Source: Candidatus Poribacteria bacterium | GTDB lineage: Bacteria > Abyssobacteria > SURF-5 | Length of the DNA stretch: 64,000 nucleotides | Direction of reading: 5' to 3' | Assembly: GCA_016215705.1 (NCBI GenBank) | Contig: JACRIR010000053.1 | Span: 1 to 64,000 of the forward strand | Shown: piece after piece, positions 1 to 64,000 of the stretch | Layout: the number at the start of each line of letters is the position of its first letter | Numbering within the stretch: the stretch's first letter is position 1 | Program-made: the position numbers and the translations under genes | The notes under the pieces: model-generated | Databases searched by the model: none | What the model saw: only the letters and a program-made list of their open reading frames with translations | What the model was told of the DNA's origin: nothing

Positions 1-1653
1 CTAGTATGTTGATGGTAGATCGGTTTTGTGTGGGGTCATTGGCAGGACTATGTTGAAGGTCGTGCCCTCTGAGGGCTTCGAGACAACATGAATCAAACCG
101 CCGTGCTCCTCGACAATCTGTTTTGCGATGGGGAGCCCGAGGCCTGTTCCCCCGCTCTTCTTGGTAGTAAAAAAGGGAGTGAACACTTTGTCCATGTTCT
201 CCTGTGGTATTCCGCAGCCGGTGTCTGAAATGGAAATTTGAAGCGCCTTTGGAACGCCCGAGTGGTCGTCAGCGTCGGGGGAAGCCATTTGGAGCGGCGG
301 ATCAATTTCGCGGGTGGTGATTGTCAGTTGTCCTCCCTTCTCCATAGCTTGGAGCCCATTGAGCACGATGTTGAGGAGACAACGGTAGAGACGTGATTTG
401 TCGATCGCCAGCATGATTTTCTGCGCGTGAGTTGCGAGAACAATCTGAATCGAGCCGGCTTGCGCCTGTTCGTGCAGCGCCTTTGAAATGTCCTCGAGCA
501 ACCCGACAATGTCGCAGCAGACAAGAGCGAGTTGTTTCGGCTTCGCGAACTCGAGCATATCCTGTACAAGGTCCGAAAGGTGATCGGCGGCGTTTATGAT
601 GATTGCGCCGGCTTCGGGGAACCCTGCAATGTCCTTTCGGTCCACTGCAATCTGCAGGAGCTCGCCACCTCCCTTGATTTGAGTAAGAATGTTCCTAATG
701 TCATGCGCCAGACATGCCATGGTCCTGCCTATCGTCGCCATTTTTTCTTGTTCGTTGGAGCGCCGGCGCAAGGTGACGCTCTCAATCGCCATCCCAACAT
801 AATCTCCAACCACTCCGAGGAGTTCCGGGCGAACAGCCGCCCTGCGAGAGTCCGGTTGCAGAAAGTACAGCGCCCCCCCTATTTTCTTATTGCACAGTAG
901 GGGAACAGCGATCTCCATGACGACGGGAGTGTCCAGATTGTGAGCGTTGGCAGTCGGGAGAATCGCTCTGATTTCGGGAACCCGATGAAGAAGCGCCCTT
1001 TTTATCAGGTCATGAGGGACAACGCCCAGCAGGGAGGGCTCCATGTCTTTCGAGGAGTTTGAGATATCCTCCGCTTTTTCGAGGCCGTCGTCGTTGTCCC
1101 TGCTCAGGTAGGCCGAGCCATTACAGAAATGAAACTCCTCAGCGAGAAAATCCAGTGACGCCTTCAGAACCTGCCGGGGAGTCGAGCATTGTCCTGCGGC
1201 GGCTGCGAGCTTCTGCAGGAACAAGGCATCTCGCAGTTGCGCGTTTTCAGCAACGAGCCTGCGTCGTTCGAGGGTTTGTCTGACGGCTGCGAGAAGCGTA
1301 TCGTCATCCCACGGCTTTGTGAGAAACCAGTCGACTTTCCCTTCGTTTATTGCTGAGACGGCGATCTGCAGCTCGGCGTGACCTGTCACCAAAATCCGGG
1401 CAGTCGTCGGGCTTAATGACGCGATCCTGGAAAGGAGCTCGACACCGTTCATGCCGGTCATGAAGTGATCTGATATTGCCAGGTCAAACTTTGTGTTCTC
1501 GAATGCGCGTATCGCTTCTTGCGCGCTCGAGACACAAGTAACGTCAAACCTGCGCTCTACAAGCAGTCGTCTCAAAGAAGAAGTAACACGCGCCTCGTCA
1601 TCCACCACGAGTATCCTGACTGAGTTAACGCAATCGGGCATGATGGTATCCAT
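1..1653 (-). CDS. Receiver-GAF-histidine kinase (no membrane segment)
   Basis: A 550-residue soluble signalling protein. An N-terminal receiver (residues 12-130) has acidic D18/D19, phosphoacceptor D62 and the lysine in a TKPW motif (K113). A GAF-like region (about 150-295) follows, then a HisKA domain with phospho-acceptor H317 (AHDIRN) and an ATPase domain with DTGCGIP (477-483), FTPFFTTK and GTGLGL (502-507). The receiver-first order is the reverse of classical hybrid kinases, so the receiver may control the kinase behind it. The protein is complete: its TAG stop occupies the first three bases of the window. It is the last gene of the array read towards the window start, 12 bp after the preceding regulator. 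The ribosome-binding site before the ATG at 1653 is weak, and an in-frame ATG lies four codons in. The signal sensed by the GAF region is unknown. Confidence 0.9.
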   Translation of the reverse strand: MDTIMPDCVNSVRILVVDDEARVTSSLRRLLVERRFDVTCVSSAQEAIRAFENTKFDLAISDHFMTGMNGVELLSRIASLSPTTARILVTGHAELQIAVSAINEGKVDWFLTKPWDDDTLLAAVRQTLERRRLVAENAQLRDALFLQKLAAAAGQCSTPRQVLKASLDFLAEEFHFCNGSAYLSRDNDDGLEKAEDISNSSKDMEPSLLGVVPHDLIKRALLHRVPEIRAILPTANAHNLDTPVVMEIAVPLLCNKKIGGALYFLQPDSRRAAVRPELLGVVGDYVGMAIESVTLRRRSNEQEKMATIGRTMACLAHDIRNILTQIKGGGELLQIAVDRKDIAGFPEAGAIIINAADHLSDLVQDMLEFAKPKQLALVCCDIVGLLEDISKALHEQAQAGSIQIVLATHAQKIMLAIDKSRLYRCLLNIVLNGLQAMEKGGQLTITTREIDPPLQMASPDADDHSGVPKALQISISDTGCGIPQENMDKVFTPFFTTKKSGGTGLGLPIAKQIVEEHGGLIHVVSKPSEGTTFNIVLPMTPHKTDLPSTY

Positions 1654-1665
1654 TTCGATTCACGC

Positions 1666-2067
1666 TCACTTCTGTGAGTCAATCATCTCTTGCGCAGTCA
1701 CCGCGTCGAGAAGCTCTTCGACGCAGGCAACAAGCTCTTCGTCATCCCACGGCTTCCGGAAGAAGGCGCATATCCTCTTGTCTTTGAGCGCCTGCGCGAC
1801 CTTGTGATGGGGCGCCCATCCGGTCAAGAGCACGCACCTGATACCTGGGTGCTTCGCATGAATATCGGAGAGCAGATCAAGCCCGGAACGGCCTGGCATT
1901 TTTTCATCGATTACGGCAACACTTATGCGATGTTGATCAATGAGTGTTTGAGCGGCGTCGGCGTTTTCCGCTAGGAGAACCGCCGCGATTCTGGGTGATA
2001 GAACCCGTCTCAACGCCTGTCGGATGTTGGCATCGTCGTCAACCACAAGAACTGTGCCGTGCTTCAT
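1666..2067 (-). CDS. Single-domain response regulator, KPW type
   Basis: A 133-residue stand-alone receiver. It shows the acidic triad D10-D12, phosphoacceptor D54 (AVIDEKMPG), T82 and K105 in FRKPWDDE. There is no output domain, so it probably passes phosphate on or works by protein contact. I chose the ATG at 2067 because GGGAGGT lies ten bases upstream; the reading frame stays open further upstream, but that stretch resembles no receiver and overlaps an intergenic inverted repeat. The protein is closely related in sequence to the next regulator (2266-2799), which suggests tandem duplication. Confidence 0.85.
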   Translation of the reverse strand: MKHGTVLVVDDDANIRQALRRVLSPRIAAVLLAENADAAQTLIDQHRISVAVIDEKMPGRSGLDLLSDIHAKHPGIRCVLLTGWAPHHKVAQALKDKRICAFFRKPWDDEELVACVEELLDAVTAQEMIDSQK

Positions 2068-2125
2068 GTCGTTTTGCACCTCCCAAGAGAGACTGTCCCG
2101 TAATCGGCGAACCTGGAAGGGATTT

Positions 2126-2198
2126 CGCAGGCGCCATTTATTCGCACAATCTTTTCGGGCCCTTTCCGCATTGAGAGCGCGCATGAATGGCGCCTGCG
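2126..2198. repeat. 13-bp perfect inverted repeat between two regulator genes
   Basis: CGCAGGCGCCATT at 2126-2138 is matched exactly by its reverse complement at 2186-2198, with a 47-base loop. The pairing extends a few bases on both sides with mismatches. It lies in the 198-bp gap between two response regulator genes and has no T-run on the minus strand. It is therefore more likely an RNA stem (processing or attenuation) or a dispersed palindromic repeat than a simple terminator. Confidence 0.6.
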
Positions 2199-2224
2199 GA
2201 ATTACGGGGCGGTCTCAAGAAACG

Positions 2225-2248
2225 GTTTCAGGTTCCAAGTTTCAGGTT
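2225..2248. repeat. Short direct repeat GTTTCAGGTT x2
   Basis: The ten bases GTTTCAGGTT occur at 2225-2234 and again at 2239-2248, next to the inverted repeat in the same gap. It is low-complexity intergenic sequence of no known role. Confidence 0.45.
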
Positions 2249-2265
2249 ACTTCCTTTCGCCGCAA

Positions 2266-2799
2266 TCATGGAGCGGCTTTACGGGAATCCGAGTCATCCT
2301 CAAGAATGATATAACCTTCGTCATCCTTGAGAACCTTCGTAATGCCGGGATAGTGTGTCTCGAGTTCCTCTGTTTCTTTTCGCGGCTCACTCGAGGCGGA
2401 CAGAATGCTCGATTCCAGTTCCTTCTCATGGATTGAATCGACTGCCTGGCGCACGGCCGCAACAAGTTCGCTGTCATTCCATGGCTTCGTAAAGAAGCGG
2501 AATATCTCGCCGTCGTTGATGGCGCTGATTACTGTTTGGGTGTTTGCATAGCCGGTCAACATGATGCGGACCGCCTCGGGACATTTCCTTTTGACGAGTT
2601 TCACGAAATCGAGGCCGGAATATCCCGGCATCTTTTCGTCAGTTATGATAACGCTCACACTGCCGCCGGCAAGCGCGGCAAGCGCCTCTTTGGGGTTTTC
2701 GGCCTCCAGGACAATATAGGGGGTTTCGGCAAATACTCTCTTCAGAGCCGAGCGAACCGATTTGTCGTCGTCCACGATGAGGATTCGGTGTTTATCCAT
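2266..2799 (-). CDS. Response regulator, KPW type, with short conserved tail
   Basis: A 177-residue protein with receiver domain 1-122 (D10-D12, D54 in IITDEKMPG, T82, K105 in TKPWNDSE) followed by about 55 residues. The tail is acidic and contains ETHYPGITKVLKDDEGYII (147-165). From memory, tails of this kind follow other KPW-type receivers. The ATG at 2799 has GGAGG nine bases upstream. It overlaps the stop of the upstream HD-GYP gene by 8 bp, so the two are probably translationally coupled. No DNA-binding or enzymatic output domain is visible. Confidence 0.85.
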   Translation of the reverse strand: MDKHRILIVDDDKSVRSALKRVFAETPYIVLEAENPKEALAALAGGSVSVIITDEKMPGYSGLDFVKLVKRKCPEAVRIMLTGYANTQTVISAINDGEIFRFFTKPWNDSELVAAVRQAVDSIHEKELESSILSASSEPRKETEELETHYPGITKVLKDDEGYIILEDDSDSRKAAP

Positions 2800-4174
2800 C
2801 CTTTTCAACCTCCAACAAGACATTGTCGCCTTCAGGGCCGTCGTCGGCATTGTTCATACGCTGATATATGTATAGCTTTGCCATGGAAGGATCAATACGC
2901 GCATAGTTCTTGATCCTTTCAACATACACCGGAGTGAGGGTCTCTCCTTTTGCAATGAGCAGTATGCCGCTTCCAGTAACCACGTTTCTGGTCAGAACCA
3001 TGCCGACCTTCAGACTGCTTATCGGGATGCCGACCTCTACCGACCCGTTTGCCTTATTCGACTCTTCGTACACGAATGGAATGAGCGCATTTACCACCCT
3101 CGGGTCAAAGAGCGAGCCCGTCTGTGAGCGCATCTGCTTCAGCGCCTCCCTGACACTGACCTCGTGGCCTTGCCCCTGGGGATGAAGCTCCCTGTCGAAG
3201 GCGTCCGCAACCGCTATTATCCTCGAGCCAAGGGGGATAACCTCACCGGAAATTCTGTCGGGATACCCCCCGCCTGCGAAGTGTTCGTGATGATGCCGGA
3301 TCAGCCTGCCTGCGTCACAGAGACGGGTGATGCTTTGGACGCAGTTCTCTCCGAGGACAGGGTGTTTCTGGAGGATTTCCTTTTCTATCCGAGTCAAAGC
3401 ATAGGGGGGCTTTCTCAGTATCGTGTCAGGAATTCCGATCTTGCCGACGTCATGGAGCATTGCCGCAATCTCGAGGGTCCTCAACTCCTCACCTTCTATC
3501 CCGAGCTTGTCTGCGATAAAGCGACTGGCTCGCGTCACTCGCCGGGAATGACTGCATGTTTCCGGGTCATGCATGTCGAGCAGCGCGGCAAAGGTCTTAA
3601 TCGTATCGACGAAGTTGCCTTCCAATTGTCTGTAGAGTCCCTCGAGTTCCTGATTCTTGTCGAGGATTGAAGCAGTTTGTTTCTTTACTTCCTCCTTCAG
3701 CCTGCTGTTCCAATCCTCCAGCAACTTGTTTTGCTCGAGGGTTAGCTCGGTCAGGCGCTGATTTTCGGCGCAGACATGATAGAGGTTGAAAGCCTGCGCC
3801 ACGGCGTTCTTCAGTTCCGGCTCGCACCAGGGCTTCACTATGAAGCGGAAAACCTCGCCGTAGTTTATCGCTTGCATAGCGGCTTCGAGGTCAGCCTCAG
3901 CGGTGAGCATCATTCGAACGGCGAGGGGCGATTTCGTCTTGACGTGCTTTAGAAGCTCGATACCTGACATACCGGGCATATTAAGGTCAGTCAGCACGAT
4001 CGCAACTTCCTGACGTTCGAGCACGGAGAGCGCATCTTCTCCATTTGAGGCAAGGAGAACACGGTATCCCTCTCCATCAAATACCCTCAGCAGAGAGGAC
4101 AGTACGTTCGCTTCGTCATCCACGCACATCAATGCAGGGTCATTGGATGAATGGTCCCTGTCAACTTGCCCCAT
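2792..4174 (-). CDS. Response regulator with HD-GYP cyclic-di-GMP phosphodiesterase
   Basis: 460 residues. The receiver (13-130) has D19/D20, D63 and K114 in VKPWCEPE. A coiled-coil linker (about 135-190) leads to an HD-GYP domain with the metal-binding pair H241-D242 (HDVGKIGIP), the HHHEHFAGGGYPD segment (294-306) and AVADAFD (321-327). HD-GYP proteins hydrolyse cyclic-di-GMP, and the residues expected for catalysis are present. A C-terminal module (about 380-432) with SSLKVGMVLTRNV and LLIAKGETLTP is of the type that accompanies such enzymes. This is RpfG-like architecture. It is the only recognisable enzymatic output in the array, so lowering cyclic-di-GMP is its most concrete predicted effect. 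Confidence 0.92.
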   Translation of the reverse strand: MGQVDRDHSSNDPALMCVDDEANVLSSLLRVFDGEGYRVLLASNGEDALSVLERQEVAIVLTDLNMPGMSGIELLKHVKTKSPLAVRMMLTAEADLEAAMQAINYGEVFRFIVKPWCEPELKNAVAQAFNLYHVCAENQRLTELTLEQNKLLEDWNSRLKEEVKKQTASILDKNQELEGLYRQLEGNFVDTIKTFAALLDMHDPETCSHSRRVTRASRFIADKLGIEGEELRTLEIAAMLHDVGKIGIPDTILRKPPYALTRIEKEILQKHPVLGENCVQSITRLCDAGRLIRHHHEHFAGGGYPDRISGEVIPLGSRIIAVADAFDRELHPQGQGHEVSVREALKQMRSQTGSLFDPRVVNALIPFVYEESNKANGSVEVGIPISSLKVGMVLTRNVVTGSGILLIAKGETLTPVYVERIKNYARIDPSMAKLYIYQRMNNADDGPEGDNVLLEVEKDG

Positions 4175-4341
4175 GTTTGGCGCTTCTCCAAGTAGATCCC
4201 TGTCGCGGAATGCGGTTCACAGGGTCCCTCCTTCAATCGACCTGATAATGACGCATCCGGAGCGGCGCGCCATACGCGACTGTCTTTACACGCATTATCT
4301 GAGGTTAGTCCGGGTCCCCGCCCACGCGAATGAATCGGCGA

Positions 4342-5166
4342 CTACGCACCTGTAATTCTTTCAGCCAGCAAGACAACCCTTTTGTCTGTCGCCGCAAACC
4401 CTTTGATATATTGACCGCGAAGACGCATGCGGCAGGGTCCAGCCTGGTACTCCGGCAGTTCCTTTTCTGCGCCGGAGACAAGGACGTCTTCGAGGAGACG
4501 CGCCACCCCATTGGGCAACGCTCTCCCATACTCTTGACCCAATATACTCACGTTCCCACTGAAGATCCTGTTGGCCTCGGCATTCACGATCCCGATGACT
4601 CCATCCTTACCGATCCCGATGACTGCGATGGGCAGGTCTTCGAGAATATCCTGCGCAAGGCACAGGACCTTGTTGCTGAGCTCGAGGTCACGTGTACGCT
4701 CGGCCACGCGCTCCTCCAATTCTCGAGCCCATTGCTCGAGTTCCTGGTTCTTCTTTGTGATCTGCTCCTGAAGTGCCCGGTTTTCTTCTACGAGGTCATA
4801 CTGCCTTATTGACTGTCTTATGAGTATTTTCAGGTCGTCGTCATTCCACGGCTTATGTACGAACCGAAAGACCTCCCCCTCGTTTATCGCGTCGAGTATA
4901 GTGCTGACCTCGGCGTACCCACTGAGGATGATGCGAACCGACGCGGGACAAAGTTGTTTTGCTTCCTTCAGAAACTCGATCCCGCTCATGCCCGGCATTC
5001 GCTGGTCGGACATGATGACCGTGAAACGGCTCTTCTTGAGCAGTTCGAGACCTTCGTTGGCGTTCGCGGCCATTTCTATTTCGTAGTCTTCTTCCGCGAG
5101 AGTCCTCCTGAGAGCCCGCAAGATGTTCTCTTCATCGTCCACCAGCAAGAGCCTGTGATTCAACAT
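4342..5166 (-). CDS. Response regulator with coiled coil and PAS-like domain
   Basis: 274 residues. The receiver (1-120) has D10/D11, D54 (IMSDQRMPG) and K105 in HKPWNDDD. Next is a strongly charged coiled coil (125-165) ending in EERVAERTRDLE, then a PAS-like sensor segment (about 168-270, LPIAVIGIGKDGVIGIVN). The usual kinase or cyclase domain after such a PAS is absent, so it may be a truncated sensor or an adaptor. A TTG six codons upstream is possible, but the ATG at 5166 has GGAGA at the right distance and is preferred. A 167-bp gap separates it from the HD-GYP gene and holds no recognisable gene. Confidence 0.85.
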   Translation of the reverse strand: MLNHRLLLVDDEENILRALRRTLAEEDYEIEMAANANEGLELLKKSRFTVIMSDQRMPGMSGIEFLKEAKQLCPASVRIILSGYAEVSTILDAINEGEVFRFVHKPWNDDDLKILIRQSIRQYDLVEENRALQEQITKKNQELEQWARELEERVAERTRDLELSNKVLCLAQDILEDLPIAVIGIGKDGVIGIVNAEANRIFSGNVSILGQEYGRALPNGVARLLEDVLVSGAEKELPEYQAGPCRMRLRGQYIKGFAATDKRVVLLAERITGA

Positions 5167-5225
5167 CTGGTATCTCCGGAACAAAGTTCAAAGTCGAAAG
5201 ACAACTATGGTCTGACGCCGTGTGT

Positions 5226-7088
5226 CTACGAAACGGGCAGAGAAACAATGAATTCAGTGCCTTTATCCACTTCGCTCTTGACTTCGATCCTGCCTTGATG
5301 TCGCTGTATGATGTCGTAGACCACGCTGAGGCCCAGACCCGTCCCCTTGCCGACGGGCTTCGTAGTAAAGAAGGGGTCAAATATCTTATTGAGATTCTCC
5401 TTCGGAATGCCGCATCCGTCATCGGCCACCGAGACGACAACGCTATCGCCATTCATTCGCGTGGTTATGACTATTTTCCCTTTCTCCTTTATCGCCTGAG
5501 CCGCGTTTACGAGAAGGTTCATGAACACCTGGTTCAATTGCGTCGGATAGCAGGACACGCGCGTGAGGCTCCCATAGTTCTTGACGATCTCGGTCTTGTA
5601 TTTGAGCTCATTCCACACGATATTCAATGTCGTTTCGATGACCTCGTTAACGTCGGCTTCGGTTTTCTTGTCATCGTCGGTATGGGCGAAATTCTTGAGG
5701 TCCGAAACGATCTTCTTAACCTTTGTTGTCCCTTCAGCGGACTCGCGGGCCAATGCCGCCAGGTCTTCAATGACATGACTTATCCGAAGGTCGGCTTTCT
5801 TCTTCTCGAGCTTTGCTTTCACGGTCTGTTGACTCTCGCCGGTCTCGCTGACTGGGGCGTTGACGACTTCCTCGTACGCGCCGAACATCTGTGAGACCTT
5901 GTCGACATACTTGAGGAGTGTCCCCATGTTGCTGTGGATATAGCCGATCGGGTTGTTTATTTCGTGGGCAACCCCTGCCGCCAGTATTCCTATCGACGCC
6001 ATTTTTTCCTGCTGCAGCAATTTGGCCTGAGCCATCTTGATCTCGCTGTTGGCCTTTTCAAGCTCTTTGTTGGCCCGCAGAAGCTCATCATTGACTTTTT
6101 TCAGTTCTTCATTCTGCGCATCAAGAAGTCTGTTTGCGGAAAACAGAACCTGATTGGCCGCTTTCTGACGGGACCTTTCATCGAGTATGCGACTTATGTT
6201 GGTGGCGAGACGGTCGCCGAGCAACTCGAGCGTGCATCTTTCCTCGGGGCCGAAATCGCTGTCGGCCTCTCCGACAATCCAGAGAAGCCCGAGCACATTC
6301 TCCGACTTGTTAAGCGGTATAAACACTCCGCCGTCAGAACCGCGCGGGGTGGACAATTGAGGCTCGTCCCTTTCCGGTGGGCACACCCGGATATCAAAGC
6401 GCTCAAAAGGGGCGTCCAACTTCGTGAGCTCGGACAGCTTTTGGGCAAGAATGTTCCTGATGGATTCCTCTTCGTCAGCGGAAATATCGTGAGTCGATTT
6501 GACTACACCGGCAATCTCGTCTTTTCCGCGGAAAACGATGGCCGCGGTCTCATATGGCGCCAACTTGTCGAGCGAATCGAGTATCAGCGAGGCAAGCTGT
6601 GAAAAACCCGAGACATCGACAATCTTCTCGCCAAGGTCGTAGAGCACCTGGAGCTCGAAGACCTTTCGCCTCAGGTCTGCAACGAGGTCGCGGTTCTTTT
6701 TTTGCAGCCTCTGTTTTTCGAGGGCATTCTCAGTCACCAGCAGAACCTTATCCATGCTTTCAAACGGCTTTTTGAGGAAATCATACGCTCCCAGCCGAAC
6801 GGCCTCTATGGCGGCATCCTCGCTCGCATATCCCGTCATCATGATTACCTCGGTGAGCGGAGACCTCTTCTTCACTTCTCGCAAAAGGTCTACACCGTCG
6901 ATGTCCGGCATTCGTATGTCGCTGATGACAAGGTCGAATTCCCGCTGCCCAATCATCGTCAAGGCTTCGGTTCCTCCGGTCGCCTCTGACAATTCGATTT
7001 CTTTTCCGGCCAATGTCTTCCGGAAAAGTGACCGAATGATCTTCTCGTCGTCCACCACTAGTATTCTAGGGCGTTGGGCCGTGGTCAT
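5226..7088 (-). CDS. Receiver-GAF-histidine kinase, soluble
   Basis: 620 residues. The receiver has D13/D14, D57 (VISDIRMPD) and K107 in KKPFE, so unlike its neighbours it is not of the KPW type. A GAF-like region (about 145-305) is followed by a coiled coil (305-362), then HisKA with H375 (GVAHEINNP) and a complete ATPase domain (N524, DDGCGIP 557-563, [14 protein letters not shown] 582-587). No membrane segment is present. The ATG at 7088 is preceded by AAGGAG. It is the second receiver-first kinase of the array and the most likely phosphate source for the KPW regulators, although no pairing can be proven from sequence. Confidence 0.9.
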
Positions 7089-7163
7089 TTCATAGTCTCC
7101 TTGATGGGCCTGCATAGCCGAACGCAATAGTGAATGGAGAAAGGCGGAGTTGTCGGCTGCCGG

Positions 7164-7616
7164 TCACAAGCTGCATTTCCTGGTTTGATGTGAATGCAGG
7201 GCATTGATCACGCTGAGAAACTCCTCTCGGTCGCACGGTGAGAGCAAGTAGTAGAATATCCCGATCTCGCGCGCTGATTTTTCAAATGCCGTGCTCGTCT
7301 CCGCCGCTGCAACGATTATGGGGAGTTCGGGGTCCATCCGTTTGATTCCTCCAAGGGCCGCGGATGCGTCCTCTCCAAGGAATTCCTTTGCAATGAGCAC
7401 GCCAAGGGCGCTGTGCCCACCGGAGAGAATTTGTTTCAACTCGTGTATGTTGCCGGCAATCTGCAGAGGTATTTTCATTTCCTCAATTGCCGTTGAGGCC
7501 GCAAGGAGGTCCTGATTATCCGAAATTGCAAGAATGATGCAGTGTTTCCCGTTTGTGTTTGAGCTCTGTTCCATTGGCAAGCTCAGGCTCTCTTTCCTTG
7601 TATGTTTCTGTTCCAT
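7164..7616 (-). CDS. Degenerate (pseudo-)receiver protein
   Basis: 150 residues. The fold pattern of a receiver is visible (CIILAISDNQDLL at the first strand, LPIIVAAAETS at the fourth, YYLLSPCDREEF at the fifth). The phosphoacceptor position lies in ALGVLIAKEFLGE with no Asp, and the conserved lysine-proline is SPC. It should not be phosphorylated in the usual way and may act as a decoy or dimerisation partner. The ATG at 7616 has AAGGAAAG upstream; longer in-frame starts lie upstream of the predicted sigma-54 start site. It is the first gene after that promoter, so the promoter would drive this whole array. Confidence 0.7.
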   Translation of the reverse strand: MEQKHTRKESLSLPMEQSSNTNGKHCIILAISDNQDLLAASTAIEEMKIPLQIAGNIHELKQILSGGHSALGVLIAKEFLGEDASAALGGIKRMDPELPIIVAAAETSTAFEKSAREIGIFYYLLSPCDREEFLSVINALHSHQTRKCSL

Positions 7617-7644
7617 TGTGTGGAGCTTTCCTTGAGGGAGAGAA

Positions 7645-7660
7645 TTCAATGCTTGTGCCA
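7645..7660 (-). promoter_or_regulatory. Sigma-54-type promoter (-24/-12) ahead of the receiver array
   Basis: Read on the minus strand this is TGGCACAAGCATTGAA. It matches the -24/-12 consensus TGGCAC-N5-TTGCA at 10 of 11 specified bases with exact spacing. The one mismatch (A for C) falls in the normally conserved -12 GC. The start site would be near 7634, just before the ribosome-binding site and ATG at 7616. An NtrC-family activator gene lies directly upstream. Confidence 0.5.
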
Positions 7661-7738
7661 ACAGCGGACAATGATTCAGAAGCTATGTAGAGCTAAGCAG
7701 TTACAGCCTAATAGGACGCGCCGGTTCGTAATTTGAAT

Positions 7739-7751
7739 GTAACCTGGTTAC
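7739..7751. promoter_or_regulatory. Palindrome, candidate activator-binding site
   Basis: GTAACCTGGTTAC is a perfect 6+1+6 palindrome centred about 110 bp upstream of the predicted sigma-54 start, a usual distance for an NtrC-type enhancer site. A second short palindrome, GGTTAACC, lies at 7790-7797 and is built from the same half-site. The link to the neighbouring activator is inference. Confidence 0.35.
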
Positions 7752-7881
7752 GTCGATGGAGTGACGCGAGATAAGACATGATTAGAAATGGTTAACCTAA
7801 GTCGTTGGAAAGATGGGCTTTACCGGCCGGACCGTAATACGTCGAAGAAACGTCATACACGAAGAGGACGTGATGTCTTGC

Positions 7882-9306
7882 TCATGTCGCAGTTACGGCG
7901 TCGGAGAATTCTCCATCATCGGAGTCCGCGGAGATTTGATGTTTTTTCATTCTTTGGTAGAGAGTGGTTCGCGGGATACCAAGTATCTTTGCCGCCTGTG
8001 TCTTGTTCTTGCATGTGGATTTAAGCACGTGAAGGATGTGTTCGCGTTCGAGGTCATCCAGTGTCCTCATCTGTTGTTTTGTCTGAGGCTCTTTCTCCTT
8101 GTCAACCAATATGCCGAGATCGGTGGGTCTTATGACGGGTCTCTGCGAGAACAACACTGCTTGCTCGATGACGTTCTCGAGTTCCCTGACGTTTCCCGGC
8201 CAGCTATAGCTCATGAGGAGCTCCAGAACTTTTGGGGACAGCCCCCGCCGCTGTTTTGACGCCTTCTCACAGGCTATTTTCAGGCAATGCTCGGCAAGCA
8301 GAGGCAGGTCTTCCATCCTCTCTCTTAACGGAGGAAGCGTAATGCTTATCGAGCTTATGCGGTAGTAGAGGTCTTCTCTGAACTTTCCTTCCTGGGTGAG
8401 TTTGAAAGGGTCCTTTTGGGTCGAGGCTATGATACGAACGTTTACCCTTTTTGTAGTGACTGAGCCGACCGGTCTGACTTGTTTATCCTGGAGCACGCGC
8501 AGCAGGCCTACTTGTGTATGCGGCGACGTCGAGTCAATCTCATCCAGAAAGATCGTGCCCCCGGATGCAGCTTCGAACAGGCCAATCTTGGTCATAAGCG
8601 CGCCGGTGAAGGCGCCTTTGAGGTGACCGAAAAGTTCGCTTTCCAGAAGCGACTCGGTCAGCGCGCCGCAGTTTATCGCAATGAAAGGGCCGTTGGCGCG
8701 ACGACTGCGCGCATGGATTGCGCAAGCCACCAATTCTTTGCCCGTGCCCGTCTCTCCCTGAATAAGAACGGTGCTGTCGGTCGGGGCCACCTGGCTAATG
8801 CGCTCGTATACTTTTTGCATTTTTGGACTGGCGCCAACGAGAGATTCAAACCTGTCCACTCCTGCGCCGCCCCGGCACGCTTCGCCCCTCCCGTTTCGCG
8901 GCGCCGAGCTTTCAAGGGCTCTCGCGGCGGCTACGGTAATCTGACTGACATCCGGGAATGGTTTTGTGATAAAGTCAAAAGCGCCTTCCTTCATTGCTCT
9001 CACGGCAACGGGGATATCGCCATGGCCGGTGATGATTATCGTCTCGATGACCTCGTTTCTCTCGCGGGTGCGGCGCATCAGCTCTATGCCGTCTATCCCC
9101 GGCATTTTTACGTCGGTAATCATCAGGTCGTAGTCGATGTCGCACATGATTTCCAATGCTTCTTCTCCGGAAGCGGCGGTGTCAACTATTGCGCCTTCCG
9201 TTTCCATCGCGGATGCTATAAACTTACTTACCGCCACCTCATCATCAACTACGAGCACTCGCGCTCCCCTAAGAGCCCCCGGTCTCAGACAGTGTTTGGT
9301 TTGCAT
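7882..9306 (-). CDS. NtrC-family sigma-54-dependent response regulator
   Basis: 474 residues with the full NtrC layout. The receiver (14-130) has D21/D22, D65 (MITDVKMPG) and K115. The AAA+ domain (about 155-385) has Walker A GETGTGK (184-190), the sigma-54-contacting GAFTGA loop (231-236), Walker B TIFLDE (251-256) and the SWPGNVRELENVIE segment. The C-terminal Fis-type helix-turn-helix is NKTQAAKILGIPRTTLYQRM (434-453). It activates transcription with RNA polymerase-sigma-54 once phosphorylated. The ATG at 9306 has AGAGG upstream. A near-consensus sigma-54 promoter lies about 220 bp beyond its stop codon, ahead of the receiver array, which makes that array its obvious candidate target. Confidence 0.95.
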   Translation of the reverse strand: MQTKHCLRPGALRGARVLVVDDEVAVSKFIASAMETEGAIVDTAASGEEALEIMCDIDYDLMITDVKMPGIDGIELMRRTRERNEVIETIIITGHGDIPVAVRAMKEGAFDFITKPFPDVSQITVAAARALESSAPRNGRGEACRGGAGVDRFESLVGASPKMQKVYERISQVAPTDSTVLIQGETGTGKELVACAIHARSRRANGPFIAINCGALTESLLESELFGHLKGAFTGALMTKIGLFEAASGGTIFLDEIDSTSPHTQVGLLRVLQDKQVRPVGSVTTKRVNVRIIASTQKDPFKLTQEGKFREDLYYRISSISITLPPLRERMEDLPLLAEHCLKIACEKASKQRRGLSPKVLELLMSYSWPGNVRELENVIEQAVLFSQRPVIRPTDLGILVDKEKEPQTKQQMRTLDDLEREHILHVLKSTCKNKTQAAKILGIPRTTLYQRMKKHQISADSDDGEFSDAVTAT

Positions 9307-9531
9307 GGCGTGCCTCTTGCTTGTTGAAAACCCCTTAGTGAAACGTAAACCAATATCCGCTGGAGACGGCCTCTAGAAAGCGCGCCGCTTCTCCACGATC
9401 GCAAGATCGCATGTCCCAGGACTTCTCGCGCATAGGAATCCGCCTCGAAAAACCAACCACGGCACACGCATAAATATGTCCCGGTCGGTCACCCCTCGTC
9501 CGGGGAAAAGAACAGAAGTTTAAGCGTTCAT

Positions 9532-9560
9532 ATGATATCACATATTATCGTGTTAGTCAA
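9532..9560 (-). promoter_or_regulatory. Sigma-70-type promoter of the NtrC-family gene
   Basis: On the minus strand, TTGACT (9555-9560) and TATCAT (9532-9537) are separated by exactly 17 bases in an AT-rich patch, close to TTGACA-N17-TATAAT. Transcription would start near 9525, leaving a leader of about 220 nt before the ATG at 9306. The leader contains a small CCCC/GGGG stem (9492-9505). Confidence 0.6.
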
Positions 9561-9605
9561 TATATTGCTGAATAATAACCACCTTATCCCGGGAAAATAC
9601 TGAGG

Positions 9606-9642
9606 ACCCGACTGGCGCAGTGTCGGTTATGCGTCACCGGGT
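9606..9642 (+). ncRNA. Possible structured RNA element (hairpin)
   Basis: ACCCG (9606-9610) pairs with CGGGT (9638-9642), and TGGCGCA (9613-9619) pairs with TGCGTCA (9630-9636, one G-U pair), closing a 10-base loop. A terminator-like hairpin follows 29 bases later. No protein gene precedes it on this strand, so a short RNA is possible. I do not recognise a known riboswitch class and no promoter was identified. Confidence 0.3.
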
Positions 9643-9670
9643 TGAAGACCGAAACAGATGATTTCCTGCA

Positions 9671-9697
9671 GCCGGATTGCGCCGGCGTTATTTTTTT
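9671..9697 (+). terminator. Rho-independent terminator
   Basis: GCCGG (9671-9675) and CCGGC (9682-9686) form a GC stem with a six-base loop, followed by GTTA and seven T residues (9691-9697). The orientation fits plus-strand transcription, yet no plus-strand protein gene lies upstream within the gap. Confidence 0.5.
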
Positions 9698-10063
9698 ACC
9701 ATTGCTAAATAATTGTATCACAAGTAGTTATGACTGGAACCTCCGGTTTATCAGAAAAGAGTTGGAAAGTCTGGCGTGAAAAATGCCTCCCGAAAACGCG
9801 GTCAAATCGCCCGCAATCCGTCGCTTCTGACCGGGTGGAAGAAATGAAAAACTGGAGAAGACGTCTACTAGACATCAACTGAAGACATCTAAACTGATCA
9901 TAGTGTTGAATTGACGACTGCGTCAGATGACGGGAGAAGGAATGAAGGGGTTTCCCTCGAGAAGATTTGTGGGAATGGTGTCCTTCCTGGTCGGGAGGGG
10001 CTTATAACGTGTTCAACGATGTCCACAGCGCGGCGCAGCCGCAACCAAAGAAGAAGAGGGATC

Positions 10064-10179
10064 CGCAGATTTCGCAGATTTGCACAGATTCAGGGAAGAA
10101 GAAGAAAGAAGAGAAAAAGAATTGGACCACGAATAGAGAAGTTCACTGATTTAGACTGATTTACGCAGATTTCAGGGAA
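10064..10179. repeat. Two degenerate CAGATT/CAGGGAA repeat units
   Basis: Unit one holds CGCAGATTT twice in tandem (10064-10081) and then GCACAGATTCAGGGAA. Unit two holds ACTGATTTA(G/C) twice (10145-10164) and then GCAGATTTCAGGGAA (10165-10179). Each unit is followed by an A/G-rich AAGAAG stretch. They look like members of a dispersed intergenic repeat family. Confidence 0.55.
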
Positions 10180-10192
10180 AATAAGAAGAAAT

Positions 10193-10304
10193 CACGACGG
10201 GAAGTCAAGATTTCGAACGTCAGTAGTACAGAGAATGGGCTGAGGCAGTCGGCGCGGAGAGTTTCAAACGACAGTTTCTGTTCAATATCACCGGCAGGTT
10301 CTAA
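10193..10304 (+). pseudogene. Relic of a TonB-dependent receptor C-terminus
   Basis: The last 25 codons before TAA (10230-10304) read REWAEAVGAESFKRQF followed by LFNITGRF. This is almost identical to the end of the intact receptor downstream (REWAESSGAESFERQF, LFNVTGRF). Upstream, ATTTCGAACGTC (10210-10221) matches the ISNV codons of the intact gene but is out of frame, about seven bases having been lost, and an in-frame TAG lies at 10224. CACGACG at 10193 matches the equivalent point at 12283. About 112 bases of relic correspond to 127 bases of the intact gene. Confidence 0.85.
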
Positions 10305-10369
10305 CAGAGCAAACGGCGCATTTCTGAAGAATCGAACACCCTGAGCCGATGGGCGGATCGGAGAGCAAG

Positions 10370-12409
10370 ATGAGACTGGTTAAGCTTTCTGGGCGACAAT
10401 TACGGGGGACGCTCTACTTTCTGGTTGTGTTCTCATTGTTGTTGCCTTTGTCAGTATACTCGAACCCGGAGGAGGAGAACGAAGCCACTCAAAGTTCATC
10501 GCGTGGACCCTTCAAAGGGGAGGAAGTTCTTTTCCAGGAGTTTCCAGTCGTTTTCGGCGCCGCCAAAATGGAGCAACCCATCACGCAATCACCGTCGAGC
10601 GTCACTGTGATAACAGCCGAGGAAATACGGCATTCGGGCGCTACCAACATAGCGGATTTACTGCGGCGCGTGCCGGGTCTCGATGTCATAAGAATCTCTC
10701 AATCCGACGCGAACATCTCGGCGAGAGGATTTGACGAGCCGGGCGCGAATGCGTTTCTCGTCCTCATCGATGGCAGGTCGGTATATCTCGATTTCTTCGG
10801 AAACATTCTTTGGGACTCACTTCCCGTTGTCATGGAGGAAATCGAGAGAATCGAAGTCATTCGCGGACCGGGCTCCGCGCTTTACGGCGCGAACGCTTTC
10901 TCCGGGGTGGTCAACATAATCACCAAGACGCCCGAGCAATTGCAGGGGACGACGGTATCGTCAACGGTCGGACAGTTCGAGACTTTCATCAACACGGTCA
11001 TCCATGCGGGCGTGAAGGACAGATGGAGCTACAAGGCAGTCGGGAGTTGGAACGAGACCAACTCGATGGAATTCGATGATACGAACGAGCGCGAGGACGC
11101 AAAGGCGAGTGTTCTGCTGGGATATCAGTTCGAGAATGACTCGAAGTTGACAGTTTCCACCGGTTTTGACGAAGGTGACGGGAGTACGCTGGCGGGCGAT
11201 ACCCAGTTCGCGCGGGAAGGCATTCTATACTACGGGAAGGTCAATTACGACTACGAGAATTGGAAATTTCAGACCTACTATAACCTGACTGACCTTGACG
11301 TGACCGACGATATTTCTGAGGAGGAGAGGTCGATAGTCAACAACGTGGTGGACTTTGAACTTCAGAACACTCTTGAACCGAACGATAGGAATACTTTTAT
11401 TTGGGGTTTGAACTACAGATACAACAGGGTGGTTTCCCGTAAAGTCATCGGAAGGAACCAGACCGAGAATATTTACTCTGTTTTCGCGCAGGATGAATAC
11501 CGCCCTCTCGATAACTTAACAATCACAGGCGGCGCGCGGATCGACCACCATCCCATCACAGGGTACCACTTCTCGCCCAGGCTAAGCGCCGTTTATGAGC
11601 CGTGGGAGAATCACATATTCAGGGCGTCATTCTCACAAGCGTTCAGGAACCCGGCTTTCGTCGAGAGTTATCTCGACTTGCAGATCATGACCGAGGCGGC
11701 GCCCTTGCCGGATTTTCCGGTGACGCTCACGGGAAACCGGGACCTGGACTCCGAGCAAATCACCTCTTTCGAACTCGGTTATCAGACGAGACAGATGCAG
11801 AACCGGCTGGGGCTGAAGGCCGAAGTGTTTTACAATGTGATGGATGACTTCATCACGATGCTTCCGGTGGCCGTAGACCCATTTCCTCCTCCCACGAGTT
11901 TCGATTTCGGTTTCATAAATTCCGGGAAGGCCATCGTCACTGGCGGCGAGTTGAGCCTCGATTACTCTTTTTCGGATTGGCTGTCGGCTTACCTCAATTA
12001 TTCCTACCAGTTCCTGGAGGCAAAAGACGCCGGCGCCGAGAATACGATCAACGAAGAGGGGGAACAAATCAAGTCCTCCCCGGAGCACAAGGCCAACGCG
12101 GGCCTGTACGCTGAATTCAGGAGCGGAATCAGCCTGAATATGGACGTTCATTACGTTAGCTCCATAGACGCAAACTTTTTTAATACCGCAGCCGCTATCT
12201 TTGATCCGAATGCGATTCTGGACGAGGAACACATTGACGATTACGTACGAACGGATATTCGTGTCGCATACAAATTCCCGAAGCACGACGTCGAAGCGGC
12301 AATCATCATTTCCAACGTTTTCAACGACGTTCATCGAGAATGGGCCGAATCATCCGGAGCGGAGAGCTTCGAGCGGCAATTCTTGTTCAACGTCACGGGC
12401 AGGTTCTAA
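10370..12409 (+). CDS. TonB-dependent outer-membrane receptor
   Basis: 679 residues with a signal peptide (LYFLVVFSLLLPLSVYS). The plug domain has SVTVITAEEIRHSG and the hallmark IEVIRGPGSALYGANAF followed by VVNIITK. A long 22-strand-type barrel follows, ending in the terminal aromatic signature (NVTGRF). Such receptors import scarce ligands across the outer membrane using TonB energy; the ligand here cannot be read from sequence. I chose the ATG at 10370, preceded by GGAG, over an ATG 21 bases upstream that has no ribosome-binding site. It is followed 67 bp later by a periplasmic binding protein and sensor kinase genes, which suggests uptake or sensing of the same ligand. A decayed copy of its own C-terminus lies just upstream. 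Confidence 0.92.
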   Translation: MRLVKLSGRQLRGTLYFLVVFSLLLPLSVYSNPEEENEATQSSSRGPFKGEEVLFQEFPVVFGAAKMEQPITQSPSSVTVITAEEIRHSGATNIADLLRRVPGLDVIRISQSDANISARGFDEPGANAFLVLIDGRSVYLDFFGNILWDSLPVVMEEIERIEVIRGPGSALYGANAFSGVVNIITKTPEQLQGTTVSSTVGQFETFINTVIHAGVKDRWSYKAVGSWNETNSMEFDDTNEREDAKASVLLGYQFENDSKLTVSTGFDEGDGSTLAGDTQFAREGILYYGKVNYDYENWKFQTYYNLTDLDVTDDISEEERSIVNNVVDFELQNTLEPNDRNTFIWGLNYRYNRVVSRKVIGRNQTENIYSVFAQDEYRPLDNLTITGGARIDHHPITGYHFSPRLSAVYEPWENHIFRASFSQAFRNPAFVESYLDLQIMTEAAPLPDFPVTLTGNRDLDSEQITSFELGYQTRQMQNRLGLKAEVFYNVMDDFITMLPVAVDPFPPPTSFDFGFINSGKAIVTGGELSLDYSFSDWLSAYLNYSYQFLEAKDAGAENTINEEGEQIKSSPEHKANAGLYAEFRSGISLNMDVHYVSSIDANFFNTAAAIFDPNAILDEEHIDDYVRTDIRVAYKFPKHDVEAAIIISNVFNDVHREWAESSGAESFERQFLFNVTGRF

Positions 12410-12476
12410 CATGCTTGCCCACATCTCAGTAGTGGCTTGATTGCGTGAATCGACTGTCAAATCGGTTGACACCGGC

Positions 12477-13469
12477 ATGTCTGACATAGAGGTGAACTTG
12501 AGAACGCGAAAAAGATTCCCGGGTTTGCTGATTGTCGCGCTTTCTCTCTTCTTCTTGATTGGCGAGGCCAACCTCGCTTCCGCTCCGCAAACATGCGTCG
12601 CAGTCGTCATGGGACGGTTCTCTCTGGAATACAGCGAAGCCCTCGATGGATTCGTTGAGGTCATCACCAAGAACAGGGCCGACGCCGAACTGAAGCGTTT
12701 CAACGTGGACGTTCCGGCCGGACAGATTGACGCAATTGTTCAGAGGGTCAGGGCGTCGCATCCTGATGTAATCCTCACCGTGGGCTCAATGGCGACAAGC
12801 GAGGTCTCATCCCGCATTTCTGATATACCAATAGTTTTCTCAACCGTGCTCTATCCGGTCGCGAGCGGTTTCGCCTCGAGCATGCGCTCATCCGGAAATA
12901 ACATTACCGGCGCCGCCATGGACGTGCCGATTGATGTCCAATTCAGGACATTGTTGAGTGTGGTCCCCCGCCTTGACAAGGTGGGAGTTCTCTATAATCC
13001 CGAAGAGACCGGCCCGATAATCCGGGAGGCTGAAGGAGTGGCAAGGGCCATGGGGCTTCATCTTGTGAGCGAACAAGTGCGTTCAGAGAAGGATGTCCCC
13101 GCCGCCCTGGACAATCTGTTTCAGAGTAATGTCAAGGCCTTATGGTCAGTGGCCGACGCAGCCGTATTCACCTTGCCCTCCTTCAAGTTCATAGTGCAGA
13201 AGACGCTTGAGAAGGGCGTGCCCTTTATGGGACCGAATGACCGGTTCACTGAATCCGGAGCGCTTATCGCATTGAACTGCGATCACACGGACAATGGGAG
13301 ACAATCGGGAGAATTGGCCCTTTTGATTCTGGAAGGGAAGAGGCCGGCGGATATTCCGATTGCCCAGCCGAGGATAGTCGAGATGACGCTGAATTTGCGG
13401 GTCGCCAGGTTTCTTGGACTGAGAATTCCGGGAAACGTTGAACGCGAGGCTCACAGGGTTATCCGATGA
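12477..13469 (+). CDS. Orphan ABC-type substrate-binding protein (PF04392-like)
   Basis: 330 residues with an N-terminal hydrophobic export segment (FPGLLIVALSLFFLIGEANLASA). The remainder matches the uncharacterised ABC substrate-binding family PF04392: VVMGRFSLEYSEALDGF, SHPDVILTVGSMATSEVS, DIPIVFSTVLYPVASGF, KVGVLYNPEETGP, TFxKGVPFMGPND-type segments. No permease or ATPase is nearby. Instead its stop overlaps the start of a membrane histidine kinase by 4 bp (ATGA), so it probably delivers a periplasmic ligand signal to that kinase, as LuxP does for LuxQ. The start is uncertain: the ATG at 12477 lacks a good ribosome-binding site, a TTG at 12441 is possible, and a TTG a few codons into the gene has AGAGGTG upstream. 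Confidence 0.85.
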   Translation: MSDIEVNLRTRKRFPGLLIVALSLFFLIGEANLASAPQTCVAVVMGRFSLEYSEALDGFVEVITKNRADAELKRFNVDVPAGQIDAIVQRVRASHPDVILTVGSMATSEVSSRISDIPIVFSTVLYPVASGFASSMRSSGNNITGAAMDVPIDVQFRTLLSVVPRLDKVGVLYNPEETGPIIREAEGVARAMGLHLVSEQVRSEKDVPAALDNLFQSNVKALWSVADAAVFTLPSFKFIVQKTLEKGVPFMGPNDRFTESGALIALNCDHTDNGRQSGELALLILEGKRPADIPIAQPRIVEMTLNLRVARFLGLRIPGNVEREAHRVIR

Positions 13470-15685
13470 GAAACGGTAGCGCAATGTTACTCTTGAGACC
13501 GAGTCTGCAAAAGAAGTTCACCCTCCTGGTGTCACTGGCGATCGTGTCCACGTCCTTGCTTCTCAGTTATTACTTTTTGAAAGCCTATGAGAGATATGTT
13601 CTCATGGAACTCGAGGAAGAAGGCCAGACCCTGTCCAATGCATTGGCGCACAACTGCGAATATGGCGTCCTATTGTCCGATAAGGCCCAATTAACCTTGC
13701 TTGCCAAGGTTGTCTACGAAGACCCTGACGTGCGATACGTTACCATTAGCGGCGAGAACAATGAGCTTCTCGTGGACCTGGAGGCTGAACCGGGCGTGAT
13801 CCGCCCGGAAAACGTGAGGCCGCAGGACATCCTGCGAAAGCAGGAAGTGGAATCCGGCGAATTCGTCACGTATTTCAAGACAGGCAAGAGCAGAATACCT
13901 GCTCTTGACATACTACGAGTCATTCGCAGCCAAAGGAACACGAGACACGCGGAAGAGCTCGGGATGCTGTTGCAGCAGGAAGCGCCGGACAGGGATAAGG
14001 CGAACATGGTTGTAATCGGGCACGTGCGGCTGGGTATCTCCCCGGAAAAAGCGCTGTCGAACATACGCAGCATAGAAAGAGACATCGGGATATTGACAGG
14101 CGGAGTGGCCATACTGGGCATCATATTGACCCTTCCCATCGTGCGTTTTGCGGTAAACCCTATTCGGCAGTTGGTCGAAGCTACGCAGAAGATCGCCCAG
14201 GGAGATCTCACGCAAAAGGTAAAGGCAAAAACGAGGGACGAAATCGGCGACCTCGCGAAATCATTCAACCGAATGGTCGTAGACCTCCGATCGTCTCGAG
14301 ATGAGATCGACAAATACAGCCGGACACTCGAGGAGAGGGTAAGGCAGCGAACCACCGAACTCGACCAGGCGAACGACAGACTGGAATTGGAGCTCGCTGA
14401 ACGCAAACGAGCCGAAGAGGAGATCCGGCAGAATCTTCAGGTACAGTCAACTCTCAATAGACTGCTCCAGATTTCCGTCGAAGATATACCGCTCGAAAAA
14501 ATGCTGGAACAGATCATTGTCGAGCTGACATCAGCTAACTTGTTTTCTCTGGATTCGCAGGGGAGCATTTTCCTTGCGGAAGAAGGTTCTGATGTGTTGG
14601 TAATGAAGGCGCAGAGCGGGCTCGACGAGCCCGTCCGCACTCTTTGCGCCAGGGTTCCATTTGGGAAGTGTCTGTGCGGCAGGGCCGCTTCCGAGCGGAA
14701 AGTAGTATTCACAAATTCCGCTAATGGCCGCCACGAGAATCAGTTTGTCGGTATGTGCGCTCACGGCCATTGCTGCGTGCCCATTCTATATGGCGACAGG
14801 GTGCTCGGCGTATTGAACATATATGTCAAGAACGGCCACGACAAGAATCCCAAGGAAGAAGATTTTCTAGTGACGGCAGCCAACACATTGGCCGGAATCA
14901 TTGAGCGGAAACGCACTCAAGAGGCGCTGAAAGTATTCACCGCAAAATTGGAGGACAGCAACAAGGAACTTGTGCAATTCGCCTACGTCGCCTCGCATGA
15001 TTTGCAGGAGCCGCTGAGAAAGATAAGCGCGTTCGGCGATCGACTCGCGACGAAATGCCGGGACTCTCTGGATGAGCAGGGGAGGGACTATCTGGACCGG
15101 ATGCAAAGCGCCGCAAAAAGAATGCAAACTCTGATTGAAGGACTGCTTCTGTTCTCGAGGGTTACGACAAAGGCGCAGCCCTTTGTTGCAGTGGCGCTTT
15201 CCGATGTGATGCGTGAGGTATTGGCGGACCTGGAAATACGCATCGAGCAGATGGGCGGACGGGTTGAATGCGGTGAGTTGCCGACGATCGACGCGGACCC
15301 GCTTCAAATGCGCCAGCTCTTGCAGAACCTTGTCGGGAATGCGTTGAAGTTCCGAAGAAAAGAGGAAGCGCCGGTTGTGACGGTGAGCGGCCGACTTCTG
15401 AATAGTATTGAGGAAGGATCAGGGAAGAGACAGGACGGCCTGTGCGAGATCATTGTGCAGGATAACGGCATTGGTTTCGAGGAGAAGTACGTGGACCGCA
15501 TTTTCGGCGTTTTTCAGCGCCTTCACGGAAGGGACGAATATGAGGGAACAGGCATTGGCCTTGCGATCTGCAAGAAAATCGTGGAGCGACATGGCGGCGC
15601 TATTGCGGCCAGGAGCGCTCTCGGCCGCGGTTCGACGTTCATTGCAACACTGCCCGCCAAACAAAACAGAGGAGATAACCCATAA
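13466..15685 (+). CDS. Membrane histidine kinase (CHASE8-like, HAMP, GAF)
   Basis: 739 residues. Transmembrane helix 1 (19-40), a periplasmic CHASE8-like region (about 41-207; NALAHNCEYGVLLSDKAQL and DPDVRYVTI), helix 2 (208-229), HAMP (230-282), coiled coil (283-325), GAF (about 338-482), HisKA with H511 (ASHDLQEPLRKI) and an ATPase domain (N621/N625, DNGIGF, GTGIGLA 694-700). The HDLQEPLRKI type is common in phytochrome-related and cytosolic GAF kinases. The GAF domain is cysteine-rich: C394, C402, C404, C431, C436, C437. The start overlaps the binding-protein gene by 4 bp, and the stop overlaps the next regulator by 1 bp. It is predicted to sense the binding protein or its ligand in the periplasm. 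Confidence 0.92.
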   Translation: MRNGSAMLLLRPSLQKKFTLLVSLAIVSTSLLLSYYFLKAYERYVLMELEEEGQTLSNALAHNCEYGVLLSDKAQLTLLAKVVYEDPDVRYVTISGENNELLVDLEAEPGVIRPENVRPQDILRKQEVESGEFVTYFKTGKSRIPALDILRVIRSQRNTRHAEELGMLLQQEAPDRDKANMVVIGHVRLGISPEKALSNIRSIERDIGILTGGVAILGIILTLPIVRFAVNPIRQLVEATQKIAQGDLTQKVKAKTRDEIGDLAKSFNRMVVDLRSSRDEIDKYSRTLEERVRQRTTELDQANDRLELELAERKRAEEEIRQNLQVQSTLNRLLQISVEDIPLEKMLEQIIVELTSANLFSLDSQGSIFLAEEGSDVLVMKAQSGLDEPVRTLCARVPFGKCLCGRAASERKVVFTNSANGRHENQFVGMCAHGHCCVPILYGDRVLGVLNIYVKNGHDKNPKEEDFLVTAANTLAGIIERKRTQEALKVFTAKLEDSNKELVQFAYVASHDLQEPLRKISAFGDRLATKCRDSLDEQGRDYLDRMQSAAKRMQTLIEGLLLFSRVTTKAQPFVAVALSDVMREVLADLEIRIEQMGGRVECGELPTIDADPLQMRQLLQNLVGNALKFRRKEEAPVVTVSGRLLNSIEEGSGKRQDGLCEIIVQDNGIGFEEKYVDRIFGVFQRLHGRDEYEGTGIGLAICKKIVERHGGAIAARSALGRGSTFIATLPAKQNRGDNP

Positions 15686-16158
15686 TGTGCGGAGACAAGG
15701 ACAGCATCACAATTCTCATGGCCGACGATGATCCGGACGATTGTCTCATGGCAAAGGAGGCTCTAGAGGAGAATCGTCTGGCGAATGACGTACACTTCGT
15801 CTCGGATGGAGAGGAATTGATGGATTATCTCCACCACCGCGGAAAGTACTCGGACCCGTCCGGCTCTCCGCTTCCGGGTTTGATACTTCTCGACCTCAAT
15901 ATGCCCAGGAAAGACGGCAGAGAAGCGCTTAAAGAAATCAAGAACGACCCGGCCCTGCGAAAAATCCCCGTGGTCGTTCTCACCACCTCGAAGGCCGAGG
16001 AGGACATATGTCGCACTTATGACCTCGGCGTAAACTCGTTCATCGTGAAACCCGTTTCGTTCGAGGGACTCGTCGAGGTGATGAGAACTTTGCGTAAGTA
16101 TTGGTTCGAGATCGTCAAGCTTCCATCCGAGGGAGTTAAGAAACAAAATGGATGCTAA
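15685..16158 (+). CDS. Rcp1-like single-domain response regulator
   Basis: 157 residues, a stand-alone receiver of the Rcp1 type. It shows the DDDPDD cluster (14-19), phosphoacceptor D70 (LILLDLNMPRKDG), T100 (VVVLTTS) and K122 (VKPVSF). The insertion between the second helix and third strand (HHRGKYSDPSGSPLPG) is typical of regulators paired with phytochrome-like kinases, which agrees with the HisKA type of the gene before it. The ATG overlaps that gene's TAA by one base and has GAGGAG upstream. It overlaps the next gene by 11 bp. It is probably the direct phosphate acceptor of the upstream kinase. Confidence 0.92.
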   Translation: MCGDKDSITILMADDDPDDCLMAKEALEENRLANDVHFVSDGEELMDYLHHRGKYSDPSGSPLPGLILLDLNMPRKDGREALKEIKNDPALRKIPVVVLTTSKAEEDICRTYDLGVNSFIVKPVSFEGLVEVMRTLRKYWFEIVKLPSEGVKKQNGC

Positions 16159-18073
16159 CCGTGTCAAGCTCCTCCTCGTCGACGACGATGAGGACGACTA
16201 TATTGTCACGCGCGACCTGCTCGCAGAAATCGAGGCTACGCGCTACCACCTGGAGTGGGCCTCTTCGTACGAGTCCGCGCTGGAAGCTGTCGGGCGGAAT
16301 CAGCATGACGTGTATCTGTTCGATTACCGGCTTGGAAGGCATAACGGCCTTGATCTGTTGCGGGAGGCAATCGCTCGAGGAAGCAAGGCCCCCATGATTC
16401 TGCTGACCGGCCAGGGAGACCGTGAAATAGACGTTGAGGCGATGAAAGCCGGGGCGGCTGACTATCTGGTGAAAGGGCGCATCGACTCCCGTCTTCTTGA
16501 GCGGTCCATCCGGTACGCACTTGAGCGGGCCAAATCTCTCGAAGCGCTTCGCAAAAGCGAAGAGAAATACCGAACGCTCTTTGAAGAGTCGAAGGACGTG
16601 GTTTTCGTCAGTTCGCCCGAAGGGCATTTCATGGAGATCAATCCGGCCGGAGTCGACTTGTTCGGCTACTCCTCTCAGGAGGAACTCTTGAGAATTGACC
16701 TTGCTCGTGGGCTATACATGTGCGCGGAGGACCGAAGCAAGTTCCAGGACCAAATTACGGCCGAGGGATTTGTGAAGGACTACGAATTTGTCGCGAAGAC
16801 AAAGGATGGACGGCCACTGAACTTGATTATGAGCGCAACGGTTGTGCGTGATGAGACAGGAGACGTCGCAGCGTATAGAGGAATTATACGCGACATCACG
16901 GAATGGAGAAAACTCGAGGAGCAACTTCTCAAAGCGCAAAAAATGGAAAGCATCGGAACACTGGCGGGCGGAATCGCTCACGACTTTAATAATCTTCTTG
17001 GGGGAATCCTGGGATACATTTCCCTCATAAAAACAAAAGTCGCGAAGGACAGCGATCTTCTTGACTACCTTGACACTATTGAGAAGAGCGGCCAGCGGGC
17101 CGCCGAACTCACGGCGCAGCTTTTGGCGTTCGCCCGAGGGGGGAAATACAACGTCCGTTGCATACCCGTTGACAGCCTCATTGAAGCGACGCTCAATGAG
17201 ATCGGGAATACATTCGGCGAGTCGATTAAAATAGAGACCCGTCTCGCCGAATCGCTTCCCACGATTGAGGCCGACGCGGGACAAATACAGAAAGCGCTCA
17301 TGAACATCTGCCGCAATGCGCGCGACGCAATGCCGAACGGCGGGAAAATATTCATTGAGAGCGGCACGACTGTCCTGGGAGAGGATTATGTAAGAACACA
17401 CCCCGAGACAAAAGCAGGCTATTACGTAACCCTATCAGTGACGGATACCGGCATAGGTATGGACAAGCAGACCATCAAGCGGATATTCGACCCGTTTTTC
17501 ACAACGAAGGCCGTGGGTAAAGGAACGGGCCTCGGCCTGGCTATGGTTTATGGCATAGTCAAGAACCACGGCGGCGACATATACGTGTACAGCGAACCCG
17601 GGCATGGCTCGACGTTCAGGATTTACTTGCCGTCACGCGAGATGATTGAACCCGCGAGATTGGAGGAAACTGAAAACCAGCCGAAGGGCGCGGCAAACGC
17701 TCTTATTCTTATCGTTGATGACGAGCCGGGGATACGGTCTGTGTTGAAAAGCATGCTTGAAAGTTCTTCATATCGGGTGTTGGTGGCTGAAGACGGCGAG
17801 ACGGCGGTTGAGACCTACAAAACCCATAGGGAAGAGATCAATCTGGTTATCCTCGATATGATTATGCCCAAAATGGAAGGCCGCGAGACATTCCTGAAGT
17901 TGAGAGAGATAGACCCTTCGGTCAAAGCCATCCTTTCAACCGGCTACAGTCAAAACGACAAAACCGAGGAGATTCTTCGTGACGGAGTCACAGGATTCAT
18001 ACAGAAACCATTCCAACTCAAGGAGTTGATTTCCAAAGTGGAAAGCGTGCTCGATGGGCAAAAGCAGGCGTAA
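16148..18073 (+). CDS. Receiver-PAS-histidine kinase-receiver hybrid
   Basis: 641 residues, soluble. The first receiver (5-125) has D13-D14, D59 ([12 protein letters not shown]) and K109. A PAS domain (about 135-250) ends in [13 protein letters not shown]. The kinase core has H278 ([14 protein letters not shown]), N390, [16 protein letters not shown] and GTGLGL (459-464). The C-terminal receiver (517-638) has D524/D525, D570 ([13 protein letters not shown]) and K620. The HDFNNLL kinase flanked by two receivers suggests a phosphorelay input at one end and output at the other. It is the last gene of the TonB/binding-protein/kinase set. The next gene lies 44 bp away in the opposite orientation. 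Confidence 0.92.
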
Positions 18074-18117
18074 GAGACTGTCCCACGATTCTGCAGTCGC
18101 CAATTTGAAAATAGCCC

Positions 18118-19542
18118 TCACACCCCCCCTCCCGTGAGAACCACCTTGATCGTCTTGAGTAGAATAATAAGGTCGAGAACCAAAGATTGATTGACAATGT
18201 AGTAGAGGTCGTATTCGAGCTTTTTCCTCGACGAGTCCAGGGAATCCGCATAGCCGCAATTGACTTGCGCCCAGCCGGTAATGCCCGGTTTCACAAGAAG
18301 GCGAACCGAGTAGTTTGGTATTTTTTCGGAATAATCCTCACTGGCTCGAGATTCGACCGAACGCACGTACTCCTCGACGAACGTCGGTCGCTCGGGTCTC
18401 GGACCAATGACACTCATTTCGCCCTTCAGCACGTTCACAAGCTGAGGCAGTTCGTCGAGTCGCGTCTTGCGAATAAACTTGCCCACCCGGGTGATACGTG
18501 GGTCTTCTTTGTGTGAAAAGACTGCACGCCCATCCTTCTCTGCGTCCATGTGCATGGAACGGAATTTGCAAAGGGTGAAAACACAGCCGTCTTTGCCTAC
18601 ACGCTTCTGACGGTAGAATATGGGGCCACCGGAATCAAGCCTTATGGCAACCGCAGTCAGAAGAAGCAAAGGAGAACAGACGACAAGCCCAAACAGCGCC
18701 GCCGCGAAGTCAAACAATCTTTTGACCTTTCTTTGAAAAGAACTCGTCAACCTCTCGGTGCGATACAAAAGCCATTCGGGCGTGAGGAAATCACAGGGTA
18801 TCCTGCCGAAGAACTCACTGTAGAAACTGAACCTGTCAATCACGCGGATTCCATTGAGTCTGCACTTCACGAGAGTCTGTTTCATTTCGCGAGTCAGCCG
18901 CTCGTACGTGGACGCGATGACAACGCCGTCAGCCGCCAAATCGGAGGCAAGTACTCCCACCTCGTTGCCGTCGCCGAGGATTCTCCATGACTCGACGGAG
19001 GTCTCGGTCGCAGATGTTGGATTGTTGAGCGCCCCAAGCGGGTCGACACTGTTCCAGGAATTGCGATCGATATCATCGAGAAGAGTCTTGCCCGCCTGGC
19101 CTGTGCCGATAATAAGAATTCTCGTCTTCCGTGCGCTCCGACGGCCCAATCTCGATATTATCCGTCGCGATGAGATCGTGCCCAGGAACACTACTCCACC
19201 GATGAGCACAAGGATTGTTCTGCCCAGCCTCAAGGGTAAATGGGCGTAGAAAAGGACGGTTGACAGCAGAAGCGGCGCCACCGTGGCAAGCGCGATGGCA
19301 AGGATTGTGCGATTGCTCCGGATATTGCCACTTGGGTTGTAAAGGTCTGCGACATAGAACGTCGCGGCGTAGAACAGCGAGAGCAGAACCAGCGACAGCA
19401 AATGGGAGTAAATGTAAAGGACACCTTCGCCAATTCCGAGTCTGAGGAACGCAGAACCCAGGAGCGCAACCCAAATGGTGATTTGGTCCGCGCAGGCAAG
19501 CGCCAGTTTACGGCGTGAGATCGTGTGACTTATTATTCGCAT
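18118..19542 (-). CDS. Undecaprenyl-phosphate sugar phosphotransferase (initiating)
   Basis: 474 residues of the WbaP/EPS sugar-transferase type. About five N-terminal membrane segments (15-125), a nucleotide-binding-like middle (ILIIGTGQAGKTLL) and the catalytic bacterial sugar transferase domain (about 270-474). That domain has FYRQKRVGKDG, LCKFRSMHMDAE, KTRLDELPQLVNVLKGEMS, VIGPRPERP and PGITGWAQVNCGY. It transfers a sugar-1-phosphate to undecaprenyl phosphate at the inner membrane, the first step of polysaccharide assembly. It is the last gene read in the large minus-strand operon, four bases after the preceding stop. Confidence 0.95.
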   Translation of the reverse strand: MRIISHTISRRKLALACADQITIWVALLGSAFLRLGIGEGVLYIYSHLLSLVLLSLFYAATFYVADLYNPSGNIRSNRTILAIALATVAPLLLSTVLFYAHLPLRLGRTILVLIGGVVFLGTISSRRIISRLGRRSARKTRILIIGTGQAGKTLLDDIDRNSWNSVDPLGALNNPTSATETSVESWRILGDGNEVGVLASDLAADGVVIASTYERLTREMKQTLVKCRLNGIRVIDRFSFYSEFFGRIPCDFLTPEWLLYRTERLTSSFQRKVKRLFDFAAALFGLVVCSPLLLLTAVAIRLDSGGPIFYRQKRVGKDGCVFTLCKFRSMHMDAEKDGRAVFSHKEDPRITRVGKFIRKTRLDELPQLVNVLKGEMSVIGPRPERPTFVEEYVRSVESRASEDYSEKIPNYSVRLLVKPGITGWAQVNCGYADSLDSSRKKLEYDLYYIVNQSLVLDLIILLKTIKVVLTGGGV

Positions 19543-19546
19543 AATA

Positions 19547-21022
19547 TCAGGTTATCCCGAGCCAATCCACAAGTTTCCTCGAGTCTCCAACCAGTGTCTT
19601 CGGTGAACTGTAATAGAGAGAAGCGCGAGTCTTGGCCTTCTTCAGCAATAACGACGGCTTTCGGTTGTATCGCTCGAACTTCCGGATCGCCGTTCTTGTG
19701 ATTTCGGAGAATTCACCCGGACTCATGTGCAGTGTAAAGCTGTTGTGGGGACTTTGATGGCTGAACTGGCTCCAGTCGCGGTCTTGCGGGAACAAGCCCG
19801 TCTTGACGGAATTCTCGTAGAGCTCCGTTCCCGGATAGGGCGTGAAAATGCTGAAGGTGCACCAGCATGGTCGCAGCGTGTCAATGCTCTCCAATGTCCT
19901 GGCGATGTCACTGATGTCTTCCTGCGGGAATCCGATCATAAAGAAGGCGGACCAGTAAATCTCGTTTCGGTTGAGCATCTCGGCCACCTCCCGCATTTTT
20001 TCCAAAGTTTCTCCCTTTTTTATCGCCTCAAGAATCCGAGGGCTGCCGCTTTCCACACCTACTTCCACATTGTTGCAGCCGGCGAGCTTCATCTCACTGA
20101 TAAGCTCCTCGTCAAGAAGATCGAACCGGGTATTGCATCCCCATTTGACGTCGAGTTGCTCGCTGCGGATCGCTTCACAGAACTCCAGCGTTCTGTTCTT
20201 CCTTAGCGTGAAGCAATCATCCCAAAAAGTAAATTGGCGGGTTCCAAACTTTTCGCGAATGAACCTGATTTCCTCGATGACGTTGTCGACCGACCGATAT
20301 CTCACCTTGTGCGTCCAGACGGTATGCGCGGCGCAATAGGTGCATCTGAAGGGGCACCCCCGGGTTGTAATCATGTTGCCCATGTTTTCCGGATCGACGA
20401 CCCTGTTTCCGAGCAACAGGTCTCGGGCAGGAAAGGGAATCGAATCGAGGTCATCTATGAGTGTGCGGGTTCGGTTGTGTGTGATTACGCCGTCGGGATT
20501 CTTGTAGGATATGCCTTGCACGTTTCTCAAATCGGACTTAGCCCCCAGGGCATCGATGAGCTCGACAATCGTGGTTTCTCCCTCGCCATGGACAACTATG
20601 TCCAACTCGCCGCGCGAGAGAACTTCGCGGGCGCAGTTGGTCGAGTGCGGCCCGCCCATGATAACGGGGGCATGAGGAAACAGTTTCTTGGATATTGCCG
20701 CGACGGAAACGGCAGAGGCGAACTTTACGGTAGGGGCCGTTATGCCGACGACATCGGGGGCATATCGGCGGATGGTCTCCCCTATTTCCTTCCAAACGGC
20801 ATGTCCGTTGTTCCCGAGAGCGTCCAAATACAGGTTGAAAGAGCTTAGTAGCTCGGAAGAACGCAAATAGCGCTGTTTGTCGTGGAATTCCGCATTGTAG
20901 ATTCTGACATCGTGTCCCCGGTTCCTGAGCACGGCAGCGAGGTATCCGATACCCAGCGGAAACCAATCGCATTTGAAGCGCATGAATCTCTGAAATGGAG
21001 GATCAATCAATAGTATTCTCAT
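19547..21022 (-). CDS. B12-binding-domain radical SAM enzyme 1
   Basis: 491 residues. The N-terminal cobalamin-binding-like Rossmann domain (1-150; PDVVGITAPTVKFASAV, VIMGGPHST, DIVVHGEGE) has no DxHxxG motif, as is usual for this radical SAM class. The linker carries IPFPARDLL. The radical SAM core has C223, C227 and C230 (TRGCPFRCTYC), the 4Fe-4S-binding CxxxCxxC. Members perform radical methylations or carbon-skeleton changes; the substrate here is unknown but presumably a sugar or lipid-linked glycan. The ATG overlaps the preceding glycosyltransferase stop by 4 bp. One of four such genes in this operon. Confidence 0.9.
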   Translation of the reverse strand: MRILLIDPPFQRFMRFKCDWFPLGIGYLAAVLRNRGHDVRIYNAEFHDKQRYLRSSELLSSFNLYLDALGNNGHAVWKEIGETIRRYAPDVVGITAPTVKFASAVSVAAISKKLFPHAPVIMGGPHSTNCAREVLSRGELDIVVHGEGETTIVELIDALGAKSDLRNVQGISYKNPDGVITHNRTRTLIDDLDSIPFPARDLLLGNRVVDPENMGNMITTRGCPFRCTYCAAHTVWTHKVRYRSVDNVIEEIRFIREKFGTRQFTFWDDCFTLRKNRTLEFCEAIRSEQLDVKWGCNTRFDLLDEELISEMKLAGCNNVEVGVESGSPRILEAIKKGETLEKMREVAEMLNRNEIYWSAFFMIGFPQEDISDIARTLESIDTLRPCWCTFSIFTPYPGTELYENSVKTGLFPQDRDWSQFSHQSPHNSFTLHMSPGEFSEITRTAIRKFERYNRKPSLLLKKAKTRASLYYSSPKTLVGDSRKLVDWLGIT

Positions 21023-22161
21023 TTTCCCCTCCCATCGAGCAATGACAGATACAACTGCCCTGTTTTTTTAACCATCTTCTCGAGAGTGAAGTTTTGCATT
21101 ACCCTTTCCTTGGCCGCCATCCCGAGAGCGGTTGCGCGGCGCCGGTCGGACAACAGTCCGATAATGGCGGAGGCAAGCGAAGGCGGGTCCCCCGGCGGAA
21201 CAATCGCCGCCGCCTCGCCCACCATTTCCGCTATCCCTCCCACCTCGGTCGCGGCCACGGGCCTCGCGAGCGCCATTGCCTCCAGCAAAGCCCAGGGAAA
21301 TCCTTCCTTCACGGACGAAAGCGCGAAGACGTCGAATGCCGGAACAAACTGTGTGGCGTCTTCCCTGTAACCATAGAAATGAACTCTATCCTTCAATCCT
21401 TTCGACTCCACCTGCGAGCAAATGTCTGCCAGCATCGGACCGTCTCCTATGAGGACCGCATGAACATCCTTCAGGTTGCGGGACACAATCTCGAAGGCAT
21501 CGACAAAGAAGCCAAGCCCTTTGTTAGGATAGAAATTGGCAATCGTTCCTATGACTCTGCTGTTTGGCGGCAGCCCGATGTCTTCTTTGTTGAACCCGCG
21601 GGTCTGCGCCAGGCCGCCGGCGTCTATGCCGTTGTGTATCGTCGTTATCTTGTCCTCCCTGCATACTCCTTTTTGGAGGGCCGAGCGTCGGTCGTAATCC
21701 GAGACTGCAATAATGTGGTCTCCGAGCCGGGCGCCCAGCTTTTCCTCCATGAGCGCGACGTAGTGTCGGAGGCGGCCGGAAGGCTCGTTGAATGAGAATC
21801 CATGGGCCGTGAACACGATGAGTGGAGTGTGCGCCATGGCTGCCGCAAGCCGTCCGACAAGACCGGCCTTTGTGCTATGGGCCGCTACGATGTCGAATTT
21901 CCCCCCTACGATTATTCGATAGAGTTCCTTTGTGCACGCAGCGTCGAGCAAAGGAGACAGGGACCGCTTCAATGTGGGAAGAGACAGAACCGGCACTCGC
22001 GCTCTTTTCAGCCGCTGGATGAGCCGCTCACCTGTTCCACAAACAACCATCGTCTCGAAGACGGTGTTCAGCCGGCTTGAGAGATGAAAGACGTGGTTGG
22101 CCGCACCTCCCGGTTCAGCCTCGGAATTCGTAATGATTCTGAGTATTCGGTGCGACTTCAT
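21019..22161 (-). CDS. Glycosyltransferase family 4
   Basis: 380 residues with a GT-B fold. The N-terminal acceptor half has PGGAANHVFHLSS; the C-terminal donor half has GTIANFYPNKGLGFFVDAF, VLIGDGPM, VHFYGYRED and the EX7E catalytic/nucleotide-sugar motif E286-E294 (KEGFPWALLEAM). It transfers a sugar from a nucleotide donor with retention, in the cytosol or at the inner-membrane face. ATGA overlaps join it to the genes on both sides, so it is firmly inside the operon. Confidence 0.93.
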   Translation of the reverse strand: MKSHRILRIITNSEAEPGGAANHVFHLSSRLNTVFETMVVCGTGERLIQRLKRARVPVLSLPTLKRSLSPLLDAACTKELYRIIVGGKFDIVAAHSTKAGLVGRLAAAMAHTPLIVFTAHGFSFNEPSGRLRHYVALMEEKLGARLGDHIIAVSDYDRRSALQKGVCREDKITTIHNGIDAGGLAQTRGFNKEDIGLPPNSRVIGTIANFYPNKGLGFFVDAFEIVSRNLKDVHAVLIGDGPMLADICSQVESKGLKDRVHFYGYREDATQFVPAFDVFALSSVKEGFPWALLEAMALARPVAATEVGGIAEMVGEAAAIVPPGDPPSLASAIIGLLSDRRRATALGMAAKERVMQNFTLEKMVKKTGQLYLSLLDGRGK

Positions 22162-23315
22162 GAAAGCAACCCCTTTCCACGTGCCACTTCCCGGTAAAGT
22201 TGCTCGGTTTCAGAGACCATCTTTGCGACACTGAAGCATTGCTCAGCACGCTTCCGGCCGGCTGCCCCCATCTCTCTTGCGCGATAGGGCCGACCCAGTA
22301 TCTTGTTGATGGCCTCAGCCAAAGGGCGCGACTGCGCCGGCGGCACAAGCAGTCCCGTGACGCCATGTTCCACGATTTCGGGTATCGCGTCCACCATCGT
22401 CGAAACGACGGGGAGTCCCGCTGCCATGGCCTCCAATAATACAAGTCCGAAACCTTCGCTAAGTGACGGCAAGACAAAAAGGTCCAACTGCGGCAATATG
22501 GCCGCAACATCCGCCCGATATCCAAGAAAGGTGATTTTCTCGTCGAGATGCAAATCGTGAACCTGGGCCCGGAGAGCCCCCGCAATCGCGGTGTCTTCGC
22601 CCCCGATAACCAGTAGATGCGCCTCCTTGTTCGCTTTCAATACCTCCGGCAAGGCATCAAAAAGATACCTATGTCCTTTTGGGGGCATGAGTCGGGCGAC
22701 TACACCAAGAAGTTTTGTTCCCGGTGGAAGACGAAGCTGATTGCGCAGGTCGTTTGTCCCCGGGTCGGATGATTGCTTGACGTCGTATCCGTAGTGGATG
22801 ACCCTCAGTTTTCCGTTGGAAACGCAACCGTTGCGAACCAGATGTTCTCCTACGGCGCGTGAGATTGCGATTATTCTGTCAGCCATAGCAAAACTGATCT
22901 TTGCAATGCTGTTTGTGGGAAATCTGGCGAAACGCCGACTTGTGTTATGCACCGACACAATCACCGATGGGACCCCGCTCCAACGCGCTGCAGGGATTCC
23001 ATAAAGCTGAGACCTCAGGAGATGAACGTGGACGATATCGAATCTCCCTGCCTTCATGAGGTTAGCCAACCTTCCGAAAGCGCGGAGATCGAGCAGGGAG
23101 CCTGTTTTCAGACTGACCGAAGGGATTCCTCTATCCTCGAACTGCGAAACGAGCGAATCCGACCAGCCTGCCGAATCATCGAGATAAGCATAAACCGGCT
23201 CGAAGGCGGAACGATCAAGTCTGCCCAGCAAACAAAGCAGATGCGCCTCGGCGCCGCCCATCGAGATGCTGTTGGTGACGTGGAGAATCTTCAGTTTTCT
23301 GCCAGTTTTGGCCAC
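22158..23315 (-). CDS. Glycosyltransferase family 4
   Basis: 385 residues. N-terminal MGGAEAHLLCLL, donor half with GVVARLMPPKGHRYLFDAL, HLLVIGGEDT, ITFLGYRAD and EX7E residues E287 and E295 (SEGFGLVLLEAM). The start is GTG at 23315 with AAGGA eight bases upstream; it overlaps the end of the deacetylase gene by 25 bp. It overlaps the next gene by ATGA. Probably adds one residue of the repeat unit. Confidence 0.92.
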   Translation of the reverse strand: MAKTGRKLKILHVTNSISMGGAEAHLLCLLGRLDRSAFEPVYAYLDDSAGWSDSLVSQFEDRGIPSVSLKTGSLLDLRAFGRLANLMKAGRFDIVHVHLLRSQLYGIPAARWSGVPSVIVSVHNTSRRFARFPTNSIAKISFAMADRIIAISRAVGEHLVRNGCVSNGKLRVIHYGYDVKQSSDPGTNDLRNQLRLPPGTKLLGVVARLMPPKGHRYLFDALPEVLKANKEAHLLVIGGEDTAIAGALRAQVHDLHLDEKITFLGYRADVAAILPQLDLFVLPSLSEGFGLVLLEAMAAGLPVVSTMVDAIPEIVEHGVTGLLVPPAQSRPLAEAINKILGRPYRAREMGAAGRKRAEQCFSVAKMVSETEQLYREVARGKGLLS

Positions 23316-24196
23316 TGTTCCAGTCCTTTGTAGTTGATGAGACGAATGCTTTGTTTGTGAACGACTTCCTTCAAACGTTCACTCACGAGCGCGGCGCGTT
23401 CTTCTTCCCTCTGTCTTGCGCGCTGGATCGAGCCACCGAGGAAACCAGCGAGCCTGTCGTCCGCGCTACCCGGATGCGTAAGCATCTCACAGATGCCCGG
23501 TCTGACGTGGCGCATGAGGGCTTCATAACGGCCAACAACACTCAAGGACGGCGGCATGAAACAGCTCGGGAGACTGTAAACACGGTTGATTGTTCTCACG
23601 CCGGCGATGCGCAGCGAAGGGCGCCCGCGACGACACAGGGCGCTCGTAAACCTCTTTTTGGCATGTCGCCACGTTACGAAACCATGCAGAATGCTCGAGA
23701 ATCCGTCAAAATTCGGCGGCTCATAGGGGAGTCTTACAGGCATTCGCGTTTCTTCTGCAACCTTGAGAAAGACCTTGAATATGGTTGGAATCATCATGGT
23801 GTTCTGATGGCTGTCGATGTGTGTGGGTTCGATTCCGGCGTCGAGCGTCTTCTGCAACTGAGCGCGTATCTCGGTTTCCACGTGGCTTACACGCAGCCCT
23901 CCACGCAGCCATTGTTTCAACAGAAGGGACCTTGGAAGAAACTTCCCGTCCGGGCCGACCAGAGAAGAGACGCTGTCTGTCCGCGCCACCGGAGACCCGA
24001 AAGTCAAGTTTATATGCACACCTATTCCGAGAGAGGGGTTCCGTTGCGCGTGGGAGACCGCGTCTTCAAACGCCCATGCGTTGGTCATGAGCGTAGTGCT
24101 TGTGACAATGCCATTTCGGTGGCAATCGATTATGGCGTCGTTAACGCCTTCGGTGAGCCCAAACTCGTCGGCGTTGACGATCAGATACGTTTCCAT
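23291..24196 (-). CDS. YdjC/HpnK-type carbohydrate deacetylase
   Basis: 301 residues of the YdjC (ChbG/HpnK) family. Metal and catalytic positions are visible as NADEFGL (D10), GVHINLTFG (H61) and THIDSHQN (H126, H130). The family removes N-acetyl groups from amino sugars such as chito-oligosaccharides or hopanoid glycosides. I chose the ATG at 24196, preceded by GAGAGGA; an upstream start adds a stretch that looks like the neighbouring frame. Placed between an aminotransferase and a glycosyltransferase, it probably deacetylates a hexosamine of the polysaccharide or its lipid carrier. Confidence 0.9.
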   Translation of the reverse strand: METYLIVNADEFGLTEGVNDAIIDCHRNGIVTSTTLMTNAWAFEDAVSHAQRNPSLGIGVHINLTFGSPVARTDSVSSLVGPDGKFLPRSLLLKQWLRGGLRVSHVETEIRAQLQKTLDAGIEPTHIDSHQNTMMIPTIFKVFLKVAEETRMPVRLPYEPPNFDGFSSILHGFVTWRHAKKRFTSALCRRGRPSLRIAGVRTINRVYSLPSCFMPPSLSVVGRYEALMRHVRPGICEMLTHPGSADDRLAGFLGGSIQRARQREEERAALVSERLKEVVHKQSIRLINYKGLEQWPKLAEN

Positions 24197-24245
24197 TTGA
24201 GTTCCTCTCATAGAGAAAATCCCGAGGCACGGAGCCATCCCTCAA

Positions 24246-25337
24246 CTATTTCAGACACTTCTTGAGTGCTGCGCTGACACGCTCCAACTGGCCGTCACGC
24301 ATGCCCTGATGTACGGGCGCGTACGCCAGCCGCCGGCCAATCCTGCTTGCAATCGGGTACCTCGCTTCATCGACCTCGAGCGGGAGGTCCAACCATAACG
24401 GCCTCACAACGATTCCTTCTCGGAGCATCTGCCGTATGAACGACGGCCGGTCTTGTACGAACAAGGGGAATCCCATCGGACTCACTCCGTCAGAGAGCGC
24501 CCGGGGCAGCGGGCAGCCGTTTGCATGGCCGTCGGTCTCGTGGAGCAGAAAACAGTAGTTCTTTCTTCTAAGCGCCACCGTCGCAGATGAATCGACATGG
24601 GACAGGACCCTTGCCGACACACGCGCTGAGCCTCGAAGAACTGGTGTGGCCGCGGCGTCTCTTGTCGCAACGGCTCGCCGCAGGCCCTCGTTCTTCAGGA
24701 GCCAAAGGCGTGGAGAAACACGCAGAAGGTTTTCGGCATATCTTGCGAAGTATCTTGATGTCGAAAGCAATTCAGACAACAGAGGACGTGAGAGAGTCAA
24801 CGAGAAAAGGTGATGCGCCTCATTCCACGCGAGTATGCCGCCGCCGGGCGCAGGAAGAACCTTTCGAATGCTGAAGAATGAAAAAGCGCCGGATGAGCCG
24901 AGGCGCTTGCCGTCCACGCGAGAATAAAGAGCGTGGGCGCAATCCTCAATCAATAGCATACCAGTTCGCTTGCAGAACTCGACCGTCTCTTGCATCGGTT
25001 GCGGGAATCCAAGGTAGTGAATGACGACCATGGCTTCGGCCCGTTCTCTATGCTTTTCGAGCCATTCAAGGTCGGGGCTAAGGTCGTCTCGAAGCTCATA
25101 AAACACGGGAATGGCCTTGACCGCCTTCGTTGCCGAGACCAGAGCGCCACAGCATAGCGCCGGCAGCAGAATCCGTGTCTGCTCCCGCAGCCTCAGCATG
25201 CGGAGACCCAGAGCATACGCATTCCTGCCGCCGGAAGTCAGAATAACGTCCTGCTCCCATGAGAAACCACGCGCGCTTTCTCTACCCAGCAAATCGGCAG
25301 GTCTTGGCGGCGGTTCCGGAGTAATGAGTGATCTCAT
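24246..25337 (-). CDS. DegT/DnrJ/EryC1-like sugar aminotransferase
   Basis: 363 residues. The pattern of PLP-dependent sugar aminotransferases is present: TSGGRNAYALGL near residue 35, LPALCCGALVSAT, VVIHYLGFPQ, the PLP-contacting EDCAHA (131-136) and FSFFSIRKVLPAPGGG, with K159 as the likely Schiff-base lysine. The serine-arginine-lysine context is less common than the usual SxxK but keeps the lysine. It is predicted to aminate a nucleotide-activated keto sugar. The start is the ATG at 25337 (GGGAG upstream); a TTG five codons earlier is possible. An acyltransferase gene precedes it, which fits making an acylated amino sugar. Confidence 0.82.
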   Translation of the reverse strand: MRSLITPEPPPRPADLLGRESARGFSWEQDVILTSGGRNAYALGLRMLRLREQTRILLPALCCGALVSATKAVKAIPVFYELRDDLSPDLEWLEKHRERAEAMVVIHYLGFPQPMQETVEFCKRTGMLLIEDCAHALYSRVDGKRLGSSGAFSFFSIRKVLPAPGGGILAWNEAHHLFSLTLSRPLLSELLSTSRYFARYAENLLRVSPRLWLLKNEGLRRAVATRDAAATPVLRGSARVSARVLSHVDSSATVALRRKNYCFLLHETDGHANGCPLPRALSDGVSPMGFPLFVQDRPSFIRQMLREGIVVRPLWLDLPLEVDEARYPIASRIGRRLAYAPVHQGMRDGQLERVSAALKKCLK

Positions 25338-25382
25338 TCCGACTCCCGGCAAGCTATGCGCAATGATCCACTGTTTCTTGCC

Positions 25383-26507
25383 TTAAATCCTCGATATTCT
25401 GATCCGGCCGGCGACTCTGCGAACAAGCTCCGACTCGCGGGCCGCTTCCCGGGCGGAAAGAAACGCAAGATACGATCCCAGAATGAATGGCGCCATTGAA
25501 CCTCGTTTTGTAAAGATGATCCGTCTTGCCACAACAGATGAAGTCGCCTTGCGTTCTTTGTACTCAAGCCGACCCTTGCCGAATTCAATGCGCCCAATCC
25601 CCCGCTCGCGGCTGTCCCTCATGATGTCTTCCAGCAAAACAGACCCGGGCGAAAGGCCGGCGAATTGAGGGTCGAACGCAGGGTTGTAGTAGTAAAGCGT
25701 TCCATTGAAACAAAAGCACAACGCATATGCCACGACCCTTTCGTCGAGAGCGAGAACCGCAAGGTAGAGCGAGTCTCGCTCGAGATAGGCCATCGAAATA
25801 TCCCGGATGAAAGCCCTGCCGTCAGGAGTATTCATGAGCGACCCGGTGTAGTACCCGTTCCACCGACGCCGGTGAACTTCGAATATCTGCGGCAAGACCG
25901 CCTGAAGCTCGCCTGCGCTGTTGACGACTCTGAATTCCACCCTGGCGCCGCCACCCAGTTTTCTGCGCGCCCGCTTCAAGTTGTATTTGTGCTTTCGTGA
26001 CGGCTCACCCGCAAGGGGCCACGACCGCAAATCGAGGCTGAAGAACGGCTCATCCGGAGTCTTGCCTTCGGCGAAAACAAAAGCGTCCTTGCGCGCCAGA
26101 ATCGCCTCGAGCAACCCGGAATCCGATCTGACGTCGTCTATATCGCACAAATCCCATTGGCGTCCCTTCACAAGGATTTCATTGACCATGGTTTCGTAGG
26201 CGTCACAAGAGCGGTCCCCGGCAAACGGAAAATCACACGGCGCCGCGTGCGGCGCTCCTGCCAAAACGAGCGTTCTCATGCCAAGGAAATGTTTGCGCAC
26301 GGCGAGCGGAAGAACCGCTGCAAGCCGCCCTTCTTTCCATGCAGTTGCGACCATCGGGTCAAACCGATCTCCGAGATGCCTAAACCATTTCTCCAGCCAT
26401 ACCGGCCCGTTGAAGAGCGTATGAGGGGCGGCGCTTAGGGCAAATTCCTCCCACGGGCGCTCAAGTTCCGCGATATCATCGGCTTTGTGAAACGTCTTTA
26501 TTTCCAA
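25383..26507 (-). CDS. FemAB/BioF2-like GNAT acyltransferase
   Basis: 374 residues of the large GNAT-like acyltransferase family often found in exopolysaccharide loci (CelD/FemAB-like). Visible features are PVWLEKWFRHLGD, RKHKYNLKRARRKLG, FEVHRRRWNGYY, and FCFNGTLYYYNPAFDP followed by SPGSVLLEDIMRD. These proteins move an acyl or aminoacyl group to an amino sugar. The start appears to be TTG at 26507 and overlaps the polymerase gene stop by 10 bp; no strong ribosome-binding site is present, so coupling to upstream translation is likely. Confidence 0.82.
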   Translation of the reverse strand: MEIKTFHKADDIAELERPWEEFALSAAPHTLFNGPVWLEKWFRHLGDRFDPMVATAWKEGRLAAVLPLAVRKHFLGMRTLVLAGAPHAAPCDFPFAGDRSCDAYETMVNEILVKGRQWDLCDIDDVRSDSGLLEAILARKDAFVFAEGKTPDEPFFSLDLRSWPLAGEPSRKHKYNLKRARRKLGGGARVEFRVVNSAGELQAVLPQIFEVHRRRWNGYYTGSLMNTPDGRAFIRDISMAYLERDSLYLAVLALDERVVAYALCFCFNGTLYYYNPAFDPQFAGLSPGSVLLEDIMRDSRERGIGRIEFGKGRLEYKERKATSSVVARRIIFTKRGSMAPFILGSYLAFLSAREAARESELVRRVAGRIRISRI

Positions 26508-27997
26508 TTGTCCCGGTTTCCCTTCTGCTTCATCGGCGCGTCAAGAGCGGGCGCTTGCGCTCCGGAACCATTCACCGGCGCATAAATCAGTGCGGTGTTC
26601 AACCAGAAGAACACTTGAAGAAAGTTGTTTCCGTGATAACTGAGCAGAGATATGCTGAGCGATGCAAACATGTACGCGACAAAAGAAACAAAGAGAGCCG
26701 AATATATCCATGCCATGTCTTTACCGCCGGCATCGGACATGGCAAGGGACTTCCTCAGCGTTTGCAGAAGAAGATAAACAGCCATGGCAAACGCAATCGC
26801 CCCATGATCGAGGAGTATCTGCAGGTACTCATTGTGAGTCTTGCCTGCCGGGTTTACCACGCCTCGAGCCCAGCCTGCAAACATGATTCGCTCGTTTGAG
26901 AAAACGGAAGGGTCCGCGAATATTTCCATGCCGTATCCGTTCACTCCAAATCCCCAAAGAGGGTGTCTCACAAATATCTGCGGGGCCGTCTTCCAGAGAA
27001 TCAAACGACCGAACGTGCTCGACTCCTCCGCCGCGTATGGAGACTTGAAGTATCCGTGAATACTCTCGAACACTTCCTGCACCTTCGGGAAGACAACGGC
27101 CGAGTTAAGAAATACGGCGATCAATGCCACGGGAATGACCCACAAGGTTTTGCGATCTCTCCTGAGCCATAGCATTCCGGCAACGGCGCCACAAAGCGCA
27201 AGGTAAAACGTTCGTGTCCCCTGCGGAATGAACGGGAAGAGGATGAACGCCATGAGCGCCAACTTGGCCGGACTGCGCTTCTTCTCGTATAGAAGAAACG
27301 CTATGGCGGGAATTATCAGCAAGAGAGAATTCGGATTGCTTTTGAGGTCGCCGCGCAAGCTGTATTCATTGGTCCCAAATACGCTCTGATCCCCGAAGAA
27401 GATCACTCCCCGCTGCGCCTCATATATTGCCACTGCGGCAAGGAATGCTGCGCAAATTATCTGCCATCTCACAATCTTTTCAATTTGCTCCTTGCTGTCA
27501 ATGCAGACAACAAGCGCAAACATCACAACCGTGAATTCAAGCAACTGAATGAATGGCTTTGCGGACGCTTCCATGAAGAGGCGTCGCGGGAAGTACAGAA
27601 ATCCCAGAGCTTCCGAGAAAAACACAAGAAGCAGAAGAAGCAGCATGAATTTTGCCTCGCGCGAGAGCGCGACGCGCGCGCGTTTCACCACAATGCGAAT
27701 AAAGGCATGCGCTCCCATAAGCGCGACAAGCACGTCGAACGGCGTGATGTCACCGAGAATGTTGACGGGGCCGCGCGTAATCAGAGAAGAGGTCATGAGG
27801 AGTATCACCAGCAGACAGAAATTGCGGACGGCGAATACGGCGACACCGGCGCCGATAAGCGCAAGGGCGCGCCAGGGCGAAGTCTCGAACAGGGCAAGCG
27901 ACAGAAAGTACGCGGCAGCCAGCCCCGCCCCCCAAATAGTCCAAAGCGTGACGTTGATCGGCATCATTCTCGAAATGCTATGTTCATCCCTCGACAT
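26498..27997 (-). CDS. O-antigen ligase/polymerase-like membrane protein
   Basis: 499 residues with about a dozen hydrophobic segments. It carries the Wzy/WaaL-type region: FVRHPLWGFGVNGYGMEIF and then AGKTHNEYLQILLDHG, which contains the conserved histidine-glutamate. Members polymerise lipid-linked repeat units or ligate glycan to a carrier in the periplasm. The ATG at 27997 has AAGGA upstream and overlaps the radical SAM gene by 14 bp. A second protein of this fold is encoded at 41916-43925, so one may polymerise while the other ligates. Confidence 0.88.
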   Translation of the reverse strand: MSRDEHSISRMMPINVTLWTIWGAGLAAAYFLSLALFETSPWRALALIGAGVAVFAVRNFCLLVILLMTSSLITRGPVNILGDITPFDVLVALMGAHAFIRIVVKRARVALSREAKFMLLLLLLVFFSEALGFLYFPRRLFMEASAKPFIQLLEFTVVMFALVVCIDSKEQIEKIVRWQIICAAFLAAVAIYEAQRGVIFFGDQSVFGTNEYSLRGDLKSNPNSLLLIIPAIAFLLYEKKRSPAKLALMAFILFPFIPQGTRTFYLALCGAVAGMLWLRRDRKTLWVIPVALIAVFLNSAVVFPKVQEVFESIHGYFKSPYAAEESSTFGRLILWKTAPQIFVRHPLWGFGVNGYGMEIFADPSVFSNERIMFAGWARGVVNPAGKTHNEYLQILLDHGAIAFAMAVYLLLQTLRKSLAMSDAGGKDMAWIYSALFVSFVAYMFASLSISLLSYHGNNFLQVFFWLNTALIYAPVNGSGAQAPALDAPMKQKGNRDNWK

Positions 27998-29372
27998 ATC
28001 GATTCCTTGCCAGTCGTGAAACGATGTACTCGGGCACCGAGGCGACAAGCGGCTTGCCCCTGTTTTCCACGAAGAATTTCAGATAACCCCTCACGAGTGT
28101 TTTCCGCACATTGGAGAAACCGGACACGTATATCGGGACGTCTTTGTACGAGCGAACAGTGGGCGAGGCGGACCAGTTGAAATCCTGGGAGATGAATCCG
28201 TCGCGAACAAGTTTGTCGAGGAGAATGGTGCCGGGATAGAGGACAGGACACTCGCTCCACACAACTTCGTCCTTCTCAAGACCCATCTTACTGATCATGC
28301 GCAGAGTCTTGAAGACATCGACAAAACGCTCGCCCGGATAGCCGAAGAAAAACGAGCACCGCGCCACTATTCCTTCAGATTTGGTCAAGTCAATGGCCTT
28401 GTCGATCGCTTGCCGGTTCACGCGCTTGCCCATGAGCCGCAATACATGGTCGCTTCCCGATTCGACGCCGAAGGAAATCATCCTGCATCCGGCCGCTTTC
28501 ATGGCGCGAACCAGTTCCTTGTCGAGAGAATCGGCCCGGCCATAACATCCCCAGTTCAGACCGAGCCGTTTCTGCATCATTCGCTCGCAGATTTCCATTA
28601 CTCGTTCCTTGGACAGGGTAAAGTGATCATCGTAGAAGAAAACCCATTTATAGGATGGGTGATCTTCTGCGACCATTTGCACTTCGCGCACCACGTGCTC
28701 GGCCGAGCGCATACGAGCTTTTCCCCCGGCCATTCGAGTGGCTGAACAGAAGAAGCAGGGATACGGGCAGCCACGGCTCGACACGATATGGACAGCCTTC
28801 GGCCTGTCCTCGATCGGCAGATAGAGGTCGTATTTATCTTGCTCAAATAGATGGCGAGCGGGCATCGGGAGCAGATCAAGGTCGGCGATGAACGGGCGGT
28901 GCTGTGTCTTGAGAATCCTTCCGTTCCTCCTGAAGACGATGCCCTTTACGTCATCCAGGCTCGAGCCGTTCGTCATCGAATCACAAATATCCCGAAGCGC
29001 GTGCTCACCCTCGTGGAGAACTACGATATCGACCTCACGCACGCTGCACAGCGTCTGCTCTGCTGTGAACGTTACGTGCGGGCCGCCCATTACTACGGGA
29101 ATATCTTGAAGACTCTTGATCCACCGGGCAACCTCGAAGGCCGCGAGCCTTTCATGCGAATTGCACGTTACACCGACAATGTCGGGCTGGAAATCAAAAA
29201 AACGCCTCGCCAGGTCGGCCCTTGCCTCTTCCGGCTTCGACAACATAAGGTCAATAGCCGAAACCTGGTGGTCTGCATGAAGAAGCTCTCCTCCCAGGTA
29301 CGCAAGCCCGAGAGGCAAGCCGACCCCTTTGGCGCTGAACCAGGAATGAGGCTTAACAAGTAGAACTCTCAT
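27984..29372 (-). CDS. B12-binding-domain radical SAM enzyme 2
   Basis: 462 residues. B12-binding-like N-terminal domain (PDIVGVTCNSHERLAAFEV, VVMGGPHVTFTAEQ), linker motif LPMPARHLF, radical SAM cysteines C202, C206 and C209 (SRGCPYPCFFC), and GVESGSDHVLRLMGK further on. It is 30-40% like the other three by eye in the shared motifs, but diverges in the last 150 residues, where substrate binding is expected. The ATG overlaps the preceding glycosyltransferase stop by 4 bp. Substrate unknown. Confidence 0.9.
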   Translation of the reverse strand: MRVLLVKPHSWFSAKGVGLPLGLAYLGGELLHADHQVSAIDLMLSKPEEARADLARRFFDFQPDIVGVTCNSHERLAAFEVARWIKSLQDIPVVMGGPHVTFTAEQTLCSVREVDIVVLHEGEHALRDICDSMTNGSSLDDVKGIVFRRNGRILKTQHRPFIADLDLLPMPARHLFEQDKYDLYLPIEDRPKAVHIVSSRGCPYPCFFCSATRMAGGKARMRSAEHVVREVQMVAEDHPSYKWVFFYDDHFTLSKERVMEICERMMQKRLGLNWGCYGRADSLDKELVRAMKAAGCRMISFGVESGSDHVLRLMGKRVNRQAIDKAIDLTKSEGIVARCSFFFGYPGERFVDVFKTLRMISKMGLEKDEVVWSECPVLYPGTILLDKLVRDGFISQDFNWSASPTVRSYKDVPIYVSGFSNVRKTLVRGYLKFFVENRGKPLVASVPEYIVSRLARNRYVEG

Positions 29373-30457
29373 TTGTTCCTTTCCTCCACCGTTCTGGCCA
29401 GAATCCTCTTTGCCCTCTCCCCTATCATTTTCCGGGAAAAATTCTTCATGACAAACTCATGCCCTTGCCAGGCGAGACTCCGCCGGAGTTCGGGCGAATC
29501 TGCGAGCAGCCTTATGGCGTCGGCAAGAGCCAATGGATCGGCCATTTTGCAGGCACACAGGTGAACGCCGTCTTCAAACATCTCACGGATCGCCGGCGAG
29601 TCCCCCGTTACCACTGGTTTTCGCATCGCAAGCGCGGCGTAGACCTTATTTGGAACCACTCGAGAAGCCTTGTCTGTCCCGCCAAAAACACCAAGGCAAA
29701 CATCTGCATCTGACATGGCTTGGGGAATCTCCCTGTACAATACCGAGGGCAGCATGTCTACGTTAGGCAACGCATATAGCTCGCGCATAGCCTTGATGCG
29801 ATCAAAGACCTGGCCTGAGCCAATGAGTTTAAACCGGATTCGTTTTTCCGATTTCAGCAGCAACGCCGCCTCCATAATGCATTCCACCCCGTGAAGCGGC
29901 ACGTAACTTCCCAGAAATGCGACCACGAACTCCCGGCCGGCGCCGCGCCAGGGAGATGGAGAGAAGACGTCGTCATCCGCTCCGACCGGCACGACATCGA
30001 GACTCTTCAGGGAAACATTGAACTTTTTGTGAAAATACTTCTTATGCTCGTTCGTATCGGCCCAAACGTTGTCCGCAAGCAGGAAACCGGTTTTGTCCCA
30101 TGCTTTCTGAATGAAAGCCCCCGTGCCTTTGGACCCTACTCGCTGCCTGTCCTCCACATTTGTGTTGTAAAAAGAAACAAGCGGGTCGAAAACCAGGGGG
30201 CGACGATAGTACGCCGCAAGCGGAGCCGCAAGCGGAATGTTCTTCTGATTGAACTCCGGCGTTATCATAACGTCCCATCCGTTTCCAATATTCCAGACGG
30301 CGCGCAAAAGCCTGCGATAACGGTCGTGAAATCTCAGGCCCTCCCAGAACGGGACGTTGCATTCGAGCACCGTAACCCCCGCCAAAGCCAGCCCCTCGCG
30401 AAGAATCTTGTTTCGCGGATAGTCGGGATCATATGAGCCGAAGAAAAGTACCTTCAT
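29369..30457 (-). CDS. Glycosyltransferase family 4 (variant donor motif)
   Basis: 362 residues. The open frame extends 160 codons further upstream, but that part is the shadow of the flippase gene. The ATG at 30457 has GGAG five bases upstream and overlaps the flippase stop by 4 bp. The C-terminal donor half is GT4-like (VVAFLGSYVPLHGVECIMEAA, RFKLIGSGQVFDRIK). The usual EX7E is replaced by VVPNKVYAALAMRKPVVTGD, a known variant in which the first acidic residue is displaced. Acts on the polysaccharide repeat unit; sugar unknown. Confidence 0.85.
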   Translation of the reverse strand: MKVLFFGSYDPDYPRNKILREGLALAGVTVLECNVPFWEGLRFHDRYRRLLRAVWNIGNGWDVMITPEFNQKNIPLAAPLAAYYRRPLVFDPLVSFYNTNVEDRQRVGSKGTGAFIQKAWDKTGFLLADNVWADTNEHKKYFHKKFNVSLKSLDVVPVGADDDVFSPSPWRGAGREFVVAFLGSYVPLHGVECIMEAALLLKSEKRIRFKLIGSGQVFDRIKAMRELYALPNVDMLPSVLYREIPQAMSDADVCLGVFGGTDKASRVVPNKVYAALAMRKPVVTGDSPAIREMFEDGVHLCACKMADPLALADAIRLLADSPELRRSLAWQGHEFVMKNFSRKMIGERAKRILARTVEERNK

Positions 30458-31911
30458 GAGGTCTCCACAAGCATTCTTCCGAAAACACCGAGATTCGACA
30501 ATGATGTCGGCTCGAACACCCGGATCAGCAAAAAAAAGAAAACTGTCGAGCTTGCCGCCGCAAACATAGCTCGTCCATATCCTTCGACGGTGACATATTC
30601 TGACAACGACTGTTGGAGCGCAAAGCAAGTAATTCCGAGCGCGCACGGCAACAGGAACCTGGGCAACTCGTCCCGGATTCTTAGAAGCGAAAACACTCGC
30701 CGCATTGTCCATATGAAACCGGGGATGATGCTTACTGTCGCCAGTATGGCGATTGCCCGCGCGCCTCCCATTTTTGCCGCCGGCACGGCAAGTGGAACAA
30801 ATATCAATGCGTTGAGTAACATTGGCTCCCGCTGCGCCTGTGGAACCCCGAGCGCATTCAGAATGGGAGCGCCCACCGAAGCGATCGACCTTTGCAGCCC
30901 GAAGAAGGCAAGAATCTGCACAAGCGGCCCCACTTCGCCCCATCGGCTGCCGAGAATCTCACCGGCAACGAGAGGGAACACGCCCGCAAGCATTAACGTG
31001 ACCCAAACGCAGAGGATAACGTTCGCCCTGTTGATCGTGAGAAACTTCTCGCGAAGGTCTTCCGGGTTTTCGCGGACGCGCGAATAGTAGGGAAACGCCA
31101 CACGCCCCAGCGTCATCTTCACAAACGTCGGAAGAAAATTGCCGACAGAATAGGCCACCGTGTACAAGCCCAGATCGGCCGGGCTGAGATAACGACCTAT
31201 GACTGCATTGTCGAGATTCTTCAATATGAACGAGAGAAGCCCCAAAACGACAATGTGTCGCCCGAACGAGTAGAGCTCTTTTGCGGCCTTGGAGTTGAAT
31301 TTGCCGGCAGGCCTCCAGCCGGCGGATAGCCACATGACCACGCACCTGACAAAACCGCGAGCGAGTTTCCCCCAAACAAGACTCCAAACCGTCCATCCCA
31401 TGTATGCGAGCGACGCCGAAACCAACAAGTAGCAGAGTGAGCTGAGCGCCTCTGCGGCTACCATGTTGCGGTACATCAGTTTTCGTTCGAGAAGAGCATT
31501 CGGCACTGCGCCCAACGACTGCAAAACCAGGACAAAGGAAAGCGCCCTGATGACGTTGGTCAGTTCAGGGGAATTGAAGAAAGAAGCGGCAGCGCGGGAA
31601 ACCAGGAAGGAGGCGACGTACAGAACAAGTCCGACCGCCGGAATAATACGGAGAGCGGTTTCAGCCGCTTCGTCATCGATGGTGGATTTGTGCACCAACG
31701 CCTGACCGACCCCGAAATCGAGCAAAATCTCAAGACCATTTATGACAAGCAAGGCCATTGCCACAAGGCCGAAGCTTTCCGGCTCAAGCAGGCGTGTAAG
31801 CAGGAACAACGCCAGAACGTCGACGACCTTGGCCAAAGCGCTCGATGACGACGCCCAAAAGACGCTATTCCCGAAACGAATGCCTGTTTTCTTCGGACCG
31901 GTCCCATCCAT
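30454..31911 (-). CDS. Wzx/WzxC-type oligosaccharide flippase
   Basis: 485 residues with 12 or so membrane segments and the polysaccharide exporter family pattern (GNSVFWASSSSALAKVVDVL near the N-terminus, LEPESFGLVAMAL, SPADLGLYTVAYSVGNF). It flips lipid-linked repeat units across the inner membrane. The longest frame would add 91 residues with no similarity to flippases; the ATG at 31911, two bases after the methyltransferase stop and with GGAAG upstream, is preferred. Its presence, with Wzy- and Wzc-type proteins, points to Wzx/Wzy-dependent export. Confidence 0.88.
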   Translation of the reverse strand: MDGTGPKKTGIRFGNSVFWASSSSALAKVVDVLALFLLTRLLEPESFGLVAMALLVINGLEILLDFGVGQALVHKSTIDDEAAETALRIIPAVGLVLYVASFLVSRAAASFFNSPELTNVIRALSFVLVLQSLGAVPNALLERKLMYRNMVAAEALSSLCYLLVSASLAYMGWTVWSLVWGKLARGFVRCVVMWLSAGWRPAGKFNSKAAKELYSFGRHIVVLGLLSFILKNLDNAVIGRYLSPADLGLYTVAYSVGNFLPTFVKMTLGRVAFPYYSRVRENPEDLREKFLTINRANVILCVWVTLMLAGVFPLVAGEILGSRWGEVGPLVQILAFFGLQRSIASVGAPILNALGVPQAQREPMLLNALIFVPLAVPAAKMGGARAIAILATVSIIPGFIWTMRRVFSLLRIRDELPRFLLPCALGITCFALQQSLSEYVTVEGYGRAMFAAASSTVFFFLLIRVFEPTSLSNLGVFGRMLVETS

Positions 31912-31913
31912 AA

Positions 31914-32618
31914 CTAGTTCTTCCTTAGCGTGAAGCACACCTGTTGCGCGAAAAGGTTCGGCATAAGGTCTCGCAAAAGCGGGATGCCACTCGCCGCTTC
32001 TTCCGAGCAAATCGTAAAACCAAGGTGGCGAACCCAGCCTCTGAAATCGGAAACGCTCCAGAAGCGAACATGCTCGGCCGGATGGCACACCCATTGCGAT
32101 GGGAAGCGGCCGGCAAACATAAGGCAAAGCCGGTTCAACAGGTAAGCGATGTTTGGCGCTGAGATGACTATGGCATCGGAGCACTCGGCCGCGGATGTCA
32201 TCAATCTCTCCGCCTCAACACAATGTTCGACGACTTCGGTCAGCACGGCAAAATCGAAACGTCCATATTCGTTTCCCAATGGCTCGGCCGCAACGTCACG
32301 GACTATCGCTGTTACCCCCTTTTGACGCGAAAGCGAAACCGCGCGTTCCGATATGTCGATCGCGACCACGTCGCAACGCTTGCGGCTTCCGAGATAGTGC
32401 GCAAAGTCGCCCGAGCCGCATCCTATCTCCAGCACACGGGAGCGGTCCGGTATGTGGCCTGCAAGCAGCATATGCCGCCGTTTCAGGTGCGCCTTTCCCT
32501 CGAGCAACCGCCAGTAGCTGTCATAGTCGAGGCACTCGTCCTTGTATTCCGGTCGCCTGACGTATTCCATGCCGGGAAGCAGCCGGGTCGTCAATCTTCT
32601 CGCCAATCCTACCTGCAT
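31914..32618 (-). CDS. SAM-dependent methyltransferase (class I)
   Basis: 234 residues. Motif I is VLEIGCGSGDFAHYLG and the acidic residue that binds the SAM ribose is in VVAIDISERA; FDFAVLTEVVEHC marks motif IV/post-motif. The family methylates small molecules, including sugars in surface polysaccharides. The ATG at 32618 has GGAGG four bases upstream and overlaps the upstream glycosyltransferase stop by 10 bp. Confidence 0.88.
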   Translation of the reverse strand: MQVGLARRLTTRLLPGMEYVRRPEYKDECLDYDSYWRLLEGKAHLKRRHMLLAGHIPDRSRVLEIGCGSGDFAHYLGSRKRCDVVAIDISERAVSLSRQKGVTAIVRDVAAEPLGNEYGRFDFAVLTEVVEHCVEAERLMTSAAECSDAIVISAPNIAYLLNRLCLMFAGRFPSQWVCHPAEHVRFWSVSDFRGWVRHLGFTICSEEAASGIPLLRDLMPNLFAQQVCFTLRKN

Positions 32619-33841
32619 AGGTCCTCCAATGCCGCAATGATCGTCTCAGCCCTCTTGCCGAACGTATACTTCTCATTCACTTCCCTGTAAGCGGTCTCGC
32701 TGATTTTGCGCGCAAGCTCCTTATCTTCAAGCGCGACGGCAATTCCTTCTGCGAGTGATTCCGGAGAGTCCGGTCGCACAAGTATTGCATTCTCCTTGTG
32801 TCGAAGGATTTCCCTCGTGGAAGGCAGGTCCGACGCCACAATCGGTTTGCGGGCCGCCATGTATTCAAACTGCTTCATCGAGGACGCAAAATTGCGTGTT
32901 ACTTCATCATCGACCAGCGGCATGACGAGCACGTCCGGTCTTGAAAGAAATGATCCGATGCGCGAAGGCGCGACAAATCCGGTGAAGGTTATCCTGTTTT
33001 CCACACCAAGAGAGCGCGCCAAATTGGAGAGTCTCTCGATATCCTTCCGATTATCGCTTCCTCCCACGATCAGGAGTCTGACCGACTTGTCCAGCAATGG
33101 CATTGCCTGAACGAGCACGTCTACGCCTCTCGAAGGAAAAAGCTGGCCGACGTAGCCCACGAGCGAAGTATGTCCGTTGTTCGGGGGGGGGCCCGGCTCC
33201 ATGTCAATCCTCCTTGCGGCGTCGGGCGCGACGACTATCTTTTGACAGGAGCCGGGATACTCACTTGAAAGTATTTCCGCAAGTCTGCGGGTTAAAACGA
33301 AGACGGCGCTTGCTTTCCGAATGGCGCGGCGCTCAAATGAAGAGTAAAGCCTGATCTTCAATGAATTCACCGGTCTGGATTCGCCGTACCACCTTTGACT
33401 ATGGTTGAGCGAAACTCGAATGGAGTTGTGGGCTTCATATGCAAACCTGGTCGGGCCTCGGAGCCCCGGTACACGGGTCAGCAAAGAAAGCATGGAGGCG
33501 TCCCTGGAAAAAATGACGACGTTGTGAGCGCGGCCGGCAATGCCGAGAACCGAACGAATCAGCAGCGCGCGATACAGAAGGTTGTCGGCTTTGCCGACGA
33601 TCCTGGTCCGTGAATGTGCAAGCGGAATAGAATGAATCTCGAATGCGGGATTCGCATTCAGCCCGTAATACTCCCGTATCTTTTCGGGACCCCAGCCGGA
33701 CGCATTGCGCAGAATAAGGTAAACGCGCGCCAGGCCGGTTTGTGCAAGCGAATCGCAAGTGTTCAAGGTCTGGATCATATTCGCCATCTGCGAAGGGAAT
33801 CCGATATTGGTGTACGGATAAATTATCGTAAACTCCTTCAT
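32609..33841 (-). CDS. Glycosyltransferase family 4 (variant donor motif)
   Basis: 410 residues. N-terminal half starts FTIIYPYTNIGFPSQMAN; donor half has LVGYVGQLFPSRGVDVLVQAM, LLIVGGSDNRKDIERL, ITFTGFVAPSRI and MKQFEYMAARKPIVASDLP, a GT4 variant in which EX7E is reduced to a single conserved Glu. The ATG at 33841 (AAGGTG upstream) lies five bases after the stop of the previous gene; an alternative GTG sits three codons earlier. Confidence 0.85.
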   Translation of the reverse strand: MKEFTIIYPYTNIGFPSQMANMIQTLNTCDSLAQTGLARVYLILRNASGWGPEKIREYYGLNANPAFEIHSIPLAHSRTRIVGKADNLLYRALLIRSVLGIAGRAHNVVIFSRDASMLSLLTRVPGLRGPTRFAYEAHNSIRVSLNHSQRWYGESRPVNSLKIRLYSSFERRAIRKASAVFVLTRRLAEILSSEYPGSCQKIVVAPDAARRIDMEPGPPPNNGHTSLVGYVGQLFPSRGVDVLVQAMPLLDKSVRLLIVGGSDNRKDIERLSNLARSLGVENRITFTGFVAPSRIGSFLSRPDVLVMPLVDDEVTRNFASSMKQFEYMAARKPIVASDLPSTREILRHKENAILVRPDSPESLAEGIAVALEDKELARKISETAYREVNEKYTFGKRAETIIAALEDLCR

Positions 33842-33846
33842 CGCGT

Positions 33847-34950
33847 TCACCTTATCTTCGCCAGGAATTGGTTGGCGGAACGTTCAAGCGTGAAGGCTCG
33901 CGCCCGTTCGAGTCCGAGACGCTTCATCTGTTCGGCGAGAGTCCGGTCATTAAGCAGTTCGACGACGCGCCCTGCAAAAGCCTCGACATTGTGGGGCGGA
34001 ACGAGAAACGGACTCAGCGATTCACCTACCAGTTCGGCTACGCCCCCAACGTCTGTGGCGACAAATGGAACGCCCATTGCCATCGCCTCCAACAACACAT
34101 GCGGCGCCCCTTCGGCCTCAGAAGGCATAATCAACAGGTCTGCATCCGAATAGATACGCGGCATTTCAGAATTGGGAACAGCGCCGCACATCGTGACATT
34201 CGGAAGCTTACTTATCTCATCCCAATACTTCCCTCGACCCGCCACAAAAAATCTGGAGTGCGGCGCGGATTCGAGGACGAGGGGGATTATCCGGCGGAGA
34301 TGATGAGCCCCCTTTTCCTTCGAGAGTGTGTGAACGAAGAGAATGTGCTTCCGGCCATTCCTTGATCGGTCCCGGGTCCGCAAATCGTGGACAAACCGTG
34401 TATGCGAAACGTATGGAGGCAATATCACGAACTTGCCACCGGGTAAACCGTACTTTTCCTGATACCACCGGGCCACCGAGGGCGAAGCGGTCACAACGAA
34501 GTCGGATGACCGGAATGAAGCGGACTTGAGCAATGGGTGCAATTTCCTCATGATTCGCGAGCCGGCCTCGCCATTGGATTCCCCGCAATGACAATGCCAT
34601 TGGTAAACTCTTCCTCCGGCAATGCAGGTGACCACGCGGGCAAGGAGCGCATTCCATAGTGAATAGTGGATGTAAAAAGCCCCGTAACCGAGGAATCGAG
34701 CCAACAGGAAGACGGCGAGCGTCTCGAACATTCTGAGCGGCTTGAACGCGAACTTGTTCACATGGAAGAGTCGCGCGAATTCAGGAGCAGTCTGACCGGC
34801 CGAACGCGTCACAATGAGAAAGACGTCGCATCGATCGGAAATCGAACGCAAAAGGTCGCTCACGTGCTGAAGATGATCCGCGCTTTTCTCGTCCAGTTCA
34901 GGCAAGTAGCAACAGACTTTGGCCTTATTCCGCTTTGAAGATATCTTCAC
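33847..34950 (-). CDS. Glycosyltransferase family 4
   Basis: 367 residues. Donor half with HILFVHTLSKEKGAHHL, SRFFVAGRGKYWDEI, VTMCGAVPNSEMP and EX7E in AEGAPHVLLEAM. I place the start at GTG 34950, because GAGG lies just upstream and the GTGA overlaps the stop of the methyltransferase gene by 4 bp, the same coupling pattern as elsewhere in the operon. An upstream TTG would add five residues. Confidence 0.88.
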   Translation of the reverse strand: MKISSKRNKAKVCCYLPELDEKSADHLQHVSDLLRSISDRCDVFLIVTRSAGQTAPEFARLFHVNKFAFKPLRMFETLAVFLLARFLGYGAFYIHYSLWNALLARVVTCIAGGRVYQWHCHCGESNGEAGSRIMRKLHPLLKSASFRSSDFVVTASPSVARWYQEKYGLPGGKFVILPPYVSHTRFVHDLRTRDRSRNGRKHILFVHTLSKEKGAHHLRRIIPLVLESAPHSRFFVAGRGKYWDEISKLPNVTMCGAVPNSEMPRIYSDADLLIMPSEAEGAPHVLLEAMAMGVPFVATDVGGVAELVGESLSPFLVPPHNVEAFAGRVVELLNDRTLAEQMKRLGLERARAFTLERSANQFLAKIR

Positions 34951-35735
34951 CGTGGCCTCACACAAAGAAGTAGATATTCATTGCCGAATGTTAGCGGGCC
35001 GATGCCGAATGATCCGAACCGGAGGATTCCGGAAATCCTTCGCTCGAGGGAAACAAGCTTCCCGGACCGCGCCCGCGCGGCGACAACAGACCGCAACGGG
35101 TATTGGAATCCCACGAGTTTGTGAGCGACCATGGTCAACCGGGCCTCGGCAAGCATCGGGCGCATTCGCGCTATGCTCGTAAAATGAAGGTGTTCGTTGA
35201 ATCTCTTCTTCCGCCCATTCAGATATTTGAGTCTTGAAAGCGTGCTGATCACGGCGGGCTGCATGATGGAGTCAGCCGGAGCGCTAATCAGGCATCTTCC
35301 GTCCCGACGCAGAAGGCGCCCTATTTCCACAAGAAGCGAGAGCGGGTCGAGAACGTGCTCAAGCAGCTCAAAGCAGAAGACCATATCAAACGAAGCGCTC
35401 TTTAGTGGAACGCATTCCGCATCGGCGGCAATGGTGTGACAGCGTTCGATGCGGCCGCGCATGACTCTCAGCTTGGAGAACGAAAGGTCAAGGCCGATAC
35501 AGACTGAACACGGCTGCCTGCCCAGCGCGTGTTCGGTGGCGTAGCCGTCACCGCATCCGAGATCGAGCACCCGCGCAGCGGGCGAAAACGGCAGATGCCT
35601 CGCGGCGAAGTCGGCTATCTCCCTCAGCCGCAGGTATTGCGCGTAGGTTCGCGTCCGATCCGCTTTGTACATTCTCTGCTCGTCGTCGCTTTGCTGAGAG
35701 TAGTAGCGGATGAGGTAGTCTTTAGTGATGTCCAT
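34947..35735 (-). CDS. SAM-dependent methyltransferase (class I)
   Basis: 262 residues. Motif I is VLDLGCGDGYATEHALG, followed by CIGLDLSFSKLRVM and FDMVFCFELLEHV. The N-terminus (ITKDYLIRYYSQQSDDEQRM) is helical. It resembles methyltransferases of surface-glycan loci and probably methylates a sugar hydroxyl. The ATG at 35735 has a weak GGCGAG site and overlaps the upstream glycosyltransferase gene by 14 bp. Confidence 0.87.
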   Translation of the reverse strand: MDITKDYLIRYYSQQSDDEQRMYKADRTRTYAQYLRLREIADFAARHLPFSPAARVLDLGCGDGYATEHALGRQPCSVCIGLDLSFSKLRVMRGRIERCHTIAADAECVPLKSASFDMVFCFELLEHVLDPLSLLVEIGRLLRRDGRCLISAPADSIMQPAVISTLSRLKYLNGRKKRFNEHLHFTSIARMRPMLAEARLTMVAHKLVGFQYPLRSVVAARARSGKLVSLERRISGILRFGSFGIGPLTFGNEYLLLCVRPR

Positions 35736-36921
35736 TCGTTTCGCTCGCCTGCAAGAACATTCGATGATAGCCCTTGAGAATCGACTCTTCACTATACTTG
35801 GCCAGGAGATGGCTTCGAGCGGCCCGCCCCATTTCCGCCGCCTTTACAGGGTCGCGGAGAAGCTCGAGCGTTGTTCCCGCCAATTGAGCCGGGTTGTCCC
35901 TTTCCACGATAAAACCGGTCGTTCCGTCTATTATCGCGTCGGATGCGCCACTCACATCCGTTGAGACCGAGGGGCGCCCCGCTGCCGCAGCCTCCAGGAC
36001 TACGATTGCGTTTCCCTCATAAAGAGAGGGCAATATAAAGACGTCGCACGCCGCGAAATACTCAGGCAGTTGCTGGTGTTCTATGGCGCCGAGAAAAACG
36101 ACTTTCTGTTCCAGACCTAGTCTCCGGACGCGCTCTTCGAGGTCGGCCAGCTCACGCCCCTGCCCGATGACAAGGAGCAACGCCGTGTTCCATGACTCGG
36201 AGATTATCTTCATAGCCGAAATAAGATTGTGAACGTTTTTCTGTTTGACCAGGCGTCCAACGAACAGCAAGAGGCGGTCGAATCTGTCGACAAGAAGGCG
36301 GGCGCGAACATCTTCTCCACGCGCGGAGGCGAACCGCGTAAAGTCGGTAAGCCAGCCGATCTCGTGTATGCGCTCCTGAGAAACACCCATCGCGGTCAGC
36401 TTCTCACGCTCGGACGCGCTGCAAACCCTGAATCCCGCCCCTCGTTTTATCAGCCATTTGCCGACGGCATTCATGAACCTGTTCCTCGGCGACTCTCTGC
36501 GCCAGTATGGGTTGTCAATCATGTCGCCCGCAAAGGAAAAAACAACCGGCTTCTCGAACACTCGCCCGAGAACATAACCGACCACGCCTGATGAGAATGG
36601 GTCTTGCGTGTAGACGACGTCAATCGGCGTTCTCCGCATTATCTCCGATCCCAGTTTCACCGCATCGGCCATGAAACCGACGCGCCCTCGGGAATTGGTC
36701 GGATATAAAAAGCATCGATCCCCCAGACGCGACTCCCGTTGGATCGCCGAGTGGAAACTACGCATCACGATATGAATGCTGTCGCATACGGACTGCAAAG
36801 CCATGACCCGGCGCGTTGAATCGCCCAGTCGCCCATCCGTGCCCTTGGCCAGATTTGAATCAAGGCTTATGCACAGGACACGCGGCAAACGTTGATTTTT
36901 CTGTTCGTAAACCGTATCCAA
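35722..36921 (-). CDS. Glycosyltransferase family 4
   Basis: 399 residues. Acceptor half with VVYTQDPFSSGVVGYVLG; donor half with LLLFVGRLVKQKNVHNLI, LLVIGQGRELADLEERV, VVFLGAIEHQQLPEYF and EX7E in LYEGNAIVVLEAAA. The start seems to be TTG at 36921 with AAGGT eight bases upstream, three bases after the stop of the radical SAM gene. The enzyme is predicted to add one sugar of the repeat unit. Confidence 0.87.
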   Translation of the reverse strand: MDTVYEQKNQRLPRVLCISLDSNLAKGTDGRLGDSTRRVMALQSVCDSIHIVMRSFHSAIQRESRLGDRCFLYPTNSRGRVGFMADAVKLGSEIMRRTPIDVVYTQDPFSSGVVGYVLGRVFEKPVVFSFAGDMIDNPYWRRESPRNRFMNAVGKWLIKRGAGFRVCSASEREKLTAMGVSQERIHEIGWLTDFTRFASARGEDVRARLLVDRFDRLLLFVGRLVKQKNVHNLISAMKIISESWNTALLLVIGQGRELADLEERVRRLGLEQKVVFLGAIEHQQLPEYFAACDVFILPSLYEGNAIVVLEAAAAGRPSVSTDVSGASDAIIDGTTGFIVERDNPAQLAGTTLELLRDPVKAAEMGRAARSHLLAKYSEESILKGYHRMFLQASETNGHH

Positions 36922-36924
36922 TGT

Positions 36925-38358
36925 TCAGACCTTCAAACGGCTGTGAATGGAGCGCAAACACTTCCCCATGTATGACCCGTTCAACGTGCGTCGCAAAAGG
37001 AAATCCACGAGCCTGGCGTCATAAGGCAACTGCAGAAACTGGCGCTTCAGCCGGAATTCGGCGACCATATCGAGCAACGGCAACCGATAGTTCAGGAATT
37101 TGAGATATTCACGTATCCAATAGAGATCATCGCTCTTGGCCCATGGCAGCCTCAGCATGGGGCTCCATCTGTCCATGATGCCCCACCCCTTTGTTGTGCC
37201 AGGTGGCTCAAAACCCTCGGCCAGCGCTATTTCATAGAGCGCGGTTCCCGGATACGGAAGATAGGGGCCGACCGTTATTGTCTTGTTTCGATGGACTTTA
37301 TGAATCCACAGAAGCATTTCGATCGTCTTCTTCAACTCTTCCGGCTTCTCGGTCGGCAGACCCGTTATGGCGGAATAGCCGACCCTCAAGTCATATTTGG
37401 CAAGAAGTTTCACGGCTTTCTTGATGTCTTCGCAGGTTATCTTCTTGCCCAGGAGATTCAGAATGCGGTCACTGCCTGACTCGACTCCAATCAGCAGGTC
37501 AAATACGCCGAACTCTTTAAGTCGCTGGAGCAGGGTCTCGTCAACCAGATCGATACGGATATCGGTCTTGGCGGGAATAGCGATACCTGCGAGAATCTCG
37601 ACGGCCCGTTTCTTGTTCACGAAGAAGGTGTCGTCATAGAAACATACGGCATCGATGCCGTACTCTCGCTTGAGAAAGCCGATTTCCTCGATGACGCGAT
37701 CCGGTGACTTGGCGCGCCAGCGTCCCCGATTGAATCGCTGGTTATAGCAGAACGCGCATTGATAGGGACACCCTCTGCTGGTCTTGTAGGCAACAACGCG
37801 CGAGAAGCTCCTCAGCCGGGTAAAATAGGAGGGAACATCAAGCAGATCAAACCGAAGCCGATACTTATCATTGTCCAGATTCTCGATAAAAGGTCTCGGA
37901 GCATTAAGTCGAACTGTGCCGCGGCTCTTGTATCCCAGCCCTGGTATCGAGTCGAAGCTTTTCGTGTGGTCGAGCATCCGCGCGAGGTCAATTGCCGTCT
38001 CTTCACCCTCGCCAACCACGACAAAGTCGATGTAGTCTTCGCCCAGGCATTGCTGTGGAACGAGGGAAGGATGAATGCCTCCCCACACGATGGGAATGGT
38101 CTCGTCGGAGCGCCTGATTGCTTCGGAGAGAAGCGCGGAATGAAGCGTCTGGGGCCCGGTCATAACGGAGAACCCCACAAAGAGCGGCTTTTCCTTCACT
38201 ATCCCGGCGCTGGTCGCCTCGATCTGTTTCTCCGTGCAGTGGATGATACGGACGTCGAAGCCAACGTTCTTGAGAGCGCTTCCCACGTGGAGTAAACCGA
38301 GCGGCATTATGTCAGTGGAAAAATCGCCGCTGTTTTCCACCTGAACGAGACATATCAT
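36925..38358 (-). CDS. B12-binding-domain radical SAM enzyme 3
   Basis: 477 residues. The B12-binding-like domain has IMPLGLLHVGSALKN, PLFVGFSVMTGPQTLHSAL and IVWGGIHPSLVPQQ. The radical SAM cysteines are C197, C201 and C204 (SRGCPYQCAFC); FYDDTFFVNKKRAVEIL and GVESGSDRILNLLGKKI follow. It lacks the PARxL linker of the other three, so it is the most divergent copy. The ATG at 38358 has GGAGAG six bases upstream and overlaps the glycosyltransferase stop by 4 bp. Confidence 0.9.
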   Translation of the reverse strand: MICLVQVENSGDFSTDIMPLGLLHVGSALKNVGFDVRIIHCTEKQIEATSAGIVKEKPLFVGFSVMTGPQTLHSALLSEAIRRSDETIPIVWGGIHPSLVPQQCLGEDYIDFVVVGEGEETAIDLARMLDHTKSFDSIPGLGYKSRGTVRLNAPRPFIENLDNDKYRLRFDLLDVPSYFTRLRSFSRVVAYKTSRGCPYQCAFCYNQRFNRGRWRAKSPDRVIEEIGFLKREYGIDAVCFYDDTFFVNKKRAVEILAGIAIPAKTDIRIDLVDETLLQRLKEFGVFDLLIGVESGSDRILNLLGKKITCEDIKKAVKLLAKYDLRVGYSAITGLPTEKPEELKKTIEMLLWIHKVHRNKTITVGPYLPYPGTALYEIALAEGFEPPGTTKGWGIMDRWSPMLRLPWAKSDDLYWIREYLKFLNYRLPLLDMVAEFRLKRQFLQLPYDARLVDFLLRRTLNGSYMGKCLRSIHSRLKV

Positions 38359-39578
38359 TTCCAACTCTCCAATTTTGCTTCAACTCGAGCCCGCTCCCGC
38401 AAATCGCAGCGCCCGGCCCGTTCAATGGCAAACCGATAAAGGTTCACGACTTCATCCAGATTCTCTTCGATATCGAATCTTCTTGCATGTTCGGCGGCGA
38501 ACTGTCCCATGGCTATACGAAGGTCGTCATGGTCAATCAGTGTCTGCAGACGGGCCGCCATTTCCGCCGTGTCGCCCGCGCTAACCAGATAGCCTGCGCG
38601 TCCGTGGGGCACTACGTCGGGCACGCCGCCGGTGTTGACCGCCACAACCGGCAATCCCGCAGCCATCGCTTGCACGAGAGCGATTCCGAACGGTTCGTAG
38701 CGGCTGGCCGAGCAGAAGATGTGGGCGCTTTGAAAATGTTCTTTCATTCCCGTGGGGGACTCCGGTCCAACCAGGCAAACATAGTTTTCCAGCCCCATTT
38801 CTCGCGTCATTATTTCCAGCCGCGAGGTTATTTCCCGGTTCTCTCCGCCGACGATCTTCAACCTGACACGACGCTTGTCAAGCACGCTGAACGCAGTAAG
38901 CACGTCCTCGACGCGCTTCCAGCGCGCGAACCGGCACGCCGAGAGTATTGTCAATTGCCCGTTCGTCCCGGCACACGAATCGGTCGCTGCCCGCCTGTCC
39001 AATCGGATGAAGTTGGGCATGGTGACCACTTTTTCCGCGGACACTCTGTGGTAGTCGTAAACCGACCGAGTTTGAAAGGTGGACGTCGACCAAACGGCGT
39101 CAAACAGCGAAAAGCAGTATCGCTCAAGCATCGCCAGCGCTCTCGCCGGAAGCGAACTCGTGAAGACTCCTTCGTATGAGCCTGCATAACCCTTTGAAGC
39201 GGTCCTCTCCCAAACAAGGTCTCCGGCATACTTGACGACAGAGGGTATTCCCAGCTTCCGCGCAACCCGTCCTGACACGAGACAGAGGTAATTCATGCCG
39301 GAGACGTGGTGTACAACGTCAGGCCGTGTCTCCGTCAGAATTCTCATGGATTGATGATAGGCATTCGCGTACTTTGTCGGCGCAGAGAGTCCTCCGCCGA
39401 ATTCCCGCAATCGGTGAACCGGAATCCCGTCAACGCTCTCGAACGAGTTGTCTTCCCCGAACGTGATGACAAAGGCGTCAAAACCCCTTTGTCTGAGTTC
39501 AAGCGCCAGATGATACGTCTGGGTCGAGGGACCGCTTATTCGCGGCGGGAATACACTGGTAAACAGGCAGACTCTCAA
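38355..39578 (-). CDS. Glycosyltransferase family 4 with Gln in the EX7E motif
   Basis: 407 residues with clear GT-B structure (RISGPSTQTYHLALELRQRG, LTILSACRFARWKRVEDVL, LKIVGGENREITSRL). The donor motif reads YEPFGIALVQAMAAGLP: the first Glu is kept, and Gln replaces the second. The start is probably TTG at 39578, with GAGGTG five bases upstream overlapping the end of the radical SAM gene region; the predicted N-terminus (RVCLFTSVFPP) matches the family exactly at this point. Confidence 0.88.
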   Translation of the reverse strand: MRVCLFTSVFPPRISGPSTQTYHLALELRQRGFDAFVITFGEDNSFESVDGIPVHRLREFGGGLSAPTKYANAYHQSMRILTETRPDVVHHVSGMNYLCLVSGRVARKLGIPSVVKYAGDLVWERTASKGYAGSYEGVFTSSLPARALAMLERYCFSLFDAVWSTSTFQTRSVYDYHRVSAEKVVTMPNFIRLDRRAATDSCAGTNGQLTILSACRFARWKRVEDVLTAFSVLDKRRVRLKIVGGENREITSRLEIMTREMGLENYVCLVGPESPTGMKEHFQSAHIFCSASRYEPFGIALVQAMAAGLPVVAVNTGGVPDVVPHGRAGYLVSAGDTAEMAARLQTLIDHDDLRIAMGQFAAEHARRFDIEENLDEVVNLYRFAIERAGRCDLRERARVEAKLESWK

Positions 39579-39581
39579 TTA

Positions 39582-41117
39582 TCACCTCGCAACCAGGCGC
39601 GATTTGACTCGGAACACTTCAGCGGCCTTTCGCACGCGCCGCCTTCCCTTGGTCGAGAACGCATGCATGACCGCAAGATGCGTCGCCATAAGAACCGATT
39701 GCTCCAGCGCATATAGCGGATGCTTCCAAAGATTCGTGGATATATGAAACTTGTAGTTGGTCGGAAGTGAGACCTCTCGTTCAAATTTTGCGAAAAGCTC
39801 GTTGAATCGCTGCGGCGTCATGTCGGCGAACGTGAAATCCGCGGCGACATATTTGTCCCACAGGTCATCCCAGTTGTCCGGCTTGCTTATTATTCCGTTC
39901 GCAAGGAACTCCTTGTAAAGTCGCGTGCCGGGAATCGGATACAACTTCCCTTTGTTTATCCGGTCCGGATGACACCTCTTCAGGAACGATATCGTTGCGA
40001 GAATGTCATCTGCCGTCTCCGTGGGAAGCCCCATCATCATGTTGACTTCGCACGAGATGCCGGCCTCTTTCGTGTGCCTGACGGCGGCTTCGTTTTGTTC
40101 CACGTTGGCTTTCTTGCCTAACAGATCGAGTATCCGTTGAGAGCCGCTTTCACACCCGTAAATAATCCGGACGCATCCTGCTTCCCTCATGAGCTTCAGC
40201 AAAGCGGGCGTGACGCAATCCACCCTAAGATTCGTCCCCCATCGAATCCTGCCGGATATGCCGGAACTGAGCATTTTCTCGCACAGCAATTCGACACGCG
40301 CCTTGCGAAGCGCGAATATGTCCTCGGCGAACAGAATGCCGTCCACTCCATATTCGTTCATGAGATGGGTGATTTCATTCATGACATACTCCGGCGACTG
40401 GAATCTCACGTAAGGGCCCGTGTTGGCGGCGGCGAGGCAGTCCCTTGCGCAATAGCTGCATGAGTACGGACATCCGCGAGTTGTAAACACGTTCGTGGCA
40501 TTGAGGAAAAAGCCTCGCAAAGTTGTGCCGTTGCTGCTGAAATAGGTTTGCCGGTCCAGCAGATGACGCGCTGGATAAGGCAGTTGATCGAGGTCCTGCA
40601 CAAACGCTCTTATGGGATTGTGGATGATTCCCAGGCCGCCGCGGAGCGTCAAACCCTTGATAGTGGGGAATGGCGCGCCCGAGGCAATCTCGCACATTAC
40701 CTCTTCACCCTCTCCCCTGACAACTGCGTCTATCTCCGGGCATTGATCGAGCGTGCTTGCGGGCTCAACCGTGGCATGACATCCTCCAACTATCACCTGA
40801 ATGGAAGAATCGAGTCGCTTCACGATCTTTGCCGTCCTGTAAGCATCGGATATCTGCGTGGTCGTGGCGGTAACACCCACGATCGCGGGACCGAATCCGC
40901 CCAGGACAGCGCGCGTTAAATCATCAAGAGCCGCCAGGTTTTCATGCGTCCTCTTGCGTCCGCCGATAAGCCACCGCCTCTCCAGGATTCTCACCTCATG
41001 CCCCGCCTTCTCGAGGGCGGCGGCGATATATGCGATTCCCAGCGGCGGCCATTTTGCGGCCAGATCGTTTTCCCACATGGAATTCTGAATGAGAGGATTG
41101 ATAAGACACACTCGCAT
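39582..41117 (-). CDS. B12-binding-domain radical SAM enzyme 4
   Basis: 511 residues, the longest of the four. B12-binding-like domain (KWPPLGIAYIAAALEKAGH, PAIVGVTATTTQISDAY, VIVGGCHATVEPA), linker LPYPARHLL, cysteines C216, C220 and C223 (TRGCPYSCSYC), and GCESGSQRILDLLGKKA. The ATG at 41117 has a strong GGAGGT site. It follows the polysaccharide deacetylase gene by two bases. A C-terminal region beyond residue 400 has no recognised domain. Confidence 0.9.
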   Translation of the reverse strand: MRVCLINPLIQNSMWENDLAAKWPPLGIAYIAAALEKAGHEVRILERRWLIGGRKRTHENLAALDDLTRAVLGGFGPAIVGVTATTTQISDAYRTAKIVKRLDSSIQVIVGGCHATVEPASTLDQCPEIDAVVRGEGEEVMCEIASGAPFPTIKGLTLRGGLGIIHNPIRAFVQDLDQLPYPARHLLDRQTYFSSNGTTLRGFFLNATNVFTTRGCPYSCSYCARDCLAAANTGPYVRFQSPEYVMNEITHLMNEYGVDGILFAEDIFALRKARVELLCEKMLSSGISGRIRWGTNLRVDCVTPALLKLMREAGCVRIIYGCESGSQRILDLLGKKANVEQNEAAVRHTKEAGISCEVNMMMGLPTETADDILATISFLKRCHPDRINKGKLYPIPGTRLYKEFLANGIISKPDNWDDLWDKYVAADFTFADMTPQRFNELFAKFEREVSLPTNYKFHISTNLWKHPLYALEQSVLMATHLAVMHAFSTKGRRRVRKAAEVFRVKSRLVAR

Positions 41118-41119
41118 GA

Positions 41120-41914
41120 TTACTCAACCTCCGTTGTTAGTGACAAAAGAAGTCTTTGTCTGACCCGGCTGATTTGATATAAAGTACGGTTGTCCCTGAA
41201 CACGTCATAACTTCCACTCAATTTCGTCTTGAATGTAAACATCGAATTGCCGCGATTGACTCCGACTCGCCTCATGGTGAACGGTGTCTCCGCTGTGCCC
41301 GGCCGGGTGGGCGTTACAAGCGCCCCCTTGAATCCTGCGTCCTTTACGAGATTGATCGTGGTTGAGTCGAAGTCCCCGAACGGATAGCAGAAGAAGTCGA
41401 TCCCGGTCTGAAGCTTCTCTTCTATTATTCTCTTGGAGTCGCATATCTCCCGACGGGCTTCCTCGAGTCCGATCGACGTAAGAAACGGATGCGAAAGAGT
41501 ATGTGCTCCGAACCGGAAGCCCTCCCGTCGCATCTCACGGACTTGCTGCCACGTCAGAAACCCGTTCCGGCCTTCATCCGTTATTTTTCCCGCTACCAAA
41601 AACACAGTGGCCGTATAACCAAACTCCCGAAGAAGGCGTTTTGTCGGAAAATGCAGGTCGTTGAAGCCGTCATCGAAAGTCATGGCAAATATTTTTTCCG
41701 TTTGCCTGCCCTCCGATTCTCGCGCCGCCATAATCTCGTCCAATCCGACGCTCCGATAGCCTTTTTGCCGGAGAAAGCTCAATTGGTTTCTGAAGGATGG
41801 CAAAGTTACACGAAGCGCATTCAGCACGAAAGTTCTGCCGCCGAAACAGACCCCCCTCACGTCAGGAAGCGTTTGTTCGACTCCGTGGTAGGCGATTATG
41901 GGCGCTATTCTCAT
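41120..41914 (-). CDS. NodB-type polysaccharide deacetylase
   Basis: 264 residues. Motif 1 TFDDGF (79-84, catalytic and metal Asp), motif 2 HTLSHP (138-143, metal His138 and His142) and motif 3 CYPFG (176-180) are intact. Family members remove acetyl groups from amino sugars of a polymer. There is no signal peptide, so it may act on a cytosolic or membrane-bound intermediate. The longest frame runs 155 codons further up but is a shadow of the polymerase gene; the ATG at 41914, one base after that gene's stop, fits the family N-terminus (APIIAYHGV). Confidence 0.9.
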   Translation of the reverse strand: MRIAPIIAYHGVEQTLPDVRGVCFGGRTFVLNALRVTLPSFRNQLSFLRQKGYRSVGLDEIMAARESEGRQTEKIFAMTFDDGFNDLHFPTKRLLREFGYTATVFLVAGKITDEGRNGFLTWQQVREMRREGFRFGAHTLSHPFLTSIGLEEARREICDSKRIIEEKLQTGIDFFCYPFGDFDSTTINLVKDAGFKGALVTPTRPGTAETPFTMRRVGVNRGNSMFTFKTKLSGSYDVFRDNRTLYQISRVRQRLLLSLTTEVE

Positions 41915-41915
41915 T

Positions 41916-43925
41916 TCACCATCCTTCGGCAACACCATCCCTGACTTGCTGCCATCGCGTGACATACTGTTCGATATCGACCCTTGAGGGATATAGCAGG
42001 CGGGCAAGACGGAATTCCCTATCCGTTGCATCCGTCGCCGACGCAGGTCTGCCGACCGCGAGGGCGTATCCCAGAGAGAGATGATACAGCGCATTAGTCG
42101 GCTCCAGACGCACGGCGGATGCGTATTCGCTTGCAGCCTGCTCAAAAAAGAAGGTGCGCTGCGCCTCGCCACGGTCCGACCGGCCGGCGCGCTCCTCGCA
42201 GATTCTCCCGCGCGCATAGGCGTATTCGGAATTGATCGGGTCCAATACTCTTGCCGCCTTGAGGCGTCGCAGGGCAATCTCCCAGCCTCTCGCGCCGTCC
42301 TTCTTGATCGAAGACTCTGCAAGCAAGCAATGAATACTTGCGGCGGACGCCGAAATGGTCGCAAGCGAGAGAAGAACACAAAGCGACGCTGCTCCCGCGC
42401 AGCCGTACTTCAGTGACCTCCCTGATGGCAGTATCCTGATCTCATGGAACCGTGGCGCAGAGGTGTAGTAAGGAAGCATTGAATTCAGGGTAATGCCTGC
42501 AACAACCGCGAACGTCAGCGCGTTTGCGGTTATGTGAAAGTTGAAATCCACGATCGCATGGAGCAGGAGCGAGAGCACGCCTATGAGCGAGGCTATCGCC
42601 AGCGGCCCAAACTGCAAGCGCTGTCTCTTTATCAACCAGTGAATCGGCACGGCGACAAAAGCAAGAAGCGTGACAAACATGCAAGCAGACCCGACAAGCC
42701 CGGTCTCGGCGAGAAACTCGACATAATCATTATGAGCATGGTTGTAGAATATGCCGCCTTCAAGCGTCTGGTAGATGGGGAATCCATATCTGTACGCGCC
42801 CAGCCCGACCCCAAACCAAGGAAACTCGAGCGCCATACGGAGTGAGTCACGCCACACGTGCAGGCGCGCCGAGTCCACCATCGAGAGAATATGTGGTGAA
42901 ACCGAATTCGCCCCCATGCTCACGCCGATGCAAACGAGCAGAAAACTCGCGAGCAAGAAGAGACGCCGTCTTCCCGAGACTATTCGTATTGCCAGCGTGA
43001 CAAGCACGATGAATGACGCCGCAATAAGACTTGTGATCCCGCCGGCGGAACCTGATCGAAAGAGTGTCCAAAGCATGATCGAAGCACAGAACAGGAGAAA
43101 GAACCTTTGAAAAATGGGCGAGTCGGCGTCTGCGAGTCGGCGAAATAAGTCCTTGCTACGCCCGCGCCGGCTTTGCCGAACAGCCAGCGCGATGGTCAGA
43201 GGTATGGCCATCTCCATATATCCCGCAAAATGGTTCTTGTTCACAAAAGTCCCGCAAAAGCTGCCTTGACCCACCTTCCAATACCGCGACCGCCAGAACC
43301 CATAGATTCCCTCGGCGTTCGCTCTCTGCTGCAGCAACCCGATGAATGCCACGGCAAATCCGACGCACGCAATCGCGAGCGCAAGCTTCTTAAGCTCGCC
43401 TTCGGTCCGAAAAAGGTTGACGACAATCAAGAAGAGCGCCATGAAAGCGGCCAGCTTCGAGAAAGCTCCGACCGTCGCGCAAGGATACAGACTCAAAGTT
43501 CGAAACCCTTCGGCTGCAACCGACCCCGAAGCCGTCCGTCTGAGAAACGCCGTCGCCGGAGAGACAATTTCGAGCAAACGCAAAGGCGCTGGAAAAGTTT
43601 GAACCAGGGCAAGCAGGAGGAGCAGACAAATAAATGGCCACGCAGCCGGCAAAGGAAGCACAAAATACCCTTTCTCGAGCGTTTTGACGGCAAACACCGT
43701 GGCGCACAGGAATACAGCCAATTCCGCGAGGGAGGAAGACCATGAATGAACGGCGCCAAGCGCTAAAGGCATGAATATGAGAAGGCCGACAACTCCTTTG
43801 ATTATGAACTGATCGCGCAAATCGCTCTCTATCTTCCGGCGTTTCCCTTCATTCGGTTTGCGGCCTTCCTCCGGGCGGACGCTTTTCAAAGGCATCTTTG
43901 AAGCATGCGCGTATACGTGACTCAT
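41916..43925 (-). CDS. O-antigen polymerase/ligase with C-terminal TPR-like region
   Basis: 669 residues. Ten or more membrane segments (about 43-510) include the Wzy_C-type loop: FPWFGVGLGAYRYGFPIY and FYNHAHNDYVEFLAETG, whose H-x-x-N-D-Y pattern marks the active loop. The last 120 residues are soluble and TPR-like (LKAARVLDPINSEYAYARG, ASEYASAVRLEPTNALYHL). This combination is frequent in exopolysaccharide polymerases. The ATG at 43925 has GAGGTGA seven bases upstream, and the gene follows the Wzc-type gene by 12 bp, the expected place for the repeat-unit polymerase. Confidence 0.9.
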   Translation of the reverse strand: MSHVYAHASKMPLKSVRPEEGRKPNEGKRRKIESDLRDQFIIKGVVGLLIFMPLALGAVHSWSSSLAELAVFLCATVFAVKTLEKGYFVLPLPAAWPFICLLLLLALVQTFPAPLRLLEIVSPATAFLRRTASGSVAAEGFRTLSLYPCATVGAFSKLAAFMALFLIVVNLFRTEGELKKLALAIACVGFAVAFIGLLQQRANAEGIYGFWRSRYWKVGQGSFCGTFVNKNHFAGYMEMAIPLTIALAVRQSRRGRSKDLFRRLADADSPIFQRFFLLFCASIMLWTLFRSGSAGGITSLIAASFIVLVTLAIRIVSGRRRLFLLASFLLVCIGVSMGANSVSPHILSMVDSARLHVWRDSLRMALEFPWFGVGLGAYRYGFPIYQTLEGGIFYNHAHNDYVEFLAETGLVGSACMFVTLLAFVAVPIHWLIKRQRLQFGPLAIASLIGVLSLLLHAIVDFNFHITANALTFAVVAGITLNSMLPYYTSAPRFHEIRILPSGRSLKYGCAGAASLCVLLSLATISASAASIHCLLAESSIKKDGARGWEIALRRLKAARVLDPINSEYAYARGRICEERAGRSDRGEAQRTFFFEQAASEYASAVRLEPTNALYHLSLGYALAVGRPASATDATDREFRLARLLYPSRVDIEQYVTRWQQVRDGVAEGW

Positions 43926-43937
43926 GGTGCAATCACC

Positions 43938-46214
43938 TCATGCCTTCACAGACGGTTCTTCTGCGGGTTTCAGATGCTCTTTGGACGTCCGACGCTCCTT
44001 TTCACCGTTATCGTCATAGTAGTATCCGTATTTTGCGTATCCGTAAGAATAGGATTCAGCCTCGGAATCGGCGTTATTGAGCACTATGCCGATAACGCGG
44101 GCACTGATTTCTCCCAAAGCCGAGACGGTTCTCCGGAGGCTGTGACGCTGCGTTCTGCCGACGCTCGCAAGCACAATCGTGCCATCAACCTTATTCGAGA
44201 CGATTGCAGGATCGGTGACCAGCAGCACCGGAGGCGAATCAAAAATCACGACGTCGTAGTTCTGCCGCGCCTCGGCGATAAGATCTTCCATGGCTTTCGA
44301 TGAGAGGAGTTCAGACGGATTCGGCGGAATCGGCCCGCAGGGAAGCAGGGAAAGATTCCCTCCGGCTGTTGGGCGCGCGCACTTCTCGAGAGGCAACTGG
44401 CCCGCGAGAATATTGCTCAGTCCGGGCGAATCCTTAATGCCAAAGACTTTATGGATTCGAGGTCTTCTGAGATCAGAGTCAATCAGGAGGACTTTCTTCT
44501 GCAGTTGCGCCAAAGTGACTGCTAGGTTGCACGCAAAGAGAGTCTTCCCTTCTTGTGTGCCCGAAGATGTGACGAGGAGCGTCCTCCCGCCGGTCCCCAG
44601 AGTCGAGAACAGAATATTGGTTCTGATGTTTCTGAAGGCTTCCGAGATCGCCGATTTCGGATGGAACGCGGTGACCAGTTCTCCGTCCTCTTTGCCGTTG
44701 TCGCTTCGTTTGAAATGCCTGACCATGCCGAGGAATGGGAGGTCCACGTACTGCTCGACGTCCTCGCTGTTTTTTATTGTGCTGTCCATTTGATCCAGGA
44801 CCAGCGCCAAACCCACGCCAAGGACAAGCCCCGCAACGACCGCAACGAACATGTTGAGGGCGCGGCGGGGACGAACCGGTTTATTGGGAATGTACGAGGG
44901 ATCCACAATCGCGATGTTTGACGCCCTGAGACCCTCGGTCAGGCTTGTCTCCTTCGCCCTCTTGAGCAGATTCTCATACATGAGGCGCTCGCTCTCCGCC
45001 TCACGTTTCAATACGTTGTAGTAGATTTCCTTCTGGTTGAGATCAAGCGCCTCGTGTTTCTGAGCCTCGAGGGCCGCCATGAGCGACCTCTCATTTGCGA
45101 CCGCCATGCGGTGCTCCATCTCGATGCTTTCTCCGATCTTGTAGATTTCGGCGTCGATCTTCTTGTCCAACTGCTCAAGTTCGGACTCCAGACTGATCAT
45201 CTGCGGGTGCGCCGGTCCGAACTTCTGAGCCCATTCCGATCTTCTGGCATCGAGTCCGACTCTTTCGGATTTCAACTTCTGGATGAGCGAGTTGTTAACT
45301 ACCGCCGGAAGCGACTCGAGCAGCTTCGGGTTGGAGCGCGCTTTGGCGAACTCGCGATAGTGGCTTTCTTTCTCGATCGTCTCGGTTCTCGCATTCGTTA
45401 AAGCAGTGTTGAGGTCGCTCAATTTCTGGACGATTATGTTGTGCCGTTCTTCGAGGTCGACTGAAACGAGATTCTTCTCCTCGCGGTACTTCTGGAGTGT
45501 CTGCTCCGACTCCTCAAGCTTTGCCTGAACGGTGGCGATGCGCCCCCTGATCCACCCGACCGCATCTTGTGAAGCCGAGAACTTCCTGTCGAGTGTGGTC
45601 TCGATATAAAGACGCGCATGCTCATCCGCGATGCGGGCCGCCAGACGCGGGTCGGTCGACTCGAAACTTATATTCACAAGCCGGCTGTTCCTCACCGGTT
45701 CAATGTTCAGGGAGCGGAGGTAACGGTCTATCAATATCTGCAACTTCCGTTCTTCAGATTCGGGCTTGCGTTCCGGCGCATGGCCCGATGGGTTCGGACC
45801 TTCGCCGGATGCGCGCGAACCTGTCAGCCCGGCAAGAACGGTACGTTTGGGCTGCGGATTGAAGACGTCATTCGAGGCCAAATCGAGCGATTCCACGGCC
45901 CTCCTTGCAAGCGAGCGACTCTTGAGTATCTCATACTGGGTCAGGTAATAGTCAGTATCCGCTGTGTCTACGGCAAGCACTTCTTGCACGTCAACGACAT
46001 TGGGATTCTCGCGGTCAATGAGGACTTGAGTGGTCGCCCTGTAGACTCGCGGAGCCCCGAACGACTTGATCGCCGTCACCGTGACGGTCACAAGAAAAAC
46101 GGACGCGACGGCCCATCGCCGTTTCCAGAGCGCTCGAAGCAAAGCTGAAAGAACAATGGGATTATAGAAGGACTCAGGCTTGTTCACGCCTGCGACGGTG
46201 ATCCTGTTATTCAT
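43938..46214 (-). CDS. Wzc-type chain-length regulator and tyrosine autokinase
   Basis: 758 residues. Wzz domain (20-100) with a first membrane helix (about 33-50), long coiled coils (215-430), the PNKPVRPRRALNM proline motif and second helix (452-474), then a cytosolic BY-kinase. The kinase has Walker A SGTQEGKT (551-558), Walker A' VLLIDSDLRRP (575-585) and Walker B VVIFDSPP (655-662). Seven tyrosines lie between 722 and 733, the usual C-terminal phosphorylation cluster. It controls polymer length and couples polymerisation to export through the Wza-like protein encoded just upstream. ATG at 46214 with AGGA upstream. Confidence 0.95.
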   Translation of the reverse strand: MNNRITVAGVNKPESFYNPIVLSALLRALWKRRWAVASVFLVTVTVTAIKSFGAPRVYRATTQVLIDRENPNVVDVQEVLAVDTADTDYYLTQYEILKSRSLARRAVESLDLASNDVFNPQPKRTVLAGLTGSRASGEGPNPSGHAPERKPESEERKLQILIDRYLRSLNIEPVRNSRLVNISFESTDPRLAARIADEHARLYIETTLDRKFSASQDAVGWIRGRIATVQAKLEESEQTLQKYREEKNLVSVDLEERHNIIVQKLSDLNTALTNARTETIEKESHYREFAKARSNPKLLESLPAVVNNSLIQKLKSERVGLDARRSEWAQKFGPAHPQMISLESELEQLDKKIDAEIYKIGESIEMEHRMAVANERSLMAALEAQKHEALDLNQKEIYYNVLKREAESERLMYENLLKRAKETSLTEGLRASNIAIVDPSYIPNKPVRPRRALNMFVAVVAGLVLGVGLALVLDQMDSTIKNSEDVEQYVDLPFLGMVRHFKRSDNGKEDGELVTAFHPKSAISEAFRNIRTNILFSTLGTGGRTLLVTSSGTQEGKTLFACNLAVTLAQLQKKVLLIDSDLRRPRIHKVFGIKDSPGLSNILAGQLPLEKCARPTAGGNLSLLPCGPIPPNPSELLSSKAMEDLIAEARQNYDVVIFDSPPVLLVTDPAIVSNKVDGTIVLASVGRTQRHSLRRTVSALGEISARVIGIVLNNADSEAESYSYGYAKYGYYYDDNGEKERRTSKEHLKPAEEPSVKA

Positions 46215-46227
46215 GCCGCAATCCTCT

Positions 46228-47181
46228 CTAGAAAAAGCTCTCTGGAACTATTATTACGTCCTGACCGTTTACGCTGTCAGTCATTTGAACGCGTTTTTCG
46301 CTCCGGGCCCCGTTCTCCTCGCGAAGAATCTTTGTCCTTTTCACCGAGGCGATTTCCGTGAATCCGCCCGCCATGGTGATGGCCTTGAGCACCGTCGTGT
46401 CGGGCTCGAGAACATACCGGCCCGGGCTCTTCACCTGACCGGAAACGAAGAAATACTGAGCCGGAGGAATGTAGACGGTGTCCCCATCCTCGAGAAAGAT
46501 GTTCTGCGTCGCGTCACCCCCAAGCAGCCGCTTGACGTTAAGTTTCGTGATTTTTGCGGCCCCCGACTCCTGAGGCAGGAGCGGCCCTTTGACCCTTTCG
46601 TTCGCGGACGGCCTCACAACGATTACCTCGCTCCCTGCCTCAGGCGTGAGTCCGCCCGCTGCCGAAAGGACTTCTATGAGGGACGTGTGTCCGGTCAACG
46701 GATAGGCGCCAGGACCCTTGCCGTGTCCTTGCGGTCCGCCAACCTCTCCCAGCACAAACACCTGCTTGCTCTTGAACTCTTCAACCACAATCGTTAATTG
46801 CGGGTTGATAAGATACTTGCCGCTGAGTCGCCCGGTTATTTCCTGCTCAACTTGAGAAACCGATAGTCCGTCAGCGTGGACTTTCCCTATGAGTGGATAT
46901 GAAAAATTGCCTTCTTCCGAGATTTGAACGGATCGAGTGAGGTCGTCATGTCCCCAGACCGTTATTTTCAGGCTGTCGCCGGGGCCCAAGACATAGTCCG
47001 AATCTGTTGATTTGGTGGTTTCCGTCGAAACCCTGTGCGCGGCAGAGGCCGAAGCGACGGCCCCCTTTGAAGGGGAATCGTCTCTTCTGCCGGGTTCAGG
47101 CTCGCCTGCGTTGCTCGGATAACTGGCGCAGCCGAGCAAACCCACAACCAAAGTGGAGGTCAGGAAGATCTTCAGCGACAT
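46228..47181 (-). CDS. Wza-type polysaccharide export lipoprotein
   Basis: 317 residues. A lipoprotein signal with lipobox LLGC (Cys18) is followed by a polysaccharide export domain (YVLGPGDSLKITVWGHDDL) and SLBB-type beta-grasp repeats (KQVFVLGEVGGPQGHG; QYFFVSGQVKSPGRYVL). It forms or contributes to the outer-membrane channel for the polymer. The ATG at 47181 is chosen because it gives a clean signal peptide; GTG at 47196 is an alternative. It lies 13 bp before the Wzc-type gene. Confidence 0.93.
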   Translation of the reverse strand: MSLKIFLTSTLVVGLLGCASYPSNAGEPEPGRRDDSPSKGAVASASAAHRVSTETTKSTDSDYVLGPGDSLKITVWGHDDLTRSVQISEEGNFSYPLIGKVHADGLSVSQVEQEITGRLSGKYLINPQLTIVVEEFKSKQVFVLGEVGGPQGHGKGPGAYPLTGHTSLIEVLSAAGGLTPEAGSEVIVVRPSANERVKGPLLPQESGAAKITKLNVKRLLGGDATQNIFLEDGDTVYIPPAQYFFVSGQVKSPGRYVLEPDTTVLKAITMAGGFTEIASVKRTKILREENGARSEKRVQMTDSVNGQDVIIVPESFF

Positions 47182-47202
47182 TGTTTCAAATCCCACCCTT
47201 CG

Positions 47203-48468
47203 TCAAAATAACATTGATAACGAGAGAAACACCTGGTTTTCCGTATAATCCTCGCTGGATTTGTTTGAGTCATTATTGATAATCCGATATCTCATTGTGA
47301 GACCCAGCCACTGTTTGAAGTAATAGTCGATTCCTAACCCGAAGGAGAGACGATCATCTTCCCTTTCCCTCCCCGTAACATCCGGGTCGGTGTAGTCATC
47401 ATTGAAGAAGGCCGCCTCGACCACCCCATAAATCTTGCCGGTAAGCTTGTGCCTCAGCAGGGCGGCGCCCCCGGTGCGGAAGTAGTCAACCCCGAAAGGT
47501 TGCTCTCCGCGTGTGGCCTCGGTTTGTATGAGTTCGCGTGAGGCCGAAAAGTCGAGGGTGGTTCTGGATGTCAGCGAATACTGGAGGTTTGCCTGCATGC
47601 CGAAACTATTGTGATCGTTGGATATGTCATCGTAGTCGCGCCTGATATACCCGCCTTTCGCCGTCCCGCGCAGTTTGGCGGTGGGCTCCCACGTGAGGCC
47701 CAACCAGAGCCGGTGGTTGTCATTGTCGGTGGAGAAGTTTCCCTCGTCGGTGTTGTCGACATGCGAGAAATAGTATTCTACGAGCGCCCACGTCTTGGGC
47801 AAGAATCGATAATAGAGAGTTCCACTGGCGGCGTCCTCACTGTAGTTGTCTATCTCGGCCCTCGAGCTGTCGAAGTCCTTGACCGAGTGCGCATAGGCCG
47901 CTTTCGCAGTATAGCGAGTGCCGAACGCATAGGCGGCTTCGACCGCAGTCGTATTGAAGTTGAACTCCTCTCGCGTGTCGCCGGGAAAATCCGGAGGAGT
48001 GGAAGAGCGTCTGAACGTGTCGCCGACCTTGAGGGTCAGACCACGCCCGAAGCGCAGGTTCGCGAGGGCTTGCGCATAATGCTCATCCGTATTGTAGCGC
48101 TCGAATTGTCCCAGTCTGATAACGTCGGCGCGATACTCCGCCTGAAGCGTGTTCCGTTGGATAGGCAATTGCAGAGCCAGCGAAGGGCTAAGGATTGAAA
48201 GGAAGTTGTCCTTTTCGTCCGATGGGGTCAGAAAGAAGTTGTCGGTATACTTCTCAGAGAACGCCATCCCCGGGAAAATGCGCACCGGCCCCAAATGTAT
48301 GTTTCCCGGATACTCGCGAATTTCCATAGGCGGAACGTATCCGGGGTAGACAATCGGTCCCTGCGCCCTGGCATTCCCACTCATAAGAACGAGGATGCCC
48401 ATGATCGCGATTACTCGCACGACTTCCGTCGATATAGGCCGATAGCGAAAGTGCGGTCTTTCCGTCAT
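47203..48468 (-). CDS. Outer-membrane beta-barrel protein of the export locus
   Basis: 421 residues with a signal peptide (VVRVIAIMGILVLMSGNARA). The mature part is made of alternating aromatic beta-strands (EYRADVIRLGQFERYNTDEH, TAKAAYAHSVKDFDSSRAEI, GLTMRYRIINNDSNK) and ends in the C-terminal Phe (VFLSLSMLF) needed for BAM insertion. It resembles the putative beta-barrels of exopolysaccharide loci (BBP2-like/EpsL-type). It may complete the outer-membrane passage with the Wza-type protein. ATG at 48468 has GGGAGG five bases upstream. Confidence 0.85.
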   Translation of the reverse strand: MTERPHFRYRPISTEVVRVIAIMGILVLMSGNARAQGPIVYPGYVPPMEIREYPGNIHLGPVRIFPGMAFSEKYTDNFFLTPSDEKDNFLSILSPSLALQLPIQRNTLQAEYRADVIRLGQFERYNTDEHYAQALANLRFGRGLTLKVGDTFRRSSTPPDFPGDTREEFNFNTTAVEAAYAFGTRYTAKAAYAHSVKDFDSSRAEIDNYSEDAASGTLYYRFLPKTWALVEYYFSHVDNTDEGNFSTDNDNHRLWLGLTWEPTAKLRGTAKGGYIRRDYDDISNDHNSFGMQANLQYSLTSRTTLDFSASRELIQTEATRGEQPFGVDYFRTGGAALLRHKLTGKIYGVVEAAFFNDDYTDPDVTGREREDDRLSFGLGIDYYFKQWLGLTMRYRIINNDSNKSSEDYTENQVFLSLSMLF

Positions 48469-48531
48469 TCCCGCCTCCCTTTTCTTTAGACATGACAAGC
48501 GAAGAGGAAACACAGCCACTAGAAGGATCGT

Positions 48532-48990
48532 CTACTCGGAGACACTCGCTCCCCCGCCACCGCCCGCTCCCCCGAGCGTCGATGGAGATGGAGCCCCCTG
48601 AGAACCAGCCGCCGGCCGGCTCAGTTCCGGAGGCAGCGGCAAATCAAAGTTTACGCCCAAATCGCGCAGTATCGCCTGTATCTTTTCGACTGTGAGTTCA
48701 AGCTTGCCGTTTTCCGCAGCGTCAGCCATTTGTTTGTATAATTGCAGAACCACATCGGGCGTCATTTCCGCATCCGGCTTCCAACCGCCGTCCGGCTCAA
48801 TACCCATTTCCTTGAGTTTGCCGATGGCGTCCTTGACGGTCGGTCCCTCCGCGATTCCGAGTTTCTGAGCCAAGGCGACCGCATAGCCGCCTTGCGTCAC
48901 GATCTCCTCGGCTGCAACGGATGGCCTGACGGTCAACGACGTGGACATACAGACCAGCAAGGCAAGAGTCAATACAGACACGTAACGCAT
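48532..48990 (-). CDS. Secreted small protein with SLH-like region and Gly-rich tail
   Basis: 152 residues with a signal peptide ending near SVAA. The segment TQGGYAVALAQKLGI ... AIGKLKEMGIEPDGGWKP ... MTPDVVLQLYKQM follows the pattern of an SLH-type surface-layer homology domain, although degenerate. The tail is proline/serine-rich and then GGAGGGGGASVSE. A strong AAAGGAGGT site precedes the ATG. It is the first gene of the polysaccharide operon proper. The function is unknown; binding of the new polymer or anchoring of the export complex is possible. I do not recognise a named family. Confidence 0.6.
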   Translation of the reverse strand: MRYVSVLTLALLVCMSTSLTVRPSVAAEEIVTQGGYAVALAQKLGIAEGPTVKDAIGKLKEMGIEPDGGWKPDAEMTPDVVLQLYKQMADAAENGKLELTVEKIQAILRDLGVNFDLPLPPELSRPAAGSQGAPSPSTLGGAGGGGGASVSE

Positions 48991-49035
48991 TGATGACCTC
49001 CTTTGGTGGTTGCAGATTGCCGTCTCCCTCGCGGC

Positions 49036-50613
49036 TCAGGCGTTTCTCCTGAGCACGACACCCGGAAGCTTTCCAGCGTACTCGCCCTCTTCTATAACGA
49101 CCTCGCCATTTACGATGACGTGCCGCACGCCCTTCGGATATCCGCGCGGACGATTAATGTCGGACGTAGATTCAAGCGCCTCCGGGTCGAAAATCGTTAT
49201 GTCGGCGAAGGCGTCCTTCGCGAGATACCCCCTGCGTTTGATGCCGAAACGGCTGGCGGGAATCGACGTTATCTTTCTGATGGCTTCCGGCAGACTGAGA
49301 AGATGTTTGGAATAGACAAATGAGTGCAAGAATTCCGGAAATGTCCCAAAAGTGCGTGGATGAATGATGGAATTCTTGAAGAATCGCGGATCGCCTATCG
49401 GGTAGGAGTCCGATGCGACTATGGAGTAGGAGGCCTTCGCGATTTCTTCTATGTTCGATCCATTGATGCATTCATAGTAAACGAATCTGTCAACTCCGCC
49501 TGCCAGGGCAAGCTCTGCAAGAACCGTGGATGGTTCCTTTCTGGTTGCGCGGGCAATCCGAAGGAGGTCCATCCCGCTCCATTGCCGGTATTCTTTGTCG
49601 GCGCTGCGGGGAATGGTTACAGCCCGATAGGCGCTGTTTGCAGGGAAGGCGTCCGACAATTGGTCCTCAAGTTGCTCCCGCAACCGCACGTTCGAGCAGA
49701 CCTTGACGAAATGGGAACTTCCCCTGGAAGTCGTCCACTGAGGCAGAATCACCTTCAAAGGAGCGCAAACATAGCTGTACGGGAAGAAATTCAAGCTTAT
49801 CTGCACCCCGGCGTTGCGCATCTTGTTCAGGAGGCTCATCGCATGCCGCTGCTTCGGCCAATTCATCCGGTCGAGTACTTTGAAATGCGAGACTTCGACC
49901 GGGACTTTGCTCTGGATACCCACCATGATGACTTCGGACAACGCATTGAGAACGTCATCCGATTCGTTGCGCAGGTGGACGGAAAGCAGACCATCCTTTC
50001 GGGCCACGATTTTGCTGAGCTCGATCAGTTCTTTGCTCAGGTCAAGCGAAGCAGGCAAGAGGTTCATTCCACTGGACAACCCGAAGGCGCCCTCGTCCAT
50101 TGCCTGCATGACCACCTTTCGCATGGCATCCAGTTGCTCCCTCGAGGCGCCTCCGCAATTGGTAAGCCCCACGGAGTAGTGCAGCGAGTTGTGGCCTATC
50201 ATGCTCCCGTAGTTCAACGCTATGCCACGGCTCTGCACCTTGCTCAAGAACCCGTCAAAAGAACTCCAGTTGAACTCAGCCTCGTTTTCGCGCGAATAGA
50301 ACAGATTCGAGGTCGTCCACGGAAACGCCGAACTGCCGCAGTTGCCGCCGATTTCGGTTGTCACCCCTTGCAGCAGTTTGTTCTCCATTACGGGGTCGAA
50401 TAGAAGATGCTGATCGGAATGGGCGTGCGTGTCGATGAAACCGGGAGAGACGATGAGGTGAGAAGCATCAATCACCTTTGAGGCGGCTAGTTTAGTATTT
50501 TTATCAACAATGCAATCAATTTGACCATTTACAACGCCGATTGAGCCTTGTGAAACCGAGTTCGAAATGCCGTCGACAAGCCAGCCATTCTCGATTGCTA
50601 TGTCGTAATTCAT
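49036..50613 (-). CDS. N-acyl-D-amino-acid deacylase (D-aminoacylase family)
   Basis: 525 residues of the amidohydrolase superfamily, D-aminoacylase subgroup. Metal site HAHSDQ (the HxH of strand 1), GGNCGSS with the conserved metal-bridging Cys, SMIGHNSLH, EVSHFKV and a late IVASDSYPIG (catalytic Asp). The C-terminal beta-strands (DAFADITIFDPE, VRHVIVNGEVVIEEGEYAGK) are typical. It hydrolyses N-acyl-D-amino acids in the cytosol. It lies 45 bp upstream of the polysaccharide operon on the same strand and may share its transcript; a role in that pathway is not evident. The ATG at 50613 has GGAGG upstream, and the longer frame is not used. Confidence 0.9.
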   Translation of the reverse strand: MNYDIAIENGWLVDGISNSVSQGSIGVVNGQIDCIVDKNTKLAASKVIDASHLIVSPGFIDTHAHSDQHLLFDPVMENKLLQGVTTEIGGNCGSSAFPWTTSNLFYSRENEAEFNWSSFDGFLSKVQSRGIALNYGSMIGHNSLHYSVGLTNCGGASREQLDAMRKVVMQAMDEGAFGLSSGMNLLPASLDLSKELIELSKIVARKDGLLSVHLRNESDDVLNALSEVIMVGIQSKVPVEVSHFKVLDRMNWPKQRHAMSLLNKMRNAGVQISLNFFPYSYVCAPLKVILPQWTTSRGSSHFVKVCSNVRLREQLEDQLSDAFPANSAYRAVTIPRSADKEYRQWSGMDLLRIARATRKEPSTVLAELALAGGVDRFVYYECINGSNIEEIAKASYSIVASDSYPIGDPRFFKNSIIHPRTFGTFPEFLHSFVYSKHLLSLPEAIRKITSIPASRFGIKRRGYLAKDAFADITIFDPEALESTSDINRPRGYPKGVRHVIVNGEVVIEEGEYAGKLPGVVLRRNA

Positions 50614-51048
50614 GAGGAGTCCCTCCCCGCAGCATGCCGGAATGACGTATGTCAAATCATGGGGTCAACTGACTTCTTAATGTATACCACAAGAAAACAG
50701 AATTAAGAGTAGGCATTATTATCATTTTACTGTAGGAAAAACCTTACATTTTCAGGACAACGCCCCTCAGTTTGCCGCGCAGAAGCGCAAACAAGCGCGG
50801 GCGAGACAGCGCGGTCACAATGCTTGCGTCTTGAAAATCACGATAAACATTCAAGGAATTCCGGAAATCGAATGGTGGCAGAGCGGAAGAGCGAGAGCGA
50901 CAGACAGCTCCGCGCAACTGAATACTCGAGAAGTGTAGCAACGCTGCGGGAGCCGTGAGGTGACAAAAGAAGCGCCGTTTCCAAGCGCGAGGTCAGTCGC
51001 AGGACTCTGGAAACGGCGCGATTTCGGCTGTAATACCGGCGCGGTTAA
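50614..51048. other. Intergenic gap ahead of the D-aminoacylase gene
   Basis: About 430 bp without a convincing gene. The part next to the D-aminoacylase (50660-50750) is AT-rich and holds a possible extended -10 box on the minus strand (TGGTATACA, with TATACA at 50681-50686) but no clear -35. The other end carries the terminator of the response regulator gene. A 65-codon frame at 50744-50941 has no coding features. Confidence 0.5.
50963..51019 (-). terminator. Terminator after the response regulator gene
   Basis: GCGCCGTTTCCA (50972-50983) and TGGAAACGGCGC (51008-51019) form a perfect 12-bp stem. On the minus strand it is followed by TTCTTTTGT (50962-50970), a T-rich tail, 30 bp after the regulator stop. 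It should separate the cytochrome/Fe-S operon from the D-aminoacylase gene. Confidence 0.65.
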
Positions 51049-51468
51049 TCAGATTGCAAGTAGCTTTTTCACCGTGCCGAGAAGCTCGGACTCGTCGATA
51101 GGCTTCATAATAAAGCCATCCGGCGGCGGCACTTGTTTGCGCGTTCCCAGGAACCGCTCAAAATCCTTTCCCGTGCCGCCGTCCTGGGTGCTTGATACAC
51201 CCGTCACAATGACGATCGGGATTCTCTTCATCTCCGGATCAGACTTCACTTCCCTGTAGAATCGGACGCCCGACTTCTCGGGCATCGAGATATCGAGGGT
51301 AATGAGGTCCGGTTTTTCGGATTTCGCCTTCGCCATTCCCTCTTTACCGTCCATGGCCGAGACGACAATGTAATCATTGTCCTCGAGAAGACTCACGAGA
51401 TACGTCACCACGTCAGGCTCGTCGTCGAGCACCAGAATTTTCTTTTTCTTTGCTTGCGCATTAGCCAT
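51049..51468 (-). CDS. Single-domain response regulator of the redox operon
   Basis: 139 residues. Receiver with D15/D16, D59 (LITLDISMPEKSG), T89 (VIVTG) and K122 (FIMKPIDE); a longer loop (SSTQDGGTGKDFERFLG, 92-108) separates strand 4 and helix 4. No output domain. AAGGA precedes the ATG. It sits 79 bp after the HdrD/DsrK-like gene on the same strand, before a strong terminator. The Desulfovibrio hmc operon likewise ends in regulatory genes including a response regulator (rrf1), so a similar role in redox control is possible. Confidence 0.88.
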   Translation of the reverse strand: MANAQAKKKKILVLDDEPDVVTYLVSLLEDNDYIVVSAMDGKEGMAKAKSEKPDLITLDISMPEKSGVRFYREVKSDPEMKRIPIVIVTGVSSTQDGGTGKDFERFLGTRKQVPPPDGFIMKPIDESELLGTVKKLLAI

Positions 51469-51547
51469 TTGAATTATCCTTTCGTGCGCGGCTCAAGTTT
51501 CGCCGGAACCCCGGTCAAGTGACGGCGCATAATGGTCGGGGCGAGTC

Positions 51548-53152
51548 TCAGTGCCACTCCCACTCGATAAAGCCGGGTTTGACGTCGGACATGGCGTTTA
51601 CTATCAATTCAACCAGACCTCCATACAGTATGCGGCATTTCTCCCATGCGTCGTATCCGAACAGGAAGTCTCTAATCTGTCCCTTGCAGTTGCTGCACGG
51701 CGCGCATACATACTTCGGGATATCGGGGCTGAGCTGGCCCTTGAAAGCGTTGAGTATCTGCTCGAACTTCTTCCGTCCGGAAATGTGCTTTCGCCACGTC
51801 TGGAAATTGTATCCGCTCATGATGGCGAAGCCGCTGCCCCCGCCGCAGCAGTAGTTGTGGACTCCGTGAGGGGTCATCTCTCTGAACTGCGGGCAGATTT
51901 TGCGAATGACTCTTCGTTGCGGCTCGACGATGCCCATCAGGCGAACCATGTTGCACGGGTCGTGCAAGGTAACAGGAAAGTCGTTCCGTGACGGGTCCAG
52001 CTTGATCCGCCCGCTGAAAACGATGTCCTCGAGGAACGGCATCGCGGCTTCGCGCGGAATGTTGAGGTCGCCCGTCAATACGCGATCGGCAATTACCATA
52101 AGGGTCTTTGTCGAATGTCCGCATTCGCCGACAACGATCTTCTTGACGCCCAGCTTCTTGGCGGCCTGCGCATGCTTGATGACCACGCGGGCCAACTGGA
52201 AGTCATCATACCACAGACCGTAGTTGATGCCGTCGTAAGCGGGAACTTCGCTCGAGAGCGTCCAACTGATTCCGGCGGCCTCAAGAATGACGGCAAATGC
52301 GCCGGGGTTCTCGGGCCACGCCATGATCTCGCCCGCATTGTGAATGAGAAGCACGTCGGCGCCGGACTTATCCCACGGCGTCTTGATGGTCATGCCGGTC
52401 TTGTCGGTCATGTCCTCGTCGATGAAATCCATGTTGTCTTTGACGACGAGGGGGTTCATGCCGGTCGAGGAACCGACCTTGAGCTGGAGCATCGAGCCTT
52501 TGTCGTGAAGCTCCTTCGCGGCGATTCCCATCTCCTGGCTGAAGACTTTGCGCAGCTCGTGGGTGATGAGCGCGTTATCGACGCCGATGGGGCACGTCTG
52601 CGCGCATCGACGACAGATGTTGCAGCGATATGCGAGCTCACAGAGGCGCGCGATCGTGGTCCAGTTGAGGTCGATATCGCCATGTTTCCACTTCCCGAAA
52701 AACTTGCCGCCCGGCTTGAGGTACTTGTTGTAAATGCGGCGGACCACTTCGGACCGATAGGCGGGACGATAGACGTCGTTCCTGCCGCTGGCCTCAAAAA
52801 TATGGCAGGCGTCGGAACAAGTCTGGCATTTGGCGCAGTGTTCCATCGTCAGCGTCAGCAACTGCAGGAACGGCCAGTTGTTCTCCTTCGTGAAGAGCTT
52901 CTCAAGCCCAGAAAGGAATTTTCGCACCAACTCCTGTTCTTCCTGCTTGGTCTTCGGCTTCGGAAGCGCGACTGCGATAGTGTCATCCAATGAAGACTCG
53001 ATTTCGTTCGAGCACTTGAGCGGGTCCCACTTGGGAAGGTTTTCCAATTTGTCGTAAGGAGGCGGAAGCGGCGGAAAATCCTTGACCTCGGTATGCGTCA
53101 ACTTCTCGCTTGGCTTACTGATATCCTCGACTCTTATCTTCTTCTTCGACAT
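51548..53152 (-). CDS. HdrD/DsrK/HmeD-like iron-sulfur oxidoreductase
   Basis: 534 residues, cytosolic or membrane-associated. Two 4Fe-4S ferredoxin sites (C106, C109, C112, C116 and C177, C180, C183, C187) are followed by CCG-type domains: GECGHS (C344), HDPCN (C400), CCGGG (C435, C436) and CAPCSNC (C483, C486, C489), the ligands for the unusual cubane of heterodisulfide-reductase-like proteins. It probably passes electrons between a membrane cytochrome b and a cytosolic or periplasmic partner, as in DsrMK or HmeCD. Its start overlaps the cytochrome gene by one base (TAATG), with AGGAGGT upstream. The true partner substrate is unknown; no DsrAB genes are present in the window. Confidence 0.9.
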   Translation of the reverse strand: MSKKKIRVEDISKPSEKLTHTEVKDFPPLPPPYDKLENLPKWDPLKCSNEIESSLDDTIAVALPKPKTKQEEQELVRKFLSGLEKLFTKENNWPFLQLLTLTMEHCAKCQTCSDACHIFEASGRNDVYRPAYRSEVVRRIYNKYLKPGGKFFGKWKHGDIDLNWTTIARLCELAYRCNICRRCAQTCPIGVDNALITHELRKVFSQEMGIAAKELHDKGSMLQLKVGSSTGMNPLVVKDNMDFIDEDMTDKTGMTIKTPWDKSGADVLLIHNAGEIMAWPENPGAFAVILEAAGISWTLSSEVPAYDGINYGLWYDDFQLARVVIKHAQAAKKLGVKKIVVGECGHSTKTLMVIADRVLTGDLNIPREAAMPFLEDIVFSGRIKLDPSRNDFPVTLHDPCNMVRLMGIVEPQRRVIRKICPQFREMTPHGVHNYCCGGGSGFAIMSGYNFQTWRKHISGRKKFEQILNAFKGQLSPDIPKYVCAPCSNCKGQIRDFLFGYDAWEKCRILYGGLVELIVNAMSDVKPGFIEWEWH

Positions 53153-54075
53153 TATTTATCAACCTCCTCGGTGGCGATATCGGCCCAGTTCTTCTTTCCA
53201 TCAGCCTTGAGATGAGGCGCGGACCAACTGACCGGATAGCCAAGGGCCTGCGTAATCCGCTTTTCGAGCTCCGAGCCTTTGAAGTTCGGCTCATCATCCC
53301 ATCGAATCTTGTGGTAGAAGTAATACTTCGTGAGAAAATGCGACATGTGCGTAAGAGGCACATACGCCATCAGGAGCGAGAAAAGGACCATTTCGAGAGC
53401 GATTGCGGAACTGACGGCCGGACCGTTGCCGAAGGTGAAAAGATTTTGGACGTAAGCTCTCGCAATCGAGAAATCGCGGTCAACCAGAACAAATGCCAGA
53501 TCGGCGACGATCAATGCCAGAAGGAAGGCGCAAAGGTTGAAGATATGCGCAGCAGAGGTATAGCCGTCAACCTCGGGATCGGTAAGCCGCCGCTGCAAGA
53601 GCGAAAGCGCGCCGAAAGTGGAGAGAATGAGGCCCGCGGCTCCGGCAAAAATCGTGAGATAGTGAATGGCCAGGCCGACTGCGCCTGCGCCGACGCCGAT
53701 ATACAGGTTAGCCATCTGCGCCGCTGCGCCCACGACCAGCAAACCGGCCCACCCTATGAGGCAGTAAAGACCGAAATGGAACGGGAACGAGCGATACCAG
53801 AGCGGCCTGTTGTTCTCCCAAAGGGCTTTGATAAATAGCATCTCGGGGATCATTCCCTTCAGCTCGCTGATTAAAGAAAACTTGCGGGGTTTGGTCCACC
53901 AATTGAGCTCCTCAAAATAAGAGCCGCCGTAGTGAGCCCGCTTACCCTCGTGAGCGACCGGGTAGAGCTCCCATCTCAGATGGACGGGCATGCTCTCTAT
54001 CTTATGGATCCGCGCCACCACAGCTACCACAAACGTGATGAAAGCCGCGTATGTGATCAGATAGGATAGTGACAT
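53152..54075 (-). CDS. Membrane cytochrome b (DsrM/HmeC, NarI-like)
   Basis: 307 residues with about five to six membrane helices (5-22, 100-122, 128-160, 176-198, 222-245). Histidines in or near helices (H100, H138, H177, H243, H246) are candidates for b-heme ligands. The closest family is the nitrate reductase gamma/DsrM-type quinol-oxidising subunit. A loop of about 70 residues between the first two helices (29-98) is longer than in NarI. It pairs with the Fe-S protein encoded next, forming a menaquinol-linked complex. The ATG at 54075 (AAAGGA upstream) is preferred over a start 14 codons earlier. Confidence 0.85.
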   Translation of the reverse strand: MSLSYLITYAAFITFVVAVVARIHKIESMPVHLRWELYPVAHEGKRAHYGGSYFEELNWWTKPRKFSLISELKGMIPEMLFIKALWENNRPLWYRSFPFHFGLYCLIGWAGLLVVGAAAQMANLYIGVGAGAVGLAIHYLTIFAGAAGLILSTFGALSLLQRRLTDPEVDGYTSAAHIFNLCAFLLALIVADLAFVLVDRDFSIARAYVQNLFTFGNGPAVSSAIALEMVLFSLLMAYVPLTHMSHFLTKYYFYHKIRWDDEPNFKGSELEKRITQALGYPVSWSAPHLKADGKKNWADIATEEVDK

Positions 54076-54470
54076 GACTTCCTTTCTCCTCCTCGAGCGA
54101 TGTCTCCATCGGAACAAGTGAATAGAATGCTCATGACGTAGTTGGATACGGACTTACGCCCTGTTGGCAATGGGGGTGCAGGACGCGCTTGCCCCTCGAA
54201 GGACTGCCCCGCTCGGGATGGGTAGTCGCATCGAGAGAAATCACCACAATCACAGCCGCACTCGGAAACGGGATATGATCTGTAAAGCCGAGGGGGTGCA
54301 GATATCGGCCCCATGCAACAAAATCGCAACAACATCCTCGTCCCTTTACGGCAGCGGACGCACGGTTCTAGCGGAGCCACACCCCGCACTTCAGAATCGC
54401 TTTGTCCCCCCATGTCTGAAATCCGGGGCACATGAATGGTGTCTCAAAATTCAAACACAGGCACTGATTT

Positions 54471-54499
54471 AGAATAGCATAAGTATCCCGAATTTGCAA
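54471..54499 (-). promoter_or_regulatory. Sigma-70-type promoter of the cytochrome/Fe-S operon
   Basis: On the minus strand TTGCAA (54494-54499) and TATTCT (54471-54476) are 17 bases apart, with a TG one base before the -10 box (extended -10). The start would be near 54464, giving a leader of about 390 nt before the ATG at 54075. Confidence 0.5.
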
Positions 54500-54524
54500 C
54501 ATCGCCCACCGGTTTCCAGTTCGC

Positions 54525-54627
54525 GGTTTACAGTTTACGGTCTACCGTTCGCAGTCTGTGTGATGCCGTTTCCTCTCCCATAATCATGAACCATGAGATG
54601 TGGGCTTTCAACCGTAGACTGTAAACC
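54525..54627. repeat. 17-base inverted repeat (one mismatch)
   Basis: GGTTTACAGTTTACGGT (54525-54541) pairs with ACCGTAGACTGTAAACC (54611-54627), 16 of 17 bases, with a 69-base loop. The octamer CCAGTTCG also occurs at 54516-54523 and 54626-54633. The right arm overlaps the sequence just downstream of the GH1 relic. Confidence 0.6.
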
Positions 54628-54638
54628 AGTTCGTCCGA

Positions 54639-54770
54639 GAACCCGTTGTTCTTGACTGTCTGCGAATACCTGTGGCCGCTTCTCTTCATGGTGCGCTTCT
54701 GCGTGCCGAAATCGACGCGCACAATCCCGAGACGTCTTCTGTAGCCGAATCTCCACTCGAAGTGGCCACT
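54639..54770 (-). pseudogene. C-terminal relic of a GH1 beta-glucosidase
   Basis: In one minus-strand frame 44 codons read SGHFEWRFGYRRRLGI then VRVDFGTQKRTMKRSGHRYS then QTVKNNGF. This is the end of a glycoside hydrolase family 1 beta-glucosidase: the substrate-binding F-E-W, RxGIV.VD, TQKR..K.SG..Y and KNNG line up one for one with family members such as Thermotoga BglA, as I recall its sequence. The other 400 or so residues, including both catalytic glutamates, are missing upstream. The frame continues past the expected end to a stop at 54528. It is a fossil, not a functional gene. Confidence 0.85.
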
Positions 54771-54825
54771 GTTCTTCTTGACCGAATTGCCTTGTTCGGA
54801 TATGATGCCACAAGAAGGGGGAAAT

Positions 54826-54846
54826 GTGAAAAGTGAAGAGTGAAAA
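54826..54846. repeat. GTGAARA tandem heptamer x3
   Basis: GTGAAAA, GTGAAGA and GTGAAAA follow each other directly. It is a short purine-rich tandem of period seven in the gene-poor interval. Confidence 0.5.
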
Positions 54847-55007
54847 GGAAAGGGCCCGCGGGGGAAATGGTTTCTTTCAACTCTTCATCCGTGTAATTCG
54901 CTCCATTCGTGATCTCCCTCTTCTTCTTTTCTTTGCGCCTCGGGTCTGCGACCCTTTGCGGTGAAACCTTTGCTGCTTGTGAGATCAATGAATAAGGAGA
55001 GTGCTCT

Positions 55008-55832
55008 ATGGATTTGCTTCTAAGAGACAAGGTGGCGTTGGTGACGGGGGCGGGGTCGGGGATCGGGCGAACGACGGCGCTTATGTTGGCAGAGGAGGGT
55101 GTGCGGATCGGCTGTGCGGATTTGTTCAAGGAGAGAGCCGAGGAAACAGTGGAGATGATTCGGGCGCGCGGAGGACCGGCGCCGGAAGAAGCGAAAGCGG
55201 CGCAGCCCCGAGGCGAAGGGCGAAAGGCGAAAGGGATAAGTGGGGAGACAACGGCAATAGCATCAGTGTGTGACGTTACGAATTATGGGCAAGTGGCGCA
55301 GGCGGTGGCTGACACCCTGGTCGCTTTCGGCCGGTTGGATATTCTGGTCAACAGCGCGGGCGTTTCGGCGGGCGGCCTGTTCATGGAAACGGAACCGGAA
55401 AGCTGGTCGCTTGAAATCGGCATCAATCTTGTGGGCACAATGAATTGCTGCCATGCTGCCGCGCCTCATATGATCACCAAAGGATACGGGAAGATCGTCA
55501 ATATCGCATCGGACGCCGGAAGAGTTGGCGAGAAACGGCTGTCCGTCTATGGAGCGTCGAAGGGCGGCGTGCTAGGTTTCACCAAGTGCCTCGCGCTCGA
55601 GTTGGCGCGCTACAAAATCAATGTCAACGTGGTCAGCCCGGGCGTGGTGAAAAGCCCGATGACTTCATTCCTGACCGAGGACCTGGAGAAAGAGTGGGCA
55701 AAGTTCTATCCGCTGCGCAGGCTCGGCGTGCCGGAAGACGTGGCAAACATGATCGTTTTCCTGTGCTCCGACCGCACAAGTTGGATGACGGGGCAGACGG
55801 TGAGCATTGATGGAGGATTCTCACGCATATGA
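55008..55832 (+). CDS. SDR-family NAD(P)-dependent dehydrogenase with insertion
   Basis: 274 residues, a classical short-chain dehydrogenase/reductase. TGAGSGIG (13-20) binds the cofactor; NSAG (115-118), S168 (IASDAG), Y181 and K185 (YGASK) form the catalytic set; SPGVVKSPM and the SIDGGF end are typical. Between RARGG and TAIASVCDVT, about residues 57-80 are extra compared with the usual 250-residue enzymes, encoded by purine-rich repetitive DNA (55176-55244). The insertion is in frame and lies in a surface loop, so activity may survive. The substrate is unknown; the nearest types are FabG- and BadH-like. GGAG precedes the ATG at 55008. It stands alone on its strand. Confidence 0.88.
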   Translation: MDLLLRDKVALVTGAGSGIGRTTALMLAEEGVRIGCADLFKERAEETVEMIRARGGPAPEEAKAAQPRGEGRKAKGISGETTAIASVCDVTNYGQVAQAVADTLVAFGRLDILVNSAGVSAGGLFMETEPESWSLEIGINLVGTMNCCHAAAPHMITKGYGKIVNIASDAGRVGEKRLSVYGASKGGVLGFTKCLALELARYKINVNVVSPGVVKSPMTSFLTEDLEKEWAKFYPLRRLGVPEDVANMIVFLCSDRTSWMTGQTVSIDGGFSRI

Positions 55833-55861
55833 GGAGGGGGAGAGGGTGAGAAGGGAAGAGT

Positions 55862-55901
55862 GGGTTTAGGGTTTAGGGTTTAGGGTTTAGGGTTTAGGGT
55901 T
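55862..55901. repeat. Tandem GGGTTTA heptamer, 5.7 copies
   Basis: Five exact copies of GGGTTTA (55862-55896) and a partial GGGTT follow each other between the SDR gene and the convergent membrane glycosyltransferase gene. The unit is identical to the plant-type telomere repeat, but here it is a short bacterial microsatellite. It encodes the last five residues and the stop codon of the glycosyltransferase gene. Confidence 0.95.
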
Positions 55902-57151
55902 GCCATTGTCTCTCCATTCCGCAGGGAGGAATGCCATATATATATGATGGCGCCAAAGTACAATAGTAGAAGTATCTCGTTCTTGTAAAAGCCCAGGGGC
56001 CAATTGCAACAGAAAAAGGATTGAAGCAGAAGAATTGCTGCTCCGAAAACGGTTTCGCCGGACGCCGCAGCCCAAAGGACGAAGATAAACGTCGGCACAA
56101 CCTCGTAAATGCCTGCTGTATAGAATTTACCGAAAGTGATAAAGGTAAATGAACAGAACGCGAGGAGGGCAAAGTATCTCTCCGGCGTTGAAATGGTAAT
56201 CTTCCTGGTCACGGTAAAGACAAAGCTAGCAACAATGCACAGCAGGATCAGCAGTTTATTTGCGTACAATTGCAGGAACTCCTCGATGCCGGGTCTTTCG
56301 CCTCCCCCAGCAAGCATTATCGCCTTATAGAGGTAGCCCATCGCAGAATTCTCTTGAATCTTGAAGAGGTCCATGTTTTTTGACAGCGACAAATAGACCC
56401 GTTCCATGCCCGACCCCCAAAGGAAGGGTGACATGATCAGCAATACGGTCAAGCCCAGAGAGAGACTCCATTTGAGCACGTCCACGTAACGCCTGCCATT
56501 GCAGAGCACGAAAAATGTAGGAATCACAAAGAGGATTGCGACCTGTTTCGTGCACATCGCGAGGCCGAAGCAGATTCCGCTCAGGATTTTGCGCTCGGGC
56601 AAGGCTAACATGCCCAGGAGACCAAAGAAGGCGACAACTCCTTCGAATTTTCCTTCCTTTACAACGGAATAGAAAAGCAGTCCGGAAAAGAGGAAAATGG
56701 CTATCAGAACAACCGCATCGCTTGTCAGTTCCTTCCCCGTGTATCTCTCAAAGACTCCGGCGACCAAGAAGGCGGCAAGGCCGGTAAGAAGAATGAAAGG
56801 CAGGATGGAAACGTTGAATAAATAAGCGTCGTCCATGTCCATCAGATCTGAAGCAAGGACGATGGGCGCCTCCAGCAGCGGGGTCAACGGCGGATAGTTG
56901 TACAGGCCGCCGGGAGCGCTTAGCATATCCACCTTTATCATTCTACTGCTATAGAAGCCGAAATCGCCACTGAGAATTGACCTGGCCATCTCGACGATTT
57001 GCCACCGGTCAAACCTGAACAATCCGGCTTGTCCCTCGTCTGCGTCGATCCAGCTTCCGAATCCCAGTATTGAATAGCTGATTCCACCGCATATGAAGAG
57101 TACGACGAGACAGCCTGCAACAAACTTCCGCGTCTTCATTTGAGATGACAC
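55880..57151 (-). CDS. GT-C-like membrane glycosyltransferase
   Basis: 423 residues with about ten membrane helices. The first periplasmic loop holds IDADEGQAGLFRFDRWQIVE, whose acidic residues fit the catalytic loop of lipid-phospho-sugar-dependent GT-C enzymes (GT39/GT83/GT87-like), and NYPPLTPLLEAP is a second typical loop. It would transfer a sugar from polyprenyl phosphate to a periplasmic acceptor. I choose GTG at 57151 because AAGAGG lies seven bases upstream; an ATG four codons in is also possible. The C-terminus TLNPKP is read from the GGGTTTA repeat, which also supplies the stop. A divergent operon with a polyprenyl-P-sugar synthase-like gene lies 330 bp away. Confidence 0.75.
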   Translation of the reverse strand: MSSQMKTRKFVAGCLVVLFICGGISYSILGFGSWIDADEGQAGLFRFDRWQIVEMARSILSGDFGFYSSRMIKVDMLSAPGGLYNYPPLTPLLEAPIVLASDLMDMDDAYLFNVSILPFILLTGLAAFLVAGVFERYTGKELTSDAVVLIAIFLFSGLLFYSVVKEGKFEGVVAFFGLLGMLALPERKILSGICFGLAMCTKQVAILFVIPTFFVLCNGRRYVDVLKWSLSLGLTVLLIMSPFLWGSGMERVYLSLSKNMDLFKIQENSAMGYLYKAIMLAGGGERPGIEEFLQLYANKLLILLCIVASFVFTVTRKITISTPERYFALLAFCSFTFITFGKFYTAGIYEVVPTFIFVLWAAASGETVFGAAILLLQSFFCCNWPLGFYKNEILLLLYFGAIIYIWHSSLRNGETMATLNPKP

Positions 57152-57324
57152 TGTTTTTTCCTCTTGGCAGCCACTTCTCTGAAAAGGACCAGAGTGCAAG
57201 GTTTAGGATTTCGGCTTTTGGGCTGAATTCGTATGTTTCCGCCACAAACAACGCGCCGCAAATGTGGCTGACTGCTCAGAATGACGTTCTTGTGGGTTAG
57301 AATCGTTCGTAAAATGCGCATCTT

Positions 57325-57352
57325 TTTATCACTAAAAGTGTTGAGTTGTCAA
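57325..57352 (-). promoter_or_regulatory. Sigma-70-type promoter of the GT-C-like gene
   Basis: On the minus strand a perfect TTGACA (57347-57352) is followed after 16 bases by GATAAA (57325-57330). The leader to the GTG at 57151 would be about 165 nt. Confidence 0.45.
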
Positions 57353-57393
57353 GGAATGCCGCTGGCAACTCGCAACCAACGACCTTCGGGTGT

Positions 57394-57422
57394 TTGATTT
57401 CATTACTATCGTATGGTAAAAT
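57394..57422 (+). promoter_or_regulatory. Sigma-70-type promoter of the second glycan operon
   Basis: TTGATT (57394-57399), a 17-base spacer and TAAAAT (57417-57422), close to TTGACA-N17-TATAAT. Transcription would begin near 57429, about 50 nt before the preferred ATG at 57482. Confidence 0.5.
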
Positions 57423-57481
57423 GGCAACTCATACAAAGTCAAGGATTTAAGAAGCAAGCGGGGCTTGGCGGCGTCCAAGGA

Positions 57482-58240
57482 ATGGAAAAGTTCGAGGGCA
57501 AGCTTACTGTTTTGATGCCTGCCTATCAGGAAGGGGCGGGCATTTATGATAATATAGGGGAAACGCTCGAGATACTCAGTGAGAGCAATCGAGATTTCGA
57601 GATAATTGTAATAGACGATGGGAGTTCCGACAACACATACGAAGAGGCCGTTCGGTTCGCGGGAGAGGACCCCCGGATAAGAATTATCCGAAACAGAACA
57701 AACATCGGGAAAGGGAGCGCTCTGCGGGAGGGATTCGGTAAGAGCGCCGGCGACCTGGTGGTCTTCATTGACGCCGACCTTGACTTGCATCCGCGCCAGT
57801 TGCAGGTCTTCTTCGAGTTCATGCGTCGGGAGGACGCGGACGTAGTGATCGGCTCGAAGCGGCATCCGCAATCCAGGCTCTATTACCCGTTCCATCGGAA
57901 AATAGTTAGCGCGGTATACTTCTTTCTCGTCAAGTTGATGTTTCGTTTGCCCATTCACGACACGCAGACGGGGCTCAAGTTGTTCAAACGCCAAGTTCTC
58001 GAAACGGTGTTTCCGCAGATGCTGGTCAAAAAATTCGCATTTGACCTCGAGTTGCTTGTTCTCGCGCACAGACACGGATTCAGGATTGCCGAGGCGCCCG
58101 TTGTAGTGGATTATCGCCCCAATATCGGCCGGAAGATCAAGCGGTGGGTTCGCCCGGGAGACATTTATACAACGTGGTGGGACACAATGGCAATCTTCTA
58201 CAGACTCTATATTCTGAGACACTATGAGAAGAACCGATAA
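57482..58240 (+). CDS. GT2 glycosyltransferase, polyprenyl-phosphate sugar synthase-like
   Basis: 252 residues of the DPM1/GT2 type. LMPAYQEGAGIYDNI, VIDDGSSDNT and the metal-binding DXD in VFIDADLDLHPRQL are present, followed by DTQTGLKLFKRQV, which is typical of the polyprenyl-phosphate mannose/glucose synthase branch. It would make a lipid-phospho-sugar donor for GT-C enzymes, one of which is encoded divergently. The reading frame begins 23 codons earlier within the predicted promoter; I take the ATG at 57482, although its ribosome-binding site is poor. Confidence 0.88.
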   Translation: MEKFEGKLTVLMPAYQEGAGIYDNIGETLEILSESNRDFEIIVIDDGSSDNTYEEAVRFAGEDPRIRIIRNRTNIGKGSALREGFGKSAGDLVVFIDADLDLHPRQLQVFFEFMRREDADVVIGSKRHPQSRLYYPFHRKIVSAVYFFLVKLMFRLPIHDTQTGLKLFKRQVLETVFPQMLVKKFAFDLELLVLAHRHGFRIAEAPVVVDYRPNIGRKIKRWVRPGDIYTTWWDTMAIFYRLYILRHYEKNR

Positions 58241-58261
58241 TCATAGACCAACAAAGGTATT

Positions 58262-59320
58262 ATGACAAATATCTCCTCGCATAACGAAGAAGCCGGAACC
58301 CTCGAATCCAAGCAGAATATGTTGCCGAAGATATCGGTTATCCTCGCTTTGCACACATGCAGCGCGCGGTTCCTGCGCGACTTTTCAAATATTCGCAATC
58401 TTGAGTATCCTGATTTTGAAATCCTGATAGTCGCCGACGCGCCGACTCTGAGCGAAGCCACAAATCCCCAGTTTATCGAGCTGAAGCGCCTCGAAAAGCC
58501 GGGCCTCGTAAGCATGCTATCGACAGGCAGACAACTTACCGGTCCGGGAGAGAAACGGGATATCGGGATTCAGAAGGCGAGCGGTGAAATATGCGCGTTT
58601 ATCGACGACGACGCTTATCCGAGACCGGATTGGCTCCGGAGCGCAGTCGGCTTCTTTGACAACGCACAGGTGGCGGCGGTTGGTGGCCCGGGCATCACTC
58701 CTCCGGAGGACAATCTGTTCGAGCAGGCAGGAGGCGCCGTGTATGCCTCACCGCTTGGAAGCGGGCAGACGCTTTATCGTTTCCTGCAACGCAAACCGCG
58801 CGAGGTGGAGGATTTTCCTGCATTCAATCTACTTGTGCGCACGAAAATTCTGAAACAAGTAGGCGGTTTCTCCTCCCCCTACTACGGCGGTGAAGACACA
58901 AAACTGTGTCTTGAGATTATCAAGTCGGGCAAAAAGATTCTGTACCGTCCCGAGGTTGTTGTGTTTCACCATCGCAGGCCGCTATTCTTGAGTCATCTCA
59001 GGCAGATTGCGAACGTGGGACTCCATCGGGGGTATTTTGCGAAAATGTATCCGGAGACATCGAGACGCCTGTTCTATTTCATGCCCAGTATCGTCGTAAC
59101 CGTTCTCTTCTTCGGAATCATCCTCTCGGCGTTCTCCAACGTAATGAAGGCCGTCGTTTTATTCAGCATTCTAGGCTATTTCGGCTTCGCATTCGTTTCC
59201 ATCATGCCCGCAAGTCGGCTCGACGTGGCTTTTCTCGGCGCATTGGGGATCATGGCCACTCACCTCGTATACGGATGCGCGTTCATTCGCGGGCTCACGC
59301 TCAGGCGCCTCGATAAATAA
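58262..59320 (+). CDS. GT2 glycosyltransferase with C-terminal membrane helices
   Basis: 352 residues. GT-A fold: SVILALHTCSARFLRDF, ILIVADAPT, GEICAFIDDDAYPRPDWLRS (DXD), GGVYGGED-type acceptor region YYGGEDTKLCLEI. Two or three hydrophobic helices at 275-345 (IVVTVLFFGIILSAFSNVMK) suggest membrane attachment. AAAGGT precedes the ATG. Predicted to extend a glycan on the inner membrane; sugar unknown. Confidence 0.88.
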   Translation: MTNISSHNEEAGTLESKQNMLPKISVILALHTCSARFLRDFSNIRNLEYPDFEILIVADAPTLSEATNPQFIELKRLEKPGLVSMLSTGRQLTGPGEKRDIGIQKASGEICAFIDDDAYPRPDWLRSAVGFFDNAQVAAVGGPGITPPEDNLFEQAGGAVYASPLGSGQTLYRFLQRKPREVEDFPAFNLLVRTKILKQVGGFSSPYYGGEDTKLCLEIIKSGKKILYRPEVVVFHHRRPLFLSHLRQIANVGLHRGYFAKMYPETSRRLFYFMPSIVVTVLFFGIILSAFSNVMKAVVLFSILGYFGFAFVSIMPASRLDVAFLGALGIMATHLVYGCAFIRGLTLRRLDK

Positions 59321-59331
59321 GGGGGCCCCGG

Positions 59332-60342
59332 TTGGCATCGCCCTCGGTCAGTATAATAATTCCAACCTACAATTCCGCACGCTCGCTGGGCGAATGTCTC
59401 AAGAGCATAAGAGCGCAAGATTACCCCCCGGAAAAAGTGGAAATCATTCTCGTGGACGCGGGCTCGACTGATTCGACGCTCGAAATCGCCGCCAAATTCG
59501 GTGTGAGCAGGATTCTGTCGAACTCGCTCAAGACCGGCGAGGCAGGCAAGTCGGTCGGGATCGACGCCGCCTCGGGCGAGTTCATCGGTTTCATTGACAG
59601 CGACAATATTCTCGACGGGACCGACTGGCTGAGCAAGATGGCGGCCCCCCTTGAGAATCCCGAAATCGTCTTCTCCGAAAGCTATGCTTTCGCGTACAGG
59701 CCCGCCGATTCCGCCATTGATCGTTACTGCGCGCTCATGGGGATGAACGACCCCATACACTTGTTCATCGGAAACTATGACAGACTTTGCACTCTAACCG
59801 GCAAATGGACAGGGTTGCCGGTCAAGATGACTGACCGCGGCGACTATTACGAAGTTGAATTGACAAAAGAGACCACGCCGACGATGGGCGCAAACGGTTC
59901 TCTCATCCGAAAAAGTTCCATTATGAAAACCACTTACAAACCGCACTATTTCGACATCGACGTGATTTATCAGCTTGTCGGCATGGGTAACGTTCGGGCT
60001 GCAATGGTGAAGAAAGGGATCGTGCACTTATACTGTCCCGATTTTCGAACCTTTGCGCGAAAGCAAAGACGCCGCATACATGATTTCTTGCACTATCAGC
60101 GCCTCGGAAGGCGGACTTATCCGCATCAGAGATATTTTTGGGGATATGCAAAGTTTGTCGCATCCTGTCTGCTTGTGTTTCCGCTGCTGATACAGTCGTT
60201 CCTTGGCTACGCGCGGAAGGACGACCTGGCGTGGTTCGTTCATCCTGTGCTCTGCTGGATTACGCTTGTGTCGTATGGGTGGGCGACCATCCGGTCGTTT
60301 TTTGCGACCGCCGAATTTGACAGGAGTCAATGGAAACAGTAG
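59332..60342 (+). CDS. GT2 glycosyltransferase
   Basis: 336 residues. SIIIPTYNSARSLGECL, LVDAGSTDSTLEIA, FIGFIDSDNILDGTDWL (DXD) and a C-terminal pair of hydrophobic helices (YAKFVASCLLVFPLLIQSF, WFVHPVLCWITLVSYGW). The start is TTG at 59332 with AAGGGGG upstream; no ATG is available near the family N-terminus. It lies 11 bp after the previous gene and overlaps the next by 13 bp. Confidence 0.88.
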   Translation: MASPSVSIIIPTYNSARSLGECLKSIRAQDYPPEKVEIILVDAGSTDSTLEIAAKFGVSRILSNSLKTGEAGKSVGIDAASGEFIGFIDSDNILDGTDWLSKMAAPLENPEIVFSESYAFAYRPADSAIDRYCALMGMNDPIHLFIGNYDRLCTLTGKWTGLPVKMTDRGDYYEVELTKETTPTMGANGSLIRKSSIMKTTYKPHYFDIDVIYQLVGMGNVRAAMVKKGIVHLYCPDFRTFARKQRRRIHDFLHYQRLGRRTYPHQRYFWGYAKFVASCLLVFPLLIQSFLGYARKDDLAWFVHPVLCWITLVSYGWATIRSFFATAEFDRSQWKQ

Positions 60343-61562
60343 AACCGGACCGAATCATGGGTGTGCGCGGCTATCTCTCGGAATATGACATTGTAATCGT
60401 CAAGCATACCTACACGCCCACCGGTGGCGCCGAGCAGGAACTATTGCGCTATTTGCTTCCACGGGCGAAATCGGTCGTCTACGTGAGCCACCCTTTTTCT
60501 GATGCGCGCGGTATTCCGCTTAACACTTCCATTGCGATCTATGAACAAGGAGAGAAACGGCGTGAGATAGTTGCGCCTCTCGTGAAGGGGCCACAGCCGC
60601 TGTTTTTTCTGAAGGACGTTCTATTCACACTATGGTATTTGCGGAAGAATTCCCCCTCTCGCGGATTCAGAATATACGTCGGCGTGGACAACTTGAATGC
60701 CTATACCGGCCTATTGCTGAAGCGGCTCGGAGTGGTCGAACGTGTGATCTACTATGTGATTGACTATGCGCCGCAGAGATTCAGCAACCGGTTCGGGCAA
60801 TGGCTTTATCAGGAAGTTGACAAGCGTTGCTGCTACGGATCCGATGCCGTATGGAATGTTTCAGCATCGATGGAAGAAGCTCGCAAGGAAGCCCGCATCG
60901 ATGCAAATAGATGCGCTCCCCAATTGGAAGTCCCTCTCGGAAACAGGTATTCGGAAATACAGAAGTTGGCGCTCGAGAAAAAAGACCCAAACCTGATAGT
61001 ATTCCTGGGGAGCCTCACTCGAGAGCAGGGGCTCGATCGCGCGATACAGGCTATGCCGGAAATGAAACGCCGACTCCCGAACGCAAGATTACGGATAATT
61101 GGCGACGGCCCGGAATGCGCCTCGTTGAGAAATCTTGCAGTCGAAAAAGGCGTTTCAGACGCGGTCGAATTCATGGGATTCGTTGAGGACGACACTGAAG
61201 CGGCGAGGCTGGCGGCCGAGGGCGCTGTCGGGATAGCGCCCTATGTGCAGACCACCGACACATACAAGCGCTTAGCGGACCCCGGCAAAGTGAAGATATA
61301 TTTGGCGGCTGGATTGCCGGTTATAATCACGCGCGTGCCGCGCATCGCCGGCCTTATTGAAACAAGGGAGGCAGGGGTAATCATTGAACCCAATGCCGGC
61401 AGCCTGACCGATGCCGTGAACGCGATACTATCATCGCCGGAAAAGCTTCGAAGACTGCGGGCAAATGCCTCTGAGCTTGGCAAAGAGTACGATTGGGATA
61501 CGGTTTTTGATCGCGCGCTTGAGCAGACGTTTGAACATTGGAGAGAAAAAAAGTGTGGCTGA
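60330..61562 (+). CDS. Glycosyltransferase family 4 (variant donor motif)
   Basis: 410 residues. N-terminal TYTPTGGAEQELLRYLL; donor half with LIVFLGSLTREQGLDRAI, LRIIGDGPECASLRNLA, VEFMGFVEDDTEA and DPGKVKIYLAAGLPVIITRV, where the usual EX7E is replaced by the lysine-centred variant. The ATG at 60330 has AGGAG five bases upstream and overlaps the preceding gene. The C-terminus overlaps the YfhO-like gene by 8 bp. Confidence 0.88.
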   Translation: METVEPDRIMGVRGYLSEYDIVIVKHTYTPTGGAEQELLRYLLPRAKSVVYVSHPFSDARGIPLNTSIAIYEQGEKRREIVAPLVKGPQPLFFLKDVLFTLWYLRKNSPSRGFRIYVGVDNLNAYTGLLLKRLGVVERVIYYVIDYAPQRFSNRFGQWLYQEVDKRCCYGSDAVWNVSASMEEARKEARIDANRCAPQLEVPLGNRYSEIQKLALEKKDPNLIVFLGSLTREQGLDRAIQAMPEMKRRLPNARLRIIGDGPECASLRNLAVEKGVSDAVEFMGFVEDDTEAARLAAEGAVGIAPYVQTTDTYKRLADPGKVKIYLAAGLPVIITRVPRIAGLIETREAGVIIEPNAGSLTDAVNAILSSPEKLRRLRANASELGKEYDWDTVFDRALEQTFEHWREKKCG

Positions 61563-63978
61563 TGTAGTCACTGCGAGGCTCAAACAGGCAGAATGCGAGG
61601 GAAGCAGGTTTTCTTCCGCGGCCTTGTCCGTGGGTTGTATCCTCGTGTTCGCGGCTGCGAGCGCCTTTGTCTTTCGGGGGATTTGGAATCCGCTCAATAC
61701 AATCGAGGGAGCCGATTCATCGCTGTGGCTGCCAATGTTTGTGAAAGAGTGGACGCGGTGGCTGTTTGTGCCGCGCTGGTTCCCCCATTTCCTCGCCGGC
61801 ATCCCCCAACAGTTTCAGTTTGTATCACATGCTCTTCCGTTGATGCTGTTGTTGCCGCCGCACAGGTTTCACGGGTTCCAGTTCATGTTCGACACGTTCC
61901 TTGCGGGCGCATTCATGTACGCATTCCTGCGCGACCGGCGGATGGGTCGTTTCGGCTCGCTCATTGGAGGTCTGTCGTTTCAACTGGGAAACAGCTTGCT
62001 CACGGGCGCGAGGCAGGGAGTAATGTGGAAATTCGACACGGCCTGCTGGGTCCCGCTGTTCCTCCTGTTCTTCACCCGGATTCTCGATGGACGTCCGAAG
62101 CGCTTGTCGAACTGCGCGTTTGCAGGAGCCGCGCTTGGCCTCCAATTCCTTGGCGGCGAAATCCAGTTGGCCTACTATGTATGCTTGCTCGCGCTCGCGC
62201 TGGCGGTATTCGACTCCATTTCACACATCCTGGATAAACGACAAGCCCGGGTCGGCGGCGAAGCGCTCAAAATCCTTGGCGAACGTTCACTGTTGGCCGG
62301 CCTTTCCGTCGCGATTGCCGTCGTCTTTGCGGCCGAGGTGTTCTGCAGCTACGCAGCCTTTACGCGCGCCCAAAAGAATGTCGCAGTTCAAACCGAAGAA
62401 GACAATTGGCGCTTCGCGACCGAGTTCTCGTTCCATCCTCAAGAAACGCCTTCTCTCGCCCTCACCAACAGGATGTTCGAGGGCGGAATTGCCCATATGT
62501 CCGCGAAGCGGGATTCTAAAGGTCAGCGAGTGACGCGTATCACGGATGATTATATGGGTGTAGTCGCGATCATGTTCGCATTTGTTTCGCTTTTCGCGCC
62601 CAAGAGACGGACATATTTTTTTCTGGGCGCGGCTCTTCTGGCGCTTGTAATTTCCTTCGGTCGATACTTTCCTCCCCCCTATCGTCTTATTTACGCGCTT
62701 CCTCTTATGAAAGGCTTTCGGAACCCGCATAAGTGGCTGTTCATCACTGCGGTTTGTGTCCCTGTGCTGGCTGGTATCGGAGCGGACTATTGGATGAACG
62801 CGCCGATGGCGCGAAGCCGCAGAATATTTTGCGCTATATTTCTGTTCTTCCTGCTCATGGCAGGAGTGGCCTATGCATCGCCGCGCATTGCCGGGGCCGC
62901 CTCGCAGGGGCCACACTTCCCTTCCGCTGTTCGGAATCCGATGACCATTCTCGCGCTGGCATCCATCGCGGGCATTATGGGTAGGATGAAGAAGGCGAGA
63001 GGATCGAAGTTTGTCGGAGGCATCATCTCGTTCGTGCTCATTATTCTGCTTGCGGGTGACCTCATCGCAAACGGCTCAAGGTTTATCTTCTACTATGATT
63101 ACCCTTCAAGATATGTCAACGACGATTTGATACAATGGTTCCGGGACAGGCCCAAACCGTTTCGTGTGAAACTCTGGGCGGAGAGCCTGTACTTGCGAAA
63201 CATGGTGACGGAGACGCTCCCTTATTATGGAATCGACGTCGTTGACGTCATCATGTCGAGGCGTCCGGAAAGATACTCGGAAATGCTTCGGGCGGTCAGG
63301 AAAGGACATCTGCCGCTGGACAGGTTCCTCCAGCTTTTGAACGTTCGATACGTCCTGTCAGCGGCCCCGGTTCAAGGAGCAGGCATCTCCCTGACTCCAT
63401 TGACTGTCCCAAGAACCGGCCTGAATCCGATTATGTCTCCCGATTCCTATGAGGTCTATGAGGTCACTGATTTCATGCCGCGCGCCTACGTGGTGGACAA
63501 GTTTGAGACAGCAACCCCCGAGAGGACACTCGGTACGCTCGCAAGACCGGATTTTGACTTGCGCCGGACCGTCGTGCTCGAGAAACAGCCTGATCTTATC
63601 GAGAAGAATAATACGAGCAAGCATGACGAGGGCAAGGTCGAATGGAACATCGAAAGCTTCTCGCAAGCGCCTCAGCGTGTGAGCATGCGTGTCACCGTGA
63701 ACAGGCCCGCCCTTCTGGTGCTTGAAGACTTCTTCGACGAGAATTGGCATGGCCGGGTTGACACTCAAGAGGTCGAAGTTCTGCGAGCGAATTATTTAAT
63801 GCGCGCGGTTGTGGTTCCCAAGGGAACACATTCGGTCGTGTTTACATACATGCCTGCGGTCTGGGGATTCGCGCTGACGATTACAGGGTGGGTTTTGCTG
63901 GCAGTGATAGCGGCCTCACAAGCGATACGGTTCTTGGTTAGTGGGATTTTTCAAGGAGACGACGTGAAAAGGGCATGA
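61555..63978 (+). CDS. YfhO-like multi-spanning membrane protein
   Basis: 807 residues with about twelve membrane helices in the first 540 and a soluble periplasmic C-terminal domain. EGADSSLWLPMF and NPHKWLFITAVC are YfhO-type segments (PF09586); the family is GT-C-like and has been linked to glycosylation of lipids or teichoic acids. The start is set at GTG 61555 with GGAGAG nine bases upstream; the open frame extends 30 codons into the preceding gene, but that part is its shadow. It overlaps the next gene by ATGA. Confidence 0.82.
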   Translation: MADVVTARLKQAECEGSRFSSAALSVGCILVFAAASAFVFRGIWNPLNTIEGADSSLWLPMFVKEWTRWLFVPRWFPHFLAGIPQQFQFVSHALPLMLLLPPHRFHGFQFMFDTFLAGAFMYAFLRDRRMGRFGSLIGGLSFQLGNSLLTGARQGVMWKFDTACWVPLFLLFFTRILDGRPKRLSNCAFAGAALGLQFLGGEIQLAYYVCLLALALAVFDSISHILDKRQARVGGEALKILGERSLLAGLSVAIAVVFAAEVFCSYAAFTRAQKNVAVQTEEDNWRFATEFSFHPQETPSLALTNRMFEGGIAHMSAKRDSKGQRVTRITDDYMGVVAIMFAFVSLFAPKRRTYFFLGAALLALVISFGRYFPPPYRLIYALPLMKGFRNPHKWLFITAVCVPVLAGIGADYWMNAPMARSRRIFCAIFLFFLLMAGVAYASPRIAGAASQGPHFPSAVRNPMTILALASIAGIMGRMKKARGSKFVGGIISFVLIILLAGDLIANGSRFIFYYDYPSRYVNDDLIQWFRDRPKPFRVKLWAESLYLRNMVTETLPYYGIDVVDVIMSRRPERYSEMLRAVRKGHLPLDRFLQLLNVRYVLSAAPVQGAGISLTPLTVPRTGLNPIMSPDSYEVYEVTDFMPRAYVVDKFETATPERTLGTLARPDFDLRRTVVLEKQPDLIEKNNTSKHDEGKVEWNIESFSQAPQRVSMRVTVNRPALLVLEDFFDENWHGRVDTQEVEVLRANYLMRAVVVPKGTHSVVFTYMPAVWGFALTITGWVLLAVIAASQAIRFLVSGIFQGDDVKRA

Positions 63979-64000
63979 AACTCAACCTCGGCTGTGGAAA
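63975..64000 (+). CDS. Methyltransferase, N-terminal fragment (cut by window end)
   Basis: The last 26 bases begin a new gene: an ATG overlapping the previous TGA by four bases, then codons for MKLNLGCGK. The K-L-N-L-G-C-G-x start is that of a class I SAM-dependent methyltransferase, with motif I at the very N-terminus. It continues outside the window and belongs to the same operon. Confidence 0.7.

Follow-up and report, generated by a model that had tools for sequence, protein, structure and literature searches.

Activators of sigma-54 polymerase can act at a distance, and in Escherichia coli the activator sites of zraP, zraS, glnA and hydN lie upstream of the promoter. Each of these genes has a single -24/-12 element, in which the bases at -12 are GC for zraP, zraS and glnA and GA for hydN, as given in a survey of sigma-54 sites (PMC4591121). 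According to the same survey, the C at -12 is among the positions that rarely deviate, and GA is found there in 6 of 135 bound sites, as counted by eye, including hydN, which is marked as confirmed. In Desulfovibrio vulgaris, sigma-54 operons co-localised with an activator gene were taken as the likeliest targets of that activator, according to the regulome report (PMC4641369). In its one-component set, most promoters are oriented divergently to the activator gene or stand before the activator's own operon, and only DVU0569 has one downstream of the activator.

The locus considered here lies in a window of 64,000 nucleotides, that is, the whole stretch of DNA that was analysed. As in D. vulgaris, an AAA+/Fis-type activator, a predicted -24/-12 promoter and a target operon beside the activator gene are found together, and the promoter is downstream of the activator, as for DVU0569. 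In contrast to that regulome, the target in the window is a row of genes that themselves encode signalling proteins, mostly with receiver domains (hereafter, the array). As in the four E. coli genes, there is a single -24/-12 element, and it shares the GA of hydN at -12. Most probably, the sigma-54 promoter and the adjacent activator drive the array through activator sites in the gap between the two genes and through looping of the DNA. In effect, this is a switch of the ordinary kind, and the first product of the operon is a small, little-described receiver.

The array and the element ahead of it

All genes of the array are on the minus strand, with spacings of -59 to 167 bases. The first encodes a degenerate stand-alone receiver of 150 aa (7616-7164). 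It is followed, according to a domain search, by a receiver and histidine kinase (HATPase_c) of 633 aa when read from a TTG, although a later ATG is possible (7127-5226); a receiver protein of 280 aa (5184-4342); a receiver with an HD domain (HD_5, HD-GYP-type) of 460 aa (4174-2792); two receivers of 194 and 172 aa (2850-2266 and 2184-1666); and a receiver and histidine kinase of 550 aa that runs to the contig edge (1653-1). The array as a conserved unit was considered and rejected, because, of 385 other genomes searched, only 2 contain close relatives (E < 1e-90) of the kinase encoded at 7127-5226.

A sequence-only reading of this DNA had proposed a TGGCAC-N5-TTGAA element with exact spacing, and this is exactly what is present on the minus strand at 7660-7645 (TGGCACAAGCATTGAA), inside the 265-base gap (7617-7881) between the activator gene and the first array gene. 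The -24 part, TGGCAC (7660-7655), contains the GG and is separated from the -12 part, TTGAA (7649-7645), by AAGCA, an N5 spacer as in the consensus. TTGAA agrees with TTGCW at four of its five bases, with A for C and thus GA for GC, and the promoter is therefore not quite canonical. By spacing, the transcript is predicted to start at about 7634. It was also proposed that the element lies 18 bases before the first gene; this number holds when counted from the predicted +1 to the likely ATG at 7616, but from the end of the element to that codon there are 28 bases. An alternative TTG start at 7661 would place the promoter within the gene. The ATG appears to be the better start, because AAGGAAAG, a likely ribosome-binding site by its spacing (7633-7626, minus strand), is nine bases upstream of it.

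When sites are scored by their matches, out of 11, to TGGCAC-N5-TTGCW, the best site in the gap reaches 10 on the coding strand and 7 on the reverse strand. A score of 10 is attained in 0.27% of 3000 dinucleotide shuffles of the gap (p 0.0027), and in a smaller run 0.6% of 500 shuffles equalled it. The whole window has no excess of sites with two mismatches or fewer (19 versus 15.8 expected), and consequently it is the position of the element that counts. Genome-wide, there are 174 matches with at most one mismatch versus 138 for the reversed control, and 20 to the exact normal consensus, 12 of them outside ORFs as delimited by a crude caller. TTGAA was also considered as a common local variant of the -12 part and rejected, as the genome contains only two copies of TGGCAY-N5-TTGAA, a number that does not exceed its control. 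Among named homologues of the activator, the best downstream elements of L178, L190, L193 and L199 end in TTGAA. Taking together the sequence, the shuffles and the analogous elements in 11 related gaps (see below), the prediction of a sigma-54 promoter ahead of the array is well supported.

The adjacent activator and its counterparts in the genome

The gene directly upstream of the gap (9306-7882, minus strand; 474 aa) had been read as an NtrC-type activator with an intact GAFTGA loop, and both its motifs and its Pfam domains confirm this. PF00072, PF00158, PF25601 and PF02954 all match above their cut-offs, and the AAA+ motifs are GETGTGKE, GAFTGA and TIFLDEI; the protein thus has the Walker A and B motifs, GAFTGA, receiver and Fis-type HTH that define such activators. 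Its nearest relatives of solved structure are the NtrC-family regulators 4l4u and 1ny5, and ZraR (1ojl). The genome also encodes sigma-54 itself, with one PF04552 match for rpoN (E 6e-65, G000:C40:971-1444), and about 30 activator genes. No close homologue of the activator was found at 1e-116 in G001 and G002, the closest relatives, which belong to the same family; this family is represented by three of the genomes searched, and the genus by no relative.

An element scoring 10 or 11 is found within 500 bp downstream of 8 of the 29 other activators of this genome, versus 0 of 29 on the reverse strand (Fisher p 0.0045). For instance, downstream of the activator at C14:16376-17710 come an exact element and a receiver of 138 aa. 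In this second module (G000:C14:16376-18377, L259), the element is TGGCACGTGCCTTGCA, and the receiver is followed by a frame that is kinase-like by eye. For 80 named activator homologues, scores of 10 or more are found downstream of only 8, and of none on the reverse strand. No small receiver of the present kind follows any of these 80, with one loose motif match, L202, and both points weigh against the reading that the activator drives the array. An activator with a sigma-54-like promoter directly downstream is consequently a common arrangement, of which the window would be one case, since such elements are carried by 8/29 activators of the same genome, by 8/80 named homologues and by the related loci.

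Recurrence in other genomes

Relatives were found in genome searches that used the activator and the first array protein as queries. An activator followed by a small receiver recurs in G035 and then in G180 and G314, all of one family; a fourth member of this family, G386, came from a search of its order, where the gene is present in four of four genomes. The gap elements are TGGCACAATCTCTGCA in G180, TGGCACAATGTCTGCA in G314 and TGGCATGATATTTGCA in G386, the last with a score of 10 and forming the twelfth activator/receiver pair. The element of G035, AGGCACGATACCTGCT, is poorer, and its closeness to the annotated start would require the gene to begin at a later codon. G180 and G314, two species of one genus, differ at a single position in 44 bases around the element, within a gap that is otherwise mostly diverged. 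In this family, the activator and degenerate receiver of L120, L121, L073 and L232 precede genes that by eye are pilin, PilC-like and PilB-like.

For a broader comparison, 27 small-receiver loci were hand-picked from one list of matches; these are not all the small matches there, and two of them, G175b and G207, proved to be the terminal parts of larger frames that resemble activators. Scoring covered the entire gap where an activator lies next to the receiver gene, and 350 bp in all other cases. An activator ends within 700 bp upstream in 11 of the 27, including the window, and all 11 gaps contain a forward element of 9-10; among the 16 loci without an adjacent activator, 3 have a forward element that reaches 9 (Fisher p 2.8e-5, or 5.4e-5 without the window). 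In the twelve activator/receiver gaps, the reverse strand scores 6 to 8 and the forward strand 9-10. When one gap is taken per family, for seven families and leaving out the window, the combined p is ~3e-9.

A search of one phylum (95 genomes) gave 18 matches, of which 13 with small open frames were scored and 5 large frames were left out. Two of the 13 were already known (G226, which is in the profile, and G355), and 9 of the 11 new loci score 10 or 11 in the 350 bp upstream, versus 0 of 11 on the reverse strand; 7 of these 9 are from one genus and 2 from one genome. The misses are G477, with only 193 bp of upstream sequence, and G430, with an evidently wrong reading frame. The new loci mostly lack an adjacent activator. 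As 9/11 carry an element of 10 or 11, this search suggests that small receivers with an IFYYLLKP-like motif are regularly preceded by sigma-54-like promoters.

Putative activator sites and alternative explanations

The sequence-only reading had further proposed a palindromic enhancer in the gap. The palindrome GTAACC-N-GGTTAC (GTAACCAGGTTAC; GTAACCTGGTTAC) at 7739-7751 is indeed perfect, with its centre ~111 bp upstream of the predicted +1, and an 8-bp palindrome, GGTTAACC (7789-7796), which has GGTTA in common with it, is centred ~158 bp upstream; both distances are usual for enhancers. Nevertheless, palindromes with six-base arms are within chance in this gap, as they appear in 8.2% of its shuffles with a spacer of 0-1 and in 40% with any spacer of 0-11. 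The exact sequence is found at two places in the genome, the window gap and the 3' end of a gene at a locus without a sigma-54 element of 9 or more, and with up to one mismatch at 4 places versus 11 for the reversed control. No other copy adjoins a -24/-12 promoter; a genome-wide palindrome regulon was rejected, as the other three loci lack a nearby element of at least 9 (one is at 1.4 kb, L008). The palindrome is also absent, at up to four mismatches and weak matches apart, from the 11 related gaps. All this favours a reading whose chances are only somewhat short of even, in which the sigma-54 promoter is real, the activator has its site at another place in the gap or within the last part of its own gene, and the palindrome is coincidental or belongs to another regulator. 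Against it stand the enhancer-like distances and the four GGTTA/TAACC half-sites clustered in the gap (p 0.0015, in a test chosen after the sites were seen). The case for an enhancer is weak: GTAACCAGGTTAC is a plausible and fair candidate for the enhancer of the activator rather than a finding, and GGTTAACC may lend it modest, post hoc support.

It is unlikely that the -24/-12 match arose by chance and that transcription of the array begins at another promoter or reads through from the activator gene. The missing C at -12 and the lack of an excess of two-mismatch matches in the window would fit a chance match, but the element is improbable in the gap by shuffling, is on the right strand and at the right distance from the ribosome-binding site, and has sigma-54-like counterparts in the same gene order in other genomes. 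In addition, no sigma-70-like site was found in 7560-7960. More improbable still is a sigma-54-dependent promoter served mainly by another activator while the adjacent one acts elsewhere, even if the genome has about 30 activator genes and such proteins can act at a distance. By contrast, the activator gene adjoins the promoter gap, and it is co-localised operons that were taken as the likeliest targets in the D. vulgaris report cited above (PMC4641369). The preferred reading is that the adjacent activator very probably turns the array on, because the order of activator, switch and small receiver recurs in distant bacteria. The proposal that the activator switches on the array is, in this sense, well supported by the recurrence in 11 other loci, the presence of rpoN and the elements of 8/29 activators of the same genome.

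The degenerate receiver at the operon head

The first array protein matches PF00072 at residues 86-137 only, with an E of 0.003 that is below the cut-off. In alignments, it lacks both the phospho-acceptor Asp and the Lys of the KP motif, as IAKEF and LLSPC replace the respective stretches, and its IFYYLLKP-like segment reads IFYYLLSP. A structure model from the single sequence (pLDDT 48) was too poor to use. Asp and Lys are also missing from the four relatives in the G035 family (G035, G180, G314 and G386) and are kept in others of the kind, and IFYYLLKP-like residues are common to most small head receivers. In a tree of 39 receiver domains, the activators' own receivers from the window and the G035 family group together (99/85), with the receiver of the array kinase next to them (95/85); the small head receivers fall outside this group, and that of the window has a very long branch and an unsure placement. 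Like stand-alone response regulators, the first array protein is receiver-like, alone and within ~130-150 aa. It differs from them in that the copies of the window, G035, G314, G180 and G386 lack Asp and Lys, and its gene is preceded by a predicted sigma-54 promoter. A literature search gave no recognised account of sigma-54-driven stand-alone receivers beside activators, which does not by itself prove that none exists.

Tentatively, and with the chances leaning against it, the IFYYLLKP-like stand-alone receivers could be a class that as a rule heads sigma-54 operons, often directly behind an NtrC-type activator, and provides built-in feedback partners. Several of them would have lost the phospho-acceptor, and they might pair with the activator's receiver or compete for its kinase, being made only once the activator has fired.

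Proposed mechanism

In the preferred reading, the element at 7660-7645 would be a sigma-54 promoter from which a transcript starts at about 7634 and drives the genes leftwards from 7616. The activator, once its receiver is phosphorylated, would bind in the 265-bp gap, with GTAACCAGGTTAC and GGTTAACC as the best candidate sites, loop onto the sigma-54 polymerase, melt the promoter and start the array. The sequence, the domains, rpoN and the recurrence of the arrangement are shown, and from these we infer the activity of the promoter, the identity of the activator's sites and the loop. A positive or feed-forward loop is likely, because the array encodes kinases that could phosphorylate the activator and these may feed back on it; the degenerate receiver may, in turn, temper it.

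For a lineage with few sampled genomes, the result gives a regulatory link on good grounds, and it suggests that activator, promoter and small receiver form a module that recurs. Among distantly related genomes, this module heads differing operons, with genes that by eye are pilus-like, polysaccharide-export-like or molybdenum-cofactor-like. If the small receivers do act back on the activator, they would constitute a general control device.

Other features beyond the activator gene

Between the activator gene and a TonB-type receptor gene (10349-12409), the region 10050-10190 is purine-rich, with repeated CGCAGATTT-like units. Further along, 10227-10304 (plus strand) encodes YREWAEAVGAESFKRQFLFNITGRF and then a stop, and this peptide is almost the same as the C-terminal end of the receptor (HREWAESSGAESFERQFLFNVTGRF). 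It resembles the remnant 3' end of a second receptor gene, since lost, just ahead of the present one.

Follow-up and report, generated by a model that had tools for sequence, protein, structure and literature searches.

An operon on the minus strand of the window (the whole stretch of DNA that was analysed, positions 1 to 64,000 of contig JACRIR010000053.1 from a Candidatus Poribacteria genome) combines the genes of a Wzx/Wzy-type exopolysaccharide pathway with four genes for B12-binding radical SAM proteins, designated rSAM1 to rSAM4. It is somewhat probable that these four are glycan-tailoring enzymes of the pathway, acting mainly by changing the carbon skeleton or oxidation state of lipid-linked or nucleotide sugars. 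The enzyme class is known, and its setting here is one for which no characterization was found in the open-access literature: no open-access full text was on point for B12-radical-SAM enzymes in polysaccharide loci (subscription journals lie mostly outside that scope).

The operon runs from position 48990 to position 18118 (31 kb) and consists of 25 genes on the same strand, with no gap larger than 30 bases; neighbouring genes often overlap by the four bases ATGA. A scan for promoters in the region before the first gene found no sigma-70-like site. The first gene encodes a small secreted protein with a signal-peptide-like start (48532..48990) and is separated by 12 bases from a gene for a putative outer-membrane beta-barrel protein (47203..48519), so named from its position and sequence. 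A Wza-type export protein (46228..47196; TIGR03028 172 bits and TIGR03027 112 bits, both under the cut-offs), a Wzc-type chain-length regulator/tyrosine kinase (43938..46214; TIGR01007 176 bits, above the cut-off), a second Wzy/O-antigen-ligase-like membrane protein (41916..43925; a hydrophobic sequence with a weak IctB match of 37 bits) and a NodB-type polysaccharide deacetylase (41120..41914; PF01522 91 bits) are followed by rSAM4. Seven GT4 glycosyltransferases, lettered from the downstream end, are distributed through the remainder: g (38355..39578; PF00534), f (35722..36921; PF00534 139 bits), e (33847..34965; PF00534), d (32609..33850; PF00534), c (29369..30457; PF13692/PF00534, with the start MKVLFFGSY), b (22158..23315; PF00534/PF13439) and a (21019..22161; PF00534/PF13439). 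Interspersed with them are two class I SAM methyltransferases (34947..35792, PF08241; 31914..32618, PF13489), a Wzx-type flippase (30454..31911; PF13440 243 bits), a Wzy/O-antigen ligase-like polymerase (26498..27997; PF04932), a GNAT-type acyltransferase (25383..26507; PF13480), a DegT-family aminotransferase (24246..25352; PF01041) and a YdjC/ChbG-type carbohydrate deacetylase that resembles HpnK (23291..24238; PF04794 204 bits, HpnK model 147 bits against a cut-off of 232.6). The last gene encodes the polyprenyl glycosylphosphotransferase (18118..19542; TIGR03025 398 bits, above the cut-off), the initiating sugar-1-phosphate transferase, which lies 4 bases from rSAM1. With an initiating transferase, Wzx, Wzy, Wzc, Wza and several glycosyltransferases in one operon, the Wza-like protein being below the equivalog cut-offs, this is by gene content a Wzx/Wzy-type exopolysaccharide operon. 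A second set of GT2/GT4 genes lies on the plus strand past 57 kb (57332-62000 and locus L104) and runs beyond the end of the window.

The four radical SAM genes (rSAM1, 19547..21022, 491 residues; rSAM2, 27984..29372, 462 residues; rSAM3, 36925..38358, 477 residues; rSAM4, 39582..41117, 511 residues) are intact minus-strand reading frames with the boundaries given in the initial annotation, the length of rSAM3 being counted from an ATG upstream of which the ORF finder prolongs the frame to a TTG at 38364. All four proteins score above the Pfam cut-offs for the B12-binding domain PF02310 (65-83 bits, cut-off 32.1; 75.7 bits for rSAM1) and the radical SAM domain PF04055 (73-93 bits, cut-off 29.5; 92.7 bits for rSAM1). 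The CxxxCxxC iron-sulphur motif is present in each (at positions 223, 202, 197 and 216 of rSAM1 to rSAM4, respectively) and invariant in an alignment of 24 proteins, and the GGxH motif is intact in all four. By domains and motif the proteins belong to the class of cobalamin-binding radical SAM enzymes, and they are predicted to bind and use cobalamin. As the initial annotation had it, most of the copies overlap a GT4 gene by ATGA: rSAM1, rSAM2 and rSAM3 each share 4 bases with the GT4 gene upstream, whereas rSAM4 has gaps of 2-3 bases to its neighbours. The copies also differ mostly in their C-terminal parts, with pairwise identities of 24-37% over the B12-binding and radical SAM parts versus 10-18% over the last ~90 residues.

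The four proteins had been called paralogues, a term that holds only with a qualification: a tree of 130 sequences (a quick build with SH-aLRT support only, in which 51 of 127 inner branches are weak) places them in four separate lineages and not as one duplicated set, which rules out tandem duplication. The closest relative of rSAM1 (56% identity) is fused to a GT2 domain in a Chloroflexota metagenome-assembled genome (MAG; locus L019); the best relatives of rSAM3 (41%, genome G286) and rSAM4 (40%, genome G076) are found near GT4, asparagine-synthase-like and DegT genes and amid GT4 genes, respectively; and rSAM2 has no close relative, its best matches having only 33-37% identity. Because the lineages are separate, with their nearest relatives in genomes outside the host phylum, and because the two sister genomes of its family (G001 and G002) contain no orthologue of any of the four, the copies were probably recruited one by one. 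Together with the C-terminal divergence, the four lineages support the earlier suggestion that the copies act on different substrates. In other genomes, orthologues of rSAM3 and rSAM4 directly adjoin radical SAM genes whose products have a SPASM-type C-terminus (L135:6860-7933 and L043:2415-3467).

Such a history, with each copy from a different lineage and lacking a sister-genome counterpart, and with rSAM2 lacking any close relative, is also what would be expected if polysaccharide loci gather genes from elsewhere and the four were, in part or entirely, passengers whose unrelated work lies in peptide, cofactor or phosphonate chemistry. That explanation is made highly improbable by the tight coupling of the four to GT4 genes, by the lack of any noticed RiPP precursor or transport genes in the operon, and by the genomic association of their relatives with glycosyltransferases. 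The host genome contains 19 B12-radical-SAM genes, ten of which have a GT4 or GT2 domain no more than 3 kb away, versus 5.8% of the genome covered by such zones (p ~2.5e-8), so that the presence of four copies in one operon is not a matter of chance; with this contig left out, 6 of 15 are within the same distance (p ~1e-4). In other genomes, a glycosyltransferase is located within 5 kb of 58 of the 102 relatives fetched, compared to 4 of 20 control regions of the same genomes (Fisher p 0.002), where the relatives were picked by similarity to glycan-locus proteins and do not represent the superfamily as a whole. Some four in ten of these relatives have no glycosyltransferase within 5 kb, and therefore the superfamily is not glycan-specific. 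Similar radical SAM genes are situated among epimerase and glycosyltransferase genes on annotated Solidesulfovibrio and Lawsonia plasmids.

rSAM1 belongs to a tight clade (SH-aLRT 99) that is always found beside glycan genes: all seven members are near a glycosyltransferase or a glycosylphosphotransferase, and in four of the seven (the window, L019, L095 and L101) the distance to a glycosylphosphotransferase is no more than one gene. Because L095 and L101 belong to the same family, these are three independent cases of proximity. In the Chloroflexota groundwater MAG (L019:10001-12499), one open reading frame of 832 residues encodes a radical SAM domain followed in frame by a GT2 domain; this is a single MAG gene, and a one-base error that removed a stop codon could account for it. 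The initial annotation envisaged that each copy would have its own conserved GT4 neighbour, for which the orthologous loci of rSAM2, rSAM3 and rSAM4 offer no support: no radical SAM-GT4 pair is kept, and rSAM1 alone keeps a neighbour, namely the polyprenyl glycosylphosphotransferase. The broader claim of a role in a glycan pathway is upheld by operon membership, by the genome-wide and cross-phylum association with glycosyltransferases, and by the natural fusion to GT2.

The assertion that ordinary polysaccharide loci have no such genes was too strong. They are frequent in the sampled genomes, with four B12-radical-SAM genes amid glycan genes in each of G073:C40 (L045/L046) and G088:C31 (L050/L136) and three in G088:C162 (L051), and this combination occurs widely across the uncultured genomes of the sample. 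Elsewhere in the host genome (L004:5884-10542, G000:C228), a B12-radical-SAM gene sits between genes that, to judge from their sequences, resemble the heptose-pathway genes for HldE and GmhB and a gene resembling that of a heptosyltransferase, a hint that a core sugar of LPS may be modified. Genes resembling the alpha and beta subunits of 2-oxoacid dehydrogenase E1 are near B12-radical-SAM genes in three glycan loci (L019:4671-8217; L151:1398-3345; L045:18980-19969 with L046:2-1015), accompanied by an E2-like gene in L019; L019 and L151 also have a gene for a DegT aminotransferase nearby, and a sugar-precursor route is possible from these gene contents.

Comparison with curated families revealed no close likeness of the four to HpnJ, HpnR, BchE or any other curated family, so the finding that the initial annotation named as refuting its view did not arise, and no copy reaches the NCBIfam cut-off of any family. 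The three highest NCBIfam scores for rSAM1, rSAM3 and rSAM4 are those of ApyD, HpnJ and BchE, which are also among the top four for rSAM2, where PhpK is third. For rSAM1 to rSAM4, respectively, the scores are 190, 176, 134 and 171 bits with HpnJ (TIGR03471, cut-off 577.6), 189, 153, 145 and 185 bits with BchE (TIGR02026, cut-off 481), 137, 112, 73 and 77 bits with AprD4 (NF033070, cut-off 500), 119, 113, 84 and 72 bits with the hopanoid C-3 methylase HpnR (TIGR04367, cut-off 650), and 95, 75, 78 and 88 bits with B12_rSAM_oligo (TIGR04295, cut-off 400), all so far under the cut-offs that they cannot assign a reaction. The best match of the AlphaFold model of rSAM1 (pLDDT 92) among all PDB entries is AprD4 (TM 0.71/0.76, E 1e-25). 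For the model of rSAM4 (pLDDT 86), which like that of rSAM1 shares the overall fold of AprD4, TsrM and AprD4 (TM 0.67/0.74) are about equal as the best matches, and therefore structure does not decide the chemistry.

The initial annotation took the four to be methylcobalamin-dependent C-methyltransferases that act on unactivated sugar carbons to give branched or C-methyl sugars. Most characterized Cbl-radical-SAM enzymes do methylate (PMC13142503), the best structural matches include TsrM, MgmA, CysS and TokK, and the models of PhpK and of the Sden_1168 P-methyltransferase also give scores. Two of the three best-scoring families, however, are listed as non-methylating enzymes that form or rearrange rings (HpnJ and BchE; PMC13142503), and the solved structure that fits rSAM1 most tightly is that of a diol dehydratase, which leaves C-methylation in particular rather doubtful; by analogy, ring contraction as in HpnJ or deoxygenation as in AprD4 would fit at least as well. 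HpnJ works on a lipid-attached glucosamine, once the glycosyltransferase HpnI and the deacetylase HpnK have acted (PMC12583986). Because the top family scores include the non-methylating HpnJ and BchE, because the substrate of HpnJ is lipid-linked, and because the fold of rSAM1 is nearest to AprD4, a change of the carbon skeleton, or deoxygenation, of lipid-linked sugars is favoured over C-methylation with modest confidence.

The HpnK-like deacetylase gene is three genes from rSAM1 and bears on the question of whether the four enzymes modify not a sugar of the polymer but its carrier lipid or some other lipid of the membrane, such as a hopanoid-like or isoprenoid compound. HpnJ, HpnR, calditol synthase (Cds) and the ladderane and GDGT ring enzymes all work on lipids; against this, the host genome has no hopene cyclase above the cut-off and no HpnJ, four distinct lipid changes within one polymer operon would be odd, and the glycosyltransferase fusion and association point to sugars, so that modification of a lipid is unlikely. 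A hopanoid pathway in the host was rejected on a best hopene cyclase score of 44 bits against a cut-off of 431 and the lack of HpnJ in a MAG that is 92% complete. A deacetylase as a general companion of these radical SAM genes, considered in view of the HpnK parallel, was likewise rejected: YdjC was found in the window only, and NodB-type genes elsewhere only in L012 and L149.

In the favoured model of glycan tailoring, the polyprenyl glycosylphosphotransferase would place the first sugar on undecaprenyl phosphate, the seven GT4 enzymes would lengthen the chain, Wzx would flip it, Wzy would polymerize it, and Wzc and Wza would export the product. Near the glycosyltransferase step that adds a given sugar, one of the four B12-radical-SAM enzymes, by means of cobalamin and a SAM-derived radical, would attack that sugar at an unactivated carbon in a lipid-linked (or sugar-nucleotide) intermediate. 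The likeliest chemistry would be a change of carbon skeleton or oxidation state, either contraction of the ring to a carbocycle (as by HpnJ and calditol synthase) or 1,2-diol deoxygenation (as by AprD4), with C-methylation as the second choice. A bolder and tentative proposal, possible but on balance not expected to hold, is that B12-radical-SAM enzymes constitute a large undescribed layer of bacterial glycan biosynthesis, in which separate, C-terminally tuned lineages rebuild sugar carbons on lipid-linked intermediates, up to four per operon, to give polymers whose carbocyclic, branched or deoxygenated residues would be new. The open-access literature searched does not describe radical attack on the carbons of sugars while a cell-surface polymer is being assembled; if such attack occurs, there would be a class of bacterial polysaccharides with residues missed by routine sugar analysis. 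The radical SAM-GT2 fusion and the pairing of rSAM1 with the glycosylphosphotransferase offer a direct route to testing sugar-carbon chemistry.

Among known systems, the bacteriohopanetetrol cyclitol ether route of HpnI, HpnK and HpnJ resembles the operon in that it employs a glycosyltransferase, a deacetylase and then a radical SAM enzyme that acts on a lipid-attached sugar, three kinds of enzyme that the operon also contains, and in that HpnJ is near the top of the family scores for all four copies; it differs in that the glycosyltransferases of the operon are GT4, the carrier is presumably undecaprenyl phosphate, there are four copies with scores of 134-190 bits compared to 577.6, and the host has no hopene cyclase. 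AprD4, the radical SAM 1,2-diol dehydratase of apramycin biosynthesis, has the same overall layout as rSAM1, acts on an amino sugar and was solved with its aminosugar substrate paromamine, but it shares 24% identity with rSAM1 over the structural alignment, its model gives the four copies 73-137 bits where 500 are required, and it comes from a secondary-metabolite pathway with a soluble substrate. TIGR04295 (B12_rSAM_oligo) is a curated yet uncharacterized B12-radical-SAM family, with one of its two copies in genome G261 between an SDR gene and a GT4 gene (L167); it is nevertheless a separate family, present in 1 of 376 genomes, with which the four copies score 75-95 bits against 400. The Cbl-radical-SAM methylases TsrM, CysS, TokK and MgmA have the same fold, a B12 domain plus a radical SAM barrel, but 15-21% identity, different substrates and different C-terminal domains. 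Calditol synthase, compared by description, is a radical SAM enzyme that contracts the ring of a lipid-linked hexose, glucose (PMC9385802), although it is archaeal and works on a GDGT lipid.
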